From positions 2,976,001-3,040,000 of the forward strand of contig NZ_CP091786.1 of NCBI RefSeq assembly GCF_022024015.1: a stretch of DNA of 64,000 bases, written 5' to 3'. A program made the translations under genes and the position numbers. This DNA is from Prevotella sp. E9-3. Its GTDB lineage: Bacteria; Bacteroidota; Bacteroidia; Bacteroidales; Bacteroidaceae. The notes beneath the pieces are model-generated. The model ran no database searches, was not told where the DNA came from, and saw only the letters and a list, made by a program, of their open reading frames with translations. The first letter of the stretch is position 1, and each line of letters begins with the position of its first letter. This document shows positions 1-64,000 of this stretch, one piece after another.

Positions 1-1218
1 ATATCGAACACCGGCATTGACTATGAGATTTTCTTTAATGGAATAACGGTCAAAGACAAAGGCGCCCATAGCCAGTTGCTCGAAGTCAGGAATAATAAAT
101 CCCCAACCGGAACGGCGGTTGTGCTGATATTCAGCACTCACTCCGGCCTGCAATTCATGGTCACTGCCTAAAGAATGGCGCATCATCAGTTGTCCGGAAT
201 AGGTATTCTTATTAAACCGACGCTCCAAAGTTCCGTCAGGCTTGGGCATATAGCCATGCGACACAGGCTCTGAGCATTCCTCACGCAGGTTGTTCTGATA
301 GGCAAGGTTCAACTCTATAGAGCCATCAGCTTCCGACCACGACGTATGACTGAGCACTTTCAGGTGGTTCACCCACTGATAGGGCAGGTCGATATCCCGA
401 CGCGAGGAGTCGTAGTCTATGCCAGAAAGGCGCACTTCCAATCCATGTGCATTGGCAAAGAATCCACTCTTCGAGTAACTGTCCGAGATACGCAGATCGG
501 TATGGAAGTTATAGCCGGCAAAGCCCACCATCACACTTCCGTCACGTTCTTTTCCGGCAGTATTGCGCAGTCGGCCGTCCTTCAACCTTATCCAATAGGA
601 ATAATACTGAATACTGTCGGTAGGGACCTTGTAGTCGGCATAGTCTATAAAAGTGGCATGAGCACGGTAGAAGAACTTTCCGTGTCGCCCGCCCACCTTG
701 GCCGAGACACCCAACTGCTCGTTGTTGGAACGGCCAAAAAGTTGAACGGCGCCCTCAAACGGCTGTAGGGGCACATGATTGGTAAAGAGATTGAGCACCC
801 CCCCGATGGCATCGCTGCCATGAAGGAGGGCCGCTGGTCCTTTCACCACTTCCACACGGTCCACTGCAAACTGGTCTATCTCCAGTCCGTGGTCGTCGCC
901 CCACTGCTGTCCCTCGTGCTTCACACCGTCTTCAGCAACAGCCATACGGTTGAAGCCCAATCCGCGAATGGTTGGTTTCGACATGCCCGAACCGATGGTC
1001 ATCGCTTTCACGCCTGGAATACCTTCCAAGGTCTGCATCAGTGAGCCTGAAAAATTATCTTCCAAATACTCATGCCCCACCTGAACACTGTTCTGTGAGG
1101 TTTTCATTTGCTGCCGTTGACGTGCTGTACCCCTTACCTCCACATCCTGTATGGTAACAGTAGTGTCAGCAGGTTCATGCATCGACAATATGGCAGCAAA
1201 GCATAATAGTGATATCAT
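1..1218 (-). CDS. TonB-dependent outer-membrane receptor (ZnuD-like), C-terminus outside window
   Basis: Reading leftwards from ATG at 1218, an open frame runs off the window edge. The start of the protein has a short signal peptide (MISLLCFAAILSM) followed by a plug domain with TonB-receptor hallmarks: TIRGLG, RVEVVKGPAALLHGSDAIGG and a segment rich in His/Asp/Gln (KHEGQQWGDDHG). Beta-strand-rich barrel sequence follows. The His/Asp-rich plug segment resembles ZnuD-type zinc/heme receptors, so a divalent metal or metal chelate is my inferred substrate. No carboxypeptidase-like N-terminal extension is present, unlike SusC-type receptors. It starts 34 bp after the small Cys/His protein gene, so the two are probably one transcript. 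No strong promoter box lies directly before it. Family call is secure; the substrate is not. Confidence 0.9.
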   Translation of the reverse strand, partial: MISLLCFAAILSMHEPADTTVTIQDVEVRGTARQRQQMKTSQNSVQVGHEYLEDNFSGSLMQTLEGIPGVKAMTIGSGMSKPTIRGLGFNRMAVAEDGVKHEGQQWGDDHGLEIDQFAVDRVEVVKGPAALLHGSDAIGGVLNLFTNHVPLQPFEGAVQLFGRSNNEQLGVSAKVGGRHGKFFYRAHATFIDYADYKVPTDSIQYYSYWIRLKDGRLRNTAGKERDGSVMVGFAGYNFHTDLRISDSYSKSGFFANAHGLEVRLSGIDYDSSRRDIDLPYQWVNHLKVLSHTSWSEADGSIELNLAYQNNLREECSEPVSHGYMPKPDGTLERRFNKNTYSGQLMMRHSLGSDHELQAGVSAEYQHNRRSGWGFIIPDFEQLAMGAFVFDRYSIKENLIVNAGVRY

Positions 1219-1252
1219 GTATTGCCTTTTTCGTTATTTCCTAAATCATCAT

Positions 1253-1606
1253 TTAAAGAAAGAACGAAGGAGGCGCACGCAGACCGATGATGCCTCTTGA
1301 ACGCAGTTGGATAGCGGCACAAAAGGCGGCACGATACAAAGGAGTTTTTGTGAGTATGAACACGACCGCAGCAACGGCTACAGCCAAATAGTTGAATGTA
1401 AGAAACTGACAGAGCAGACAAACATGCTGTCCGCTGTCACCCGACGTGAGATGACCACCATGAGCCTGATGGTTCACGCACATCTCACAATCGTCAACTA
1501 TGTTCAAACTAGTAGGATGGACATGAAAAGACGCCAAGAGTACCATTGACAGATAGACTGCCAATAGAACCACAGCCGAAATATGTCGTCTTGCGTTTCT
1601 TTTCAC
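1253..1606 (-). CDS. small Cys/His-rich membrane protein (DUF2946-like), leaderless GTG start
   Basis: 117 aa with a basic N-terminus (MKRNARRH), a hydrophobic segment, a Cys/His region (CEMCVNHQAHGGHL, then CLLCQF), a second hydrophobic segment and a terminal LRAPPSFFL. A CxxC/His cluster followed by an R-x-P-P-like end recalls DUF2946 proteins, which are found beside metal genes; this is resemblance only. It lies directly upstream of the TonB receptor and is likely a metal-handling partner. The GTG start at 1606 is only 4 nt from the end of a TAACTTTG -7 box, so the transcript would begin at or next to the start codon. If that start is wrong, the next in-frame ATG is at 1549 and would lose half of the hydrophobic leader. 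Confidence 0.65.
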   Translation of the reverse strand: MKRNARRHISAVVLLAVYLSMVLLASFHVHPTSLNIVDDCEMCVNHQAHGGHLTSGDSGQHVCLLCQFLTFNYLAVAVAAVVFILTKTPLYRAAFCAAIQLRSRGIIGLRAPPSFFL

Positions 1607-1610
1607 GCTG

Positions 1611-1618
1611 CAAAGTTA
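1611..1618 (-). promoter_or_regulatory. -7 box (TAACTTTG) of the TonB receptor operon
   Basis: TAACTTTG on the minus strand. A TTTG lies 22 nt upstream at 1641-1644, overlapping the edge of the palindrome array, so the array sits at the -33 region and beyond. Confidence 0.65.
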
Positions 1619-1632
1619 CGACTAAAAAAATA

Positions 1633-1710
1633 TACTGAAACAAATTTTGGCCAAAATTTTAGAAATAATGGCCAAAATTGCGAGAATTTTGGCCAAAATT
1701 TATTTCAGTA
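1633..1710. repeat. Phased palindrome array A (TTGGCCAA type)
   Basis: Three units centred on GGCC at 1649-1652, 1670-1673 and 1691-1694, exactly 21 bp apart. The outer units are full AATTTTGGCCAAAATT palindromes; the middle one is the half form AATAATGGCCAAAATT. The flanks TACTGAAA (1633-1640) and TTTCAGTA (1703-1710) are inverted copies, so the whole block is nearly symmetric. It lies 3' of the S9 peptidase gene and overlaps the promoter of the divergent-side metal operon. It has stops and is noncoding. Confidence 0.9.
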
Positions 1711-1734
1711 TCAAAGTAAAAGTATTCTTACGCT

Positions 1735-4221
1735 TTAGAGATTCTTCTTCGGATAGAGCGCATCCCACCATGAAGAATCATCTTTTAACCACTTCTGAAA
1801 CCATGCCATCTGTGTAGCCAGCCATTTCTCACGTTTCTTATAGTCGGTGATGTGGTGGTTCTGCCCCTTCACTTCTACCAAAGCCACCTCACGTCCCAGG
1901 AGTTTCAAGGCTGTAAACATCTGCAGACTCTCTACGATGGGCACGTTGGTATCGTCGGTGCCATGCAACAGCAACAAGGGAGTATGAATCTTGTCGGCAT
2001 TGAACAGAGGCGACTGTTCTACGTATAACTGGCGATGGCTCCAAGGATAGCTGTTGGCCATGCTCACCTCGCTATAGTTATATCCCCAGTAGCCCTCACC
2101 CCAATAGCTGGTATGATTGGCAATACCGGCATGAGAAACAGCAGCGGCAAAGATGTCGGTAACGGTTTGCAGATACTGTGTCATAAAGCCACCATAGGAA
2201 GCGCCCATACAACCGATTTTTTCTTTGTTGATGAAGGGATGAGTCTCACAGATTTTCTTCGTTCCCTCAATAATATCGCCAGCAGGGGTTCCGCCAGGCA
2301 CTACCCCATTCACGGGAGCTCCACCGGCAGTATTCACATGGCGCGAGGCCCAATCCTGACCGAAGCCTGTAGCGCCACTGGGTTGAATGATGTATGCCAC
2401 ATAGCCCAGTGAGTTCCAATACTGTGGAGCATAAGGTGACTCAAAATAGCGACTGGTGGGCGAACAGCCACCGTAATAGTACACAATCATCGGATACTTC
2501 TTTGAAGCATCGAAATCTTTCGGCAGGTACAGACGGCCATAGACGGTGTCGCCTTTTGAATTGACGAAGTTCCAATCCTCACAGGTGCCCAGCTCAGCAT
2601 CGCCCAACACTGTCTTTCCATCAAAGAAACGCACTTGCTTCATGGCTGTCTTTCCGGGCTTAGCATGGATATAGGCCACATAGGCAGAGGCAGGAGCCAA
2701 GGTCTCGTAGCTGAGATAGGCCAGTACACGGCTTTGAGCAGCTAAATCCATACGATAGACATTGTCGCCGTTGGTCTCAAGACGTACTATCTGACCATTG
2801 GCCGGATTGAGTTGATAGAGATGAACAAAGTCACGATTCTCGGCTGTGAAATAAATCATGCCATCCGTGCGCGACCAGTCAACATTGCTCACCGATGGAT
2901 CGAAATCCTTGGTGAGAGGAGTGACCTTCTTTGAAGCAATATCATAGAGGAACAACTCGTTTTCGGTCATACTGGGTGTAATACTCTCTGGCAACTGACA
3001 ACCTATACGGTTGAAAGCCTCGGGATTACCGGTAAAAAGCACTTGCTTAGCATCGGCAGAGAAAGTGGCACCACCCAGAAATTCGGCAGCTGCCAGCAGG
3101 GTATCGACCTTCCACGTGCCTACCTCCATCACCAGATAGTCGGTAACGGTAGTGGGGCGTTTCTCAAGGCGCGAGCGTGAGGTGCCGACAAGCAGTTTGG
3201 TGCCATCCTGCGAGATATCAAGCAGATACTGACCACGATGACCGAAGGTGATGCGCTGGCTAATGCCCGACTTCAAATCGTAGTAGGTCAAATAGCCGCG
3301 ATTGCGCCATCCGGGCTGACGGTCGTCCATCTCCAACACCTGGAACACCTCTTCATCTTCTTTCGGTCCTTCATCCTCGGACGATATGATGAGAAACTCC
3401 TCAGTGGGACTGACGGTATAGCCGCCACGAGGCAGATCATAAGCCATACGAGTACGCTCACCGCTACGGGCATCAACTCTATAGAGCACTCGTTTGTCGG
3501 CTTCCCACACCTCTTCTATATATGCACACGCGCGAGGCAGCCAACGAACATTCTGTGACGGGCGTCCCAACAACTGTTGCGTTTTCACATCACGCAATTC
3601 ATATTCCCAACGGTCTTTTCCCCCACGTTCAGTGGTCTGAAAAACGAGCAGCGCAACGGTACCATCAGCCGAAAGCGAGATATTACGTACACGACGCCCG
3701 TCGGTCAAATCGTGAACCATGTAGGGGTGTTTCTTGCTAAGGGTATAGTCAACAGCCTGCTGGGCATCCAACACAACTTTTACCGAATCGGTATCTTTAG
3801 GTTCTGCCAGGAATTTGATGGCCACGGTGTGATGATCGGGCGAAAGCTTCAGTTCGCCGCCAGCCTCAACACCATCAACGAACACCTTGTAATGCTTCGG
3901 ACCCTTTACTTCCATCTTCATCGTCTGATAGCTGGAGTTGTTCAGAAAGAAACTCAACACGCCCACACTCTTCGTATCGGGAAGTGAGGGCAACAGGGGC
4001 GATTCCCAAACAGATGATTGAGTCGTCTCGTTCAGTCCAAGTGTATTCAATAAGGAACCTTCGTCAAACTTTTGTCCCTTTACATCAACACTATCAGAAA
4101 CAAATGGAGTAGAGACTGCATAGGGACCTGTAAGATTAAAACGGTTGACCTCTGTCTTCTGCTGTGAAAATGCCGAAATAGGCAAGGACAGCAATGCAAA
4201 AAGAAAAATGTTCTTAGTCAT
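1735..4221 (-). CDS. S9-family prolyl oligopeptidase-like serine peptidase, secreted
   Basis: 828 aa. The signal peptide (MTKNIFLFALLSLPISAFS) implies export to the periplasm or surface. Residues about 170-560 are repeat-rich beta-propeller sequence. The C-terminal alpha/beta-hydrolase domain carries the nucleophile motif GASYGG (Ser675), an acid motif HGTDDTNVP and the histidine motif GQNHHIT, in the usual Ser-Asp-His order of S9 peptidases. Expected role is removal of short peptides from proteins or oligopeptides. A second S9 enzyme is encoded at 10365-12566 but differs in sequence and acid motif. The gene stands alone with its own promoter 21 bp upstream. Family assignment is firm; specificity (DPP, acyl-aminoacyl or oligopeptidase) cannot be set from sequence. 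Confidence 0.93.
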   Translation of the reverse strand: MTKNIFLFALLSLPISAFSQQKTEVNRFNLTGPYAVSTPFVSDSVDVKGQKFDEGSLLNTLGLNETTQSSVWESPLLPSLPDTKSVGVLSFFLNNSSYQTMKMEVKGPKHYKVFVDGVEAGGELKLSPDHHTVAIKFLAEPKDTDSVKVVLDAQQAVDYTLSKKHPYMVHDLTDGRRVRNISLSADGTVALLVFQTTERGGKDRWEYELRDVKTQQLLGRPSQNVRWLPRACAYIEEVWEADKRVLYRVDARSGERTRMAYDLPRGGYTVSPTEEFLIISSEDEGPKEDEEVFQVLEMDDRQPGWRNRGYLTYYDLKSGISQRITFGHRGQYLLDISQDGTKLLVGTSRSRLEKRPTTVTDYLVMEVGTWKVDTLLAAAEFLGGATFSADAKQVLFTGNPEAFNRIGCQLPESITPSMTENELFLYDIASKKVTPLTKDFDPSVSNVDWSRTDGMIYFTAENRDFVHLYQLNPANGQIVRLETNGDNVYRMDLAAQSRVLAYLSYETLAPASAYVAYIHAKPGKTAMKQVRFFDGKTVLGDAELGTCEDWNFVNSKGDTVYGRLYLPKDFDASKKYPMIVYYYGGCSPTSRYFESPYAPQYWNSLGYVAYIIQPSGATGFGQDWASRHVNTAGGAPVNGVVPGGTPAGDIIEGTKKICETHPFINKEKIGCMGASYGGFMTQYLQTVTDIFAAAVSHAGIANHTSYWGEGYWGYNYSEVSMANSYPWSHRQLYVEQSPLFNADKIHTPLLLLHGTDDTNVPIVESLQMFTALKLLGREVALVEVKGQNHHITDYKKREKWLATQMAWFQKWLKDDSSWWDALYPKKNL

Positions 4222-4241
4222 ATTAATAAGAATTTAAAGCG

Positions 4242-4249
4242 CAAAGTTA
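4242..4249 (-). promoter_or_regulatory. -7 box (TAACTTTG) of the S9 peptidase gene
   Basis: TAACTTTG on the minus strand, 20 nt before the ATG at 4221, giving a leader of roughly 15 nt. Confidence 0.7.
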
Positions 4250-4284
4250 AGCAATTTATGATTAACAGAACATGTTTTACGTAT

Positions 4285-4342
4285 AATTATAGCTATAATT
4301 TCTCAAATTTTAGCTATAATCTTCACAATTATAGCTATAATT
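4285..4342. repeat. Phased palindrome array B (ATAGCTAT type)
   Basis: Three units centred on AGCT at 4291-4294, 4312-4315 and 4333-4336, again exactly 21 bp apart. The outer units are AATTATAGCTATAATT; the middle unit is AATTTTAGCTATAATC. It sits between divergent promoters of the S9 peptidase and nrdD. The rest of 4343-4515 is AT-rich and I see no gene in it. Confidence 0.9.
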
Positions 4343-4515
4343 TATTGTAAGGGTATTCCTGCAAAGACGGAAAACAACAGCTATAACAGTGCAAAACAAT
4401 AAGTATTATTTCATAAAAATACAAGTTGTATTCTATCAAATTTTTCTGTTACACATTTTATACTTATTAACACAAAATTTTGAGTCATAAATATAACAAG
4501 AACGAATTATTTTTG

Positions 4516-4523
4516 TAACTTTG
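4516..4523 (+). promoter_or_regulatory. -7 box (TAACTTTG) of nrdD
   Basis: TAACTTTG 127 bp upstream of the nrdD ATG, giving a leader of about 120 nt that contains a strong hairpin. Confidence 0.7.
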
Positions 4524-4542
4524 CAAACGAAAAAGTTACCCA

Positions 4543-4588
4543 TTTTGGAAAACTTTTTCAAAACCAAAACCAAAAAAGTTTTCCAAAA
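4543..4588 (+). promoter_or_regulatory. Perfect 16-bp hairpin in the nrdD leader
   Basis: TTTTGGAAAACTTTTT (4543-4558) pairs without mismatch with AAAAAGTTTTCCAAAA (4573-4588) around a 14-nt loop made of AAACC repeats. No U-run follows, so it is not a standard terminator. It may be an operator or an RNA control element; the ligand is unknown. Confidence 0.6.
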
Positions 4589-4650
4589 CAGACAACCTAA
4601 GACCTAAAAAATAGCTCTAAAAAAAAATAAGACAGTAGCAAACTATAACA

Positions 4651-6750
4651 ATGGAAATTAAGAATTTCACCATCACTAAGCGCGATGGATCAAAAGATCG
4701 CTTCTCGCTTGACAAAATTATGAATGCCATCATCAAGGCATTCCAGAGTGTTGACGAACCCTCCGACTTGGGCACAATCTCGAAAATCCTGAGCCACTTG
4801 GATATCCACGAAGGTATCAAGGTTGAGGATATTCAGAACCAGGTAGAGGAGGCGCTGATGCGCGAAGGCTTCTTTAAAGTAGCCAAGTCGTTCATTCTTT
4901 ATCGTCAGGAACATACAGAAGACCGTGAGACACTGGAAAAGATGATGTTCCTTTCAGAGTACATGGAATCAGTGAACGCTGCCACTGGCTCAAAATATGA
5001 TGCCAACGCCAACGTTGAGCACAAAAACATTGCCACACTCATTGGTGAACTTCCAAAGTCAAACTTCATCCGTTTGAACCGCCGTTTGCTGACAGAACGT
5101 ATCAAGAAAATGTATGGCAAGCAGTTGGCCGACGAATATATTGACAAACTGACCCACCACTTTATATATAAGAACGACGAGACATCACTGGCCAACTACT
5201 GTGCCTCTATCACCATGTACCCCTGGCTCATTGGCGGAACACTATCCATCGGCGGCAACTCTACCGCTCCCACCAACCTGAAGTCATACTGCGGCGGTTT
5301 CGTGAACATGGTGTTCATGGTCAGCTCGATGCTGAGCGGAGCTTGCGCCACACCGGAATTCCTGATGTACATGAACTACTTCATTGGCAAGGAATTCGGA
5401 ACAGACTACTGGAAAGATGCCGACAAAGTGGTGGATCTCTCCAACAAGCACCGCACACTGGACAAGGTAATCACCGACTACTTTGAGCAGATTGTATATA
5501 CCTTAAACCAGCCTACTGGCGCACGCAACTATCAGGCTGTGTTCTGGAACGTGGCCTACTACGACAAGTACTATTTCAAGAGCATCTTCGGCGAGTTCTA
5601 CTTCCCCGACGGCACTCAGCCCGACTGGGAAAGCCTGTCCTGGCTGCAGAAGCGTTTCATGAAGTGGTTCAACAAGGAGCGTACAAAGACTATGCTCACC
5701 TTCCCTGTGGAGACCATGGCATTGCTTACCGACAAAGACGGCAACTGCCTTGACGAAGAGTGGGGCGACTTCACTGCCGAGATGTATGCAGAAGGACACT
5801 CTTTCTTCACCTATATGAGCGACAATGCCGACTCGCTGTCGAGCTGCTGTCGTCTACGCAATGAGATTACCGACAATGGTTTCTCATACACTTTGGGAGC
5901 CGGTGGCGTTAGTACAGGCTCAAAGAGTGTGCTGACCATCAACCTGAACCGTTGCATCCAGTATGCTGTGAACCACAAATTGGACTATCTGGAATATCTG
6001 GGTACCATCATCGACTTGTGCCACAAGGTTCAGATAGCCTACAACGAGAATCTGAAGGAGCTGCAGGAACATGGCATGCTGCCACTTTTCGACGCCGGCT
6101 ATATCAACATCAATCGTCAGTACCTCACTATCGGTATCAACGGACTTGTGGAAGCTGCCGAGTTCATGGGACTGAAGATTACTCCCAACGACGAATATCA
6201 GAAATTCGTTCAGGGCATCCTGGGCCTCATTGAGAAATACAACAAGCAGTATCGCACCAAGGAGCTGATGTTCAACTGCGAGATGATTCCTGCCGAGAAC
6301 GTAGGTGTGAAGCATGCCAAGTGGGACCGCGAAGACGGATATTTCGTTCCACGCGACTGTTACAACAGCTATTTCTATGTGGTAGAAGACGATTCACTCA
6401 CCGTGATCGACAAGTTCAAACTGCACGGACGTCCATACATTGAACACCTCACTGGCGGCTCGGCCCTGCATATGAACCTAGAGGAGCATCTGTCGAAAGA
6501 ACAGTACAAGCACCTGCTGAAGGTGGCTGCACAGGAAGGCTGCAACTATTTCACCTTCAATATTCCCAACACGGTGTGCAACGACTGCGGACATATCGAC
6601 AAGCGCTATCTGAAGGAATGCCCCCACTGCCATTCAAAGAATGTGGACTACCTGACACGCATCATCGGCTATCTGAAGCGAGTAAGCAACTTCTCAAAGC
6701 CACGTCAGGAAGAAGCAGCGAGAAGATTCTATGCAACCATGGAAAAATGA
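4651..6750 (+). CDS. nrdD: Anaerobic ribonucleoside-triphosphate reductase, large subunit
   Basis: 699 aa, normal length for class III ribonucleotide reductase, which makes dNTPs from NTPs without oxygen using a glycyl radical. An N-terminal ATP-cone (about residues 1-95, starting FTITKRDGSKDRFSL) gives allosteric overall activity control. The C-terminus shows the Cys4 zinc site (CNDCGH and CPHC) and the radical-loop motif RIIGYL with the glycine near residue 673. It is followed by its activase nrdG. The long leader with a 16-bp hairpin suggests control before or during early elongation. Presence of this pair fits an obligate anaerobe. Confidence 0.98.
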   Translation: MEIKNFTITKRDGSKDRFSLDKIMNAIIKAFQSVDEPSDLGTISKILSHLDIHEGIKVEDIQNQVEEALMREGFFKVAKSFILYRQEHTEDRETLEKMMFLSEYMESVNAATGSKYDANANVEHKNIATLIGELPKSNFIRLNRRLLTERIKKMYGKQLADEYIDKLTHHFIYKNDETSLANYCASITMYPWLIGGTLSIGGNSTAPTNLKSYCGGFVNMVFMVSSMLSGACATPEFLMYMNYFIGKEFGTDYWKDADKVVDLSNKHRTLDKVITDYFEQIVYTLNQPTGARNYQAVFWNVAYYDKYYFKSIFGEFYFPDGTQPDWESLSWLQKRFMKWFNKERTKTMLTFPVETMALLTDKDGNCLDEEWGDFTAEMYAEGHSFFTYMSDNADSLSSCCRLRNEITDNGFSYTLGAGGVSTGSKSVLTINLNRCIQYAVNHKLDYLEYLGTIIDLCHKVQIAYNENLKELQEHGMLPLFDAGYININRQYLTIGINGLVEAAEFMGLKITPNDEYQKFVQGILGLIEKYNKQYRTKELMFNCEMIPAENVGVKHAKWDREDGYFVPRDCYNSYFYVVEDDSLTVIDKFKLHGRPYIEHLTGGSALHMNLEEHLSKEQYKHLLKVAAQEGCNYFTFNIPNTVCNDCGHIDKRYLKECPHCHSKNVDYLTRIIGYLKRVSNFSKPRQEEAARRFYATMEK

Positions 6751-6756
6751 CTTTTT

Positions 6757-6881
6757 TAGTGTAGAGTTGAGAGTTGAGAGTGTAGAGTTTGCTACCGCTC
6801 CGCAGGACACTTTACAATAAAATCCAATAAAAAACCAGAGCGGTAGCAAACTCTACACTCTGCACTCTACACTCTACACTA
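6757..6881. repeat. 44-bp imperfect inverted repeat between nrdD and nrdG
   Basis: Left arm 6757-6800 and right arm 6838-6881 match as inverted repeats at about 40 of 44 positions, with a perfect 24-bp inner stem (6777-6800 with 6838-6861) and a 37-nt loop. The outer part is built from short GTAGAG/TTGAGAG tandem units. The folded RNA would lie inside the nrdDG message and could protect the nrdD mRNA or lower nrdG expression. Confidence 0.8.
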
Positions 6882-6896
6882 CAATTTGAAAGAACA

Positions 6897-7376
6897 ATGC
6901 TCAAATACGTTAATACAGGAATCGTTTTTCAGGAGATACCCGATGAAGTGACACTGGCAATTAATATTTCCAATTGCCCGTGTCGCTGCCCGGGGTGTCA
7001 CAGTCATTATCTTTGGGACGATATTGGCATGCCACTCAACACCGAGGCTATCGATGACTTTATTCAGCGCTACGGCAATGATATCACATGCCTGTCGTTT
7101 ATGGGCGGCGATGCCGATCCAAAAGGCGTATGCTTGCTGGCTGAATACATACACGAGGAATATCCGAATTTCAAGGTTGCCTGGTATAGCGGACGCCTGC
7201 GTGTCCCAGCCGGTATCACCAAGAATGATTTCGACTACATCAAGATTGGACCATACATCCGGCACTTAGGACCTCTCAACAATCCTACCACCAATCAGCG
7301 GCTTTACCGACAGCAAGAAGATGGTACATTCGAGGACATTACCTACCGGTTCTGGCAAAAACAAATGGCGCAGTAA
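6897..7376 (+). CDS. nrdG: Anaerobic ribonucleotide reductase activating protein (radical SAM)
   Basis: 159 aa, the usual NrdG size. The radical-SAM cluster motif is seen near residues 24-31 in NCPCRCPGCHSHYLW, giving C-x3-C-x2-C plus one extra cysteine. This enzyme uses a 4Fe-4S cluster and S-adenosylmethionine to place the glycyl radical on NrdD. It starts 146 bp after nrdD, separated by a large inverted repeat. Its last codons form the left arm of a strong terminator hairpin shared with the convergent kinase gene. Confidence 0.96.
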   Translation: MLKYVNTGIVFQEIPDEVTLAINISNCPCRCPGCHSHYLWDDIGMPLNTEAIDDFIQRYGNDITCLSFMGGDADPKGVCLLAEYIHEEYPNFKVAWYSGRLRVPAGITKNDFDYIKIGPYIRHLGPLNNPTTNQRLYRQQEDGTFEDITYRFWQKQMAQ

Positions 7377-7393
7377 TTGCGCCATTTGTTTTT
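7357..7393. terminator. Bidirectional terminator, nrdG / histidine kinase
   Basis: AAAAACAAATGGCGCA (7357-7372) pairs perfectly with TGCGCCATTTGTTTTT (7378-7393) around a 5-nt loop. T-runs appear on both strands. The left arm is nrdG coding sequence up to its stop. Confidence 0.88.
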
Positions 7394-7412
7394 TATCTAA
7401 CCTATCATTCCA

Positions 7413-8666
7413 TTATACTGGAATATCAAAGTAGAATGTAGATCCTTTACCCAATTCCGACTCTACGGTTACCGAAGCGCCCATACTATAAGCCAGTGTA
7501 CGGCAGGTGCTCAGGCCGAGGCCTGCGCCAGGAATAAACTCATCGACCTTGAAGAAGCGTTCAAAAATATTCTCATGGTTTTCGGGAGCGATTCCAATGC
7601 CCGTATCTCGTACCCAGATGCGCAACAAACCATCAGCAGGTGCATCAAAGCCTACAACAATACTGCCTTGGGAAGTGAACTTCACTGAATTAGACAACAG
7701 ATGACGCACCACATCAACCAAGCGACTACGGTCGGTTGTTATAGTCAGCGACGGCACTGCAAACTGAGTAGATAGAGTAATGCCACTAGGCACCTTTGGT
7801 ATAAACAGATCTACCACCTCGTTCAATGCGACAGCCAGATCGAATGCTGAAAGTACCAGTTCCTCCTTACCCGACTCAACCTTAGAAATGCTAACCACAT
7901 CATCAACAATGGTGAGCAGTTTCTGGGTATTCTCATTAATCAGGTCTATCAACATTTTACGCTCTTCAGCCTCTGTAATATCAGGCAATACACTTGTGAA
8001 GCCCACAATGGCATTCAACGGAGTACGTATCTCATGACTCATATTGGCAAGGAAGGCAGTCTTCAAACGGTCGCTTTCCTCTGCCCTGTAACGGGCTTCC
8101 ATCAAGGCTTTCTCCATCGCTTTGCGGTCGTCAATACGCTTGGATGTACCTACCACAACGGTCGGTTTTCCATCAACGCCACGTTCGGCCACCGTTGCAA
8201 ACGACTCTTCCCAATACACTTTGTCAGTGTTCGGAATCCTCACTCGATACTCTTCATGATATTCCTCCGTTTTTCCCTCGCAAAGGTCCTGAAGCGAACG
8301 GGCTACACGTGGACCGTCTTGCTCGTGCAACATACCCACATTCTTGTCCATAGCGCCATCGACTACCGAGGCTTCTGCAATCCAGTCATTGGCACGCACA
8401 CGAAAATCATTGTCATAGGTGAGGTTCATTGTCGACACATCTAAGTGCCAGGTACCGATGCGCAGGGCTTTCAACACGAATTCGTTCAGCACATTATGGT
8501 CTTTCACCTTTTCAAACTGCTGAACATCTTTTGCCAGTTCACGACCAATTCTTCTCTGCCAAATCAAAAGAAAAATCAATGCCAAGAGCAGTATGACCAA
8601 CAATGCCCATGTGAGGATATCTGAAAGCAACGAATGTTGCGCTGCGTACAAAAAAATTGCTAACAT
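7413..8666 (-). CDS. PAS-domain sensor histidine kinase, orphan
   Basis: 417 aa. A single membrane segment near residues 15-35 (WALLVILLLALIFLLIW) is followed by a PAS/PAC region (about 55-190), a dimerisation/phosphoacceptor box with NMSHEIRTPLNAIVGF (His211) and an ATPase domain with N box (HLLSNSVKF), G1 box (DTGIGIAPENHENIFERFFK) and G2 box (GAGLGLS). There is almost no periplasmic part, so it probably senses a cytoplasmic or membrane signal through PAS. No response regulator gene is adjacent. It is convergent with nrdG and divergent from the rlmL-like gene with its own promoter. Confidence 0.93.
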   Translation of the reverse strand: MLAIFLYAAQHSLLSDILTWALLVILLLALIFLLIWQRRIGRELAKDVQQFEKVKDHNVLNEFVLKALRIGTWHLDVSTMNLTYDNDFRVRANDWIAEASVVDGAMDKNVGMLHEQDGPRVARSLQDLCEGKTEEYHEEYRVRIPNTDKVYWEESFATVAERGVDGKPTVVVGTSKRIDDRKAMEKALMEARYRAEESDRLKTAFLANMSHEIRTPLNAIVGFTSVLPDITEAEERKMLIDLINENTQKLLTIVDDVVSISKVESGKEELVLSAFDLAVALNEVVDLFIPKVPSGITLSTQFAVPSLTITTDRSRLVDVVRHLLSNSVKFTSQGSIVVGFDAPADGLLRIWVRDTGIGIAPENHENIFERFFKVDEFIPGAGLGLSTCRTLAYSMGASVTVESELGKGSTFYFDIPV

Positions 8667-8707
8667 TGTTTTAGTTATAGTTTAGGCAAATAAAACTTGA
8701 TTGAGTG

Positions 8708-8715
8708 CAAATATA
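8708..8715 (-). promoter_or_regulatory. -7 box (TATATTTG) of the histidine kinase gene
   Basis: TATATTTG on the minus strand, 41 nt before the kinase ATG. Confidence 0.6.
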
Positions 8716-8787
8716 CAAAAAAAATATAAACACATAGCGACTGGAATCGTTTTTTTTCTTAAAAAGCGATGAATAATTAAGAATAAT

Positions 8788-8818
8788 TTTGTATTTCGTT
8801 GCAATTAGCGTATCTTTG
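8788..8818 (+). promoter_or_regulatory. Promoter of the RlmL-like methyltransferase gene
   Basis: TTTG (8788-8791), 19 nt, then TATCTTTG (8811-8818), with the ATG 24 nt further on. This is the canonical Bacteroidetes arrangement. Confidence 0.78.
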
Positions 8819-8842
8819 CACTCGATAATTCTTTTATTTTAG

Positions 8843-10378
8843 ATGGAACACGAATTCGAGTTAATCGCCAAAACGTTCATGGGACTGGAACCTGTGCTGG
8901 CGAAAGAGCTGACCCAACTTGGGGCCAACAACGTAGTAATTGGTAGACGTATGGTATCGTTTACGGGAGACAAAGAACTGATGTATCGTGCTAATTTTTC
9001 GCTACATACAGCCATTAAAATCCTTAAGCCTATAGCCCACTTCAAAGCACAGAGTGCCGACGACGTTTACGAAGAAATCAAGAAAATAGACTGGAGCACT
9101 TATTTAGACAACGACCACACCTTTGCGGTCGATGCGGTGGTATTCTCTGAGGAGTTCCGCCATTCTAAATTCGTAAGCTATAAAGTTAAAGATGCTATCG
9201 TGGACCAGTTCCGCGAGAAGACAGGTAATCGCCCCAACATCTCAGTAGCCAACCCAGACTTACGCTTACATATCCACATTGCTGAAGCCGACTGTACACT
9301 CTGTCTCGACTCAAGCGGTGAGAGTCTGCACCGTCGCGGCTACCGTCAGGAGAGCGTTGAGGCTCCGCTGAACGAAGTATTGGCAGCAGGTATGATTCTC
9401 ATGACCGGTTGGAAGGGCGACACCGATTTCATCGATCCCATGTGCGGATCGGGTACAATCCTCATTGAAGCAGCGCTCATTGCCAAAAACATGGCACCCG
9501 GTGTGTTCCGAAAGGAATATGCATTCGAGAAATGGCCCGACTTTGATGCCGACCTGTTCGACCGCATCTATAATGACGACTCTCAGGAGCGCGAATTCAC
9601 ACATCACATTTATGGTTACGATGTTGACATGAAGGCAGTAAACACTGCCCGCATGAACGTGAAGGCAGCTGGACTTACAGCCGACATCACGATAGAACAG
9701 CAGGACTTCAAGGACTTCACACAGCCTAAGGAGAAGAGCATTCTGGTGAGCAATCCACCTTATGGCGAACGTATTACCACACCTGACCTACTGGGCACTT
9801 ACCGCATGATTGGTGAGCGCCTGAAGCACCAGTTCATGGGTGGCGACGCATGGATTCTCAGCTATCGTGAGGAATGCTTCGAACAGATTGGTCTGAAACC
9901 AAGCATCAAGATTCCTCTTTACAACGGTTCGCTGGAGTGTGAATTCCGCAAATATACAATGTTTGACGGCAAACTGAAGAACTTCCGCAGCGAAGGCGGT
10001 GTTGTCAAGACCGACGAAGAGAAGCGTCAGATGGCTGAAAAGCACCGTTTCAAGAAAGAACGTGAGTTCAAGAAGCGTCTAGACGAACAGGATGAGAATG
10101 AGGATGTAGATATTCGTTCATTCACTTTCCACAAGCATGACTTAAAAGGCGAACGCAGCGATCGCCGCTCTCGTATCGGTGGTAAACGAGAAGGCCGCTT
10201 CGAAGACAAACGAGAAGGCCGGGACGGAAAACGAGAAGGAAAACGAGAAGGTCGCTACGAAGGAAAACGTGAGGGTCGTTTCGAGAGCAAGAATCGTGGT
10301 GGCCACGAACGATTCGACCGTAGCGGAGGTAAGAAACCATACAAGAACAACAAACGTTTCAACCATGACGAAGACTAA
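8843..10378 (+). CDS. rlmL: THUMP-domain RNA methyltransferase (RlmL-like) with KREGR-repeat tail
   Basis: 511 aa. An N-terminal ferredoxin-like/THUMP region (about 1-160) binds RNA. The Rossmann methyltransferase domain (about 170-385) shows a SAM loop (DPMCGSGTILIEAA) and the catalytic NPPYGER motif expected for N2-guanine methylation, as for 23S rRNA m2G2445 by E. coli RlmL. The RlmK half of the E. coli fusion is absent. Residues about 395-511 form a highly charged tail with repeated KREGR/KREG units, likely an unstructured RNA-binding extension. The stop overlaps the next gene's start by 14 nt, so translation is probably coupled. Exact target base is inferred. Confidence 0.88.
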   Translation: MEHEFELIAKTFMGLEPVLAKELTQLGANNVVIGRRMVSFTGDKELMYRANFSLHTAIKILKPIAHFKAQSADDVYEEIKKIDWSTYLDNDHTFAVDAVVFSEEFRHSKFVSYKVKDAIVDQFREKTGNRPNISVANPDLRLHIHIAEADCTLCLDSSGESLHRRGYRQESVEAPLNEVLAAGMILMTGWKGDTDFIDPMCGSGTILIEAALIAKNMAPGVFRKEYAFEKWPDFDADLFDRIYNDDSQEREFTHHIYGYDVDMKAVNTARMNVKAAGLTADITIEQQDFKDFTQPKEKSILVSNPPYGERITTPDLLGTYRMIGERLKHQFMGGDAWILSYREECFEQIGLKPSIKIPLYNGSLECEFRKYTMFDGKLKNFRSEGGVVKTDEEKRQMAEKHRFKKEREFKKRLDEQDENEDVDIRSFTFHKHDLKGERSDRRSRIGGKREGRFEDKREGRDGKREGKREGRYEGKREGRFESKNRGGHERFDRSGGKKPYKNNKRFNHDED

Positions 10379-12566
10379 AACATGCATTAGGGTCCTTGTG
10401 GCCCTATGCTTTTTTTGCACCTTTTCCACTTTATCAATGACTGCACAACAGAAACTCTTTACTCTTGAAGACCTGAACTTCGGAGGCCGTAACTATCATA
10501 ACCTACGCCCGAAGAACATGTTCCTTACCTGGTGGGGAGATCAACTGATGTTTCAAGATGCAGAGGAAGGGGGTACCATCAACGAGAAAGGCGAAAAGAA
10601 AGTTCTTTTCAACATCCAAGACCTTGGTGAGGGATGGCATTCTGCCATGCAGGCACGCTACCCTTATGCCAACGAGCCTTTGGTACTGCTCACAAACAAA
10701 CAGGAGCGTGTGCTCTTTAATTTCAAAACGAAAAAGATTGTTTGGCGACAGGACAACAAGACTGGAGAGTACGCACAAGAATGGAACAAGACTTCGAGAG
10801 CCCTTGCGTTCAAGCACAACAACCAACTCTTTGTACGCACTGCCGACAACAAAGAAATTCAGCTTACTACCGACGGCTCGCGTGAAATAGTCTATGGCGA
10901 ATCTGTTCACCGCAACGAGTTCGGCATTGACGGCGGTCTTTTCTGGAGTAACGACGGACAGAAACTGGCCTTCTACCGTATGGATCAGACAATGGTTACA
11001 GACTATCCGCAGGTAGATATATTTCCTCGTGAAGCAGAACACCAGCCAGACAAATATCCCATGGCTGGAATGACATCTCATGAGGTTACTATAGGAATCT
11101 TCAATCTCCAAAACGGACGCACGGTCTATCTCAAGACACCGAGTCTCGCTAAACAGCAGAATAAAGACAAGAAAGATTCAGAAATAGACCTGAACGAGGT
11201 TAGCTATTACACCAATATCACCTTTTCGCCTGACGGAAAGACAGTCTATATGTTTGAACTGAACCGCGACCAGAACGACTGTCGCCTTGTAAGTTACGAT
11301 GCTGAGACAGGTAACAGAACTGCTGAGTTGTATCGTGAAACGAGCGAAAAATACGTGGAGCCCCTCCACCCCATTCGATTTCTGCCATGGGACAGCACTA
11401 AATTCATCATGCAGAGTCAGAAGGATGGATATAACCACCTATACCTTTTTAATATAAAGGGAGAGCAGTTACAACAGCTTACCAGCGGAGCTTGGGTAGT
11501 ACTCGATATGCTTGGTTTCAACGAAAAGGCAAATTCAGTCATTATTGCCTCTAACGAGAAACATCCCTTACAGCGCAATCTCTACTCCGTGAATCTGAAA
11601 ACGCTGAAACGCACTCCACTCGACAATGGTGAAGGTGTTCATCGCGGATACCTATCGGCTACAGGCACTCAACTCTACGATAAGTTCAGCACCCCGACAA
11701 CCACCCCTAACACCATCAACTTGATCAGCCTCAGCAGTAAAAAGCTGAAGACACGTACTCTATTGGAAGCTGAAGACCCCTGGAAAGATTATGTTACGCC
11801 CAAGTTTGAGTGCGGAAGCATCAAGGCTGCCGATGGCGCTACAGACCTGTACTACAGAATGGTAAAGCCAGCAGATTTCGATTCCAAGAAAAAATATCCC
11901 ACCGTTGTCTATGTATATGGTGGCCCGCACGCTCACAATGTTGAAGCTTCATGGCATTGGCTAAGCCGTTCATGGGAAACCTATATGGCACAAAAAGGAT
12001 ACATTGTCTTTATACTCGACAACAGAGGTTCAGAAAACCGCGGACGTGACTTCGAACAGGCAACTTTCCGCCAGTTAGGTCAAGTAGAAATGCAAGACCA
12101 GATGAAAGGTGTTGAATTTCTGCGCACCCTCCCCTATGTTGACATGAACCGACTGGGCGTTCACGGATGGTCGTTCGGCGGATTCATGACTACCTCGCTC
12201 ATGCTCAATTACCCCGATGTGTTCAAAGTGGGTGTAGCTGGCGGTCCTGTCATAGACTGGAAATGGTATGAGGTGATGTATGGCGAACGCTATATGGATA
12301 CCCCCGCACAAAATCCGGAAGGCTATAAAAAGACAAGCCTCATCAACAAAGCAGACCAGTTAAAAGGCAAGCTGCAGATCATCACCGGTTACAACGACAA
12401 TACTGTAGTTCCGCAACACTGTCTGTCGTTTCTGAAAGCTTGCATAGATGCTGGAACGCAGCCCGACTTCTTTGCCTATCCTGGTGAAGAGCACAACATG
12501 AGGGGACATGCCAGTGTGCACTTGCATGAGCGCATCACCCAGTATTTTGAAGATTATCTGAAATAA
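10365..12566 (+). CDS. Dipeptidyl peptidase IV-type S9B serine peptidase, secreted
   Basis: 733 aa from ATG at 10365, chosen because it gives a clean signal peptide (MTKTKTCIRVLVALCFFCTF) and only a 14-nt overlap with the upstream gene. The frame is open further upstream, but that part is a shadow of the KREGR tail. An N-terminal DPPIV beta-propeller (about 90-470) precedes a hydrolase domain with nucleophile motif GWSFGG (Ser603), acid in TGYNDNTV (Asp678) and His in GEEHNMRG (His710). It would release X-Pro or X-Ala dipeptides in the periplasm, supplying peptides to an amino-acid-using anaerobe. A stretch resembling its 3' end is repeated just after the stop codon. Confidence 0.94.
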   Translation: MTKTKTCIRVLVALCFFCTFSTLSMTAQQKLFTLEDLNFGGRNYHNLRPKNMFLTWWGDQLMFQDAEEGGTINEKGEKKVLFNIQDLGEGWHSAMQARYPYANEPLVLLTNKQERVLFNFKTKKIVWRQDNKTGEYAQEWNKTSRALAFKHNNQLFVRTADNKEIQLTTDGSREIVYGESVHRNEFGIDGGLFWSNDGQKLAFYRMDQTMVTDYPQVDIFPREAEHQPDKYPMAGMTSHEVTIGIFNLQNGRTVYLKTPSLAKQQNKDKKDSEIDLNEVSYYTNITFSPDGKTVYMFELNRDQNDCRLVSYDAETGNRTAELYRETSEKYVEPLHPIRFLPWDSTKFIMQSQKDGYNHLYLFNIKGEQLQQLTSGAWVVLDMLGFNEKANSVIIASNEKHPLQRNLYSVNLKTLKRTPLDNGEGVHRGYLSATGTQLYDKFSTPTTTPNTINLISLSSKKLKTRTLLEAEDPWKDYVTPKFECGSIKAADGATDLYYRMVKPADFDSKKKYPTVVYVYGGPHAHNVEASWHWLSRSWETYMAQKGYIVFILDNRGSENRGRDFEQATFRQLGQVEMQDQMKGVEFLRTLPYVDMNRLGVHGWSFGGFMTTSLMLNYPDVFKVGVAGGPVIDWKWYEVMYGERYMDTPAQNPEGYKKTSLINKADQLKGKLQIITGYNDNTVVPQHCLSFLKACIDAGTQPDFFAYPGEEHNMRGHASVHLHERITQYFEDYLK

Positions 12567-12633
12567 TAACGTCATCACGAAATAAGTGAAGACTATCTAA
12601 AAGAACAACGACATAACGTCATCACGAAATAAG
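12549..12633. repeat. Tandem duplication covering the 3' end of the peptidase gene
   Basis: GAAGATTATCTGAAA (12549) recurs as GAAGACTATCTAAAA (12588), and AACGTCATCACGAAATAAG occurs at 12568-12586 and 12615-12633. The pattern implies a duplicated block of about 40 bp with a later 8-bp insertion, filling the gap before purD. Confidence 0.8.
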
Positions 12634-12644
12634 GTTATAACGAC

Positions 12645-13916
12645 ATGAGAATTCTTTTATTAGGCAGTGGCGGCCGCGAGCACGCCTTGGCATGGAAGAT
12701 TGCCCAGAGTGAGAAATGTGAGAAACTCTTTATTGCCCCAGGCAATGCAGGCACTTGCACGGTAGGAACGAACGTATCTATGAAAGCCGATGACTTTGAG
12801 GCCATCAAACAGTTTGTGGTCAGTGAAGCCATTGACATGGTAGTTGTCGGTCCTGAAGATCCATTAGTAAAAGGCATCTATGATGACTTGAAAGCTGATG
12901 ATCGCACTAAGAATGTTCCCGTGATTGGTCCGTCAAAGGCCGGTGCCGTACTGGAAGGTTCAAAAGACTTTGCCAAAGGTTTTATGCAGCGTCATCATAT
13001 TCCCACTGCCCGTTATGAGACTTTCGATGGCGAACACTTACAAGAAGGTCTGGCCTTTTTGGAGACACTTGAGGCTCCCTATGTATTGAAGGCCGACGGA
13101 CTATGCGCTGGTAAAGGCGTGCTCATCCTTCCCACTCTTGACGAAGCCAAGAAAGAACTGAAAGAGATGCTGGGTGGCATGTTTGGCAATGCCAGCAGTC
13201 GCGTGGTTATCGAAGAGTTCCTCAGTGGCATTGAATGCTCTGTCTTCGTACTGACCGATGGCAAGCACTACAAGATTCTGCCCGAAGCAAAAGACTACAA
13301 GCGCATTGGCGAAGGCGATACCGGTTTGAATACCGGCGGCATGGGCAGTGTTTCTCCTGTTCCATTCGCTACAGAAGAATGGATGCAGAAAGTCGATGAC
13401 CGCATTATCCGTCCCACTGTTGAGGGATTGAAGGCTGAAGGCATTGACTATAAAGGTTTTATCTTCTTCGGACTGATCAACGTGAAAGGTGAGCCGATGG
13501 TGATTGAATACAATTGTCGTATGGGCGATCCTGAGACTGAAAGCGTGATGCTACGTCTGAAGAGCGATATCGTTGATCTATTTGAAGGTGTGGCTTCAGG
13601 CAATCTGGATCAGCACGCCATTGAGTTTGATGAACGTGCCGCTGTTTGTGTGATGCTGGTGAGCGGCGGTTATCCCGAAGCCTATAAGAAAGGCTATCCC
13701 ATCACTGGCATCGACCAGGTTAAAGGATCTGTTGTATTTCATGCAGGAACAGCCCTGAACGATGGTCAGATAGTAACAGCTGGAGGTCGTGTCATCGCCG
13801 TTTCTTCCTATGGAGCAAACAAAGAAGAGGCTCTTCAGAAATCATTCGAAGAGGCAAAGAAAATTCAGTTCACAGACAGATATTTCCGTCGTGACATAGG
13901 CAAAGACCTTGCCTAA
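12645..13916 (+). CDS. purD: Phosphoribosylamine-glycine ligase
   Basis: 423 aa, standard length. It joins glycine to 5-phosphoribosylamine using ATP, the second step of de novo purine synthesis. The N-terminal motif [16 protein letters not shown], the ATP-grasp loop [13 protein letters not shown] and the metal/ATP site [12 protein letters not shown] are all present. It lies between a peptidase gene and two membrane protein genes in the same direction with short gaps. No other pur gene is in the window and no purine riboswitch is visible upstream. Confidence 0.97.
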
Positions 13917-13940
13917 AGATTTACCCGCAATACTTTCTGC

Positions 13941-14864
13941 ATGAGGAAACTCCTTCAGAACAAGATAGCCGAAAGTGGTGTTACACTCACCGTCGTCGCA
14001 ACCTATACAGCAATAATTTGGTTGTTGGCCGGTGCCGTGAATAACGGCTGGTGGGTGCAGATGAGTTGCTTGGGATTCAGTACCTATCTCATGGTAGAGC
14101 TGAACAATAGTAACGCATTGCTTCGCATACGAAGTCGCATGATTTCCAGTGTGTTCCTGGCACTCACCTGCACCACCGGTTTTCTTTTCCCTTCATTAAA
14201 CGGTTCCCTCATCAGTTTTCTGTTCATAGCAACTCTACTGCCTCTATTCAGTAGTTATCAGGATTCAAAATCACAAGGCCGTTACTACTTTGCGTTCCTT
14301 TGTATAGGCGTAGCAAGTCTGCTTTATGTACATCTCTTATATTTCGTACCGCTCCTATGGCTGTCAAGCATTTTCTATCTGCAGTCGTTAAATGTTCGGT
14401 CGTGGATTGCATCCTTATTAGGACTCATCACCCCCTACTGGTTTTTCCTGCCATGGATGCTGTATGCCGACAAATGGTCGTTGGCATACTCACACTTCTC
14501 GGCTCTTTTACAGTTCGAGTTTCCCATCCGTTATTCATCATTGCCCGTTGAAGTCTTTGGAACCATTCTGTTCATCATTATATTGATGATTATCAGCCAG
14601 TTGAACTTCTGGTTCAACAGTTACAAAGACCGCATCCGAATTCGTCAGTTATATGGCTTTTTTGCCACTATTGGATGGATTTCTGTATTCTTTATTTTCT
14701 TTCAACCTCAACACTACGAATATCTGCTGCGCATTCTCATTATTTGTGCAAGTCCGTTCGTGGCCCATTTCTTCACACTCACCAGCAGCAAGTTCACCAA
14801 TATTCTTTTTTTCCTGACCATAGCTATCGTTCTTGCTCTTAGCATATTAAATCTCCCTGCATAA
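13941..14864 (+). CDS. Multi-pass membrane protein of unknown function
   Basis: 307 aa with eight or nine strongly hydrophobic segments and short loops, ending inside a hydrophobic segment. There are no recognisable catalytic or transport motifs. It starts 24 bp after purD and ends 3 bp before the DedA/YqaA-like gene, so it is probably part of the same transcript. I do not recognise the family. A Bacteroidetes-specific DUF membrane protein is likely. Confidence 0.8.
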   Translation: MRKLLQNKIAESGVTLTVVATYTAIIWLLAGAVNNGWWVQMSCLGFSTYLMVELNNSNALLRIRSRMISSVFLALTCTTGFLFPSLNGSLISFLFIATLLPLFSSYQDSKSQGRYYFAFLCIGVASLLYVHLLYFVPLLWLSSIFYLQSLNVRSWIASLLGLITPYWFFLPWMLYADKWSLAYSHFSALLQFEFPIRYSSLPVEVFGTILFIIILMIISQLNFWFNSYKDRIRIRQLYGFFATIGWISVFFIFFQPQHYEYLLRILIICASPFVAHFFTLTSSKFTNILFFLTIAIVLALSILNLPA

Positions 14865-14867
14865 CCT

Positions 14868-15320
14868 ATGGAATGGATAATAGACCTTCTCACAAGCTAC
14901 GGCTATATCGGCATGCTACTGGCAGCTTTTCTGGCAGGCAGTTTCTTTCCTTTCAGCAGTGAGGCTGTAATGGTGGGACTCATGGCTACAGGTCTTGATG
15001 CCTGGCAACTTATGATATACGGCACCATCGGCAACATTCTGGGTAGTTGTGTGAATTATGGCATAGGGCGAATGGGAAAATTGGAGTGGATAGAGAAATA
15101 TCTTCATGTCAAGAAAAAGGATATGGACAAGGCCGAACGGTTCATGGCTGGCCGTGGTGCATGGATGGGATTTTTTGCTTTCCTTCCCGTCTTGGGTTCG
15201 GCCATCACGATTCTGTTGGGGCTGATGCGTGCCAACATGGTCATTTCATTGGTCAGCATCTCGCTCGGTAAACTGTTTCGCTACCTAATACTCATTTACG
15301 GAGCAGGACTGTTTATGTAG
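14868..15320 (+). CDS. YqaA/DedA-type (VTT domain) small membrane protein
   Basis: 150 aa with four hydrophobic segments. Features of YqaA/DedA proteins include the N-terminal re-entrant segment followed by SFFPFSSEAVMVG, a glycine-rich NILGSCVNYGIGR and FLPVLGSAITILLGLMRAN. The wider family includes flippases for undecaprenyl phosphate and other lipids; YqaA itself is uncharacterised. It follows the unknown membrane protein by 3 bp. The last 24 nt including the stop region are repeated 51 bp downstream. Confidence 0.85.
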   Translation: MEWIIDLLTSYGYIGMLLAAFLAGSFFPFSSEAVMVGLMATGLDAWQLMIYGTIGNILGSCVNYGIGRMGKLEWIEKYLHVKKKDMDKAERFMAGRGAWMGFFAFLPVLGSAITILLGLMRANMVISLVSISLGKLFRYLILIYGAGLFM

Positions 15321-15370
15321 GATCTGCTGAATTTGTTTTTATCTGATTACGGGGCAGGACTGTTTATGTA
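15296..15370. repeat. Duplicated 3' end of the yqaA-like gene
   Basis: TTACGGAGCAGGACTGTTTA at 15296 (24 nt in all, to 15319) recurs with one change at 15347-15370. The second copy is out of any gene. The remainder to 15480 holds short AATTC/CAATTC tandem units and no ORF. Confidence 0.85.
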
Positions 15371-15488
15371 AGCAGTAAAATGCCTAAAAGTCAGAATAAT
15401 ATCAGCACGAAAGGGGAATTTTCTGTTAATTAATGTAGAGTAGTGGCAGATTCTCAATTCCCAATTCTCCATTTTCAATTAAAAGGAC

Positions 15489-15496
15489 TATCTTTG
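15489..15496 (+). promoter_or_regulatory. -7 box (TATCTTTG) of the DUF2723 gene
   Basis: TATCTTTG, 32 nt before the ATG at 15529. A perfect palindrome covers the expected transcription start. Confidence 0.72.
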
Positions 15497-15502
15497 CAAC
15501 GT

Positions 15503-15516
15503 TTTTAACGTTAAAA
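15503..15516. promoter_or_regulatory. 14-bp perfect palindrome at the transcription start
   Basis: TTTTAACGTTAAAA lies 6 nt after the -7 box, over or just after the expected start. It is a candidate operator for a dimeric repressor. Confidence 0.45.
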
Positions 15517-15528
15517 GATCCAATCTTA

Positions 15529-18500
15529 ATGAAACAGTACCGTCTCGTAGATAACGTAGTCGGATGGCTGACTTTCTTTATTGCGGCCTTCGTTTACTGC
15601 TCTACTATCGAACCGACAGCCTCATTCTGGGACTGCCCTGAGTTTATTACAACCGGTTATCGTCTTGAAGTTGGCCATCCACCTGGCGCACCGTTCTTTA
15701 TGCTGACGGCCAACCTTTTCTCACAGTTTGCAAGCGATGCTACCCAAGTGGCTTATTGGGTGAATATGATGAGTGCGCTACTCTCAGCCACCTGTATTCT
15801 GTTCCTCTTTTGGAGTATCACCCATTTGACACGCCGTTTGCTTATAGACAAGTGGGATGAACTAACCCCTGCAAAGCTTGTTACCATTGAAGCTTCGGGC
15901 TTGGTGGGAGCACTTATTTACACTTTCAGCGACACTTTCTGGTTCTCGGCCGTCGAAGGTGAGGTGTATGCCTATTCTTCAGCTTTTACCGCCGTGGTGT
16001 TCTGGCTTATTCTGAAATGGGAAGATCATGCAGACGAGCCACACAGCGACCGTTGGCTGGTATTGATTATGTACATGACCGGTCTTTCCATAGGTGTACA
16101 CCTGCTGAACCTGTTGTGTCTGCCCGCCATCGTATTGGTTTACTATTACAAGAAATTCCCCGATGCCAATCTGAAAGGTTCTTGCATAGCCCTACTCATC
16201 TCGTTTGCCTTGGTAGCCCTGGTACTCTATGGTGTAGTACCTGGTATTATTACTGTGGGCGGATGGTTCGAGTTGTTCTTTGTCAACACACTTGGCATGC
16301 CTTTCAATACTGGCGAATATGTGTACATCCTATTGCTTGTAGCCACCGTATTGTGGGCTGTTTATGAAACTCAGAATGCCACTGATGCAAACTGGAAGCG
16401 TCAGAACATTGCATTCCTTTTGGCTGTAGGCATGTTGGGCATTCCCTTCTATGGTTACGGATGGTCAGCTTTCTTCATTGGTGTTATAACACTGACTGTG
16501 CTGTGGTTTGTACTCAACTACCAGACGAAGGGTAATGGCGAAACGAAGAAGAAGGTGGCCCTTGTCACTTCACGTTTCAAGAATACAGCCCTTCTGTGCA
16601 TGCTCATGCTGATGATTGGCTATTCAACTTACGCCGTTATTGTGATTCGTTCCTCAGCCAATCCACCTATGGATCAGAACTCTCCAGAGGATATTTTCAC
16701 CCTTGGCGACTATCTGGGCCGCGACCAGTACGGTCAGCGTCCGTTGCTATATGGTCAGGCTTATACTTCACAGGTAGCCCTTGACAAAGAAGGCGGTTAC
16801 TGTAAGCCCCGTATGACCTCAGGAAAACCTGTATGGCAACGCAAGGAGAAAGCTTCTGAAGATGAGAAAGACTCCTACTTTGTAGTGCGTACCAAGGATG
16901 AGTACATCTATGCTCAGAACATGATATTCCCCCGCATCTGGAGCAGTAACCACGCTCAGTACTACGAAAGTTGGATGGGTGGTGAAATCAGTGGTACTCA
17001 AGTGCCCTACGACCGATGTGGTGAAAACATCATGGTGAAAGTTCCTTCACAGATAGACAACCTGAGCTTCTTTATCAGTTATCAGTGCAACTGGATGTAC
17101 TGGCGCTATTTCCTTTGGAACTTTGCTGGTCGTCAGAACGACATCCAAGGTCATGGAGAGCCTGAGCACGGCAACTGGATCACAGGTATCTCATTCATCG
17201 ACAATGCCCGCCTGGGCAATCAGGACTTACTGCCCGATGACTTAAAAGAGAACAAAGGACATAATGTGTTCTACTGTTTACCCTTGCTACTGGGTCTGCT
17301 GGGATTGTTATGGCAATCTACCCGTTGCGGCCAGAAAGGTGTCAAGCAGTTCTGGGTAGTGTTCTTCCTGTTCTTTATGACAGGTCTGGCCATTGTTGTT
17401 TACCTGAACCAGACTCCTGTTCAACCACGTGAACGCGACTATGCTTATGCCGGTTCGTTCTATGCTTTCGCTATTTGGTGCGGTATGGGCGTAGCAGCCA
17501 TCATCAGCATGATCAACAAGCTGTTGAAGAAAGAGTCACTTGTCATTGCCACTCTGGCATCCGTTGTCACCGTACTTATTCCTGTTCAGATGGCTTCACA
17601 GACCTGGGACGACCACGACCGCTCAGGCCGTTACACCTGTCGCGACTTCGGACAGAACTACCTGAATTCACTTCAGGAGGAAGTAACCCTGCCAAACGGT
17701 CAGAAGCAGAAGAGCTATCCTATCATCTTCACCAATGGTGATAACGATACCTTCCCCTTGTGGTACAACCAAGATACTGAAGGTGTTCGCACAGACGCTC
17801 GTGTGTGCAACCTTAGCTATCTGCAAACCGACTGGTATATTGACCAGATGGTACGTCCTGCCTACGATTCGCCCTCACTTCCTATCACATGGAAGCGTCT
17901 GGAGTATTGTGCCGGCACCAACGAGTATGTACAGATAGACCCACGCCTGAAGAACGAGGTGCTGGCTTTCTATCGTGAGAATCCCATGCAGGCACGCCTG
18001 CAGTTTGGCGATGAGCCTTTCGAACTGAAGAACATCCTGAAGTACTGGGTACGCTCTACGGTAAGTGACTTCCATGTTATTCCTACCGACACCGTCTATG
18101 TGACCATCGACAAAGAGGCCGTACGCCGTAGCGGTATGCTGATGCAGGGAGACTCTATTCCCGACCGGATGGTTATCTCGTTGAAAGGCAAAGGAGCGCT
18201 GTACAAGGGTGATCTGATGATGCTCGAGATGATAGCCAATGCCAATTGGGAGCGCCCCATCTATGTAGCCACTACTGTTGGACAAGAAAACTACATGAAC
18301 CTGGGTGAAAACTTCGTACAGGAAGGATTGGCCAACCGCATCACTCCGTTCACCACCAATGTTGGTGGGCGTGTGGTACCTGGCATGACCAATTTCGACA
18401 CCGAGAAGACGTACGACAACGTGATGCACCGCTATAAGTTCGGCGGTGTTGACGCGCCAGGCATCTATCTTGATGAAACCGTGATGCGTATGTGCTATAC

Positions 18501-18915
18501 CCACCGTCGTCTGATGGCCCAGTTAGCTCTCCACCTTGCTGAAGATGGTGAGAACGAAAAAGCAGCTGAAGTGCTGGCTCGTACAGAGGAAGCGTTCCCC
18601 AAAGAGAATGTTCCTCACGACTACACCAGTGGTTCATTTGATATGATTCGTGCCTACCTCGCTATCGAACAGGATGCTAAGGCCAAGGATCTGATAGAAC
18701 AGTTGTGGAAAAAGTCAACACAGTACCTGAAATACTACTGCTCTTTGTCGCCAGCTCGCTTCACAGCGGCTCAGAACGACTGTGTATTCCACATGTACAT
18801 TATGAACCACCTAACAGATTTTGCATCTATCATCGATGAGAAACTGGGCAATGAATATAACGCCCAGCTCAACGAGATTGCCCGTGCCTACACAGCACGC
18901 GGTGGCAGATACTAA
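15529..18915 (+). CDS. DUF2723/TMEM260-type membrane glycosyltransferase with TPR-like C-terminus
   Basis: 1128 aa. The N-terminal half has about 12-14 membrane segments, starting with the family signature FWDCPEFI and VGHPPGAPFF. A large extracytoplasmic part follows a central loop carrying RERDYAYAGSFYAF. The last 150 residues are helical and TPR-like. DUF2723 is the bacterial family related to eukaryotic TMEM260, a protein O-mannosyltransferase, so transfer of a sugar to exported proteins using a lipid-linked donor is the best guess. The next gene is a polysaccharide deacetylase 11 bp downstream, which suggests a shared envelope-glycan role. Acceptor and sugar are unknown. Confidence 0.88.
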   Translation: MKQYRLVDNVVGWLTFFIAAFVYCSTIEPTASFWDCPEFITTGYRLEVGHPPGAPFFMLTANLFSQFASDATQVAYWVNMMSALLSATCILFLFWSITHLTRRLLIDKWDELTPAKLVTIEASGLVGALIYTFSDTFWFSAVEGEVYAYSSAFTAVVFWLILKWEDHADEPHSDRWLVLIMYMTGLSIGVHLLNLLCLPAIVLVYYYKKFPDANLKGSCIALLISFALVALVLYGVVPGIITVGGWFELFFVNTLGMPFNTGEYVYILLLVATVLWAVYETQNATDANWKRQNIAFLLAVGMLGIPFYGYGWSAFFIGVITLTVLWFVLNYQTKGNGETKKKVALVTSRFKNTALLCMLMLMIGYSTYAVIVIRSSANPPMDQNSPEDIFTLGDYLGRDQYGQRPLLYGQAYTSQVALDKEGGYCKPRMTSGKPVWQRKEKASEDEKDSYFVVRTKDEYIYAQNMIFPRIWSSNHAQYYESWMGGEISGTQVPYDRCGENIMVKVPSQIDNLSFFISYQCNWMYWRYFLWNFAGRQNDIQGHGEPEHGNWITGISFIDNARLGNQDLLPDDLKENKGHNVFYCLPLLLGLLGLLWQSTRCGQKGVKQFWVVFFLFFMTGLAIVVYLNQTPVQPRERDYAYAGSFYAFAIWCGMGVAAIISMINKLLKKESLVIATLASVVTVLIPVQMASQTWDDHDRSGRYTCRDFGQNYLNSLQEEVTLPNGQKQKSYPIIFTNGDNDTFPLWYNQDTEGVRTDARVCNLSYLQTDWYIDQMVRPAYDSPSLPITWKRLEYCAGTNEYVQIDPRLKNEVLAFYRENPMQARLQFGDEPFELKNILKYWVRSTVSDFHVIPTDTVYVTIDKEAVRRSGMLMQGDSIPDRMVISLKGKGALYKGDLMMLEMIANANWERPIYVATTVGQENYMNLGENFVQEGLANRITPFTTNVGGRVVPGMTNFDTEKTYDNVMHRYKFGGVDAPGIYLDETVMRMCYTHRRLMAQLALHLAEDGENEKAAEVLARTEEAFPKENVPHDYTSGSFDMIRAYLAIEQDAKAKDLIEQLWKKSTQYLKYYCSLSPARFTAAQNDCVFHMYIMNHLTDFASIIDEKLGNEYNAQLNEIARAYTARGGRY

Positions 18916-18926
18916 GGAAGCGGAGA

Positions 18927-19541
18927 ATGATTATAGAGCAGCCTGCCATATACTTACGCTGGATTTATCCGAAAGCGTATTGGAGAATGGACCGTCACGA
19001 ACACTCAGTCTATCTGACGTTCGATGACGGCCCTATCCCAGAGTCTACTCCATTCATTCTTCAAGTATTACGAGAGTTTGGCATCAAGGCCACCTTTTTC
19101 ATGGTTGGCGACAATGTGAGAAAGTATCCTGAACTTTACGAACAGATAGTTAGCGAAGGTCATCAGGTAGGCAACCACACCCACAATCATATCAGTGGAT
19201 TCAGTCACTCTCTTCATGAGTACAGCTACAATGTTGAGAAGGCAAATGCCTATATCCACAGCCACCTGTTCCGCCCGCCTCACGGATGGATTCGTCCTGT
19301 ACAGTATGCGTTGCTTACTCAAAAGAAATATAAGATGGTGATGTGGGATCTTGTGACCCGTGACTATTCTAAGTGGATGACCGCTGAAGATGTAGTGAAC
19401 AATGTGAAGCGCTATGCCCGCAATGGTTCCATCATCACCTTCCACGACTCTCTGAAGTCTATCGAAAAACTTCGCACCGCTCTTCCTCAGAGTATTCAAT
19501 GGCTCAAGGAGCAAGGCTACGAATTCAAGATTTTCAAGTAG
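18927..19541 (+). CDS. Polysaccharide deacetylase (NodB homology, CE4)
   Basis: 204 aa. All CE4 motifs are visible: TFDDGP (catalytic and metal Asp), GNHTHNH (metal His), RPPHGWIRP, a WD segment and IITFHDS. No signal peptide is evident, though a hydrophobic N-terminal stretch (PAIYLRWIYP) may tether it. Likely action is removal of acetyl from N-acetylated glycan, such as peptidoglycan or a lipid-linked sugar. It is co-directional with and 11 bp from the DUF2723 gene and is followed by a strong terminator. Confidence 0.92.
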   Translation: MIIEQPAIYLRWIYPKAYWRMDRHEHSVYLTFDDGPIPESTPFILQVLREFGIKATFFMVGDNVRKYPELYEQIVSEGHQVGNHTHNHISGFSHSLHEYSYNVEKANAYIHSHLFRPPHGWIRPVQYALLTQKKYKMVMWDLVTRDYSKWMTAEDVVNNVKRYARNGSIITFHDSLKSIEKLRTALPQSIQWLKEQGYEFKIFK

Positions 19542-19577
19542 AACCTCCCCCTGTGGTGTATTAATTGAACAAACAGA

Positions 19578-19615
19578 AACTCCCCCCTGTCAATAGTTGT
19601 TGGCAGGGGGGAGTT
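19578..19615 (+). terminator. GC-rich terminator after the deacetylase gene
   Basis: AACTCCCCCCTG (19578-19589) pairs perfectly with CAGGGGGGAGTT (19604-19615), followed by CTTGTTTCTT. Convergent to the ligase gene, so it may serve both strands. Confidence 0.8.
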
Positions 19616-19669
19616 CTTGTTTCTTCTGACTTCGAGTAAAGCTGTTTCTGAAAAACAGCTCACAGTACT

Positions 19670-20983
19670 CTAAAACAGCTTGCGCAGGTCTTTCACGCGC
19701 ACAGCCTTTTTCTCGTCACTGGCACCAAGTGAGCCTTTTTTCACCAGGCGCACCTTGGGAGTAATCAGGATTTCGTCCTTCAGTTGTCGGGTTATCTCCT
19801 TGGCCAAAGCCTGAAGCTGAGTATAGTCGTCGGTATCCAATCGGGCCAACTCTACATCAACGGTCATGATATCGCCCGACTCAACAGTCTCAAGCGTAAT
19901 CAGATAGTCTGTTCCCAGTTCAGGGAAGCCCAACAGGATCTTCTCAATCTGAATGGGGAAGATATTGACACCTTTCAGGATAATCATATCATCGCTTCGT
20001 CCCTGCAAACGAGCAAGACGACGATGATGACGGCCACAGGCACATTCACCAGGAAGAATACGGGTCAGGTCGCGTGTCCGATAGCGCAGCAGAGGCATTC
20101 CCTCACGATTGATGGTAGTGAGCACCAGTTCGCCCAACTGTCCGTCGGGTACAGGTTCGAGCGTCACAGGGTCGATAATCTCAACAATGAAATAATCCTC
20201 CCAGATATGCAGACCGTTCTGCTCAGGACATTCGAAAGCCACACCAGGTCCCATCATCTCTGAAATGCCATAAGAGTTGTAAGCTTTCACTCCCAACTGT
20301 TCCTCGATGCGCTGGCGCTGTTCCTCACTGTGCGGTTCAGCCCCGATACAGAGTACGCGCAGTTTGGTGTCGCGACGCGGGTCAACCCCCTCTTCACGCA
20401 TCACTTCATATACGCGTGATGCGTAGGAAGGGATAGCATGCAGCACCGTCGTACCAAAGTCACGAATGAACTTAATCTGTCGCTTGGTATTACCTGCAGC
20501 AGCAGGAACAGTAAGCATTCCTACCTTCTCAGCTCCATACTGAAATCCCAGTCCGGCTGTGAACATACCATAGCCGGCAGAATTCTGAAACACATCCTCA
20601 GGGCGCGAGCCCACCATCCACAGACAGCGAGCCACGGCCTTCGCCCATTCGTCAAGATCTTTCTGCGTGTGCAGCACCACTGTCGGATTGCCTGTTGTAC
20701 CGCTAGACGAATGCAATCGCACACATTCCTTCAAAGGCACTGATGCCAGTCCGAAGGGATAATGCTCGCGCAAGTCATCCTTTGTGGTAAAGGGCAGTTT
20801 CTTTACATCATCGAGCGTACGGATATCATCGGGTGTGATACCCAATTCCTTGAACCGCTCGCGATAGAACTCAGAGTTCATGCAGTGGCGTACTGTTTTC
20901 TGTAGTCGTTCCAACTGGAGCGCTTCCAACTGGTCTCTCGACATGGTTTCGAGTTCTGGCTCGAAATAGGGTGAATAGGACAT
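19670..20983 (-). CDS. Phenylacetate-CoA ligase family protein
   Basis: 437 aa, typical of PaaK-type adenylating enzymes. The AMP-binding loop SSSGTTGNPTVVLHT, a YGISEMMGPG motif, YRTRDLTRIL and the C-terminal lysine region (KKGSLGASDEKKAVRVKDLR) are present. It activates an aryl or other acid as acyl-AMP and then CoA thioester. In gut Bacteroidales such ligases usually belong to oxidative degradation of aromatic amino acids via 2-oxoacid oxidoreductases, but none is adjacent here. It is last in a minus-strand group after nagB. Substrate is inferred. Confidence 0.92.
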   Translation of the reverse strand: MSYSPYFEPELETMSRDQLEALQLERLQKTVRHCMNSEFYRERFKELGITPDDIRTLDDVKKLPFTTKDDLREHYPFGLASVPLKECVRLHSSSGTTGNPTVVLHTQKDLDEWAKAVARCLWMVGSRPEDVFQNSAGYGMFTAGLGFQYGAEKVGMLTVPAAAGNTKRQIKFIRDFGTTVLHAIPSYASRVYEVMREEGVDPRRDTKLRVLCIGAEPHSEEQRQRIEEQLGVKAYNSYGISEMMGPGVAFECPEQNGLHIWEDYFIVEIIDPVTLEPVPDGQLGELVLTTINREGMPLLRYRTRDLTRILPGECACGRHHRRLARLQGRSDDMIILKGVNIFPIQIEKILLGFPELGTDYLITLETVESGDIMTVDVELARLDTDDYTQLQALAKEITRQLKDEILITPKVRLVKKGSLGASDEKKAVRVKDLRKLF

Positions 20984-21029
20984 GTTATTTTAGGAGTTTA
21001 GGAGTTGGGGTATTTAGGAGTTTAGAAAC

Positions 21030-21824
21030 TTACAGAAGGTTGTTGCGCTCGATATCCTTGAAGTAGCGATATGTGCCTACCTTCAGTTCCTCACAGGCAG
21101 CATCGTCGGCAACGATAATACCATGCTGGTGCAGCTGAAGGGCCGAGATAGTCCACATGTGGTTCACGCTTCCTTCTACAGCAGCCTGGAGAGCACGACA
21201 CTTAGCGTGACCATTCACCAGGATCATCACTTCCTTGGCAGCCATCACAGTGCCTACGCCAACGGTAAGAGCCGTCTTGGGCACCTTATTGATATCGTTC
21301 TCAAAGAAGCGGCTATTGGCAATAATAGTATCGGTAGTCAGTGTTTTCTGACGAGTACGGCTGTTCAGACTTGATCCAGGCTCGTTGAAAGCGATATGTC
21401 CGTCGGGGCCGATACCTCCAAGGAACAGGTCGATGCCACCAGCTTCCTCAATCATCTGCTCATAGTGTGCACACTCGGCAGCAAGGTCGGGAGCATTACC
21501 ATTCAGAATATGGATATTCTCTTTCGGACAGTCAATGTGATTGAACAGGTTGGTGAACATGAATGAATGGTAGCTTTCAGGATGATCCTCGGGCAGTCCT
21601 ACATACTCGTCCATATTAAAGGTAAGCACGTTCTGGAACGATACACGTCCCTCCTGATAAGCCTTTACCAGGCCGCGATACATTCCGATGGGCGACGAGC
21701 CTGTGGGAAGTCCCAACACGAATGGTTTTTCCTTGGTTGGTTTAGCAGCGTTGATACGTTCTACTACATAATTTGCTGCCCACTGTGACATCAAATCATA
21801 ATTAGGTTCAATAATAAGTCTCAT
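21030..21824 (-). CDS. nagB: Glucosamine-6-phosphate deaminase
   Basis: 264 aa, normal length. It converts glucosamine 6-phosphate to fructose 6-phosphate and ammonia. Signature pieces seen are LGLPTGSSP (phosphate loop), [10 protein letters not shown] (catalytic Asp), [19 protein letters not shown] (catalytic His) and ILVNGHAKC. There is no C-terminal nagA-like extension. It is flanked by the M6 protease and the ligase in one direction with gaps of 33 and 46 bp. The gap to the ligase contains three TTTAGGAG-type units and no gene. Confidence 0.97.
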
Positions 21825-21857
21825 AATAAAAGTGTTTGTTTTGGTGATTATAGTTGT

Positions 21858-23438
21858 TTATTTGAAAAATTTCTTTATTGTTCCATTAGGTTTTCTTATC
21901 AGATACAAACCTTGGCGAGTGACTGACGATACCTGACGCCCGTTGAGGTCGAAGTATGCATTGGGTGGCGTATCGACCGACATATCAACGATAACCTCTG
22001 TGGGTGTTGAACCGCCCATAAAGTCGAACGATATGAGCCCGTCCTCCGACATACGGATATTGGTAATCGGCTTCGACAGCAGCTTACTGCCCTGGCCATT
22101 CTTGTTTATCATTACTGCTGCAGGAACAGTGGTGTCTGTAAAGGCATCAACGGTTGCGGTAGAGTCAGTGGCATAGGGGAAAGCCGAACCGCTCAGATAA
22201 CTTTTGTTCATCCACGAACCATTCTGATACCTTGGACAAATCTTCTCACTTACCAACTTATCCCATGCTGCATAATCACGATTGTCTGCAGGAACTATCG
22301 AATAGTTAAAGACGCCTGTCGTACCGTTCACCGTATTGTTGGACCACCTCGCAGGAATATAGTTCACATGGTACACCACAAGTCCTTTTCCAGGATTGCC
22401 CAAATCCCATCCCTTCCACTGGCGGTTTTCCAACAGGAGGTATTCGCTATCGGTATGTTTAACCTGATACACCTCGCCTCCGTCATCAACAGTTTTTAGT
22501 CCAGTTATGCTGCTGGGCTCTTTCAGTTCCACAGGATCGAGCCATCCCAACAGCATTTTCTCCAATGGCGAGTAGTTGGGCGGGCACCATCCATAGTTGG
22601 TATAGTTGCCACCATCCATCAAGTCCCACTCATCAACAGCCGAATAAGTCCAACTGGGCACCGGATAGATGTCTGGCAAGCCCAGACTATGCGAGAACTC
22701 GTGACAAATGGTACCGATTCCCATCAGGCGATTGTTAGGCCACAGTTCAGCACTGGATGTATAGTTTGATATTTTATAGTTATCTTGGGCCGAGATAGGC
22801 GAAATAGAGCCAGTGTTTGGCCACAGATAACCATAAGCTACTGGTGAATTAATATTGCCTGAGAATCCGGCGCTGACAATAACTACTTGGTTGATATTTC
22901 CGTCTTCATCCCAGTCATACGGCGAGAGATCCAATCCAGAATTCTCAGTCAAGAACATCTTTATGACAGCAGCGATAGCATCCTTCTGGTGATTCTTGCT
23001 TTTGGAATCCGGATTCTCGTAGGGCTGTGCTTTGTAGTCCACCTTATAAGGACCATAGATGTCAAACTGCAGATTGAACAGTCCGTTCGACTGATCACGG
23101 AAATAGTCGGCCACGCATCCGTAACCTTTTCGTCCGTTCTCGGTATAGCCATGCTCGTTGAAAATCCGGTTATACACGGCCTTCGGATCATTGCTTGTGA
23201 AATCCACATCATCTTTGGCATACGACATCAGCAGCACCAACTGCCTATACGTGCGATTGGCATCCCAATCCTTATAGGGTGTCAGGTGTCGCTTTGCCGA
23301 ACGGTGAGTCGCTGTGGCAGCGTCACCCTCAACATTGGGCATACAGCCGCCACGGCGAATTTCAAACTCCTGAGCAGAAACTGCTAAAGAAGAAAACAGG
23401 ATCAGGGAAGTGAGCAGAAGCCCATTTATTTTCCGCAT
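21858..23438 (-). CDS. M6-type secreted metalloprotease with C-terminal sorting-like tail
   Basis: 526 aa. Signal peptide [20 protein letters not shown] ends at SAQ. The zinc site is [12 protein letters not shown], the HExxHSxGxPD pattern of immune inhibitor A-like M6 proteases. The C-terminus ([12 protein letters not shown] and [10 protein letters not shown], ending IKKFFK) matches the layout of tails in two other secreted proteins of this window and of type IX secretion substrates. The start overlaps the end of the fumarase gene by 13 nt, so the two are coupled. It is likely exported and possibly anchored on the surface. Confidence 0.92.
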
Positions 23439-25075
23439 GGTGTCCAGGGTTTAAGTTGCTTGAAGAAGTCATTACCCTTATCATCGACAAGAATAAATGC
23501 GGGGAAATCCTCCACATCAATTTTCCAAATAGCTTCCATACCCAACTCTGGATACTCTACACATTCAATACTCTTAATGCTCGACTGCGACAGTACGGCA
23601 GCCACGCCACCGATGGTGCCCAAATAGAAACCGCCATGTTTCTTACAAGCCTCTGTCACCACATCGCTGCGGTTGCCCTTGGCTATCATCACCAGCGAAG
23701 CGCCGTTATCCTGGAACTCATCCACATAGGGGTCCATACGGTTGGCCGTGGTGGGGCCCATCGAACCGCAAGGATAACCTTCGGGAGTCTTGGCAGGACC
23801 GGCATAGAGCACAGGATACTTCTTGAAGTATTCAGGCATGCCCTCACCGGCATCCAGACGAGCCTTCAGTTTGGCGTGGGCAATATCGCGAGCCACGATG
23901 ATGGTACCCTTCAAGTTCACACGGGTAGAAACTGGATATTTCGACAGTTCCTTGCGCACAGCGTCGATACCCTCGTTCAGGTCAATCTCAATACCCTTTG
24001 CGCCCTCACCGGGTTTAGCATATTCTGCAGGAATCAGTTCACAGGGATTTGAGTCCATCTTCTCCAGCCAAATACCATCACGGTTGATCTTAGCCTTGAT
24101 GTTACGGTCGGCCGAACAGCTGACACCCATACCGATAGGACAGCTGGCGCCATGACGGGGCAGACGAACCACACGGATATCATGAGCCAGGGCCTTACCG
24201 CCGAACTGAGCGCCCAAACCAATCTTGTGGGCCTCTTCCAGCAGTTTCTTCTCCAACTCAACGTCACGGAAGGCACGACCAGTCTCATCGCCAGTAGTGG
24301 GCAGAGAGTCATAGTATTTGATAGAAGCCAGTTTCACGGTGAGCAGGTTCTTCTCAGCCGAAGTACCGCCAATCACAAAAGCGATGTGATAAGGAGGACA
24401 AGCGGCTGTACCCAGACTCTTCATCTTCTCCACGAGGAAAGGCAGCAGTGTGCCCTCGTTCTGGATAGTAGCCTTTGTCATGGGGTAGAAATAGGTCTTA
24501 TTGGCCGAGCCACCACCCTTTGCCACCATCACAAAGCGATATTCAGCGCCCTCGGTAGCCTCGATATCTATTTGTGCAGGAAGGTTACAACGAGTGTTCA
24601 CCTCGTCATACATATTCAGCGGTGCATTCTGAGAATAGCGCAGATTGTCCTGTGTGAAGGTATTGTAAACGCCACGGCTCAGTGCCTCTTCATCCTCAAA
24701 ACCTGTCCACACCTGCTGGCCCTTCTCGCCATGGATAATAGCCGTACCCGTGTCCTGACAGAAAGGCAGGATGCCCTTTGCAGCCACATCGGCATTGCGC
24801 AGGAACTGCAGTGCCACATACTTATCATTCTCCGAAGCTTCGGGGTCGCTCAGAATAGCGGCCACCTGCAGGTTGTGCTCACGGCGCAGCATAAATTCCA
24901 CATCGTGGAAAGCCTGTTGAGCCAGCAGTGTGAGAGCCTCTTTCGACACTTTTACTATCTCCTTGCCTTCAAACTCGGCAGTAGTAACGCCCTCTTTCGT
25001 CAGCAGTCTATACTCTGTTTTGTCTTCACCCAACTGAAACATTGGGGCATACTTAAATTCAACTGGTGTTGCCAT
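23426..25075 (-). CDS. Fumarate hydratase, class I (iron-sulfur)
   Basis: 549 aa, the length of single-chain class I fumarases. It interconverts fumarate and malate with an oxygen-sensitive 4Fe-4S cluster. Cluster and active-site regions include [44 protein letters not shown] and the C-terminal-half loop [15 protein letters not shown]. In Bacteroidales this serves the reductive branch from oxaloacetate to succinate. It is first of a probable four-gene minus-strand operon and overlaps the protease gene that follows. Its own promoter lies about 50 bp upstream. Confidence 0.96.
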
Positions 25076-25127
25076 AATATCGTTTATATTTATTTGTTTA
25101 GTCGCTATTTGTCAATAAACATGGCTA

Positions 25128-25135
25128 CAAAAGTA
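25128..25135 (-). promoter_or_regulatory. -7 box (TACTTTTG) of the fumarase operon
   Basis: TACTTTTG on the minus strand, 52 nt before the ATG at 25075. From here to 25319 the sequence is AT-rich with nothing recognisable. Confidence 0.7.
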
Positions 25136-25319
25136 CGTTTTTTCTTCGAAAACGCAAAGAATTTACCTCTATTATTTTGACAGCAAGTAGCATATCATAT
25201 TTCTACGAATAGAGAAAGGCCATAGAAAGTTTGGCAGTTTGAAATATAATTTATTTTTCAAAAAAACGACCAAGAAGAACCATTATTTATATAGTTTTTC
25301 AACGAAATCCTTGTAAAAA

Positions 25320-25402
25320 ATCTCAAAAAGGTGTATATTTGCACCACCAAAAATCTCAAAAAGGTGTAAACTATAGCAGGAGAGAAATCTCAAAAAGGTG
25401 TA
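25320..25402 (+). repeat. Three direct repeats, ATCTCAAAAAGGTGTA, 33-34 bp period
   Basis: Identical 16-mers at 25320-25335, 25353-25368 and 25387-25402, each preceded by A-rich sequence. Unlike the 21-bp arrays the unit is not palindromic. It marks the left edge of the accessory island. Confidence 0.92.
25334..25341 (+). promoter_or_regulatory. Orphan -7 box (TATATTTG) inside the direct repeats
   Basis: TATATTTG begins in the last bases of repeat 1 and points right. Only a 7-codon ORF and a terminator lie downstream, so any transcript would be about 130 nt. Confidence 0.4.
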
Positions 25403-25414
25403 AATATCATCATT

Positions 25415-25438
25415 ATGAAGCGTAAAATAATGCTATAA
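25415..25438 (+). pseudogene. 7-codon ORF (MKRKIML), possible remnant of a gene start
   Basis: ATG at 25415 to TAA at 25438, placed 12 nt after the third direct repeat and immediately before a terminator. MKRKI is a common beginning of Bacteroidales AAA ATPases of the DUF4143 group, from memory, so this may be the stub of a lost gene. That reading is speculative. Confidence 0.2.
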
Positions 25439-25440
25439 AC

Positions 25441-25477
25441 AAGCGATGCAGAACTGTCCACCAGTTCTGCATCGCTT
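25441..25477. terminator. Perfect 16-bp terminator hairpin
   Basis: AAGCGATGCAGAACTG (25441-25456) pairs with CAGTTCTGCATCGCTT (25462-25477) around TCCAC. TCTTT follows on the plus strand. It ends either the short plus transcript or the minus-strand lipoprotein gene. Confidence 0.85.
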
Positions 25478-25507
25478 TCTTTAGCTATCGATTGGACGAC
25501 ATTATAT

Positions 25508-25900
25508 TTACTCGCCCCTTTTCTCGATATAATAATTAGGCTTTGAAGGTTTGGCTACACAATTAGTGATCAGGTCTATAGACCAACCAAGAAGTCCACC
25601 AATAAGAATATTACCGAAAGTCCAAGCATTCACTTTCTTCTCAAGTACGACATCTCTATAAGCAGTCTTCTCAGATTGTACCTGAATACGTTGTCCATCG
25701 ATGTGATGGCGATTAACTTGCACGGTATATGGAAGCGTTACGTTTGGATAAGTCTGCATCTCAGTAATAATAGTTACAGGTTCTCTTGTGTCTCCGTCTA
25801 TTGTTACTCTAGGACTACCGCCAGCCACTATTGAAGCACAAGAAGGCATTAATACCGAAATTGCGGAGGCTATTACAAATTGTTTTGCTATTTTTCTCAT
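25508..25900 (-). CDS. Small lipoprotein with C-terminal glycine-rich membrane motif
   Basis: 130 aa. Signal sequence with lipobox (LMPSC, Cys about residue 21) followed by ASIVAGG. A beta-rich middle part is followed by NILIGGLLGWSIDLITNC and an ending with PKPNYYIEK-like charged residues. A GGxxGxxIDxxTxC stretch after a PEGA-like domain is typical of small envelope lipoproteins carried by phages and mobile elements. It lies inside the island, transcribed with the nuclease genes. Function unknown. Confidence 0.75.
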   Translation of the reverse strand: MRKIAKQFVIASAISVLMPSCASIVAGGSPRVTIDGDTREPVTIITEMQTYPNVTLPYTVQVNRHHIDGQRIQVQSEKTAYRDVVLEKKVNAWTFGNILIGGLLGWSIDLITNCVAKPSKPNYYIEKRGE

Positions 25901-25926
25901 AATAAAAAAATTGAATAAGTATATTA

Positions 25927-26043
25927 TTATCTATTTCCTTTCGCCCGGTTATGCGTTTTGCACAGCATCTGGCAGTTTTCTATCGTTGTCGGTCCGTTGT
26001 TGCTCCATGCCGTCACGTGGTCGGCATCCATATTTAAGAGAAA
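25927..26043 (-). pseudogene. C-terminal relic of a second HNH nuclease
   Basis: The minus frame reads about 38 residues ending NGPTTIENCQMLCKTHNR then AKGNR and a stop. This matches the end of the intact neighbour (ENCQMLCRECNRRKGAK) and includes the HNH piece DADHVTAWS against its EGDHITPWR. Upstream the frame is closed by a stop just before FLLN. The DUF262 part is absent. It indicates duplication followed by deletion, or replacement of one nuclease by another. The 26044-26133 gap also holds an AATCAGG-TTTA-CCTGATT hairpin. Confidence 0.8.
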
Positions 26044-26133
26044 CTAATTAGGAAAAAACTGGGAAAATTATTAGCAACGCAATCAGGTTTACCTGATTTT
26101 AGTCAATCATTACAGGGTTTTGCAAGTGAGCCT

Positions 26134-27270
26134 TTATTTAGCTCCTTTTCTTCTATTACACTCTCTGCACAACATCTGGCAGTTTTCAATAACTGTCCGT
26201 CCTTTCTCTCGCCACGGCGTAATGTGGTCACCCTCCATAAATTCATAATCAAACTCTCTGCCACAGGCTGCACATTTATGTCCCTGCTGTTCCCATACAG
26301 CTAGTTTTATATCTTCAGGGAATGCTCGCAAATCGAGATAACGTTCGTCACCAGTCAGTACATAAGGTATAATTCCTGATTGACGTTGAATTTCACTATC
26401 ACGCAGAAGTTCAGAAATCTTTTTCCCCAATGCTGCAGTATCCAAGGTTTCAGAACCATATTTATCATATAGCCAAGCCCAATCCAACCCTTTCATTATT
26501 TTCTTAAATTTCTTCAAATCGAAATTCGTGGTAGCCCAGTTTAATACATTCTGAAAATAAGTCCACAAATTATTTGCATTAGGATCGTGCTGATGACTAG
26601 CCATATAGCCTACAACAGTTTGACGGTGACCATTTCTGGTTTCATGGTCAGCAATCCATTCCAAAGCTACTTTCAAGAAATCCTGACGAATAGGAGTCCC
26701 GTTAACGAGGTCTTTCCCTAAACGGGCCGCTCCACTATTGGTTTTTGAGAAGTGGCGCTTTGCATCACTTACAAAAGGACCTGCATAAATTGCATTGTTT
26801 ATTTCTTGGTCATTCAGCGGTTTACCTGCTATATTAATGGTTTTAAACCATTCCAATTTCTCAGATGCTTCTCCTTCACACACGTAAATTGTCAACGGAT
26901 AATCAAGAATTCGTTTCTGAATATCTACAGGCTGATTGAAAAAGTTCTTGAAATCGTACGAGAATTTTCCTTCAACATATTCACATAGCGAGAGGGTGCG
27001 CTGCTGACCATCCATTACTTCATATGGACATTCAGCATCCTCACTACGTTTCACCCAGTACATCACATTTAGTGGATAACCTTGTAATACGGTATGTATT
27101 ACGGCCTGCTGTTCCTTTTCATTATAGATAAACTCACGCTGATAAGGAGGACGGATATCTAGCAGTCCATTATAACCGCGAACACCTTGTTCATCGTTGT
27201 TAACATAGCCTTTAGTTATTTCGCCAACAGTTACCGTAATCGGTTTAATAGTCATCTTGTCGTTATTCAT
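26134..27270 (-). CDS. DUF262 and HNH fusion nuclease, partner of the methyltransferase
   Basis: 378 aa. The N-terminal DUF262 domain (about 15-230) shows IRPPYQREFIY and the ParB/Srx-like nucleotide-binding motif DGQQRTLSL. The C-terminus is an HNH domain with CAAC, GDHITPW, IENCQMLC and CREC zinc/catalytic pieces. DUF262 is the GmrS/GmrD-type domain of modification-dependent restriction enzymes; HNH cuts DNA. The ATG overlaps the methyltransferase stop as ATGA, so both proteins are made together. Most likely the nuclease half of a restriction or anti-phage module. Base composition is visibly AT-richer than neighbouring housekeeping genes. Whether it cuts unmodified or foreign-modified DNA cannot be told. 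Confidence 0.9.
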   Translation of the reverse strand: MNNDKMTIKPITVTVGEITKGYVNNDEQGVRGYNGLLDIRPPYQREFIYNEKEQQAVIHTVLQGYPLNVMYWVKRSEDAECPYEVMDGQQRTLSLCEYVEGKFSYDFKNFFNQPVDIQKRILDYPLTIYVCEGEASEKLEWFKTINIAGKPLNDQEINNAIYAGPFVSDAKRHFSKTNSGAARLGKDLVNGTPIRQDFLKVALEWIADHETRNGHRQTVVGYMASHQHDPNANNLWTYFQNVLNWATTNFDLKKFKKIMKGLDWAWLYDKYGSETLDTAALGKKISELLRDSEIQRQSGIIPYVLTGDERYLDLRAFPEDIKLAVWEQQGHKCAACGREFDYEFMEGDHITPWREKGRTVIENCQMLCRECNRRKGAK

Positions 27271-28343
27271 AGCTTTCTAGGATGTTTGTTACGGATTAAC
27301 ACTCTACTATATTGGCGTTTGCCTTTAATGACTCCGCAACCGCCTCGATCTTCTGGATGAATTTTATAGCCAACTTCTTTAAGCACTGAGCTAGGAGCAG
27401 AAGCTCTTGTATTACCACTAGCTTGCCATATTATCTCAAACTGGTTGGGGTTATATTTATCAAGAAAAGTAATTGGAACGCCCATTATTCCATCATAATC
27501 ACAAGGAATATCTTGAGTTCTACCTACATTAATAGCATTATAATTGTCATATTTAGGATATTCTTCGGGAGAGTATTTACAAACCAAATCTATCTCTTCG
27601 TTCCTCTTGGGAATTTCTAGATTAGTAAACCAATTAACTCCAGAAACTCGTATCATATTATCTCTATGGTCACCAGCAGTAGCAATGTCGTCATATGGCG
27701 AGTAAAAATGTGCTGCAGCTCCTTTGAAACCATACCCTAACCAAACTTCATTAGATTGTAATAGCGGAAATACTTCTCGATATGTAATTGCATTCTGATG
27801 ACCGACTATTAGAAATTTCTTCTCATATTTCATCAACTGTCCTATATATTCACGGAACAGTGAAAAAGGCGGATTGGTCACAACAATATCTGCTTGTTTC
27901 AACAGTTCGATGCACTCTGAGTCTCTGAAATCACCGTTCGCTAATACAGAGCATACATTCTTGTCGTTCTTCAACAGGTATTGAACATCTGATAAGTCCA
28001 CCGCACCATCGCCGTTAAGGTCTTTCACCTCTGTAATCTCAACTTTGTAAGCAATTTTCTTTGGCTCGTTGGAGAAATCTCCAAAGTCTATCATTAGCTC
28101 ATTACCTTGAACAGGTGAACCATTATAACATGTACAAATCAACTTCTTCAAGCCCAACTGATTGAATCGTAAAGCAAAATACTTAAAGAAGTTACTCTCA
28201 TAAGGATCATCGCAGTTGCACAGTACCACCTTGTCGCGGAAGTGTTGCCAATAGTGTTGCAACTCTCGCTCAATGTCTGTCAACTGCGTATAGAATTCAT
28301 CTTTCTTTGCTGTTTTGGCAGCATTTAGGTTTTTATTAGCCAT
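27267..28343 (-). CDS. EcoRI-family adenine-specific DNA methyltransferase
   Basis: 358 aa, slightly longer than M.EcoRI. Family features are DEFYTQLTDIERELQHY, NCDDPYESNFFKYFAL and the catalytic motif NPPFSLFREYI. An unusual loop, DLNGDGAVDLSDV near residue 105, has the Ca-binding pattern of dockerin/EF-hand repeats and lies between the SAM-binding part and NPPF. It should methylate adenine N6 at a short palindrome and protect it from the coupled nuclease. Downstream DUF262-HNH replaces the normal EcoRI-type restriction enzyme. A long leader with a small ORF precedes it. Family is clear; recognition site unknown. Confidence 0.92.
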   Translation of the reverse strand: MANKNLNAAKTAKKDEFYTQLTDIERELQHYWQHFRDKVVLCNCDDPYESNFFKYFALRFNQLGLKKLICTCYNGSPVQGNELMIDFGDFSNEPKKIAYKVEITEVKDLNGDGAVDLSDVQYLLKNDKNVCSVLANGDFRDSECIELLKQADIVVTNPPFSLFREYIGQLMKYEKKFLIVGHQNAITYREVFPLLQSNEVWLGYGFKGAAAHFYSPYDDIATAGDHRDNMIRVSGVNWFTNLEIPKRNEEIDLVCKYSPEEYPKYDNYNAINVGRTQDIPCDYDGIMGVPITFLDKYNPNQFEIIWQASGNTRASAPSSVLKEVGYKIHPEDRGGCGVIKGKRQYSRVLIRNKHPRKL

Positions 28344-28482
28344 ACGCTATGCATTTTTGCGTATTGCTTATCTTCGGAGAAGTGGGCTTTGAATAGAGCA
28401 CAAAAGAAAGCATGAACGGTTTTCTCATCCAAGCTTCACAGGCTCTACCACAAGCCCACCAATCCAGATAAGTCACGCCCAT
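28336..28482 (-). CDS. Possible 48-aa W/C-rich leader ORF overlapping the methyltransferase start
   Basis: ATG at 28482 opens 48 codons (MGVTYLDWWACGRACEAWM...) ending at a TAA at 28336-28338, 8 nt inside the methyltransferase gene in another frame. The composition (WW, two Cys, then SFVLYSKPTSPKI) is unlike random AT-rich DNA. It could be a coupling peptide, a stalling leader peptide or merely a structured RNA that happens to be open. Confidence 0.35.
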   Translation of the reverse strand: MGVTYLDWWACGRACEAWMRKPFMLSFVLYSKPTSPKISNTQKCIAYG

Positions 28483-28663
28483 GCTTAACGCATGAGCGCT
28501 TGCAACTTATTCTTTCGGATTGGTTTCTTTTTGAAAGTGGTAGATTCGTAAAGCTATCCGAACAAAGCAAACGCTTGTTATATTTCCTCAAAAATCATAT
28601 CGTCACTCTGCGCTCAAAGAACAAGATTAATCCGACACCGTTTACGATGTTTCAACGATACTT
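28344..28663 (-). promoter_or_regulatory. Long structured leader of the methyltransferase-nuclease operon
   Basis: About 320 nt between the TACTTTTG box and the methyltransferase ATG. Inverted pairs: GGATTGG (28517-28523) with CCAATCC (28459-28465); AAGCCCAC (28452-28459) with GTGGGCTT (28382-28389), which compete for position 28459 and so cannot both form fully; and CATGC/GCATG (28480-28494). The CATGC/GCATG hairpin covers the leader ORF start codon. Mutually exclusive pairings point to an attenuation or translation switch. Confidence 0.5.
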
Positions 28664-28667
28664 GTTG

Positions 28668-28675
28668 CAAAAGTA
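28668..28675 (-). promoter_or_regulatory. -7 box (TACTTTTG) of the methyltransferase-nuclease operon
   Basis: TACTTTTG on the minus strand, about 325 nt upstream of the methyltransferase start. Confidence 0.55.
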
Positions 28676-28814
28676 CAAAAATCTTTTGGAATGAAAAGAA
28701 GTTTAAGCTAAAAACTGCAAATAAGGTTTGTTCTGTTTATAGTTGACGAATAATCTAACAAGTATTGCAGGGCATTTACCAATTTATTATACTGCACTTG
28801 CTATTCCCTTATTT

Positions 28815-28876
28815 TAAATTTTGGCCATTATTTTTCAAATTTTGGCCAAAATTCAAAAAATAATGGCCAAAATTTA
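28815..28876. repeat. Phased palindrome array C (TTGGCCAA type)
   Basis: GGCC cores at 28823-28826, 28844-28847 and 28865-28868, 21 bp apart. The central unit is the full palindrome AATTTTGGCCAAAATT; the outer ones are mirror-image half forms (GGCCATTATT and AATAATGGCC), making the block symmetric overall. Confidence 0.92.
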
Positions 28877-28901
28877 ATTTAGCTTCTACGCATTAGCTCG
28901 C

Positions 28902-28909
28902 TAACTTTG
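28902..28909 (+). promoter_or_regulatory. Orphan -7 box (TAACTTTG) 33 nt after array C
   Basis: TAACTTTG pointing right. The nearest array core is 33 nt upstream, close to the 30 nt seen at array A. No convincing gene follows; a TTG-started frame of 73 codons crosses array D. Confidence 0.35.
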
Positions 28910-29023
28910 CGTTATTACAATATCAATTTGACTCTGTGTGTTCACGAAGAAAACGTTCATAGGATAACAAGTATTAGACAGTGTTTGCCATTCTATGACA
29001 CTACACTTGCTATTCCCTTAGTT

Positions 29024-29086
29024 CAAATTATAGCTATAATTACCAGAATTTTAGCTATAATTTTCGCAATTATAGCTATAATTTAT
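29024..29086. repeat. Phased palindrome array D (ATAGCTAT type)
   Basis: AGCT cores at 29032-29035, 29053-29056 and 29074-29077, 21 bp apart. Outer units are AATTATAGCTATAATT and the middle unit AATTTTAGCTATAATT, the same order as array B. It is homologous in flanks to array C. Confidence 0.92.
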
Positions 29087-29167
29087 TTCAGCTCCGCTTC
29101 TGCTAACTTCCAAAAAGAAAAGAACTGACTTATAATTCTTCGTCTTTTGGAGCACAAGAATAGAAAA

Positions 29168-29232
29168 GGTTATTACAATAAGCGATTTTTTACCAAAAAA
29201 GGTTACTGTAATAAGCGATTTTTTGCAAAAAA
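29168..29232. repeat. Two direct repeats with 33-bp period (AATAAGCGATTTTTT)
   Basis: GGTTATTACAATAAGCGATT from 29168 and GGTTACTGTAATAAGCGATT from 29201, each followed by TTTT and an A-run. The period equals that of the repeats at the other island edge, although the sequence differs. The second copy runs into the terminator of the M16 gene. Confidence 0.88.
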
Positions 29233-29266
29233 AGAATGGCCAAAGTCGGGGATGACTTTGGCCATT
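29228..29266 (-). terminator. Terminator of the M16 peptidase gene
   Basis: AATGGCCAAAGTC (29235-29247) pairs with GACTTTGGCCATT (29254-29266). On the minus strand the stem is followed by CTTTTTTTGC. Confidence 0.85.
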
Positions 29267-29295
29267 GCTTTATTTCGTTAGGGTATCGTAGGCTA

Positions 29296-32223
29296 TTAAT
29301 AGCCGAACACCTCTTGGGTAGTGACTCGTTTCACGGGGCCGTACTGCTGGAGGGCAGCCATGTCGAGTTCCTTTTCATCGCCAAGAATGATGTAGCGATA
29401 GGGCTTGCGAGCCATACGTTCCTGTTCGAAACGCACCACATCGTTCAGTGTGATACTGGGCAGGGCGTTGTAGATGCGCTCGTTGATATCGTAGTCGATA
29501 CCGCGCAACTTGGCATAAAGCCAGGCATTGATGAGCCCGAACTTGGTGGTACGCTGTGAAGCAAGACGCTTGGTCAGCGCATCCTTGGCTATCTTGAAGG
29601 CGTTCTCACTCTCAGGAATGCTATCGAGGATAACATGGAACTGGCGAACGCAGTCCATCATCTTGTCGTTCTGGGTGATGATATGAGTGAAATAGTACTC
29701 AGGATCGCCCTTGTAGGAAGGCTCTACATAGGCAGCGTAGGCATTGTAGGCCAAGCCGCGTGCCTCACGGAGTTCCTGGAACACGATGGTGTTCATGCCA
29801 CCGCCATAATACTCATTGAACAATGCTTTCACAGGAGCCTCATCGGCATTCCATGGCAGTTGTTCGTTGTGGTACATGCGCATATAGATGTTCTTGGCAT
29901 CGAAGGGGGCAATAAGAATCTCGTTCTCGGGAGTAGCCTGCATGGTGTAGTGCTTGCCTTCGGGTACGGGCTTCAGTGTGCTCTTGAGAGTAGCCATGTG
30001 AGAGTCCAGCGCAGCGGTGAGGTCCAGCTGATTCATCGGACCATAGTACAAAACGGTGTGCTCATACTGTGAGAGGTTCTTCAGCAAATCGAGCAACTCC
30101 TGAGGATTCTCCTGTGCCAACTGCTGAGCGGTATAGGAGTTACGATAAGAGTTGTAAGGACCATAGAGGCCATACTGAACAAGATACTGGAAATTGGTGC
30201 GCTGGTCGGACTTGGCATCAACACGGCCCTTCTCGCGAATGGCGATATACTGACGGTAAGCATCTTCATCAACCTTGGCATTCTGCAGCAGATGTTCCAA
30301 CAGGGCCACAGCCTGCGGCATGTTTTCACCCAGGCCATTGAGCACCACATCGATACTGCGGCTGCCCACACTGATATGGTAGTTGCAAGCCAACTTATAG
30401 AACTGCTGTTTCAACTGCTCGGCAGTCAACGAGTCGGTGCCAAGATAGTCAATATACTCGGCGGCGTAGTTGTAGCGCACATCGCTCTCTTCGCCAAAGT
30501 CGTAGTGGAAAGACAACTGGAAACGGCCATTCTCATTGTTCTGCACGTAGATGTAAGGAATCTGAATCTCGGGCAGTGGGTTCAGATTGCCAAAGGTAAG
30601 GTCTTTCTGGAAATCAACGAACTTCGGCTCAATGGGCTTCACCTCAGAATTCTGAATCTCTGTCACGAAATCAGACACAAGGTCACGATTGGTAGGTATA
30701 GGAGTGATCTGAGGCTTATCAATTTTCTTCTGGGTAGGATCAACGCCCTGACGCTTATAAACAGCCACGTAATTGTTCTGGAAATGACGGTTGGCAAAAG
30801 CAACAATCTGCTCTTTGGTCATTCCTTCCAGACGATCGAGCAACTTCACTTCCTGTTCCCAGGGGGTGCCATTGACAAATGACTGTACAAACATGTTGGC
30901 ACGAGAGCGGTTGTTCTCAAGGGCATTATAATACTGCAGTTTCAGGTTGTTGATCACTGAAGGAAGGAGGTCGTCACTGAACTCACCCTTCTTCAGTTTC
31001 TCTATCTCAGCAAGCAGCAGTGCGCGCACCTCGTCTAGGGTCTGTCCCTCACGGGGTGTACCGGCCAGCAAGAACATAGAGTAGTCCATTGAAGCCATTG
31101 CCCCACCCCATGCTTCAAGCATCTTCATCTGCTGGTTGATGTCCAGGTCGATCAGGCCGGCAGTACCATTGCTCAGCATCGACTCAATAACCTGCAGGGT
31201 GTCGCTCTGCAATGACTTGGCCTCATCGAAACGCCAGCCAAGCCAGATGGTCTCGGCCTCAAGACCAATCACAGTGGTATCGATGGGGGCTGTGATGGGA
31301 GCCAGTTCGGGGAACGAAGGCTGCTCAACAGGAGCCACCTTGCCATCGGCGTCGGTGCTGGGTTGCCACTCACCGAAATACTTCTCGATGATGGCAATCG
31401 TCTCGTCGGGATCGAAATCGCCGGCCATGCAGATAGCCACATTGTTGGGCACATACCACTTCTTGAAATATTCCTTGATATTGGTGATGGAAGGATTCTT
31501 CAGGTGCTCCTGTGTACCGATGGTGGTCTGTGTGCCATAAGGATGGTTGGGATACAACTTGGCCGACATAGCAGTGAAGAGCTTGTCAATATCGCTGGTC
31601 AGGTGAATATTATACTCCTCATACACAGCTTCGAGCTCGGTGTGGAAACCACGAATCACCATATTCTGGAAACGGTCGCTCTGAATCTTGGCCCAATTCT
31701 CAATTTCGTTTGAGGGAATATCCTCCGTATAGCAGGTCACATCCTCACTGGTATAGGCATTGGTGCCTTCAGCGCCGATGGCCGACATGAGCTTGTCGTA
31801 CTCGTTGGGAATGAAGTACTGGGCAGCCAACTGGCTCACGGAATCAATCTCGTGATAGGCCTGACGGCGTGCTTCGGGGTCGGTCAACTTGCGATACTTC
31901 TCGTAACGAGCCTCGATATCGTCAAGTAGTGGAGCCTCGGCTTCGGGATCGGTAACACCGAACTTAGCGGTGCCCTTGAACATCAGGTGCTCCAGATAGT
32001 GGGCCAGACCAGTGGTCTCGGCAGGATCGTTCTTCGAACCGGTACGCACAGCGATGAAAGTCTGAATACGGGGTTCTTCTTTGTTCACAGAGAGATAGAC
32101 CTTCAGGCCGTTCTTCAGGGTGTAGATACGTGTTTGCGACATATCACCCTTCACTTCTTCATACTTCTTGCTACAACTGGCAAAAGTCAGCAGTGCACAA
32201 ATCAGAATCAGAAAATTTTTCAT
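29296..32223 (-). CDS. M16-family zinc metallopeptidase, lipoprotein
   Basis: 975 aa, a full-length two-half pitrilysin-type enzyme. The lipobox LTFASC near residue 17 predicts a lipid anchor. The inverted zinc motif HYLEH (in GLAHYLEHLMFKG) with a downstream glutamate region (ELEAVYEEYN) lies in the N-terminal half; the C-terminal half lacks HxxEH, as expected. It degrades peptides in the periplasm or at the outer membrane. It is last in a minus-strand series from lptD, 29 bp after the DUF4954 gene, and has its own terminator. Confidence 0.94.
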   Translation of the reverse strand: MKNFLILICALLTFASCSKKYEEVKGDMSQTRIYTLKNGLKVYLSVNKEEPRIQTFIAVRTGSKNDPAETTGLAHYLEHLMFKGTAKFGVTDPEAEAPLLDDIEARYEKYRKLTDPEARRQAYHEIDSVSQLAAQYFIPNEYDKLMSAIGAEGTNAYTSEDVTCYTEDIPSNEIENWAKIQSDRFQNMVIRGFHTELEAVYEEYNIHLTSDIDKLFTAMSAKLYPNHPYGTQTTIGTQEHLKNPSITNIKEYFKKWYVPNNVAICMAGDFDPDETIAIIEKYFGEWQPSTDADGKVAPVEQPSFPELAPITAPIDTTVIGLEAETIWLGWRFDEAKSLQSDTLQVIESMLSNGTAGLIDLDINQQMKMLEAWGGAMASMDYSMFLLAGTPREGQTLDEVRALLLAEIEKLKKGEFSDDLLPSVINNLKLQYYNALENNRSRANMFVQSFVNGTPWEQEVKLLDRLEGMTKEQIVAFANRHFQNNYVAVYKRQGVDPTQKKIDKPQITPIPTNRDLVSDFVTEIQNSEVKPIEPKFVDFQKDLTFGNLNPLPEIQIPYIYVQNNENGRFQLSFHYDFGEESDVRYNYAAEYIDYLGTDSLTAEQLKQQFYKLACNYHISVGSRSIDVVLNGLGENMPQAVALLEHLLQNAKVDEDAYRQYIAIREKGRVDAKSDQRTNFQYLVQYGLYGPYNSYRNSYTAQQLAQENPQELLDLLKNLSQYEHTVLYYGPMNQLDLTAALDSHMATLKSTLKPVPEGKHYTMQATPENEILIAPFDAKNIYMRMYHNEQLPWNADEAPVKALFNEYYGGGMNTIVFQELREARGLAYNAYAAYVEPSYKGDPEYYFTHIITQNDKMMDCVRQFHVILDSIPESENAFKIAKDALTKRLASQRTTKFGLINAWLYAKLRGIDYDINERIYNALPSITLNDVVRFEQERMARKPYRYIILGDEKELDMAALQQYGPVKRVTTQEVFGY

Positions 32224-32252
32224 TGAAAATAAATGTATTAAATGGTTGAATT

Positions 32253-34109
32253 TTAGTTCTCGTAGTCGATTTCATGGTCAAGCTTGGAGAGGAAATCCTC
32301 ATAGACTTCTCTTTCCACATCGCCCATGGCATATTCCTTATCAGCATCCTTACGAATCTCGGCAATCCAGGCACGACGAGCACGCACATAGTCCTCACGG
32401 ATACGCTCGCAGGCGGCTTCGTCAAGACTGTCCAGATGATAATAGTCAAGAATCAGCTGATAGCTCCATGTCCAACGATAGTCACTGTAGTTTTCGTTAA
32501 TCTCAGAGAAGCGGTCAAGCACCTGAGAGATATTCTCAATAGTACCTTCCTTGATATCGTCGATGAGACGCTGTTCCTCGCTTTGGGGCAGAAGCATACC
32601 GCTGAGGTCAACCCAATCGCCCTTGCCCACTTCAGACTTAGGCATACCGAAGAAGCCTTCCTTCTGGGCACGTTTCAACACGGCTCCCATAAAGATACGC
32701 AGGGCTATATCGTAATACTTCAGGCCTTTCTTCAAAGAAGAGGCGTTGATCACATATTCATGGAAATTATAGGTAGTCACATCACCACCCGATGCAGCTC
32801 TGAGGTTTTCAAGAATCTGGATGCCTTCAAGAATCTCTCCTACAGTGAAGGGGCTCAACCAGTCGAAGTTAATGATAGACTTCTTGGACTGCTTGGAGCG
32901 CTTGTCGCGCTTTGGCCATTTCTTGATGTCACGATACAGGCCGACAGTAGTGATATTGCGTCCAGGTACCAGATACATCGTATCGCCGTAGGCAATGAGA
33001 TAGCTGAACGGCAGGCAACGAGTATCGGGATGGTGCATCAGTTTTCCAAAGCACACGCTGAAAGCACCGATGGTAGCAGGCATCAGAACATAGGAACCGG
33101 AAGCCGTCTTCGTGCCTCGCTCCAAGGTACCATAGTGCAAGGGACCCATCTTATAGGCATGGTTAGAGAAGTTGGTGTTCGAACCTGCATTGTAAAACGA
33201 GAACTGTCCGCCAATCAAAAGGCTCGACTTATGGTGAGAGGCTGAGAATGGTCCGCAGAAAGCGGCACAAGCCTCACCATTGGCCATAAACGAATTGGCA
33301 AAGAAGAGTGACGCCTCGGCCGTGAAGCCATTGGTAATCTGGCAAGCCTCGCCAACAAAGCAATCCTGCATCTTCACAGAGTTGTTGATAGAGCAGCCGT
33401 CACAGATGATTGAATTTTCGCAGATGACACCGGTGCCGATATATACGCTGGCATCCTCGCTACTCAGAATAGTACACTCAGAGAGGCGGGCGGCTCCATT
33501 TATCTCACAGTCGCCCTTCACCACGGTGTTCGTTATCTCCTTGGTGTTGACAATCTTTACATTATTGCCAATAACACCACGCTCGGGAGTAGAGACACGC
33601 ACTTCGTCGTCGATAAGCTGACGCAGACGGCGTGTGAGTTCCTTGTCGCTATTGTACTTCACCATAAAGGCGGCCAACTGCGAGTTCAGTTCACGGAAAA
33701 GAGTGATGTTTCCGTCGCCCATCTCGTTCAGCACAGAGATAGTAGAACCGGCACCATAGTTAGCCCCTTCGGTGGTCTCGATGGTAGAAATATTTGAGAT
33801 ATAGCAATTATCGCCAATGGTATAGTTGTTGATAAAGTTGCCCACTTTCTCAATCAGACAGTCATCGCCCACTGTTACGTTGCGCAATGTGGTATCATTA
33901 ATACCTGAATGTTTGAAGAAACCGTTGCTCACCTCAATGCTCTTTTCAAAAGAGCCTAAACGTATGTCGCCATAAAGAATGACACGATGGAAGTTATAAG
34001 GACGGAATTTTTCATCCACTAATACTCGGTTCCAGTCTTCTGCCCAACATTCATTCTGTTCAAGAACGTGAATTTCTTCTTGGGTTAATTGTCTATAGTT
34101 CTTCATCAT
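32253..34109 (-). CDS. DUF4954 protein, left-handed beta-helix
   Basis: 618 aa. Residues about 60-260 contain many hexapeptide-like repeats (IGDNCYIS, VTVGDDCLIE, IGNNVKIV), the mark of left-handed beta-helix acyl- or nucleotidyltransferases. The remainder is alpha/beta with a C-terminal charged helical part. This matches the Bacteroidetes DUF4954 family, which has no known function; a sugar-nucleotide or acyl transfer role is only suggested by the fold. It sits 2 bp after the gene at 34112 and 29 bp before the M16 gene, implying one transcript. Two consecutive Met codons make the start ambiguous by one residue. Confidence 0.88.
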   Translation of the reverse strand: MMKNYRQLTQEEIHVLEQNECWAEDWNRVLVDEKFRPYNFHRVILYGDIRLGSFEKSIEVSNGFFKHSGINDTTLRNVTVGDDCLIEKVGNFINNYTIGDNCYISNISTIETTEGANYGAGSTISVLNEMGDGNITLFRELNSQLAAFMVKYNSDKELTRRLRQLIDDEVRVSTPERGVIGNNVKIVNTKEITNTVVKGDCEINGAARLSECTILSSEDASVYIGTGVICENSIICDGCSINNSVKMQDCFVGEACQITNGFTAEASLFFANSFMANGEACAAFCGPFSASHHKSSLLIGGQFSFYNAGSNTNFSNHAYKMGPLHYGTLERGTKTASGSYVLMPATIGAFSVCFGKLMHHPDTRCLPFSYLIAYGDTMYLVPGRNITTVGLYRDIKKWPKRDKRSKQSKKSIINFDWLSPFTVGEILEGIQILENLRAASGGDVTTYNFHEYVINASSLKKGLKYYDIALRIFMGAVLKRAQKEGFFGMPKSEVGKGDWVDLSGMLLPQSEEQRLIDDIKEGTIENISQVLDRFSEINENYSDYRWTWSYQLILDYYHLDSLDEAACERIREDYVRARRAWIAEIRKDADKEYAMGDVEREVYEDFLSKLDHEIDYEN

Positions 34110-34111
34110 AC

Positions 34112-35560
34112 TTAATTATTTAGTTTGTTCACTTTTATTGTAGTCTCACTTGATTGAGTACCGTCAATTACTACTTCACGGATACCGTCCTTAAACGTTC
34201 TGCCACATTGCAAGCAGCGCTTGTTGAGATGGAAGACATCAACCAGCCATGAATGGACTGTCTCTTCAACGTATCCCGGTTCAAAGTATTTGGTAATCTT
34301 AGTTACGTTTTCACCTACATGCTCCGTTGTCTCTCCAACAAATTTCTTACCATGCTTCACAGTCGATGTTGAAGCACGTCCCTGACGGCCTCCATAGGTT
34401 TCTCCAGCATCTATGTGACTGCCGTACATTCCGCAATATGGACACTTAAGATGTAATCTGCTGCGAACAAAAGCCCAAAAGAATACGGCATTCAGTGCCC
34501 ACATTTTCAAAGCTTCCCAGAGGTAGCCTTCCTGATGGTGAGCAAATAAAACAAAGCACAGAGGAATCATCAGCACCCATGTGGCGTTGAGTATTCTGCG
34601 CATTCCTTTGCGACTGATGTTAGTGTAGTATATCGGAAAAACTAAGAGTGTACACAATGCAAAAGGCAGCAGATTATAACACCACTTGAAGTTCATGCTT
34701 CCATCCAAACGGGCTGCTGCAAAGAATGTAATAATAATGGCACAAAGATAGGTTAGGCAAATATTCATGAAATGGCGTTTCTTCCGCTGACGGAGCATCA
34801 TGACATAAGGAACAAAAGCCAAAAGCGAGAGGACTACGAGTACGATGACCATCACAGGGAAATAGTTTTTGAAAGCATAGCCGCGGTGACTATCTATACG
34901 GATATTGTTCAAACTGTCCATTTCAGCCTGCTCCAGTCGTTGGAGACCTCGGTTCTCAATATATCCGTGCTCGTTCTTGCCATCATCGGCAGTATAGACC
35001 ATCATCCACGGCTGGTCGTCGTTCATGGTATAGATACGCCGTCCTTTCTCCAGAGCACCAACCTTCTTACCAAGTTTGCGACCTTCCTTGGTGCTCATAT
35101 CGTAACTATAGAATTCTATGGAATCAGCCACTATCGTGAAATAGACGGCACGCGGCATTGCTGCCCTGATAGAGTCTTCTATATGCTGAACCCTATCGCG
35201 TTCAGCCTGGCGTTTGGCTTTGCGCTCAAGTGTCTCTTCCGTCAACAGAGAGTCTTCAACATCTTCGTCAACTCTCTTCAGGATGTGAGTGCGTATCCAT
35301 CCGTTCTGATTCTTATCACTTTTCCTGTAAACCGAGCCCCAATCGCCCAGTTCAACGTTCGTATAGACTATTTCACCCGCAGAAAGAGTAAACAAAACTT
35401 CAGAATCGTCAGTAAATGTCTTGTGTACTTCCAAGCCATCTTCAGGTACCGTGTAATATTTATTACAGGAGGTTAGAATAGATACCAACATGAAGAATAA
35501 CAGCCGGGCTACTATTCCCGTTGGCAGATTGCTTTGATTAGTTTTCTGTTGATGTTCCAT
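34112..35560 (-). CDS. Membrane-bound lipoprotein with SH3-like domain and zinc-ribbon tail
   Basis: 482 aa. Signal sequence with lipobox (ILTSC, near residue 32), then an SH3b-like domain (about 35-95, WGSVYRKSDKNQNGWIR). A charged helical region and a second small beta domain follow. Four or five membrane segments start at about residue 235 (YFPVMVIVLVVLSLLAFVPY). The C-terminus has two CxxC pairs (CPYCG and CLQCG), probably binding zinc. I do not recognise a family. The N-terminal SH3 domain may bind cell wall and the ribbon would lie on the other side of the membrane. It is between hflX (22 bp) and the DUF4954 gene (2 bp). Confidence 0.78.
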   Translation of the reverse strand: MEHQQKTNQSNLPTGIVARLLFFMLVSILTSCNKYYTVPEDGLEVHKTFTDDSEVLFTLSAGEIVYTNVELGDWGSVYRKSDKNQNGWIRTHILKRVDEDVEDSLLTEETLERKAKRQAERDRVQHIEDSIRAAMPRAVYFTIVADSIEFYSYDMSTKEGRKLGKKVGALEKGRRIYTMNDDQPWMMVYTADDGKNEHGYIENRGLQRLEQAEMDSLNNIRIDSHRGYAFKNYFPVMVIVLVVLSLLAFVPYVMMLRQRKKRHFMNICLTYLCAIIITFFAAARLDGSMNFKWCYNLLPFALCTLLVFPIYYTNISRKGMRRILNATWVLMIPLCFVLFAHHQEGYLWEALKMWALNAVFFWAFVRSRLHLKCPYCGMYGSHIDAGETYGGRQGRASTSTVKHGKKFVGETTEHVGENVTKITKYFEPGYVEETVHSWLVDVFHLNKRCLQCGRTFKDGIREVVIDGTQSSETTIKVNKLNN

Positions 35561-35582
35561 AATCTATATCGTTATTTCTGTA

Positions 35583-36890
35583 TCATTCTTCCATTGAATA
35601 CAAGAAATCGTTGTACGGGTACTTCTGAACATGAAGTTCGCGTACCTTCTTATATAATAACGCGCGAAGCGTATCAATATTGTCTCTTTCACGAGCTGAG
35701 ATAAACAGGCAGTCTTCGTGCATCTTGGCCATCCAGGTTTTCTTCAGATCGTCCAGCGAGATATTCTCGCGTGTAGGCTCGGTGAGGTCATCTTCCTCCT
35801 GAGGAGTCCACGTATAGGCATCTACTTTATTGAACAACAGCAGACTTGGAGTCTCAGCGCATCCCAGTTCAGACAGTGTCTGTTCAACAACCCGGATCTG
35901 TTCCTCAAAATCAGGATGAGAGATATCAACTACATGCACTAACAAGTCGGCCTCACGAACCTCATCAAGGGTTGACTTGAACGACTCGACCAAATCAGAG
36001 GGCAGTTTACGGATGAAACCGACAGTATCGGCCAAGAGGAACGGCAGATTATCGATGGTCATCTTGCGTACCGTGGTATCAAGGGTGGCAAAGAGTTTGT
36101 TCTCGGCAAACACCTCGCTCTTGGTAAGCAGGTTCATCAGGGTTGACTTGCCCACGTTGGTATAACCGACGAGGGCCACACGAATCAGACGGCCACGATT
36201 CTTTCGCTGGGTGGTTTTCTGCTTGTCTATTTCAGCCAATCGCTGTTTCAACAGGGTAATACGCTGAAGGATGATACGGCGGTCCATCTCCAACTGGGTT
36301 TCACCAGGACCACGCAAGCCCACACTACCCTTTCCGCCACCAGAACCGGAGCCGCCACCCTGACGTTCAAGGTGAGTCCACAGACGCTGAAGTCGAGGCA
36401 ACATATAACGATGCTGGGCCAGTTCCACCTGTGCCTTAGCTTCTGCTGTTTGGGCACGCATAGCAAAGATATCGAGAATGAGAGAGGTACGGTCAAGAAT
36501 CTTCACACCGAGTTCTTTCTCGATGTTACGCATTTGCTTGGCCGACAGCTCATCATCGAAAATAACCATACCCACACGGTCGGGGGCATCGGTATGCTCT
36601 TCGTCAGTGAGGAATGCATCCTGCTCGTCCAACCATGCATCATAGGCATCGTCGCAATCTTTTATATACTGTTTGATTTCCTGAAGTTTTCCTGTACCCA
36701 CATAGGTCACCTGACTGGGACCTGCAACTTTCTGGGTAAACCGCTTCAGCGTACGTGCGCCTGCAGTATCGGCCAAAAACTCCAGTTCGTCGAGATATTC
36801 GTTTGTCTTAGCCTCATCCTGCTCTTTTGTAATCAGTGCTACAAGTACAGCAGTCTCGGTCTTAGCTTCTGAGATAACAAATTCTTTCAT
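35583..36890 (-). CDS. hflX: GTPase HflX
   Basis: 435 aa. HflX splits stalled or hibernating 70S ribosomes using GTP. The N-terminal nucleotide-binding domain (about 1-175), a glycine-rich linker (GGGSGSGGGKGSVGLRGPGE) and the G domain with GYTNVGKST (G1), DTVGFIRKLP (G3) and FNKVD (G4) are visible. A C-terminal tail completes the normal length. It follows lptD with 76 bp between them, which contains only pyrimidine-rich sequence. Confidence 0.96.
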   Translation of the reverse strand: MKEFVISEAKTETAVLVALITKEQDEAKTNEYLDELEFLADTAGARTLKRFTQKVAGPSQVTYVGTGKLQEIKQYIKDCDDAYDAWLDEQDAFLTDEEHTDAPDRVGMVIFDDELSAKQMRNIEKELGVKILDRTSLILDIFAMRAQTAEAKAQVELAQHRYMLPRLQRLWTHLERQGGGSGSGGGKGSVGLRGPGETQLEMDRRIILQRITLLKQRLAEIDKQKTTQRKNRGRLIRVALVGYTNVGKSTLMNLLTKSEVFAENKLFATLDTTVRKMTIDNLPFLLADTVGFIRKLPSDLVESFKSTLDEVREADLLVHVVDISHPDFEEQIRVVEQTLSELGCAETPSLLLFNKVDAYTWTPQEEDDLTEPTRENISLDDLKKTWMAKMHEDCLFISARERDNIDTLRALLYKKVRELHVQKYPYNDFLYSMEE

Positions 36891-36966
36891 TCAAGTCAAA
36901 ATCAAGTTAGTATTTCCACCTTTCATCCTCACCGTTTTCACTCTCCACTGTTCCTTTTTTCCCTTT

Positions 36967-39909
36967 TTAGTACCACTGTACAGAGTTTGAATAGCTGCTA
37001 CGCTTGTCGTACTTCAAGGCATCGGCCAAAGTGGAGGCATTGCAACGGAACGAGAAGTTATAACTGGTATAAGGTGACAACACCACTGAGCACGACATAT
37101 TGAAGCAATGCAGGTCGCGGCCCAATGAAGCGGTGGTCATTGATATTTTTTTATTTTCAAAGTCATAACCTGACGAGAAGGATATATTCCAACCATCACT
37201 GAGTCGGATATTACCACTCATATTCAAGTTTTGAGTGAACTTGTAGGGATAGCGCATGGTGCGATAGTTGAACTTCGACTTATCGACATCCTCGCGCATC
37301 GTAACACCATATCCGAAACTCAGCGACCAGGGTAGTGAGAACTTCATATAACCATCCTCATCAGTTTCTGCCTTGCCGGCATTCTCCTTCCTAGCGCCAT
37401 GACGACCCGCATCGAGGTCCTTGTCAATATTGGTCTCGGTGTCCATATCGTCCTCCTCGTCATAGTCCTTCTGGTCTTCGTCTTTTTTCTTGGGGCGCTC
37501 ACCTTTGAGCCAACTGATCAGTTTCTGGACCTTATCACTGCTGATGGTATAGGACAGGTTTTGAGACATTCCCTGGAAGCGTCCCCACTTTCCTTGCTCC
37601 CAATAGGTGGTATGCTCACTCACACGTGGAGTTGCTCCCACTGAATCGGCCTCGTAAACATAACTGGCGAATACGGCGTTCATGTTGAAGGTATAGCTCT
37701 TTGTGAGTTTCAATCGCAAACGCATGCTCAAATCACTCCACGGACGTACATCAGCGGCCATATTATACGACATTGAAGCGCCTAATTCGTCAATCAGACT
37801 GATTTTCTTGAATCCGGTAGAGTCGTCGTCACTCTTTAGCTTCATCTCCACGTTATTGCCGATATCAAAGGCAATACTACCGGTTTTTCCCTTACCAGGC
37901 ACTCCATATAGCTGACCCTGATAGGGAGAGTATTCAACTAGTGTCACATTGCCATTGGCATCTGTACGCTGATAGCTATCGTAATAGCCGTAGCGTGAAG
38001 CACTGAAGTCGGGGGCATAACTGAAACTGATCTGTGGAGAGAACACGTGACGGATGGCATCAATCTTATCGCCAAAAATTTTGCGCGAAGGGATATAGAA
38101 GCCATACAACTTTGTAGAGGCTGACAGCGAGAGGTTCCAGTTGTACACATTATAGAAGCCATAGGTAGTATCAGCCACTTCCTTCATCTCAGTGGCATCC
38201 CAACTACGATAAACCTTGTTGGTATAGGTTCGATCTGTGAAGTTGAACGAAGGATTGATATTGATGTAGTTCAACAGAACAAAATTTCCACTAATGGGGA
38301 TGCTGTGCTGCATTCCGTTTTTCCAGTCCTTTATCAAGTCAGAATGCATAATCTTATCTTCCTTCGTATTGATAGAATTACTGAAATGACCGGTATAGCT
38401 CAACGACAGCTTCTCATACCAGCGTTCCTTACCTGCCATTTTCTTGCGCTTGAAAGGATAGAAGCGCGAGATGCTGATGTTCAGATCGGGGAATGTTACT
38501 GCTATCGAGGAGTCACGCATGTTCTGCGTAAGGTTCATCGTAGTAGAAAGCGACAAACCTATGCTTGAGAAGCCGGTACTATAGCTCACAGACGATGTAC
38601 GTGTGGATTGGGTCATCGCCTGTGGATTATACATTGAAGTAAGGTTGTTGCGCTCGTAACTGCTGGTTGCGAAGTTCACCGATGCCGAGAGGTTTGAATA
38701 AGGATTGGCCTTCGCATCCTGTCGGTGACTCCATTGAATCTTGAAACTAGTCTGCTTGGCATAGTCTGGCATATTCTTCTCGCCCGTGATGGTATTCTGG
38801 TAACTACCATAGAACGAACCTGCATAGCGATAGCGTTTCTTATAGTTGGAAGAGCCTGAAAGGCCCCATGAACCTTTCGTATAGATTTCGCCAATAAGTT
38901 TCAAATCCATCTGATCGCTCAAAGCGAAATAATAGCCGCCATCGCGCAAATAGAAGCCACGTTCGGTCTCGTCTCCATAGGTTGGCATGATGAAACCACT
39001 GGAATAGCTCTTTGTAAAGGGAAAGAAACCATAAGGAATAGCAAACGGAACCGGAACATCACAAACTACCAGATAAGCCGGTCCAAACACTACATCCTTT
39101 CCTGGGCGCACCTTTGCACGGGAAAGAGCAAGGTAGAAATCGGGATGAGGGTCATCACAAGTGGTGTAACGACCATGACGAAGATACAGATTGCCCTCGC
39201 TGTCGCGTTTAGAAAGTTCACTAGTCAGGAATCCGTCTTCCTGCTCAGTATATACCTGCTGAATAAGTCCTTTCTTTGTTTTGAAATTGAAGGCCATCGT
39301 ATCACTCTCATAGGTATCATTGCCCATTTTAAAGACGGGAAGGCCTTTCATTCCACTTAGCTCTGATGTATCGCGAGCACCAGTGGCATGCACCATCGAA
39401 GAGTCAAGGTTCAATGAAATATGCTCACTCTGAAGGTCCATGTTCTGATACTTCACATTCGATGATCCGTAAAGGAAAGCCATTCCGGTACCAGCTTCAT
39501 AAATCAATGAGTCTTCAGCAGAAAAAGTTACGGGCGAGTCGATACCATTCTTTCGCTGTCGGTTCACACTATCAGCCTGCAACGAGTCTTCAATGGCTTT
39601 ATTGTGTTTCCAAATAGCCAGTTCAAGCGAATCCATACCAATGGTATCGGGCCAAACGGTGGCCAGAGAGGCAAGCGAGTCAATGTTCAGACTGTCAATA
39701 AAACCAAGGTGAGGCTGAAGAATGGAAGTGTCGGATAACAGAAATTGAGCAGGAATAAGAGGACGAAGGAACGTATCTTGCAGACTCGTCCCTTGAGCTG
39801 TGCCTCGCATTCTGCTCGCCGAATTCTCGTATCTTGAATTCTCATAGCTCCCTGCCATCACAAATATGAAAGCAAAGAGCAGTAAAAGAATGACCGACTT
39901 TCGTTTCAC
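36967..39909 (-). CDS. lptD: LPS-assembly outer-membrane protein, Bacteroidetes LptD type
   Basis: 980 aa from GTG at 39909. The frame extends 42 codons further, but that part contains the TACTTTTG promoter box, while GTG gives a proper signal peptide (VKRKSVILLLLFAFIFVMAG). Residues about 160-330 are the OstA/LptA-like periplasmic domain (AFLYGSSNVKYQNMDLQSEHI and similar), then an LptD barrel with PYGFFPFTKSYSSGF. The last residues are QWY, an aromatic end typical of outer-membrane barrels. It inserts lipopolysaccharide in the outer leaflet. The GTG lies 5 nt after the -7 box, so the message appears leaderless. Confidence 0.9.
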   Translation of the reverse strand: MKRKSVILLLLFAFIFVMAGSYENSRYENSASRMRGTAQGTSLQDTFLRPLIPAQFLLSDTSILQPHLGFIDSLNIDSLASLATVWPDTIGMDSLELAIWKHNKAIEDSLQADSVNRQRKNGIDSPVTFSAEDSLIYEAGTGMAFLYGSSNVKYQNMDLQSEHISLNLDSSMVHATGARDTSELSGMKGLPVFKMGNDTYESDTMAFNFKTKKGLIQQVYTEQEDGFLTSELSKRDSEGNLYLRHGRYTTCDDPHPDFYLALSRAKVRPGKDVVFGPAYLVVCDVPVPFAIPYGFFPFTKSYSSGFIMPTYGDETERGFYLRDGGYYFALSDQMDLKLIGEIYTKGSWGLSGSSNYKKRYRYAGSFYGSYQNTITGEKNMPDYAKQTSFKIQWSHRQDAKANPYSNLSASVNFATSSYERNNLTSMYNPQAMTQSTRTSSVSYSTGFSSIGLSLSTTMNLTQNMRDSSIAVTFPDLNISISRFYPFKRKKMAGKERWYEKLSLSYTGHFSNSINTKEDKIMHSDLIKDWKNGMQHSIPISGNFVLLNYININPSFNFTDRTYTNKVYRSWDATEMKEVADTTYGFYNVYNWNLSLSASTKLYGFYIPSRKIFGDKIDAIRHVFSPQISFSYAPDFSASRYGYYDSYQRTDANGNVTLVEYSPYQGQLYGVPGKGKTGSIAFDIGNNVEMKLKSDDDSTGFKKISLIDELGASMSYNMAADVRPWSDLSMRLRLKLTKSYTFNMNAVFASYVYEADSVGATPRVSEHTTYWEQGKWGRFQGMSQNLSYTISSDKVQKLISWLKGERPKKKDEDQKDYDEEDDMDTETNIDKDLDAGRHGARKENAGKAETDEDGYMKFSLPWSLSFGYGVTMREDVDKSKFNYRTMRYPYKFTQNLNMSGNIRLSDGWNISFSSGYDFENKKISMTTASLGRDLHCFNMSCSVVLSPYTSYNFSFRCNASTLADALKYDKRSSYSNSVQWY

Positions 39910-39914
39910 GCTTG

Positions 39915-39922
39915 CAAAAGTA
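39915..39922 (-). promoter_or_regulatory. -7 box (TACTTTTG) of lptD, 5 nt from the GTG start
   Basis: TACTTTTG then CAAGC then GTG AAA CG. The arrangement is nearly the same as at 1604-1618 (TAACTTTG, CAGC, GTG AAA AG). Confidence 0.65.
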
Positions 39923-40024
39923 CGATTTTTTAATGAAGAATAAAGAGCGAAATACGAAGTTTTTTGTATTCTCACCTTATTAATTAACAAAGATTCGTAT
40001 TTCCAGAATCTATCAGGTTGTTTC

Positions 40025-40522
40025 CTACCCCTCAAATTGTTCTGCCCAATGCAGGAATTTTACTACGCCATCATGTCCGAATTTCTCTAAACTCTGCGCT
40101 ACTTCAAGCACACTTCTGACGTGGTCAACATCCGATTTCGAATAGAACTTATCAGCATAGCAAACAAGTTGTTCTTCAAGTGTTTCGGGTTCAAAGCCTG
40201 GCAATCCTGTTCCTGTGTGGCGCTCACAAACCCTTGCATGACGCTCAAAGCCTTCTTTTCTTAGCAATTCAGCCCCAATCTGCCCATGGCGCAAGTAGGG
40301 TTCTTCCCCAAAACAGTGGATACTTGGAGCGTTGCACCAACGTATGCCGATATCGTGAAGCATGGCAGCCTCTTCAACGAACTGCGTCTCAACAGGAAGT
40401 TCAGGGTGTTTTTTACAGATAGCCAGACAGCGGTCGGCCACCTGACGGGAATGTTTCAGAAGAACACGACGGAGTTCATCATCCTCCGGATAATATTTGC
40501 AGATAAGCGACAAGTAGTCCAT
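40025..40522 (-). CDS. HD-domain phosphohydrolase
   Basis: 165 aa. The HD motif is seen in EEAAMLHDIGIRW with upstream H (KHSRQVADRC) and downstream Asp in CYADKFYSK, giving the metal ligands of small HD hydrolases acting on nucleotides or nucleotide second messengers. It is single-domain with no signal peptide. It lies upstream of lptD, separated by 115 bp that hold the lptD promoter. Substrate is unknown. Confidence 0.88.
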   Translation of the reverse strand: MDYLSLICKYYPEDDELRRVLLKHSRQVADRCLAICKKHPELPVETQFVEEAAMLHDIGIRWCNAPSIHCFGEEPYLRHGQIGAELLRKEGFERHARVCERHTGTGLPGFEPETLEEQLVCYADKFYSKSDVDHVRSVLEVAQSLEKFGHDGVVKFLHWAEQFEG

Positions 40523-40533
40523 TAGATTTAAGA

Positions 40534-40577
40534 AAAGTGTTCCTAAAAGTTAAGGAAAGTATTCCTAAGAGTTAAGA
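40534..40577. repeat. 22-bp tandem repeat, two copies
   Basis: AAAGTGTTCCTAAAAGTTAA from 40534 (22 bp with GG) is followed directly by AAAGTATTCCTAAGAGTTAA (40556-40577 with GA). Three differences between the copies. Located between the HD gene start and the carboxylase terminator. Confidence 0.85.
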
Positions 40578-40583
40578 AAGAAA

Positions 40584-40616
40584 ATCCCTAAGGCCTGTTA
40601 TCGAGACCTTAGGGAT
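40584..40616 (-). terminator. Terminator of the carboxylase-type gene
   Basis: ATCCCTAAGG (40584-40593) pairs with CCTTAGGGAT (40607-40616). On the minus strand TTTTCTTTCTT follows. Confidence 0.75.
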
Positions 40617-40626
40617 ATATTACTGA

Positions 40627-42405
40627 TTATTTTTCACGCTCAATCCAAGCCAGCACATCGCCCTTACGGACTTTTGCGCCCTGCTTAGCCTGTACGTCAA
40701 CAAGCTTACCGCCGAGTGCAGCTGGTACAGGAACAATCTCGCCCCACTTCTCCTGCAGATAGCAGAATGTCTGACCTTCTTTATAAGTCTGACCAATGAA
40801 TGGCTCAATGCATGGAGCGCACTCACCGTCGCCATTGAACTCATAGAAAATCTGACCTGCTGAAGGAGCCACCAAAGCGTCGGCCTTAGCATGTTTCAAG
40901 GCTGCAATCTCTTCTGCTGAGACCTTACCGCCGCCAAGTTTTGCATCTTTAGCTTTCTGCAGATCAGCGAGGAATTGTTTCTTTGCCTGACCGCTCTTGA
41001 AAGGACGGTACTGTTCGGGGTGCATAGCCAGTTCGAAGAGTTCTTCGTTGTCCTGTCCGTAGTCCCATCCGTTCTCGTCCATTTCCTTCTTGAATCCTTC
41101 AAGCGCATTTGGAATGAGTGTGTGAGGATCAGCATCGGTGAACTCACGCTTCTGAGATTTTGCAAGTTCGACCAATTCAGGATCGATAGTGCCAGGCACT
41201 TTACCGCTCTTACCGAGAATCATGCCCCAGATAGCATCGTCCATCATTACGTAGCGACCCTTGCCCTGCTCCATAGTGAGAAGGTTCATCAGAGCAATGT
41301 TCTTGGTATATTGAGAGAAAGGAGTTACCAATGGGGGATAACCAACCTTTGGCCATACATACTCTACCTCGTTGAAGAGTTTCACCAGCATATCGTCCAT
41401 GGTGAGAGCAGTCTCACCCTTCTTCTCGCGCAGTTTGTTGATCATGGTCTGGATAGGACCAAGGTCGGCCATCATCGAGCCCATCATACCACCAGGCAGT
41501 CCGCAACCAAGCAACAGAGACGACATGTGCTTGTTGGCAGGATTAATGAAATAGCCCAACCATTCGTCGATAAACTCCTGTGTGAGGCTACGAGCCTGCA
41601 TATAGGCATTCATATTGATATCTTCCACCTCAAAGCCCTCGTTCTTCAGCATCGACTGAACAGAGATGATATCGGGATGAACCTTACCCCAGCTCAGAGG
41701 CTCGATAGCAGTATCGATGATATCAGCGCCATTGTTACAAACTTCGAGGATTGAAGCCATTGACAATCCGGGGCCTGAGTGTCCGTGATACTGAATGAGA
41801 ATATCGGGATGCTTGGTCTTGATAGCCTTGGTCAGTGCGCCCAGCATGGCAGGCTGTCCGATACCAGCCATATCCTTCAAGCAGATTTCTTCTGCACCGG
41901 CAGCAATCACCTCGTCAGCAATACGGCTGTAATATTCAACAGTATGCACAGGCGATGTTGTGATACAAAGTGTGGCCTGGGGAATCATACCGGCAGCCTT
42001 TGCCCACTTGATAGAGGGGATAATATTACGTGTATCGTTCAAACCACAGAAAATACGGGGAATGTCAACGCCTTGAGCTTTCTTCACTTTGTACATCAGT
42101 TCGCGAACGTCGTCGGGCACTGGATACATGCGCAAAGCGTTAAGGCCACGATCCAACATGTGGGTCTGAATACCAACTTCATTGAAAGGCTTACAGAAAG
42201 CGCGAACGGCTTCGTTTGGATTCTCGCCTGCCATCAGGTTCACTTGCTCAAACGCTCCACCATTGGTTTCTACACGGGCAAAACATCCCATGTCAATAAT
42301 AACCGGCGCAATACGTGCCAACTGATCCTTACGTGGCTGGAACTTACCGCTCGACTGCCACATGTCACGATAGACAAGACTAAACTTAATCTTTTTCTTG
42401 CTCAT
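40627..42405 (-). CDS. Carboxyltransferase/biotinyl-type subunit (oxaloacetate decarboxylase alpha or pyruvate carboxylase B type)
   Basis: 592 aa. A TIM-barrel carboxyltransferase domain (about 1-300) has the metal Asp in VYRDMWQS, the active-site lysine in ICLKDMAG and the HxH pair in YHGHSGPG. A PycOadA-type conserved domain follows to about 480. The C-terminal 75 residues have a biotinyl/lipoyl fold pattern (GQTYKEGQTF to GAKVRKGDVLAWIE), but the usual EAMKM biotin site is replaced by LQEKWGEI. It may interconvert pyruvate and oxaloacetate, or drive sodium export with partner subunits, none of which is adjacent. Whether the only nearby lysine is biotinylated is open. Confidence 0.88.
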   Translation of the reverse strand: MSKKKIKFSLVYRDMWQSSGKFQPRKDQLARIAPVIIDMGCFARVETNGGAFEQVNLMAGENPNEAVRAFCKPFNEVGIQTHMLDRGLNALRMYPVPDDVRELMYKVKKAQGVDIPRIFCGLNDTRNIIPSIKWAKAAGMIPQATLCITTSPVHTVEYYSRIADEVIAAGAEEICLKDMAGIGQPAMLGALTKAIKTKHPDILIQYHGHSGPGLSMASILEVCNNGADIIDTAIEPLSWGKVHPDIISVQSMLKNEGFEVEDINMNAYMQARSLTQEFIDEWLGYFINPANKHMSSLLLGCGLPGGMMGSMMADLGPIQTMINKLREKKGETALTMDDMLVKLFNEVEYVWPKVGYPPLVTPFSQYTKNIALMNLLTMEQGKGRYVMMDDAIWGMILGKSGKVPGTIDPELVELAKSQKREFTDADPHTLIPNALEGFKKEMDENGWDYGQDNEELFELAMHPEQYRPFKSGQAKKQFLADLQKAKDAKLGGGKVSAEEIAALKHAKADALVAPSAGQIFYEFNGDGECAPCIEPFIGQTYKEGQTFCYLQEKWGEIVPVPAALGGKLVDVQAKQGAKVRKGDVLAWIEREK

Positions 42406-42448
42406 AGTTAATTCAAAATACCTTCAAAATGTATTAAAAATGCGGGTG

Positions 42449-42456
42449 CAAAGGTA
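42449..42456 (-). promoter_or_regulatory. -7 box (TACCTTTG) of the carboxyltransferase gene
   Basis: TACCTTTG on the minus strand, 43 nt before the ATG at 42405. Confidence 0.68.
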
Positions 42457-42529
42457 CAACAATTTCCTGAATAGGCAATAAAATTGTGCTTTTTATGGCT
42501 TTTTTCTTCTTCATTGAATGCTTTTTGCT

Positions 42530-42537
42530 TACCTTTG
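42530..42537 (+). promoter_or_regulatory. -7 box (TACCTTTG) of the lipoprotein gene
   Basis: TACCTTTG, 23 nt before the ATG at 42561. It matches the divergent box at 42449-42456 exactly. Confidence 0.68.
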
Positions 42538-42560
42538 TCGCCGAAAACAAATAAAGAGAC

Positions 42561-43313
42561 ATGAAAAGATTTTCATTTCCATTGATTTTGACCGCTCTGC
42601 TGATGATGGCTTGTGGCGGTCAGCAGGAAACTGCGCCAATAGACAACAATGGTGTTGACTCGCTGTCAGCTCCACTTGAAGGTGACTCTACCATTTACGG
42701 ACTGGCCTGCGACGGATGCACTGACACCATTCTGGTGTTCCTACCTATTGACGACATTTCGGCCAACCCCGACACGTTCAACATTTTGAATGCTACGCGC
42801 CGCCGTCACATTTTCGGGCGCCTGAGTACTGGCGACAAAGTTGCCGTAGTGCGCAACGCAAAGGATTCAACCGTAGCCGACTATGTAATTGACATGGAAA
42901 ATCTTCGCGAGACGTGGTGCTACCAGGTGATGCCAACCCTTCATGTCAGGGCCGACATGGAAGGACATTCTGAGAAGCAGATCGTGAAAAACCTTCCCGA
43001 CTCAATCCAGCAACTACTCTCTATTCCCCGTGAATATAGCATTCATATAAAAGGCGATCATACTGTGCGTTCCATAGGAACCTTCAAATGGAATGAGGAC
43101 GAAGACAATGTGATAGACTATCCTCGCATTAAGCGCTATGGTCAATGGCATTTATTCAACGGTCGTCTTCTTCTCACTGAGATGGCAATGGACTCGCTGG
43201 GACAGAATCATCCTGTAAGCACCGATACCGCTGAATTCATTTTAATGAATCGTGATACACTGATTCTGCAATTCAACGACGGATTACGTCATTATTATCC
43301 AAAGAAAGAGTAA
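42561..43313 (+). CDS. Lipoprotein of unknown function
   Basis: 250 aa. Signal sequence MKRFSFPLILTALLMMAC gives a lipobox with Cys at residue 18, followed by a flexible GGQQE stretch. The mature part is mixed alpha/beta with an ending YYPKKE. No catalytic motif is recognised. It has its own promoter and is followed by palindrome array E and a terminator. The segment GLACDGCTDTILVFLPIDD (about 49-67) could hold a CxxC redox or metal pair. Confidence 0.82.
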   Translation: MKRFSFPLILTALLMMACGGQQETAPIDNNGVDSLSAPLEGDSTIYGLACDGCTDTILVFLPIDDISANPDTFNILNATRRRHIFGRLSTGDKVAVVRNAKDSTVADYVIDMENLRETWCYQVMPTLHVRADMEGHSEKQIVKNLPDSIQQLLSIPREYSIHIKGDHTVRSIGTFKWNEDEDNVIDYPRIKRYGQWHLFNGRLLLTEMAMDSLGQNHPVSTDTAEFILMNRDTLILQFNDGLRHYYPKKE

Positions 43314-43356
43314 CAGGAAAATGCGAATTACACATCAACGGTAATTCTCTCATTTT

Positions 43357-43417
43357 GAATTTTGGCCATTATTTTTCAAATTTTGGCCAAAATTCAAAAA
43401 ATAATGGCCAAAATTTA
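43357..43417. repeat. Phased palindrome array E (TTGGCCAA type)
   Basis: GGCC cores at 43364-43367, 43385-43388 and 43406-43409, 21 bp apart. Sequence between and around the cores is nearly identical to array C over about 60 bp (half form, full palindrome, mirrored half form). Unlike arrays A-C it lies between convergent genes next to a terminator. Confidence 0.92.
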
Positions 43418-43424
43418 TTTTAAT

Positions 43425-43472
43425 AAAAATTGCATTGCATCCCTATCGTTAAAGGAAAGCAATGCAATTTTT
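43425..43472. terminator. Bidirectional terminator, lipoprotein / queF
   Basis: AAAAATTGCATTGC (43425-43438) pairs with GCAATGCAATTTTT (43459-43472) with T-runs on both strands. Confidence 0.88.
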
Positions 43473-43485
43473 CATTTCTTGCAAC

Positions 43486-43953
43486 TTAAACAAGCTGATG
43501 CTGCATCAGTCGTTGTGAGGCCAGTTCTTCATACTTTGTACCAGGCTGACCATAGTTGGCATAAGGATAAATGCTGATACCGCCACGAGGCATGAAGAGT
43601 CCGATCACCTCAATATACTTGGGCTGCATCAGTTTCACCAAATCTTTCATGATGATGTTCACACAGTCCTCATGAAAATCGCCATGATTACGGAAAGAGA
43701 ACAGATAAAGTTTCAAACTCTTACTCTCCACCATACGTTCACCTGGAATATACTGAATCTTTATCTCTGCAAAGTCAGGCTGTCCGGTAATGGGACAAAG
43801 ACTGGTGAACTCAGGGCAGTTAAACTGAACCCAATAATCGTTTTCGGGATGACGGTTCTGAAATGTTTCCAGCACTTCAGGAGCATAAGTTGCAGCATAG
43901 TCGGTATCATTACCCAGCAAGTGCAACCCTTCTTGTTTTCTGTTTGTATCCAT
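43486..43953 (-). CDS. queF: NADPH-dependent preQ0 reductase
   Basis: 155 aa, the short (type I) QueF. It reduces the nitrile of 7-cyano-7-deazaguanine to preQ1 for queuosine in tRNA. The catalytic Cys is in [11 protein letters not shown], the substrate/NADPH motif is [21 protein letters not shown]. It stands alone with its own promoter; no preQ1 riboswitch is evident in the 70-nt leader. Other que genes are not in the window. Confidence 0.97.
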
Positions 43954-44019
43954 TATTCTTGTTTTGATAAAGGGGGTTTAGCAAGTACCCCTATGTGAAT
44001 AAAAATAAAATTGAGCGTG

Positions 44020-44027
44020 CAAAGTTA
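44020..44027 (-). promoter_or_regulatory. -7 box (TAACTTTG) of queF
   Basis: TAACTTTG on the minus strand, 66 nt before the ATG at 43953. Confidence 0.68.
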
Positions 44028-44079
44028 CATATTTTATTTGAATAGCACTACAAAACATTATTAAAAATCCTTCTATTCA

Positions 44080-44111
44080 TTTGGCACATATTGTTTTTTT
44101 CTATATATTTG
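44080..44111 (+). promoter_or_regulatory. Promoter of gdhA
   Basis: TTTG (44080-44083), 20 nt, then TATATTTG (44104-44111). The ATG is 43 nt downstream. Confidence 0.75.
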
Positions 44112-44154
44112 CATCGATTTAAAACAATTTGTAACCCCAATAAATACTAAGACT

Positions 44155-45495
44155 ATGGAAGTGGAGAAAATTATGCAGAACCTGGAGCGGAAGCACCCAG
44201 GTGAATTGGAGTACCTCCAAGCTGTAAGAGAAGTGCTGGAATCAATAAAGGATGTGTACAACCAGCATCCTGAGTTTGAGAAAGCAAAAATAGTTGAACG
44301 CATTGTAGAACCGGAGCGCATCACTACCTTCCGAGTACCCTGGGTCGATGACAAGGGCGAGGTTCAGGTGAACATCGGTTATCGTGTGCAGTTCAACAGT
44401 GCCATTGGCCCATACAAAGGCGGACTGCGTTTCCACCCCTCGGTGAACCTTTCCATCCTGAAGTTCCTGGGCTTTGAGCAAACATTCAAAAACGCACTGA
44501 CCACATTGCCTATGGGCGGTGGTAAAGGCGGTAGCGATTTTGCTCCACGTGGCAAGAGTGAGGCAGAGATCATGCGTTTCTGTCAAGCATTTATGATGGA
44601 ACTATACAAGGTGATTGGTCCCGATATGGACGTACCTGCCGGTGATATCGGCGTTGGTGGCCGTGAGATTGGCTATCTGTTCGGAATGTACAAGAAACTG
44701 ACCTCACAGTTCCACGGTGCCACCCTTACGGGTAAAGGCATTGAGTGGGGCGGCAGTATTCTTCGTCCGGAAGCCACTGGATTTGGTGCACTCTATTTCG
44801 TAAATCACATGATGCAGACCCATGGCCTCGACATCAAAGGAAAGACAATAGCCATCTCTGGATTCGGCAACGTGGCCTGGGGTGCTGCCAAGAAAGCTAC
44901 CGAACTGGGAGCTAAGGTTATCACCATCAGTGGTCCCGACGGATATATCTATGATCCTGCCGGACTGGATGCCGAGAAGATTGACTACCTATTGGAATTG
45001 CGTTCAAGTGGTAACGACATCTGTTCGCCCTATGCCGAGGAGTTTGAGGGAGCACAGTTCTTCGAGGGAAAGAAGCCTTGGGAACAGAAAGCTGACATCT
45101 ATCTGCCTTGCGCTACCCAGAACGAATTGAACGGCGACGATGCCGACCGTATTCTGGCTCAGAAGCCGCTTTGCGTGGCTGAGGTGTCAAACATGGGTTG
45201 TACCGCCGATGCCGTAAACAAGTTTGTGGCTGCTGGTCAGTTGTTTGCTCCTGGCAAGGCTGTCAATGCAGGAGGTGTGGCCACCAGCGGATTGGAAATG
45301 ACCCAGAACTCTATGCGCATGTCGTGGACAGCAGCTGAGGTAGATCAGCGTTTGCACCACATTATGCAGGGTATCCACGAGCAGTGCGTCAAGTACGGCA
45401 AGGAGCCTTCTGGATACATCAACTATGTGAAAGGTGCCAATGTGGCTGGCTTCATGAAGGTTGCCAAAGCCATGATGGCTCAAGGTATAGTATAA
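44155..45495 (+). CDS. gdhA: NADP-specific glutamate dehydrogenase
   Basis: 446 aa, the hexameric bacterial form. It aminates 2-oxoglutarate with NADPH and ammonia. Visible are YKGGLRFHPSVN (substrate), LPMGGGKGGSDFAPRGKS (catalytic lysine), DVPAGDIGVGGREIGY and the Rossmann SGFGNVAWGAA. This is a main ammonia-assimilation route in Bacteroidales. It has a strong promoter and is followed after 13 nt by the rlpA-like gene. Confidence 0.98.
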   Translation: MEVEKIMQNLERKHPGELEYLQAVREVLESIKDVYNQHPEFEKAKIVERIVEPERITTFRVPWVDDKGEVQVNIGYRVQFNSAIGPYKGGLRFHPSVNLSILKFLGFEQTFKNALTTLPMGGGKGGSDFAPRGKSEAEIMRFCQAFMMELYKVIGPDMDVPAGDIGVGGREIGYLFGMYKKLTSQFHGATLTGKGIEWGGSILRPEATGFGALYFVNHMMQTHGLDIKGKTIAISGFGNVAWGAAKKATELGAKVITISGPDGYIYDPAGLDAEKIDYLLELRSSGNDICSPYAEEFEGAQFFEGKKPWEQKADIYLPCATQNELNGDDADRILAQKPLCVAEVSNMGCTADAVNKFVAAGQLFAPGKAVNAGGVATSGLEMTQNSMRMSWTAAEVDQRLHHIMQGIHEQCVKYGKEPSGYINYVKGANVAGFMKVAKAMMAQGIV

Positions 45496-45506
45496 AAATA
45501 AAAAAG

Positions 45507-45608
45507 AAGTGAAGAGTAAAGGATTTGTTACAACTATAGACCATCGACGCATAATCATCTTATGTGCCTTTCTATTCAATTCATTTACAAATTCTTCACT
45601 CTTCACTT
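45507..45608. repeat. 22-bp inverted repeat around the rlpA signal-peptide region
   Basis: AAGTGAAGAGTAAAGGATTT from 45507 (to 45528) is mirrored by 45587-45608 with two mismatches. It encloses the codons for the signal peptide core and resembles other purine-rich repeats found after stop codons here. Confidence 0.75.
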
Positions 45609-46081
45609 TTCGTTCCTCACTTCTTCATGCTCAACTCAAAGATGGATTAGCCTCCTATTACTCCCGTCGCGCTACTGGAGGTAGAACCGCCAGTGGGGAG
45701 CGGCTTCACCACGACTCTATGACCTGTGCTCACCGCACCTTTCCACTCGGAACCCTATTGAGAGTAACGAATATAGACAATGGCAAATCGGTGATAGTAC
45801 GTGTGAACGACCGCGGTCCCTATGTACGGAATCGTATTATTGACCTATCATGGAAAGCGGCTAAGGAAATTGGCATATTGGCTAAGGGAGTAGCCCATGT
45901 CACTGTGGAAGAGGCTTATAGCATTACCATTCCATTGCTGGCTCCAGCCATGCGTTTTGAGTTGCCGCGCGTAGAAGAAATGAATGTTGAATTGCCCGAC
46001 ACGCTACGTGCTATCTGGCAAGAAGACGAACTCATTGTTCATCCAAAGAAAAAGAATAAAAACAGAAAAAACAAAGGCTAA
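45509..46081 (+). CDS. RlpA-family septal-ring lytic transglycosylase-like protein
   Basis: 190 aa with GTG start at 45509; no ATG exists upstream of the domain. A hydrophobic leader (RRIIILCAFLFNSF) ends near HAQ. The double-psi beta-barrel domain (about 45-125) has GLASYYSRRATGGRTASGER, the HRTFPLGTLLRVTN stretch and VNDRGPYVRNRIIDLS, the conserved RlpA pattern with its Asp. No SPOR domain is present. RlpA enzymes cleave naked glycan strands. The start codon lies inside an inverted repeat, so the true start is uncertain. It ends within a terminator shared with the next gene. Confidence 0.85.
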   Translation: MKSKGFVTTIDHRRIIILCAFLFNSFTNSSLFTFRSSLLHAQLKDGLASYYSRRATGGRTASGERLHHDSMTCAHRTFPLGTLLRVTNIDNGKSVIVRVNDRGPYVRNRIIDLSWKAAKEIGILAKGVAHVTVEEAYSITIPLLAPAMRFELPRVEEMNVELPDTLRAIWQEDELIVHPKKKNKNRKNKG

Positions 46082-46100
46082 GCATCATTGCTCAGCCTTT
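46073..46100. terminator. Terminator embedded in two convergent gene ends
   Basis: AAAGGCTAAGCA (46073-46084) pairs, apart from one A/C mismatch, with TGCTCAGCCTTT (46089-46100). The stem overlaps the rlpA stop and the last codons of the glycine-zipper gene. TTTT follows on the plus strand and the minus strand has a matching T-run. Confidence 0.8.
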
Positions 46101-46861
46101 TTTCTTGTGACAACTTTGAATCGTTTCATTTGTGACTCAATGACATTATCGCCTTGGGCCACGCCCACTTCAACAACTATCTCGCCGTCCTTCAGTTTCT
46201 TGTCGGCCACAATGGTTGCCGTATATCGCACACCACTGAAGGGAGCAATACACTCCACTCGCAAGTTAGGCGACACCTTTACGTGGGTATTGGCCGTAAC
46301 ATCCTCTACCAATGGATAAATATCATAGACCGTAGAATGAGTATTGTTCATAATCTCAAACTGAACAGTACACCTTTCTCCACGTGTCAGCACACCATCT
46401 TTGTCACTATCCAGAATAAGTGCATTGCGCACCTCCAATGGTGCTTTCCTTGACAGTTCAGCCACTGTATATGAAGGGACATCAGCAGGATAGGTTCCTG
46501 GAACACCTTCGCCATCGAAAGTGATGCGGTCATCGTATTGCCCATTATTGGCAGGCTGACGGTTCTGATAGCCAGTATCGTTGCCATACTCACGTGGCGG
46601 ATACTGCTGTTCCATCCTTTCATTATACTTACGTTCCTGTGCTTTCTCAACGGCAGCGCCAACAGCCGCACCAGCAGCAATACCGCCCACAGTGCCTATC
46701 ACCGTTCCCATGTCATAGCCACGACGACCGCCACTGATACTACCAATGGCCGAACCTATTACATGGCCGAACTGACCACCTACATAAGCGCCAGTGGCCG
46801 TATAGCTGCTGCATCCTGTAAACAATAGCACAGCACTCATCAATAACAAGAAAATTCTCAT
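46085..46861 (-). CDS. Glycine-zipper lipoprotein
   Basis: 258 aa from ATG at 46861. The frame runs five codons further, but GGAGGAGA lies just before this ATG and MRIFLLLMSAVLLFTGC is then a complete lipoprotein signal (Cys about 17). Residues about 22-75 are a glycine-zipper membrane segment (GAYVGGQFGHVIGSAIG and GTVGGIAAGAAVGAAV). After a linker with QNRQP-like polar sequence, a C-terminal domain includes an EF-hand-like DSDKDGVLTRGE and a beta-rich part. Probably an outer-membrane-associated structural lipoprotein. The end lies 3 nt from the convergent rlpA stop. Confidence 0.85.
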   Translation of the reverse strand: MRIFLLLMSAVLLFTGCSSYTATGAYVGGQFGHVIGSAIGSISGGRRGYDMGTVIGTVGGIAAGAAVGAAVEKAQERKYNERMEQQYPPREYGNDTGYQNRQPANNGQYDDRITFDGEGVPGTYPADVPSYTVAELSRKAPLEVRNALILDSDKDGVLTRGERCTVQFEIMNNTHSTVYDIYPLVEDVTANTHVKVSPNLRVECIAPFSGVRYTATIVADKKLKDGEIVVEVGVAQGDNVIESQMKRFKVVTRKKAEQ

Positions 46862-46896
46862 CGTAATCTCCTCCATTAATTATATACTTTCATTTG

Positions 46897-46904
46897 CAAA
46901 ATTA
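46897..46904 (-). promoter_or_regulatory. -7 box (TAATTTTG) of the glycine-zipper gene
   Basis: TAATTTTG on the minus strand, 35 nt before the ATG at 46861. Confidence 0.6.
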
Positions 46905-47022
46905 ATGATTCATGCGATAAATCCAAAGAATTTGTCCGTTTTTTCTTCATTTTTTCATAATCACCATTCAAGGGCCATCCATTTTTTTAATGGTAAAAGA
47001 ACTCATTTTCAGTGAAAATGAT

Positions 47023-47030
47023 TATTTTTG
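47023..47030 (+). promoter_or_regulatory. -7 box (TATTTTTG) of the REC/PPDK gene
   Basis: TATTTTTG ends 19 nt before ATG 47050. It lies inside the 60-nt upstream extension of the frame and so excludes the earlier start at 46990. Confidence 0.62.
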
Positions 47031-47049
47031 CACTAAATTTTATTGTTCC

Positions 47050-50000
47050 ATGGCCAATATCCCACAAGAATTCAACAATTTTTTCCTGAAAGATGTGTCG
47101 TTCGTTAACCTTATGACACGACGCATTTTCAATGTTCTCATTGTGGCAAACCCCTACGACGCCTTCATGCTTGAAGACGATGGGCGAGTTGATGAAAAAG
47201 TGTTCGATGAATATACCGAACTGGGCATGCGCTACCCACCTACCTTCAAACAGGTTTCTACTACGGAAGAGGCCAACACCGTACTTCAGAATACAAATAT
47301 TGACTTGGTAATCTGTATGCCTGGTACTGCCGACAACGATGCTTTTACTGTGGCGCGCGAAGTGAAGAGTCAGCACCCCAATATTCCTTGCGTGGTGCTT
47401 ACCCCATTCTCGCATGGCATTACCAAGCGCATGCAAGACGAGGATATGTCAATCTTCGACTATGTGTTCTGCTGGCTGGGCAACACGAATCTGATTCTGT
47501 CTATCATCAAACTGATTGAGGATCAGATGAACCTGGAACACGATATTATTGAAGCGGGAGTTCAGATGATTCTTTTGGTTGAAGACAACATCCGCTTCTA
47601 TTCGTCAATATTGCCCAATCTCTATAATTATATTCTGGCTCAGAGCAAGCGTTTCTCTACAGAGGCATTGAACCCGCACGCCGCTGCCCAGCGTAAACGC
47701 GGACGCCCCAAGGTTGTGCTGGCCACAAACTATGAAGAGGCGCTAACCATTTATGCAAAATATCACGACAATGTACTGGGCGTCATCAGCGATACGCGTT
47801 TCCCTTTGCATACGATGGCCGGCCGACTCTCGCATATCGAAGAAGGCGATGCCGAAGCAGGACTGAAACTCCTTCGTCAGATTCGTAAATGCGATGAGTA
47901 CGTTCCGTTGATTCTGCAAAGTTCGGAGGTTAAGAACCAGCAGAAAGCTTATGATGAGGGTTACGATTTCCTGGACAAGAACTCCAAGAAGTTCAATGTT
48001 GACCTGCGACACTTGCTTGAAGAGCACATGGGCTTTGGCGATTTTATTTTCCGCGACCCTGAAACTCACGAAGAAGTAGCACGTGTATCGTCACTGAAAG
48101 AACTACAGGACAATATCTTCAAGATTCCGCACGACTCCCTCATGCACCACATCCGCCGTAACCACATGAGCCGCTGGTTGTGCGCCCGTGCCATCTTCCC
48201 TGTTTCGCAGTTCCTGAAACATGTCACATGGCACAAGCTGCAGGATGTTGATGCCCACCGTCAGATCATTTTCGATGCTATCGTACAATATCGCAGAATG
48301 AAGAATATCGGCGTGGTTGCCGTATTCGACCGGTTGAAGTTCGACCGCTACGCTCATTTTGCCCGTATCGGTGAAGGCTCTTTAGGCGGAAAAGGGCGTG
48401 GCCTGGCTTTCCTGGACAATATCATCAAAAGGCATCCGGAACTGAACCAATTCGAAAAGGCATCCGTACAAATACCGAAAACGGTTGTACTATGCACGGA
48501 CTTCTTCGACGAATTCATGGACAAGAACAATCTGTGGACGATTGCCCTTAGCGATGCCCCCGACGAAGAAATTCTCCAGCATTTCCTACATGCTCAATTG
48601 CCTGACACGCTGATAGCCGACTTCTTCACCTTCTTCGATGCCATCAAGAGTCCTATAGCCATACGCTCCAGTTCGCTGCTCGAAGACAGTCACTACCAGC
48701 CTTTTGCCGGTATCTACTCCACCTATATGATTCCATATCTGGAGGATAAATACGAGATGCTGCGCATGCTGGCCTGTGCCATCAAGAGTGTTTATGCATC
48801 GGTTTACTACCGCGACTCAAAGGCTTACATGACAGCCACCCAGAATGTCATAGACCAAGAAAAAATGGCTGTTATCCTACAGGAAGTAGTGGGCCAGCAG
48901 TATGGTGACCTCTACTACCCCACTTTCTCGGGCGTGTTGCGTTCACTGAACTACTACCCAATTGGCGATGAAACGGCCGAAGAGGGTATTGCATCGCTGG
49001 CTTTAGGTTTAGGAAAATATATTGTAGATGGCGGACAGACACTTCGCGTGTCGCCCTACCATCCCCATCAGATTCTTCAAACCAGTGAAATGGAGACTGC
49101 CCTTCGCGACACACAGACACGTTTCTATGCACTCGACATGAGTCATGTGGGTGACGACTTTAAGGTTGATGATGGATTCAACATCAAAAAGATTCGTGTA
49201 AAGCAGGCCGACCAGGATGGTTCGCTGCGCTACATAGCCTCAACTTTCGATCCCATCGACCAAGTTATTCGTCCTGGGTTGTACGAAGGTGGTCGGAAAA
49301 TCATCTCGTTCGACGGTGTACTTCAACAAGGCATATTCCCCTTGCCAGAACTATTGCAGTTATGTCAGAAATTAGGAGCTGATGAGATGCGCCGACCTGT
49401 TGAGATAGAGTTTGCCTGCAATCTGTACAACGGAGAAAACGGGAACGAGCATGGTGAGCTTGGCGCTTTCTATCTGCTTCAAATCCGTCCCATCGTTGAT
49501 TCCAAACAAGTGCTCGACGAAGACCTTCAGAAGATTCCCGATGAAGACTGTCTGCTACGTTCCAACAACTCGTTGGGCCATGGCATTTCTGAAGATGTGG
49601 TGGATGTGGTCTATGTGAAGACTGACGAGAACTTCACCGCAGCCAACAATCCTCAGATAGCCAGTGAGATAGAACAGATAAACCGTCGTTTCCTGGATGG
49701 AGAGTTCATTATACCCAACAACGACAGCGAAAGCGACTGTAATGTTGTGAAGGGAGCCAACTATGTCCTTGTTGGTCCAGGCCGATGGGGCTCAAGTGAC
49801 TATTGGTTGGGTATTCCTGTGAAATGGCCTCATATTTCGGCAGCACGCGTCATAGTGGAAGCAGGATTGAAAAACTATCATGTCGATCCTTCGCAAGGCA
49901 CCCATTTCTTCCAGAACCTCACATCCTTCGGTGTGGGCTATTTCACCATCAACACCTACACAGGTGATGGTGTGTTCCAAAAGGAAATACTCGACAGTAT

Positions 50001-50112
50001 GCCTGCCATCAGCGAAACAGAGCACGTGCGTCATGTACGATTCAGCAGTCCATTGAAAATCATGATGGACGGAAAAAAACAAACTGGCGTGGTTCTGCTG
50101 CCGGAGGAGTAG
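47050..50112 (+). CDS. Fusion of receiver-like domains with a PEP/pyruvate-dikinase ATP-grasp domain
   Basis: 1020 aa from ATG 47050. Residues about 28-145 look like a degenerate receiver domain (FNVLIVANPYDAF, DLVICMP). Residues about 175-310 form a second one (MILLVEDNIRFYSS, then VISDTRFPL with the likely phosphoacceptor Asp). The dikinase N-terminal ATP-binding domain starts near 440 (GEGSLGGKGRGLAFLDN) and contains AIRSSSLLEDSHYQPFAG. A C-terminal region with VGPGRWGSSDYWLG ends the protein. The swivelling phosphohistidine domain (TSH motif) and PEP-binding barrel are absent, so it cannot be PEP synthase by the normal route. It may phosphorylate a separate protein or sense nucleotides. 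The role is unknown. Confidence 0.88.
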   Translation: MANIPQEFNNFFLKDVSFVNLMTRRIFNVLIVANPYDAFMLEDDGRVDEKVFDEYTELGMRYPPTFKQVSTTEEANTVLQNTNIDLVICMPGTADNDAFTVAREVKSQHPNIPCVVLTPFSHGITKRMQDEDMSIFDYVFCWLGNTNLILSIIKLIEDQMNLEHDIIEAGVQMILLVEDNIRFYSSILPNLYNYILAQSKRFSTEALNPHAAAQRKRGRPKVVLATNYEEALTIYAKYHDNVLGVISDTRFPLHTMAGRLSHIEEGDAEAGLKLLRQIRKCDEYVPLILQSSEVKNQQKAYDEGYDFLDKNSKKFNVDLRHLLEEHMGFGDFIFRDPETHEEVARVSSLKELQDNIFKIPHDSLMHHIRRNHMSRWLCARAIFPVSQFLKHVTWHKLQDVDAHRQIIFDAIVQYRRMKNIGVVAVFDRLKFDRYAHFARIGEGSLGGKGRGLAFLDNIIKRHPELNQFEKASVQIPKTVVLCTDFFDEFMDKNNLWTIALSDAPDEEILQHFLHAQLPDTLIADFFTFFDAIKSPIAIRSSSLLEDSHYQPFAGIYSTYMIPYLEDKYEMLRMLACAIKSVYASVYYRDSKAYMTATQNVIDQEKMAVILQEVVGQQYGDLYYPTFSGVLRSLNYYPIGDETAEEGIASLALGLGKYIVDGGQTLRVSPYHPHQILQTSEMETALRDTQTRFYALDMSHVGDDFKVDDGFNIKKIRVKQADQDGSLRYIASTFDPIDQVIRPGLYEGGRKIISFDGVLQQGIFPLPELLQLCQKLGADEMRRPVEIEFACNLYNGENGNEHGELGAFYLLQIRPIVDSKQVLDEDLQKIPDEDCLLRSNNSLGHGISEDVVDVVYVKTDENFTAANNPQIASEIEQINRRFLDGEFIIPNNDSESDCNVVKGANYVLVGPGRWGSSDYWLGIPVKWPHISAARVIVEAGLKNYHVDPSQGTHFFQNLTSFGVGYFTINTYTGDGVFQKEILDSMPAISETEHVRHVRFSSPLKIMMDGKKQTGVVLLPEE

Positions 50113-50132
50113 AATTGCTTCTCTTTTTCTGG

Positions 50133-50140
50133 TAACTTTG
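50133..50140 (+). promoter_or_regulatory. -7 box (TAACTTTG) of a candidate small RNA
   Basis: TAACTTTG just after the REC/PPDK stop, pointing into a 120-nt gap between convergent genes that contains a long hairpin. Confidence 0.4.
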
Positions 50141-50154
50141 CAGCCAGGAAGGCT

Positions 50155-50199
50155 CCTCAGATGGAAAACACGATTAGAAATTGTGTCCCCCATCTGAGG
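50155..50199 (+). ncRNA. Candidate small RNA with a 45-nt stem-loop
   Basis: CCTCAGATGG (50155-50164) pairs with CCATCTGAGG (50190-50199); after a symmetric 3x3 internal loop (AAA/CCC), ACACGATT (50168-50175) pairs with AATTGTGT (50179-50186) around AGA. A -7 box lies 15 nt upstream. No U-run follows, so a plain terminator is less likely. It could also be a processed 3' element. Confidence 0.4.
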
Positions 50200-50232
50200 T
50201 TAATATAAAAAGGACAATAGCCTTGACACAGT

Positions 50233-52014
50233 TCAACTTACACTACCTCCTACAGGAGGCTTTTCTAGGGCCAAATGCTGATATTGTGAAGGTGTGAGGC
50301 CTGTAATCTTTTTGAATGTACGGGTGAAGTGGCTGCGCGATTTATAGCCAAGTCCTTCGGCGATGGTCTCATTGGTCATCGCACCGTAATGTTCAAAGTC
50401 AGTAAGACGTTTGCAGGCCTCACGAATCCGATACTCATTAAGTACCGTATTGAAATTCTTGTGCATGGTGTCGTTGATGGCCTGCGACACATAACGTTCG
50501 TGAACTCCAATAGCCTGAGCCACGCGTTCAACCGTTAAGTCTTGCTGGGCTATAAAATTCACGTCATCAAGCAATCCATAGACTTTCTCCATTAACTGGT
50601 TCAACTCCTCATCATCATTGTCAGACAATAGCTTTTCCTGACTTTTTTCATTTTGTTCGGAAGTCTCTGATGAAGGCTCACTACCCATCTGGTCATCTTT
50701 CTGCAAACGACTGATAGTTTCTTTCAGAGAGTCTATCTCGTTCTGGCGAGCAGTAAGTTTGTGAGTGTAATTCGTTCGTAATTGTTTCTCGCTATCTGCT
50801 CTCTTCACCAGTTCATCATTCATACGATACAAATCCTTATTACTGGCTACAAGATCTTTGTTCTTCTTAATAGCATAGGCCAATGCCAGTAGTACGAACA
50901 AAAGGGATACTACGCTCACAATTGCTACAAGACTGCGCGTATGTTTCTGCTGATTGAGTGTTTCTACCTGTCGGGCATACTTATCTATTTCATGGAAGAA
51001 CTCAGTGTTTTTTATTTTTTCCAATTCATCTGCTGTATTGATTGAGTCTTTTAAACTCATATACTGAAATTTCGCTTCACGCGAAGCTTCCAGTTTTCCC
51101 ATTTGAAACAAATATTCTGTCTGCAGTTCATAAATCAGCATCAGCATGTACATTGCTCCAGAAGCACGTGTTTCTATCTCTGCCTTTTTCAGCCATCGGA
51201 GGGCCTCAGCATAGTTTTGCATACGCTGATATGCACTTGCAATATAAACAGAAGAATTATTGGCATCGTCAAATCCTTCTTTTTGTTTAAAATTCCGGAA
51301 AAGACTAATGGCCTCATCATAATGACCCTGACGCAAAGCCTGCATGCCATGTACAACAGCCATTGTGGACCTATAAAGACTATCCTTTTCCTGTCCTTCT
51401 GCCTCGGAGAAACGTTTCACCCAATTGTCGATGGAATCCAGTTTTTCCGTACGCCAGCAAAGAAAAAGAAGATTCTGAAGCGAGTTCTGCAATGAATTCC
51501 AGTCTTTTTGCTCTAGGCTAAAGTCAAAGGCTTTTTCCAAATACTCCTTCGCGTGCGCGTAATCATTATAGAATAAATAAATACCGGCAATATTGTTGTA
51601 ACTCTGATAAACCGGCTGTTCAGCAATCTGCATGGCTTTTTTGTAATATGAGAAAGCCAGTGAATAATTGGAATGAATCTGACAAATAGCGCCTGCGTTG
51701 TTCAAAGCATAAGCGCAAATACGTTTTTCTTCGCTACTCATGCCTGTATTGTATCGTCCTGCAACAATCGTAAAACAGACCATGGCATCGTCCAGTTTGT
51801 TGTCAGTAAGAAGGGCGTGTCCCTTACGATACAATTTATCGGTAGGCAGGTTCGCATATTGCTTATACAACTGCTGAGCATTAATAGAATCCTGCGCACA
51901 GAATGCATTTGAGTGGCATATTAGTGTAAGAAAGACCACTAAAATGATTCTAATTCGTGTCCATTCACGAATAGGCACATATTTCAAGGCTATGATTGAC
52001 TTCAATTTCATCAT
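50233..52014 (-). CDS. TPR sensor with membrane segment and AraC-type DNA-binding domain
   Basis: 593 aa. An N-terminal signal/membrane segment (RIILVVFLTLICHSNAF), then several TPR-like helical repeats (about 50-350) that should be periplasmic. A membrane segment near 362-385 (SLVAIVSVVSLLFVLLALAY) leads to a cytoplasmic coiled coil and a C-terminal AraC HTH pair (about 485-590; VAQAIGVHERYVSQAIND and ETIAEGLGYKSRSHFTRTFK). This one-piece architecture is common in Bacteroidales regulators of secreted or envelope proteins. Its promoter interlocks with that of the divergent surface-protein operon, making that operon the probable target. Start could be one codon later (MM). Confidence 0.92.
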   Translation of the reverse strand: MMKLKSIIALKYVPIREWTRIRIILVVFLTLICHSNAFCAQDSINAQQLYKQYANLPTDKLYRKGHALLTDNKLDDAMVCFTIVAGRYNTGMSSEEKRICAYALNNAGAICQIHSNYSLAFSYYKKAMQIAEQPVYQSYNNIAGIYLFYNDYAHAKEYLEKAFDFSLEQKDWNSLQNSLQNLLFLCWRTEKLDSIDNWVKRFSEAEGQEKDSLYRSTMAVVHGMQALRQGHYDEAISLFRNFKQKEGFDDANNSSVYIASAYQRMQNYAEALRWLKKAEIETRASGAMYMLMLIYELQTEYLFQMGKLEASREAKFQYMSLKDSINTADELEKIKNTEFFHEIDKYARQVETLNQQKHTRSLVAIVSVVSLLFVLLALAYAIKKNKDLVASNKDLYRMNDELVKRADSEKQLRTNYTHKLTARQNEIDSLKETISRLQKDDQMGSEPSSETSEQNEKSQEKLLSDNDDEELNQLMEKVYGLLDDVNFIAQQDLTVERVAQAIGVHERYVSQAINDTMHKNFNTVLNEYRIREACKRLTDFEHYGAMTNETIAEGLGYKSRSHFTRTFKKITGLTPSQYQHLALEKPPVGGSVS

Positions 52015-52021
52015 TTATACG

Positions 52022-52029
52022 TACTTTTG
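52022..52029 (+). promoter_or_regulatory. -7 box (TACTTTTG) of the surface-protein operon
   Basis: TACTTTTG, 42 nt before the ATG at 52072. Its -33 position falls in the first codons of the divergent regulator gene. Confidence 0.65.
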
Positions 52030-52033
52030 CTTG

Positions 52034-52041
52034 CAAAAATA
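52034..52041 (-). promoter_or_regulatory. -7 box (TATTTTTG) of the TPR-AraC gene
   Basis: TATTTTTG on the minus strand. Together with the plus box it forms the near-palindrome TACTTTTGCTTGCAAAAATA (52022-52041), so two polymerases cannot occupy both. Confidence 0.6.
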
Positions 52042-52071
52042 CAAAGATTTACCCACAAAAGCTATATTTTT

Positions 52072-55000
52072 ATGAAGAAAACAGTACTTTTAACTTTCAC
52101 TTTGTTATTTTCTACCACACTTACGGTATGTGGTCAAAGTGTAAGGGTGATGAAAGAAACACCCAAATTTACTGTTGAACAATTAGTTCAACAAGGTATC
52201 AACAAGAACGATGTTACCCATTTGGCAAATGCCAATACAGTGACAGGTCTGGGAAAAAACGTACCGAAGCGTACTTACCCAGTAGGCGATTCACGCAACA
52301 ACACGAAGCCCCTGCAACGTGCAAAAGCTGAAGAACAACCCTTGGAACTGTTCACAGTAGCCCAGTCATACCATAAGGGATATAGTTTCAACTATAATGG
52401 TGGTGATGTGTTTACCTATAGCATAACGCTCACGCGCGAGGGTAATAAGGTAACGATAAACAATCTGTTCGACATGGAGGCTCAAAGTGCCGGCTCGTGG
52501 TCGGTAAGTAAAGACTTGCCAATAGAGGGTACATATGATGAAACGGAGAAGACCATCACCATTCCTGTAGGCACCGTTTGTGGTGACTATGGCGGTTATT
52601 ACGATGCTATATTGAGTGGCGGAACTGTCAGCGAGAATGGTGTGCTCACTCCATCGGCTGAGGTAGTGTTTGACGTAGAGGGCGACTTTGAGCGAATCAC
52701 TGCACGCGAAGCAGTGGCTGCTACTTATACCTATGGTACTATCCGCATCTATAAGTCATTCACTGCCGCAGTGGCAAAAGCCGACGTTGCAAATCTCATA
52801 TCTTTCACTGAGGACATGGACTTTGGCGAGACCTTTGTAGGAAACGATGCCACACGCACTGTTCAGCTGATTAATACCGGTGGAATGGATGCAGACTTTT
52901 CTATCGTTCTTGACAGTGATGATGACAGTTATACTGTGACTCCACAGGCAGGTACGGTTCCTGCAAAATCAGTTCTTGAGCTGGTATTTACGCTCAACAA
53001 CAATACAGCTGGAGAATACGAGGGTATTGCCACACTTACCTACGACAATGGAACATCAGAAGAAAATCTGGTATTCTCAATGAATGGTAAGGTGAAAGAC
53101 TATCCCAACTATTCAGCTATTGTAAAGGAAGGTGACTTTACTTTCACTACTGGCATTGATTTCCCATTTGAAATCACTGACCTTGGCGATGGTACCACAG
53201 TTGCCCAAAGCGGTACCCACGGTGCATATGGTAATTCTTATTTAGAGGCTAAATTCACTGTGCCGGAAGGAAAACTGGGTACTCTATCCTGGAAAGGCAA
53301 GAGCAACAACTCAAGCTATTGGTATCAGTGTGCCGGTGGTTACTTCGTTGATGACTTGACAACAGCAGTTGCATCCTTTACCGGTACTGATGAAGACATT
53401 AGCAGTTCTATTGAGTTTGCACCTGGCGAACACTTCGTTCGTTTCCAGTACGACGGCTACTATTATACAGGCTTAGAGGAAAACAAACTCTACGTGTATG
53501 ACCTCTCACTGACCACAACAGATATACAGAGTAATGCTGCCGAACTTCTGACTCCAGAAATAAAATTAGGCAATTTTGTGCTGAAGACTGGTGAATCGCA
53601 TGGAACAGCCAACATCATCATCCGCAATAAGGGTGCCAACGAGCTTAAGGTGACTTCTGCCAATAGCGACAATAACGAGTTTACTCCCCAACCCACTGCC
53701 GATGGCGCTGCAACGCTAAAAGACTTGATTATCCCCGTTGAGTTTGCTACAACCACACCTGGTGAAAAAACAGCCAACATCACGCTTATTACCACTGCAG
53801 GAACCTTTAATGCCACAGTAAAAGCCAACGTGATGGCCATGCCCGACTTTGCATCGGTTGTTTCAGAAGGTGTAGAATATATGTCGTTCGATGTGAACGA
53901 GCAGTACCCATTCACTGTTGAAAACGGAAAAGCCTGGAACAAGAATGCCGGAGAGCCTAACGATGTTGCTAGTCAGTCATCATTTACCATCAGTTTTACC
54001 ATTCCTGAAGGTAAGATTGGTTACTTCACATGGGATGGTGAAGCATGGGGTGATACAGAACAGAGTTATAACTACTGCGGTGTTGACATGAATGATGCTC
54101 CCCGCATGACTTCCGGGTCTGCCGCTTTCTACCAAAAGGGTAATGGTGCTTCTGCTGGTTCAGCCGATCTCGATGATGCATGGCAGGCTTTCACCCAATG
54201 TATTGCCGGTTTCCACTCTTTCCGCTTCTTCTATCAGAAGGCCGGCAATGGTATAATTCCCGAGGGTGACAAATATGTAGTAAGCAATATCCGTCTGGTT
54301 GTAGAAGACTTCGAAAAATTTAATGCAGAACTGAACGAGAAAGAGGTTACATTCAAGGAATCCTATGTCGGTCCACAACGATATACCACTGCTACTGTAA
54401 GTCTGAAAAATACCGGTTCAGAACCACTAGAGGTTACTGAAATCAGTGCTAACGAGCCATTCTATGGTATTGTTCCCCAAGAAAAAGCCAAATTCGGAAG
54501 CAGTATGAATGTCGAACTTTGGTTCTACCCAAGTGAGAAGGGTACTTTTGATAAGGATATTACGATCAAGACTAGCGCTGGCGATTTCACCGTAGCTTGT
54601 CATGGTGTGGCAAAAGACTATACAGATGAAGGTATTCTCTTCCTTGGCGATTTTGAGGACGATGCCTATGCATGGTCACTGTACGATGCTGACAAGGATG
54701 GTTCAAACTGGAACTTGGGTACGAACCTTTGGGGTACTTACTATCCTGACGGCCATTATACCCATGCGGGCGCTCAGTGTCTGGCATCGCCTTCAAACTA
54801 TTACGCTCCTGACAACTGGACCTTCTCACCTGCTATCACTATTCCGGAAGACGGAGCCACGCTCAGCTATTTCGTAGCAGCCTTCAGTCCAACAACTTGG
54901 TTGGAGCACTACAGTTTCTATATCGCCGAGGACATTTCAGACTTAGAGGCTATTAAAAATAAAGGAGCCATTATCGAAGAGACGATGGAAGAAGCTCAGG

Positions 55001-55302
55001 GCGCTATGGATGGTTGGATTGAGCGAACAGTAGATCTTAAGGACTATGCAGGCAAGACTGTATATCTGTGCTTCCGCCATCACGACACCGAACAGCAGTA
55101 CCTGATTCGTTTGGACGACGTAATTATTCGCAAGACAGAGGATTCTGGTATCGGTTCAAACTTCAAGAGCGCCCACAAGGCCCAAAGTACATACTTCAAT
55201 GCTGCCGGACAGACTACTGCGAAGCCTCAAAAGGGTATTACTATCGTACGGAAACAGTATGAAGACGGTAGTGTGAAGACCTTCAAAGCTATAGAGCGTT
55301 AA
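52072..55302 (+). CDS. Large secreted surface protein with Ig-like and jelly-roll domains and sorting-like tail
   Basis: 1076 aa from ATG 52072, chosen since it follows the promoter and gives the signal peptide MKKTVLLTFTLLFSTTLTVC ending GQS. Three or more DUF1573/ASH-like beta domains (for example DFGETFVGNDATRTVQL, about 260-345) alternate with carbohydrate-binding-like modules. A C-terminal choice-of-anchor J/MAM-like jelly roll (about 865-1030, FEDDAYAWSLYDADKDG) is followed by a tail with YFNAAGQTTA and GITIVRK. The tail resembles those of the M6 protease and the next gene. It is probably exposed at the surface and may bind glycans or host matter. No catalytic residues are recognised. 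Confidence 0.86.
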   Translation: MKKTVLLTFTLLFSTTLTVCGQSVRVMKETPKFTVEQLVQQGINKNDVTHLANANTVTGLGKNVPKRTYPVGDSRNNTKPLQRAKAEEQPLELFTVAQSYHKGYSFNYNGGDVFTYSITLTREGNKVTINNLFDMEAQSAGSWSVSKDLPIEGTYDETEKTITIPVGTVCGDYGGYYDAILSGGTVSENGVLTPSAEVVFDVEGDFERITAREAVAATYTYGTIRIYKSFTAAVAKADVANLISFTEDMDFGETFVGNDATRTVQLINTGGMDADFSIVLDSDDDSYTVTPQAGTVPAKSVLELVFTLNNNTAGEYEGIATLTYDNGTSEENLVFSMNGKVKDYPNYSAIVKEGDFTFTTGIDFPFEITDLGDGTTVAQSGTHGAYGNSYLEAKFTVPEGKLGTLSWKGKSNNSSYWYQCAGGYFVDDLTTAVASFTGTDEDISSSIEFAPGEHFVRFQYDGYYYTGLEENKLYVYDLSLTTTDIQSNAAELLTPEIKLGNFVLKTGESHGTANIIIRNKGANELKVTSANSDNNEFTPQPTADGAATLKDLIIPVEFATTTPGEKTANITLITTAGTFNATVKANVMAMPDFASVVSEGVEYMSFDVNEQYPFTVENGKAWNKNAGEPNDVASQSSFTISFTIPEGKIGYFTWDGEAWGDTEQSYNYCGVDMNDAPRMTSGSAAFYQKGNGASAGSADLDDAWQAFTQCIAGFHSFRFFYQKAGNGIIPEGDKYVVSNIRLVVEDFEKFNAELNEKEVTFKESYVGPQRYTTATVSLKNTGSEPLEVTEISANEPFYGIVPQEKAKFGSSMNVELWFYPSEKGTFDKDITIKTSAGDFTVACHGVAKDYTDEGILFLGDFEDDAYAWSLYDADKDGSNWNLGTNLWGTYYPDGHYTHAGAQCLASPSNYYAPDNWTFSPAITIPEDGATLSYFVAAFSPTTWLEHYSFYIAEDISDLEAIKNKGAIIEETMEEAQGAMDGWIERTVDLKDYAGKTVYLCFRHHDTEQQYLIRLDDVIIRKTEDSGIGSNFKSAHKAQSTYFNAAGQTTAKPQKGITIVRKQYEDGSVKTFKAIER

Positions 55303-55332
55303 CAATCTTATCACTTAATAATTATTCGATTG

Positions 55333-57105
55333 ATGAAACATTTTTCAATCATTCTTCTGACTTTGCTCACTCTTTGCGGAGTGGGCAAAGCTCAGATTAG
55401 CGGACTCAGCATTGGCTATTGTGCAGGCGAGTTAGGTTCCAACCCAACGGGATTCAATTCAACCACATCGGGCGACCAGATTAGTGCAGCCATATATGTT
55501 CCTGCCGATCAGATACAGGCCTACAAGGGAAATCATATTGATGAGATCCGTGTAGGACTGGCCAGTAAGCTGAATGTCAACAATATGACGGTATGGCTGC
55601 GCTCATCACTCACAGGTAGCGATTTGGCTTCAGCTACTATTGAAAGTAGCGACATTGTCAAAGGATGGAACACTTTAAAATTTGAGACCCCATATGACAT
55701 TACCGACACAACGCCAGGCCTCTACATAGGTTACACATTCACTCAGAAAAACACTTCAAAGGCGATAGCCGTTGTCGGACTGCCACAAGCCAACGCTCTT
55801 TTTACCAAGTTGGGAACGACAGTCGAATGGGCCGACCGTTCTGCTGAAGGAACACTCGCCATCGAAGCACTTGTTTACGGTGACAATCTTCCCAAACACA
55901 ACCTGTCGCTCATATCAATGAATACGCAGAAAGTATTTGTTGTTGACAAAGGCACCTTTTCTGCATCACTTCTGATACGCAACGTGGCTCAGCAGACCAT
56001 CAGCGGTTTTGATGTGATATGCAAAGTCGATGGACTTAGCGAAAGGTATTCTGCTCATATTGAAGAGTCGATTGCTTATGGTGAGGTAAAGGAAGTCGAA
56101 GCAAACTTCATTTTGACAAGTATCACCTCAAACAATCCAGACACGCGCACAGTAACCATCACTATCGACAACCTGAATGAAGGTACAGACGAAGCCATGA
56201 GTGACAATTCTCTACAGACCACTATCCAGGTGGTGAACCACGATTTCACGCGTGTTCCCCTTGTTGAGGAATTCACTACCGAAAAATGTACCAATTGTCC
56301 ACGTGTAGCGGCTTATCTGCATCATGCTGCTGAAGACGAGCGTTTTGCCGGCCGATTCAATAGTGTGGAACACCATTCTGGTTACTACACCGATGTTTAC
56401 ACCATTCAGGCCGACACCCAATGGGAGTGGTTCTATGATAATGTCTATGCGCCAGCCATTATGCTCGACCGTTCTCCTGAATATGGCGATGTTGCTCAGA
56501 CTGCTGTTTATTGTCCCACGTCACAGAGCCAGTTTGACAACTACCTGCAACGCGAACTTCTTAAATCTGCCTTTGTCAGTCTAAAAATTGACGTAAAGCC
56601 AAATGATACTGACTACACCCTTGATATCACTGTCAGTGGAGAACGTTCAAAAACCGATCTCACCGTTAATCCCGCACGTATCACTGTGATGCTGACCGAG
56701 ACCAATCTTGTGAGCACAAATCAGGCAGGCTATAGTGGTGAATACACCCATGTCAATGTGGGGCGTCGCGTCAATGCAATATGGGGTGAGGAATTAGAGT
56801 GGCAGGGCAACAACTACACCTACCACTGCACGTTGAGTTATAGCCCGGCATATGTAAAAAAGAATATGGGAATCCTTGCTTTTATCCACGACGGAGACCG
56901 CAGCGACAAACTGTCATGGGAAGTTTGTAACAGTGCTTCAGTACCTGCTTTTAACGGTAACAACGAATCTGGTATCCACATGGCAGGAAACAATTCCGAA
57001 AACAACCTGCAATATTACGACCTGCACGGAAATAAGCGTTTATCTCCACAATCAGGTCTCAATATTGTAAAGCAGGGAAATAAGGTAAGGAAGTTCTATT
57101 ATTGA
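55333..57105 (+). CDS. Omp28-like secreted protein with thioredoxin-like domain
   Basis: 590 aa from ATG 55333 (a TTG precedes it). Signal peptide MKHFSIILLTLLTLCGVGKA. The first half is beta-rich. At about residue 315 comes EFTTEKCTNCPRVAAYLHHA, the CxxC of an Omp28/thioredoxin-like domain. The C-terminus (YYDLHGNKRLSPQSGLNIVK, ending KVRKFYY) matches the sorting-like tail of its partner. It lies 30 bp after the partner gene and is likely co-secreted. Its last 7 nt overlap the convergent hydrolase gene. Confidence 0.86.
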   Translation: MKHFSIILLTLLTLCGVGKAQISGLSIGYCAGELGSNPTGFNSTTSGDQISAAIYVPADQIQAYKGNHIDEIRVGLASKLNVNNMTVWLRSSLTGSDLASATIESSDIVKGWNTLKFETPYDITDTTPGLYIGYTFTQKNTSKAIAVVGLPQANALFTKLGTTVEWADRSAEGTLAIEALVYGDNLPKHNLSLISMNTQKVFVVDKGTFSASLLIRNVAQQTISGFDVICKVDGLSERYSAHIEESIAYGEVKEVEANFILTSITSNNPDTRTVTITIDNLNEGTDEAMSDNSLQTTIQVVNHDFTRVPLVEEFTTEKCTNCPRVAAYLHHAAEDERFAGRFNSVEHHSGYYTDVYTIQADTQWEWFYDNVYAPAIMLDRSPEYGDVAQTAVYCPTSQSQFDNYLQRELLKSAFVSLKIDVKPNDTDYTLDITVSGERSKTDLTVNPARITVMLTETNLVSTNQAGYSGEYTHVNVGRRVNAIWGEELEWQGNNYTYHCTLSYSPAYVKKNMGILAFIHDGDRSDKLSWEVCNSASVPAFNGNNESGIHMAGNNSENNLQYYDLHGNKRLSPQSGLNIVKQGNKVRKFYY

Positions 57106-58073
57106 CCGCCAAGGAGGGCGAAATAATCTATCACGGATTCCCACGTTTTGAACGTGTCGGAACCGAACTCCAAGAAGGTGGCCATCGAGTCACCTTCTTT
57201 CTTTTTGGCCAACAGATAGTCACCATAGAGCAAATCCCTGCGATGGGTATAGACCACATGATGCCAAGCTGGAACATTGATATGTTCGTCTATCCACGAC
57301 TGAACGCTATAGTCGTCAGCCACAAAATACACCTGATAATGTTCTATCAGCTGGCGAACAGCCTTCATCATCGATGAAGCCGGTTGCATGCGGCCATCCA
57401 TCAAAGTTTCTACACCTATATATAATATTGGACGCTGACGCTGCTCCTGACGGTCGTCAATCCATCGGATTACTGGCACTACGGCATTCATGAACGAACG
57501 GTCGTCCATTCGATGTTCGCCATGAAAAGAAATGCTTTGACTGTAATGCTCCTCAAACAGGCTTTTGGTATGAACCAACGGGTCTTCGTCACCAAAAAGA
57601 CCGAACACTCGTTTCTGCTCTTCTTCATCTTCGGCACTGGCAAAGTTCTGTTCCGACACTTGACGGTATTCTTTCACCAAGGGCTTATCCACATAGAATT
57701 CCTGAACGCCATCCTCACGAGGTGAGAAAAACTGCTGTTTTCCCGTAAGTCCGTGCTCACTCATCGTATCTGCAATGCGGAACGCGGGATTGGTCAGGAT
57801 GCGGTCATAACCGTAGAGCATCTCGGCGTACATACCTCCCATGGAGGTTCCAATGATGAGCGACGGCTGTTCCTTCTTGCAAGTATCGTGCAACAGGACC
57901 ATCGCCTCCTCTGGATGGAGAGGAAGATCAGGAGCCACCACATGTGCATTAGGCAGTACCTCGCGCAGTCGGACCACGGTGCCAGACTGGCCACTACTGC
58001 CAAATCCATGAACATAAAGAATGGTTTTGCCCGACATCAGTTCGGGAAACTGTTTGATATACTGATTTTCCAT
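57099..58073 (-). CDS. YqiA/YcfP-type alpha/beta hydrolase with HAD-like C-terminal part
   Basis: 324 aa from ATG 58073; the earlier start at 58085 overlaps the promoter box. The N-terminal half (about 15-210) is a small esterase of the UPF0227/YqiA type: ILYVHGFGSSGQSGT, nucleophile elbow IGTSMGGMYAE (Ser about 79), acid GDEDPLV and His in FHGEHRM. The C-terminal part begins RPILYIGVETLMDG and looks like a degenerate HAD fold ending in a PEAFALL-like helix. The fusion is common in Bacteroidales but uncharacterised. Its stop overlaps the end of the opposing gene by 7 nt. Confidence 0.85.
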   Translation of the reverse strand: MENQYIKQFPELMSGKTILYVHGFGSSGQSGTVVRLREVLPNAHVVAPDLPLHPEEAMVLLHDTCKKEQPSLIIGTSMGGMYAEMLYGYDRILTNPAFRIADTMSEHGLTGKQQFFSPREDGVQEFYVDKPLVKEYRQVSEQNFASAEDEEEQKRVFGLFGDEDPLVHTKSLFEEHYSQSISFHGEHRMDDRSFMNAVVPVIRWIDDRQEQRQRPILYIGVETLMDGRMQPASSMMKAVRQLIEHYQVYFVADDYSVQSWIDEHINVPAWHHVVYTHRRDLLYGDYLLAKKKEGDSMATFLEFGSDTFKTWESVIDYFALLGGQ

Positions 58074-58082
58074 AATTATGCG

Positions 58083-58090
58083 CAAAGTTA
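58083..58090 (-). promoter_or_regulatory. -7 box (TAACTTTG) of the hydrolase gene
   Basis: TAACTTTG on the minus strand, 9 nt before ATG 58073, so the leader is only about 5 nt. Confidence 0.65.
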
Positions 58091-58174
58091 GGTATTTTCT
58101 GCCGAATGTGGCTGCTGCGAGGTTAAAATATCATAATTCCATGGAACTTTATGCGTTTTTGCACGTCATATCAG

Positions 58175-58182
58175 TAAATTTG
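58175..58182 (+). promoter_or_regulatory. -7 box (TAAATTTG) of the OmpA lipoprotein gene
   Basis: TAAATTTG, 67 nt before the ATG at 58250. A small hairpin TGCCA-TACTG-TGGCA (58187-58201) follows in the leader. Confidence 0.6.
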
Positions 58183-58249
58183 CAGTGCCATACTGTGGCA
58201 GAAACGGCTGCAGTAAGCCTGAATTTGTAACTTAAAACGATTATTGATA

Positions 58250-59104
58250 ATGAAAAAGAATTTCATGTTTGTAGCTATCGCAGCCGGACTGCTGTTGAGT
58301 AGCTGCGCAAGCAAAAAGGATTTAGTTAATTGTCAGACAGAGAACAAACAACTGACCACTTCACTTCAGTCTGCCCGTGAAGATCTGGCCGCACGTACCG
58401 CACGTGTGCAGAGTCTCGAAGAGCAGCTGGCTGCACAGAAAGCGGCTTTGGCTGAGCAGAAGAAGCAGATGGCAAAACTACAGAACTCGCTGGATAAGAG
58501 TTTGACAAATGCCTCACAGAACAATGTATCAATTGAGAAACTGGTTGACCAGATCAACGAGTCAAACCAATACATCCGCCATCTGGTAGAGGTTAAATCA
58601 AAGAGCGACTCCCTGAACCTGGTGCTTCAGAACAACTTGACCCGCTCGCTCTCGAAAGAAGAGCTTAAGGAGGTTGATGTTCAGGTACTTAAAGGTGTTG
58701 TCTATATTTCATTGGCCGACAACATGCTCTATAAGAGCGGTAGCTACGAAATCAACGACCGTGCCGCCCAGACACTGGAGAAGATTGCCAAGATTATCAC
58801 CGACTATAAGGACTATGACGTACTGATTGAGGGTAACACCGATGATGTACCCATCTCAAAGCAGAATATCCGCAACAACTGGGACCTCTCATGTCTGCGT
58901 GCCTCGTCAGTGGTTCAGTGCCTTCAGACAAAATATGGTGTAGATCCTAAACGCCTCACTGCCGGTGGACGCGGCCAGTACAACCCACTGCAGTCGAACG
59001 ACACTGAAGTAGGACGCCAGCGCAACCGTCGCACCCAGATTATCATCACGCCAAAACTGGATGAGTTCATGGAGCTGATTGGTGAAGCACCTGAAACAAA
59101 GTAA
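58250..59104 (+). CDS. OmpA-family peptidoglycan-binding lipoprotein
   Basis: 284 aa from ATG 58250. Signal sequence with lipobox (LLLSSC, Cys about 20), a coiled coil (about 25-110) rich in Glu/Gln/Lys with LEEQLAAQKAALAEQKKQMA, then an OmpA C-terminal domain (about 150-270) with IEGNTDDVPI, NWDLSCLRASSVV and GRQRNRRTQIII, the diaminopimelate-binding pattern. It ties the outer membrane to the wall. It has its own promoter and terminator. A YiaD/Pal-like role is inferred. Confidence 0.93.
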   Translation: MKKNFMFVAIAAGLLLSSCASKKDLVNCQTENKQLTTSLQSAREDLAARTARVQSLEEQLAAQKAALAEQKKQMAKLQNSLDKSLTNASQNNVSIEKLVDQINESNQYIRHLVEVKSKSDSLNLVLQNNLTRSLSKEELKEVDVQVLKGVVYISLADNMLYKSGSYEINDRAAQTLEKIAKIITDYKDYDVLIEGNTDDVPISKQNIRNNWDLSCLRASSVVQCLQTKYGVDPKRLTAGGRGQYNPLQSNDTEVGRQRNRRTQIIITPKLDEFMELIGEAPETK

Positions 59105-59114
59105 TTCCAACTAC

Positions 59115-59166
59115 AGGACAGTTTTCTTACCTGCTACAGGGAAAGAGAACTGTCCTTTCCTTTTTT
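59115..59166 (+). terminator. Terminator of the OmpA lipoprotein gene
   Basis: AGGACAGTTTTCTT (59115-59128) pairs with the complementary AAGAGAACTGTCCT (59144-59157 region) and is followed by TTCCTTTTTT. Confidence 0.82.
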
Positions 59167-59228
59167 ATACCTGAAACACAGGCATAACGACCTTACCACT
59201 ATTAAAGTTAATAATAACTACAACCCAC

Positions 59229-60269
59229 ATGAAGAAACTACTACTGTCTGTCATCATGGCAACATCGGCCCTTGCTGCTCAGGCTCAAAACATTCAGAAA
59301 GGCACCTACGGCTACTTGTATTGCCACATGAGCGATCGAGGCGAATATACAGCCTATGCACTGAGTCGCGATGGCTATCACTACGAAGATATTATTGGAG
59401 GCAATCCTATCATGGATCCCAAAGAGCATGCACGCATTGAGGGCGGACAGCGCGATGCGTTCATTACCCGTGCCTGGAACGGAAAGGGCTATGTGATGGT
59501 GACCACCGACATGTGTGTGGCCAAGAGCCGGAAATGGGACAATTACGGCATTGATTTATTGAAAAGTGACGACCTGATTCACTGGACCAGCGTAACTTTC
59601 GACTACCGCAAAGGAACCAACATTTTCTCGAATCCTGAAACAGAGAGTGTGTATAAAGACTGGTCAACCATTAATCGTGTATGGGCACCACAGATTTTCT
59701 GGGATCCTAATTATGTATGGGAAAATGGCGAAAAAGGGGGCTATATGATTTATTATTCCATGCTGAACCGTCCAGAGGAGGAATATGACCGTATGTATTA
59801 CTCGTATGCCGACAAGTCGTTCACCCGACTGACACAGCCCAAGCTGCTCTTTGACTGGGGCTATGCCACCATCGATGCCGACATCAATCTTCTTCCCGAC
59901 GGTCTCTATCACATGCTCATCAAGAAAGAAGGTGGAAAGCCTGGCATCTATACGGCCACATCGAAGAATCTGACCAGCGGATGGAGCGAGCCCGTTGAAA
60001 ACGACTATGTGAGTTTTGAAGGCCGGAAGAAATGCGAGGGTTCGAGTGCTTTCCAACTGATAGGCGACAAGACTTGGCGTGTGGCCTACATACAGTACAG
60101 TGACAATCCTAAGCACTACCGCATTTGCGAGGCCGACGAGAATCTGCGCAATTTCAAGAATCCCGTTGACATCCAGGGCGTAACAGGTCCGCAGCACGGT
60201 TCGTTTATGCGACTCACCAAGAAAGAATACAAACGACTGAAAAAATGGTCTGACAAAAATAGACGCTGA
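59229..60269 (+). CDS. GH43-like five-bladed beta-propeller glycosidase, secreted
   Basis: 346 aa. Signal peptide MKKLLLSVIMATSALAAQAQ. The body contains propeller motifs of GH43/GH32-like enzymes: ALSRDGYHYE, GGQRDAFITRA, SDDLIHWTSV, WAPQIFWDP, DWGYATIDADINLLPDG and CEGSSAFQL. The candidate acids are the Asp in RDAF, the Asp in DADI and Glu in CEGS. It likely acts on arabinose- or xylose-containing plant glycan or a fructan. It is first in a three-gene operon with 2-bp and 24-bp gaps. No SusC/SusD pair or sensor is beside it. Confidence 0.86.
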   Translation: MKKLLLSVIMATSALAAQAQNIQKGTYGYLYCHMSDRGEYTAYALSRDGYHYEDIIGGNPIMDPKEHARIEGGQRDAFITRAWNGKGYVMVTTDMCVAKSRKWDNYGIDLLKSDDLIHWTSVTFDYRKGTNIFSNPETESVYKDWSTINRVWAPQIFWDPNYVWENGEKGGYMIYYSMLNRPEEEYDRMYYSYADKSFTRLTQPKLLFDWGYATIDADINLLPDGLYHMLIKKEGGKPGIYTATSKNLTSGWSEPVENDYVSFEGRKKCEGSSAFQLIGDKTWRVAYIQYSDNPKHYRICEADENLRNFKNPVDIQGVTGPQHGSFMRLTKKEYKRLKKWSDKNRR

Positions 60270-60271
60270 AA

Positions 60272-62134
60272 ATGAATAACAAAAAACCTTGCTTGCCAAG
60301 CATCTGCAGGGGATGGATACTCTGTCTGGCAGCCCTCATTGCAGCTTTTTGCTATATTATTAACTACGAAAGCAACTACCTGCTGCGTGTACAGGAACTG
60401 AACCTGTTTCTCTATACCCCACTCTTTTTCAAACAACAACTGGTAGTGCCGGGCGGACTGCTTACCTATCTGGGCACCTACTTTACACAGTATTTCTATT
60501 ATCCCTGGCTGGGAACCTTATTCCTATGCCTATGGCTGGGCCTGATGATGTGGCTCATAGGCCGAGCCTTTCGTTTCTCAGCCCAATGGACAGTACTCCT
60601 GCTGATACCGGCTGCATTGGTACTTATTACCGACTTCAACCTCGGTTATTGGCTGTTCTACCTGAAACTGCGCGGACATTTCTTCATAGCAGTAATGGGC
60701 ACATCGCTCATTGCCTCACTGGTATGGCTGTACCGTGTGGTTCCGGCACGCTTCACGTTCATGGTGCTGGCTGCCATCCTGGCCTATCCTGTTGCAGGCT
60801 TTTACGGACTGCTGGCCGTACTGCTTATGGGCATACTGGCTTGGCGCCTGCCAGGACTGTCACTCACACAGCGCATACTGAACAGCGCACTGGCCATTGT
60901 GCTACTGATAGCCGTTCCCAACATCTACTACCGTCAGGTGTATTACCAGACCAACAGCGACTTTATCTGGTGGCAGGCACTACCGGTATATCCGGATTCA
61001 GATGCGTTGTCCACCTACTACTATCCCTTCATTCTTCTGGCACTTTTCCTCGTCCTCTCTGCAGCCTTGTACAGAGTTCAGTGGCCCGAAAAATGGCTTA
61101 AAGCTCAGTGGCAGCGTCTTGCCACCCAACTGCTGATTGCTGTAGTAACGGTATTCTGTTGTTGGAACTTCTGGTATAAAGACCAGACCTTCCATGAGGA
61201 ACTGCAGATGGAGCTGTATGTTGCCAATTCCAATTGGGAAGGGGTGCTGAAAGTGATGCGACAGCACGAAGGTGAGCCCACTCGCATGATGGTGATGTAC
61301 AAGAACCTGGCTTTGTTCAAACTGGGACGGGCCGGCGATGAGATGTACAACTATGCCGATGGTTCAAAAAAACTGAACTGCGACTTCGAAGTGCGCATGG
61401 CCCAATTAGGCGGAAAGTATATCTACCTGAACTACGGACTGCCCAACTACTGCTACCGCTGGTGTCTGGAGGACGGAGTTGAATACGGGTGGAGAGCCGA
61501 ACATCTGAAGTTTCTGGTACGCTGTGCCTTGTTGAACGATGAATGGAAAGTGGCCAAGAAATACATTGATATACTGAAACAAACACGTTTCCACCGCCAG
61601 TGGACTGAGCACTACGAACAGTTGGCCAACTCCATGGCCAGCGATATGACAGGAAAACCATGGGCAGTTGTACTGAAAGATGCCGAGTTAGGTCCTATCC
61701 GCCACATCATGTCGCCTGCCGACATCTTGGGCAGTGACCAGGCACTCATTGAGTTGTTCCTGCTCAACCTGCAAGCACACCGGATAACCCAAGACCCTGT
61801 CTGCGCTGAACTCATACTGCTCTCAGCACTGCAACTGAAGGATATTCCCACTTTCTGGCGGGCCTTCAACCAGTATGCCATACTGAAGAAAAACGGACGC
61901 ATTCCCCGCCATTTCCAGGAAGCAGCGTTCCTCTATGGCAATTTGGAACACAACGTTGACATCAGTCACATGCCTTTCGACCCTGCCATCCCTGCCAGTT
62001 ATCAGGCTTTCATGCAGGCTGCCCAGCAGTGTCAGGGCATGACCGAGGAGCAGATGAAGGTGGCCCTGCGCTCACGCTTCGGCAACACGTTCTATTACAA
62101 TTATTTCCTCATGCGCAACATGAAAACGTATTGA
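60272..62134 (+). CDS. DUF6057 membrane protein with helical soluble half
   Basis: 620 aa. About ten membrane segments fill residues 10-315 (ILCLAALIAAFCYIINYES and so on). A soluble helical region with short repeats like LGRAGDEMYNYADGS and AKKYIDILKQ fills the rest. This matches what I know as the Bacteroidetes DUF6057 family; the function is unknown. It starts 2 bp after the propeller gene and precedes a c-heme protein, so a role in envelope export or energy coupling for these products is possible. Confidence 0.82.
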   Translation: MNNKKPCLPSICRGWILCLAALIAAFCYIINYESNYLLRVQELNLFLYTPLFFKQQLVVPGGLLTYLGTYFTQYFYYPWLGTLFLCLWLGLMMWLIGRAFRFSAQWTVLLLIPAALVLITDFNLGYWLFYLKLRGHFFIAVMGTSLIASLVWLYRVVPARFTFMVLAAILAYPVAGFYGLLAVLLMGILAWRLPGLSLTQRILNSALAIVLLIAVPNIYYRQVYYQTNSDFIWWQALPVYPDSDALSTYYYPFILLALFLVLSAALYRVQWPEKWLKAQWQRLATQLLIAVVTVFCCWNFWYKDQTFHEELQMELYVANSNWEGVLKVMRQHEGEPTRMMVMYKNLALFKLGRAGDEMYNYADGSKKLNCDFEVRMAQLGGKYIYLNYGLPNYCYRWCLEDGVEYGWRAEHLKFLVRCALLNDEWKVAKKYIDILKQTRFHRQWTEHYEQLANSMASDMTGKPWAVVLKDAELGPIRHIMSPADILGSDQALIELFLLNLQAHRITQDPVCAELILLSALQLKDIPTFWRAFNQYAILKKNGRIPRHFQEAAFLYGNLEHNVDISHMPFDPAIPASYQAFMQAAQQCQGMTEEQMKVALRSRFGNTFYYNYFLMRNMKTY

Positions 62135-62158
62135 GAAATCGACAAATCGAGAAATGAA

Positions 62159-63667
62159 ATGAAAACAACGATCAACAAACTAATAGGCGGCATCATTCTG
62201 GGAGCACTTCTCTGTGCTTGTCAGGGAGCGCACGTACCCGAATCCTTCACCCAGTTAGACAGCCAACCCGCCATCTACCCCGACTACGTGGGTGTTACTG
62301 TTCCTCAGAACCTGGCACCCCTGCATTTTCAACTCACCACCGACTGTGAAGAGGTTGTGACGCGATTCACCGCCAAAGACGAGGAACTGGTGCTGGGCGG
62401 ACAAAAAGTGTGTCCCGATCAGGATGAATGGCAAGCACTCGTCAGCAAAGCATTAGACGACAGTATCCTTGTCGAGATGTTTACACGAAGCGGAAAGCAA
62501 TGGCAACGGTATGAACCTTTTGCCATCTACGTGTCGAAAGATTCTATCGACCCGTGGCTCACTTACCGCCTCATCTCGCCAAGCTATGTCACCTACGAGG
62601 AACTAACCATCAACCAGCGTTGCCTTGAGAACTATGACGAGCGTGTAATCTACGACAACATACTCTGCTCTACCGAAACGAATGGTCAGTGCATCAACTG
62701 CCACTACAGTCAGCTGGGCAATCCACAGCGCACCCTGTTTCATGCCCGACAGAACCTTGGAGGCACGATGCTCAACATCGACGGACAACTGAAAAAGGTG
62801 AACCTGAAGACGGACAGCACACTCTCAGCTGGTGTCTATCCGGCCTGGCATCCGAAGCAGAACATCATTGCCTTCTCAACGAACAATACGATGCAGAGTT
62901 TCCACACCCGCGACATCGACAAGATTGAAGTGCTGGATGCCCAGAGCGATCTGATTCTCTACGATCCGGAGACCAATCAGGTGGACATTATTGCCGACGA
63001 CAAGAACGAGTTTGAGACCTTTCCTTGCTGGACACCCGACGGCCGCTGGCTCTACTACTGCTCGGCCCACTTTGAATGGCGCGACAGCACCCAGGAGGAA
63101 AGCACTGAGTGCATTCTGCGGTATAAGGACATCAAATACAATGTCTATCGAAAGGCATTCAATCCCGAAACCCGCACCTTCGGTCCGCGTGAGAATGTGT
63201 TCATAGCCGACTCGCTGAATCTCAGTGCCACCCTTCCACGCATATCGCCCGACGGGCGGTTCCTGCTGTTGGCAGTGGGGCAATGGGGAACTTTCCACAT
63301 CTGGCACCGTGATGCCGACCTCTGGATGATGGATCTTCAAACCGGTCATTTAGGTCCCCTTAAAGGCATCAACAGCCCTTCGGTTGAATCGTTCCACAAC
63401 TTTAGTTCAAACGGGCGCTGGATTGTGGTGAGCAGTCGCCGTGATGATGGCAACTTCACCCGTCCCTTCTTTGCCCATTTCGACAAGGACGGAAAGGTAA
63501 CCAAGCCATTTGAACTGCCAACAGAAGATCCCAACTATCACCGCGAATTTATGAAGAGCTATAACGTGCCTGAGTTTATGCGCGGTCCCGTTGAAGTGAA
63601 ACCACAGGAGTTTGCCGACATGCTGAAAAAAGAGGCCACCCAGGCAAACTTCGGTGGAAGGAAGTAA
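62159..63667 (+). CDS. Lipoprotein with single c-heme motif and TolB-like WD/PD40 propeller
   Basis: 502 aa. Signal with lipobox LLCAC (Cys about 21). Near residue 180 lies CINCH, a complete CxxCH heme-c motif, followed by FHARQNLGGTML with a possible distal ligand. A PD40/TolB-like propeller follows (for example AWHPKQNIIAFSTN, WTPDGRWLYYCS, ISPDGRFLLLAVG, FSSNGRWIVVSS). It is 24 bp after the DUF6057 gene. The gap carries short GAAATCGACAAATCGAGAAA tandem units. A c-heme in a propeller lipoprotein suggests redox or sensing at the outer membrane, but neither is shown. Confidence 0.85.
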   Translation: MKTTINKLIGGIILGALLCACQGAHVPESFTQLDSQPAIYPDYVGVTVPQNLAPLHFQLTTDCEEVVTRFTAKDEELVLGGQKVCPDQDEWQALVSKALDDSILVEMFTRSGKQWQRYEPFAIYVSKDSIDPWLTYRLISPSYVTYEELTINQRCLENYDERVIYDNILCSTETNGQCINCHYSQLGNPQRTLFHARQNLGGTMLNIDGQLKKVNLKTDSTLSAGVYPAWHPKQNIIAFSTNNTMQSFHTRDIDKIEVLDAQSDLILYDPETNQVDIIADDKNEFETFPCWTPDGRWLYYCSAHFEWRDSTQEESTECILRYKDIKYNVYRKAFNPETRTFGPRENVFIADSLNLSATLPRISPDGRFLLLAVGQWGTFHIWHRDADLWMMDLQTGHLGPLKGINSPSVESFHNFSSNGRWIVVSSRRDDGNFTRPFFAHFDKDGKVTKPFELPTEDPNYHREFMKSYNVPEFMRGPVEVKPQEFADMLKKEATQANFGGRK

Positions 63668-63692
63668 TAATAACCCTTAAACACATAGTATT

Positions 63693-64000
63693 ATGATATT
63701 AATAGCTGATAGCGGAGGTACCAAGACCGATTGGACCCTACTCCATTCGCCCTATCCCACCCGTTGGGACGTTATACAGACTTTTCAGACACAAGGCATC
63801 AACCCCATTCATCAAACGCCAGAGGTAATCCGGAACATCATCGGACAGGAGGTGCTCTCGCAGTTATCTACCTTCTCGCGGGCATCGTCCATGGATACCC
63901 AGTTGCTGGAAAAGCCTCTGTTATCGCAGCTCGATGTGTTTTTCTATGGCAGCGGTTGCACACCTGTCCAAGTGCCTTTCATGAAACAGATACTGGGGCA
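63693..64000 (+). CDS. BadF/BadG/BcrA/BcrD-type sugar kinase or ATPase, truncated by window
   Basis: Only the first 102 residues are in the window. The start MILIADSGGTKTDWTLL is the phosphate-1 loop of the ASKHA fold in N-acetylglucosamine-kinase-like BadF family proteins. FFYGSGC near residue 88 fits the next strand. It starts 25 bp after the c-heme gene and may belong to the same operon. The C-terminal part and therefore the exact function lie beyond the edge. Confidence 0.85.
   Translation, partial: MILIADSGGTKTDWTLLHSPYPTRWDVIQTFQTQGINPIHQTPEVIRNIIGQEVLSQLSTFSRASSMDTQLLEKPLLSQLDVFFYGSGCTPVQVPFMKQILG

Follow-up and report, generated by a model that had tools for sequence, protein, structure and literature searches.

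Dispersed triple palindromes with an exact 21 bp period in Prevotella sp. E9-3 as candidate nucleation sites for an HU-family protein

A 64,000-nucleotide stretch of the Prevotella sp. E9-3 chromosome (the window) contains short palindrome arrays that raise the question of which protein, if any, reads them and to what end. The first-pass annotation had claimed five arrays of three units spaced at 21 bp; all five are present and ten of the ten intervals measure exactly 21 bp. The unit that it gave, AATTNNRGCYNNAATT, strictly matches 9 of the 15 window units, the other six carrying one or two altered bases (e.g. AATTTTGGCCATTATT and AATAATGGCCAAAATT). The arrays and their flanks are listed below in window coordinates; the dyads expected in the flanks follow a pattern established on pooled flanks and not on any single flank.

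1545–1642, unstranded: left flank of the 1643 triad, phased TATTR-N5-YAATA dyads expected
1643–1700, unstranded: GGCC-type triad, three 16 bp palindromic units with a 21 bp period
1701–1798, unstranded: right flank of the 1643 triad, dyads expected; enters the adjoining gene
4187–4284, unstranded: left flank of the 4285 triad, phased dyads expected
4285–4342, unstranded: AGCT-type triad
4343–4440, unstranded: right flank of the 4285 triad, phased dyads expected
28719–28816, unstranded: left flank of the 28817/29026 array pair, phased dyads expected
28817–28874, unstranded: GGCC-type triad, paired with the array at 29026 (start to start 209 bp)
28875–29025, unstranded: 151 bp stretch separating the two triads of the 28817/29026 pair
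29026–29083, unstranded: AGCT-type triad, paired with the array at 28817
29084–29181, unstranded: right flank of the 28817/29026 array pair, phased dyads expected
43260–43357, unstranded: left flank of the 43358 triad, phased dyads expected
43358–43415, unstranded: GGCC-type triad with convergent genes on either side
43416–43513, unstranded: right flank of the 43358 triad, phased dyads expected

The dispersed, rigidly phased family proposed in the first-pass annotation is real but much larger than five members: 69 arrays occur at 58 loci genome-wide, each consisting of three 16 bp palindromes, with a period of exactly 21 bp in all 69. Chance frequency and free spacing, either of which that annotation took as refuting its proposal, do not describe the family, as the exact unit AATTWTRGCYAWAATT is far commoner than chance (124 copies in the 3.73 Mb genome versus 0 for the pattern read backwards) and the spacing is invariant across this genome. 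No intact two-unit or four-unit arrays were found in the sequence of this genome; besides the triads it has two exact, deletion-like single units and some degenerate remnants, such as a pair of unit-like copies at 241,636, with a sharp score gap between intact arrays and remnants. The arrays are nearly all intergenic, with every gene orientation represented. There are 39 arrays of AGCT type and 30 of GGCC type, and four of the former have AGCC or GGCT as the middle core. The supposed separation of two core types holds here (GGCC and AGCT are mixed in 0 of 69 arrays) but not in other species, which have TGCA, CTAG-like or GTAC-like cores and mix cores within some arrays (e.g. L270 and L250).

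Outside the triads, a degenerate TATTR-N5-YAATA motif recurs with a 22 bp phase for ∼100 bp on either side, in flanks that are unrelated in sequence. The motif was built from the 101 of 116 own outer flanks that remained after dereplication at a 50% identity limit. An out-of-sample test on 89 dereplicated flanks from other species gave peaks at +40, +18 and +62 (z = 9.6, 9.3 and 7.7), the remaining peaks lying at the array edge alone (+1 to +6); in genome G351, the unit sequence of which differs, 25 flanks score highest at +40 (z = 7.3) and less at +62 (z = 3.8) and +18 (z = 3.1). Because the flanks are phased too, the informative region is ∼250 bp and not the triad alone. A distance of 9 bp separates the AATT centres across the 5 bp spacer and likewise the TT and AA of the flank dyads. 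In an ortholog comparison of phased coding flanks, aimed at distinguishing target-site preference from later selection as the cause of phasing, the own flanks scored 23 and 24, whereas the 29 rows compared with each averaged 13.4 and 12.4 and reached 18 at most; loci matched on the minus strand had not been turned round, so that many of their rows are no true controls, and the relatives are too distant for this purpose.

Matches to the exact two-unit pattern among 84,980 species genomes are confined to Prevotella-type records and one near-own contig, and the viral contigs searched for arrays gave 0 matches. The exact unit is present once each in seven of 300 other genomes from the family, a rate similar to that of the backward control, and these are therefore regarded as chance matches. 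Around an array pair, a 97%-identical relative shows one difference in 446 columns versus 92 in 2,946 elsewhere, with the bounds set after viewing the alignment. One genome, G495, has just a single locus (L260) and one weak match; this locus is perhaps a contaminant from Prevotella sp. E9-3's own species.

The arrays are also unevenly placed. An 883,474 bp stretch opposite the contig start lacks any intact array (P = 1.2 × 10−5 under uniform placement of the 58 loci), so that about a quarter of the chromosome is avoided. Both the GC-skew switch and the point antipodal to the contig start fall inside this stretch. With the terminus provisionally placed by GC skew, these data point to exclusion of the arrays from the terminus region. 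Depletion around the terminus, the mark of dispersed palindromic sites of the Noc and SlmA type, is thus found for the arrays.

One gene is tied to the arrays. P0001 is a 129-residue HU-family protein whose gene (genome positions 3,221,371–3,221,757, outside the window) lies behind its own triad. It matches PF18291 (E = 2.7 × 10−20) and PF14848 (E = 3.4 × 10−10), both above the cut-offs, and structure matches give it the HU fold; a sequence search for a solved structure produced no credible match (best E = 0.07). The predicted inter-strand arm appears short relative to typical HU/IHF proteins, and proline-kink wrapping may therefore not apply. Close orthologs (54% identity or more) are present in seven of 16 array-bearing genomes versus none of 184 other sampled genomes of the genus, a comparison among related genomes in which the tests are not independent. 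All seven ortholog genes have a three-unit 21 bp palindrome array upstream, just downstream of a promoter-like box (27–28 bp from a TAnnTTTG box in five of the seven), including the genes with an altered unit sequence. These gene-linked arrays with changed units led to new-core arrays in G307 and G476, both of which the first array model had called empty (0 in shuffles). No close ortholog is present in the other nine array-positive genomes; completeness is 55% in G396 and 78% in G406 and exceeds 90% in G331 and G413, and five of the nine have four or fewer R1 matches, with at least 23 in G406. A DUF3332 gene also adjoins an array in three genomes, which, like the nine genomes without a close ortholog, counts against the HU-family reading. 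P0001 is the likely cognate protein of the arrays. The earlier suggestion of a bound nucleoid protein gains from the array at the HU-family gene and from the terminus exclusion, although the binding itself is still presumptive.

From the arrays, their phasing, the phased flanks, the terminus gap, the co-occurrence and the gene–array linkage we infer, with moderate confidence, that the arrays are nucleation sites for an HU-family protein that spreads in ∼22 bp steps, regulates its own gene and structures the chromosome other than at its terminus. Each array would be a high-affinity site for a dedicated P0001, dimers of which would load on the triad at intervals of two helical turns and then extend outwards in ∼22 bp steps over the weak TATTR-N5-YAATA dyads, so that roughly 250 bp would be coated or wrapped. 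At the P0001 gene, the position of the array downstream of the promoter-like box would permit autorepression. The complexes at the remaining loci, outside the terminus region, could act in chromosome architecture, in segregation or in the timing of division; this chromosomal role is the least certain part of the reading.

Alternatively, the arrays could be sites for a different sequence-specific protein of TetR-, ParB- or wHTH-like type (perhaps a paralog pair serving the two core types) acting in nucleoid occlusion or partition, with the HU-family gene as just one target. A palindrome with an 8 bp specific core suits a helix–turn–helix dimer and the cores vary between species, and some 70 dispersed palindromes missing around the terminus recall the Noc and SlmA sites as described in excerpts of PMC4726725. 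This explanation is unlikely: the one gene linked to an array in seven of seven carriers encodes an HU-family protein, and no other recurrent neighbour with a DNA-binding profile was found among the ten recurrent-neighbour proteins scanned. Nor would degenerate flanks phased over 100 bp be expected for a sliding ParB-type clamp.

The array at the HU-family gene, with its conserved distance from a promoter-like box, and several further arrays near TAnnTTTG boxes (by eye) would also suit a global transcription regulator, of the HU family or another, with the arrays as its operators at some 60 genes. However, convergent contexts (16) are as frequent as divergent ones (17), with 30 co-directional, and the arrays avoid a quarter of the chromosome, which makes this reading improbable.

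A selfish dispersed repeat (MITE/REP-like) with no host function, of which the arrays would be the whole or a part, is also a doubtful explanation. The many near-identical copies, species-specific amplification and intergenic placement are in its favour, as is copying within larger segments. Eight own pairs 151 bp apart have related spacers (43–97% identity), so that copying may account for the register they have in common, which lowers the support for P0001 nucleation and raises that for a repeat; array pairs at the other loci compared fall outside the 22 bp register. Four arrays in the DFJI records of another species have common flanks, and an all-against-all flank comparison, part of the signal of which comes from neighbouring unmasked arrays, showed some loci to be copies of a larger repeated segment. 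Some members of the family may therefore have originated as a dispersed repeat. However, the outer flanks are mostly unrelated yet phased, intact copies are sharply separated from remnants, one orthologous array (L251/L265) is conserved between two species and the terminus is avoided. Target-site duplication showed no excess over shuffled pairing across the 69 arrays (462 boundary combinations, boundaries within 26 bp), and a MITE or insertion-sequence derivative was rejected on this ground. The first-pass concern that the units might be transposon ends is thus only partly answered, given the copied segments.

A role as RNA, whether in terminators, attenuators or leader hairpins, is very improbable and was rejected. 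The array at the HU-family gene would fall in the 5′ leader, and units 1 and 3 are exact reverse complements of each other in 21 of the 30 arrays of GGCC type and 22 of the 39 of AGCT type. However, the spacers show no paired covariation (matches lie below the shuffled mean for both core types), arrays also occur between divergent genes and an Rfam search of the window gave 0 families at the gathering score.

For P0001 nucleation, known systems offer partial parallels. IHF, a heterodimer, has the HU/IHF superfamily fold in common with P0001. Its kinks are 9 bp apart (PMC8421141), equal by inspection to the 9 bp dyad geometry of the arrays, which was counted in favour of P0001 nucleation. Its consensus (WATCARNNNNTTR) is asymmetric and its site spans 35 bp (PMC8421141), whereas the arrays are symmetric with a 21 bp repeat. 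The 35 bp site exceeds the 21–22 bp array step, which was counted against P0001 nucleation. HTa of Thermoplasma acidophilum is an HU-family histone analog with evidence of histone-like nucleation–extension footprints, for which sequence may matter more in nucleation; HTa favours GC-rich sequences, and the excerpts of its description contain no dedicated dispersed palindrome arrays (PMC6877293). The sites of Noc (Bacillus subtilis; 14 bp palindromic consensus) and SlmA (Escherichia coli) are likewise tens of dispersed palindromes under-represented around the terminus, but their proteins belong to the ParB and TetR families and not to the HU family of the candidate, and rigid triads with phased flanks are unmentioned in the excerpts (PMC4726725). 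REP/BIME elements and BrickBuilt MITEs, the latter present in Porphyromonas gingivalis (PMC5771137), are also dispersed intergenic repeats; the arrays differ from them in having three fixed units in this genome, no duplicated targets found, terminus exclusion and linkage to an HU-family gene.

A search of the open-licence PMC literature, judged from its listings, returned no description of these arrays. Chromosome organization in Bacteroidota is poorly known, and the arrays may represent an undescribed way of organizing a bacterial chromosome and a possible Bacteroidota counterpart of Noc/SlmA-type marking. The fullest version of the proposal is tentative: species-specific triple palindromes would nucleate a fibre of the HU-family protein, and a 22 bp code in the DNA would set the path of this fibre over ∼100 bp to either side, even through coding sequence, with protein and cores co-evolving and fibres everywhere except the terminus. 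If true, this would provide a dedicated HU-family protein, its nucleation sites defined and its extension code readable, and histone-like, sequence-programmed bacterial chromatin would become testable through natural losses and shifts in specificity between species.

The five arrays that the first-pass annotation described in the window are all present, with all ten intervals exactly 21 bp, and its statement that core types are never mixed extends to the genome, where GGCC and AGCT cores are combined in none of 69 arrays. Its unit motif stands in part: nine of the 15 window units match it strictly and six do not. An exact pattern search of the genome returned 124 copies of the unit AATTWTRGCYAWAATT on the single 3,733,400-base contig, of which the window occupies positions 2,976,001–3,040,000, against none for the unit read backwards. 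The same unit occurs in seven of 300 other genomes of the family, one copy each, which is not above the backward control. A covariance model of the array (R1), built from 19 arrays by sequence only, separates intact arrays (at least 50 bits) from remnants (at most 25 bits) by a sharp gap among the best 150 of 1,929 genome-wide candidates, which reach noise. Counting over 868,846 bp of the genome (the window, 20 spread stretches and the stretches around matches) gave 69 three-unit arrays, all spaced at exactly 21 bp (39 of AGCT type, 30 of GGCC type), and no intact two- or four-unit arrays. Exact single units occur at 155,578 and 2,801,669; the former shares its flanks with the array at 137,983 and appears to be that array after loss of 42 bp between direct repeats. 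Degenerate remnants are also found (e.g. 241,636 and 3,534,549).

Around one array pair, one of 446 columns differs from a 97%-identical relative (L260), versus 92 of 2,946 elsewhere (Fisher P = 2.6 × 10−5, with region boundaries picked after viewing the alignment). An orthologous array in two species (loci L251 and L265) has three changes in 58 bp, and its noncoding left flank has diverged. R1-type arrays are present in 16 of 200 genus genomes, this one counted, at E 10−4 under stricter filters with 23 candidates scored per genome. An exact two-unit pattern, which would miss arrays with other cores, matched 61 stretches in 84,980 species genomes. Apart from L260 (titled Bacteroidaceae bacterium, ∼97% identical to this genome), their titles read Prevotella, Prevotellaceae or Xylanibacter brevis; viral contigs gave no match to this pattern. 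Arrays in other-species loci, which were chosen by match to a two-unit pattern, have three units in 61 of 66 cases, two in four and four in one (54 of 59, four and one without L260 and near-copies), and the R and Y of the core vary (AGCC, GGCT).

Removal of similar sequences left 101 of 116 outer flanks. These flanks, unrelated by sequence, have common weak base preferences at fixed distances from the array edge: TATTR at +18, +40, +62 and, more weakly, +84, and YAATA at +28, +50, +72 and, more weakly, +94, with a period of 22 bp. Pattern scores at the four TATTR positions are 6.0, 6.3, 5.7 and 4.4 out of 10, over a base of 3.1 that is regained by +106; 14 flanks that start no more than 15 bp from a predicted gene keep the signal (4.8, 6.0, 5.1 and 4.3 versus a base of 2.9). 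As these flanks themselves supplied the motif, the out-of-sample tests matter. Other-species flanks (n = 118) peak at +40, +18 and +62 (z = 11.3, 9.8 and 8.3), with further peaks directly beside the array (+1 to +6), and the dereplicated set (n = 89, without L260) gives z = 9.6, 9.3 and 7.7. In G351, a compared genome with different units, the top peak of 25 flanks is again +40 (z = 7.3), and +62 and +18 (z = 3.8 and 3.1) are exceeded by +3, +29 and +1 (z = 5.0, 4.1 and 3.9). AATT-N5-AATT dyads across the triad spacers have a 5-bp centre, as do the flank dyads; array and flanks therefore form one dyad lattice of ∼250 bp, with a 21-bp period inside and 22 bp outside.

Eleven loci hold two arrays, one of each type in every case. 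The pair distance is exactly 151 bp in eight (117, 209 and 387 bp in the others), which brings the flank lattices of both arrays into register across a 93-bp gap. Since the eight spacers are related (mutually 43–97% identical; 901,177/3,162,129 97%, 1,086,211/1,139,407 87%, 2,384,309/2,658,364 80%), these pairs are not independent, and their register may have been copied along with a larger segment. Three measured pairs in G351 (129, 129 and 195 bp), each a GGCC with a non-GGCC array, have equal residues modulo 22; by coordinates, this genome has one further pair at ∼127–129 bp and two (∼97 and ∼88 bp) out of register. The five pairs in the other loci retrieved, of which one (L260) is the same locus as a pair of this genome, are out of register. 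An inverted intergenic duplication (∼901–902 kb and 3162–3163 kb; 96% identical over the 600 bp compared) has an array pair in each copy. A repeat common to four stretches (L082, L083, L084 and L103) surrounds the arrays at 137983, 155578, 162768 and 918813; some copies hold AGCT-type arrays and another GGCC-type, which suggests replacement of array type within one flank. Independent origin of 58 conserved bp 69 times is very unlikely, and at some loci the array lies within a larger copied segment, yet the arrays show no target-site-duplication signal.

Simple gene calling, with a coding fraction of 85%, puts two of the 69 arrays inside a gene and 30 between co-directional neighbours; 16 have convergent and 17 divergent neighbours, and for four a neighbour lies beyond the sequence covered. 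Because they are spread over all gene orientations, their placement is neither promoter-only nor terminator-only. An EcoRI-type adenine methylase gene (PF13651) and a GmrSD/HNH-type nuclease gene (window 26134–28343) adjoin the array pair 28817/29026. Merging arrays less than 500 bp apart gives 58 loci, and the widest array-free gap is 883,474 bp (1,453,117 to 2,336,591; P = 1.2 × 10−5 for uniform placement of the 58), with a weak R1 match (E 0.1) at 1,778,807. GC skew in 10-kb windows switches sign at ∼1.62 Mb, is noisy up to ∼2.04 Mb and switches again at the contig ends. The gap is centred at 1.895 Mb, and the point opposite the contig start (1.867 Mb) is 28 kb away. Our interpretation is that the gap marks the terminus region; a dif site was not identified.

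A cross-species comparison of array-adjacent genes identified four families recurring near arrays in three genomes. Among them is an HU-family protein of 129 aa (PF18291 HU-HIG, PF14848; P0001 in this genome), whose gene is immediately preceded by an array in all three. Another is a DUF3332-type family, for which two of the three members were checked against Pfam.

DUF3332-type genes adjoining a triad
L084:3252-3800, DUF3332-type gene
L246:3863-4411, DUF3332-type gene
L247:4812-5360, DUF3332-type gene

P0001 orthologs of at least 54% identity occur in G000, G321, G450, G347, G400, G358 and G351 (next best genome 50%), i.e. in seven of 16 array-positive versus none of 184 other genomes (Fisher P = 5 × 10−9, kinship ignored); as judged by genome labels, the ortholog and array searches drew the same 200 genomes. 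The seven carriers have more R1 matches than the nine array-positive non-carriers (Mann–Whitney P = 0.003, some counts being 'at least' values). In G413 (99% complete), the best P0001 homologs are 37–42% identical, few arrays are intact and several are two-unit or degenerate, as would be expected from array decay in the absence of the protein.

A 3 × 21-bp palindrome array lies upstream of all seven ortholog genes, with GATTTATTGCAATAAATC-type units in G351 and CAATTTATGCATAAATTG-type units in G358. The G351 genome has many arrays built from GATTTTTGGCCAAAAATC, GATTTATAGCTATAAATC or GATTTATTGCAATAAATC (at E 0.1, R1 gives 116 matches with the two strands together, and the loci read contain 16 distinct triads). 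The first unit follows a TAnnTTTG box, which we take to be the Bacteroidota −7 element, by 27–28 bp in five of the seven genes and by ∼17 bp (G358) and ∼38 bp (G351), as estimated from the scan window, in the others; this position fits an operator-like autorepression site. When up to 330 bp before each of 51 P0001 homologs was scanned (less for three, as little as 26 bp for one), arrays turned up at the seven orthologs and at two distant homologs (G307 and G476), both from genomes without an R1 match in the genus survey. Lag-21 signals upstream of homologs in G206 and G487 were judged to be simple repeats. The linkage predicts further arrays in G307 and G476, and this prediction held: a sequence-neutral scan found two triads in 403 kb of G307 and four in 364 kb of G476, with CTAG-type or GTAC-type cores, and none in shuffled sequence of either (three shuffles each). 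One of the four in G476 is the gene-linked triad, and that of G307 falls under the scan threshold. Applied to the covered sequence of the present genome, the same scan gave 65 triads, versus 69 counted by motif; in the argB and M16-peptidase loci of relatives (226 kb) it gave none. The nine array-linked genes fall into two groups on the tree of 51 homologs. Two changes are needed there, against 8.5 after shuffling, and none of 500 shuffles came as low; array linkage has a single origin in 12% of bootstrap trees.

Runs of four to nine TATTR-N5-YAATA dyads with a ∼22-bp period also occur, and 14 of 18 merged runs have no triad near.

Triad-free dyad runs in this genome (∼22-bp period)
1322773, dyad run
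1488289, dyad run
1559438, dyad run
1601815, dyad run
1625981, dyad run
1682070, dyad run
1781239, dyad run
2072777, dyad run
2309032, dyad run
2441534, dyad run
2984750 (window 8750), dyad run
3417983, dyad run
3610198, dyad run
3733315, dyad run

Eight of the 14 lie in the triad-free terminus zone, which is 39% of the sequence covered. Some must be chance, since shuffled sequence yields six runs; for the longer runs, a role as a second type of site for the same protein is possible.

Known systems offer parallels. IHF is described with kinks 9 bp apart in a 35-bp site (PMC8421141), and the array and flank dyads have a 9-bp half-site spacing. Nucleation–extension footprints are described for HTa, an archaeal HU-family protein (PMC6877293), and the palindromic sites of Noc (∼70) and SlmA (24–52) are under-represented around the terminus (PMC4726725). 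We therefore favour nucleation and extension by the HU-family protein. We infer that it would nucleate on the triads and extend from them over the phased flanks, that it would repress its own gene and that its complexes would play a chromosome-level role outside the terminus.
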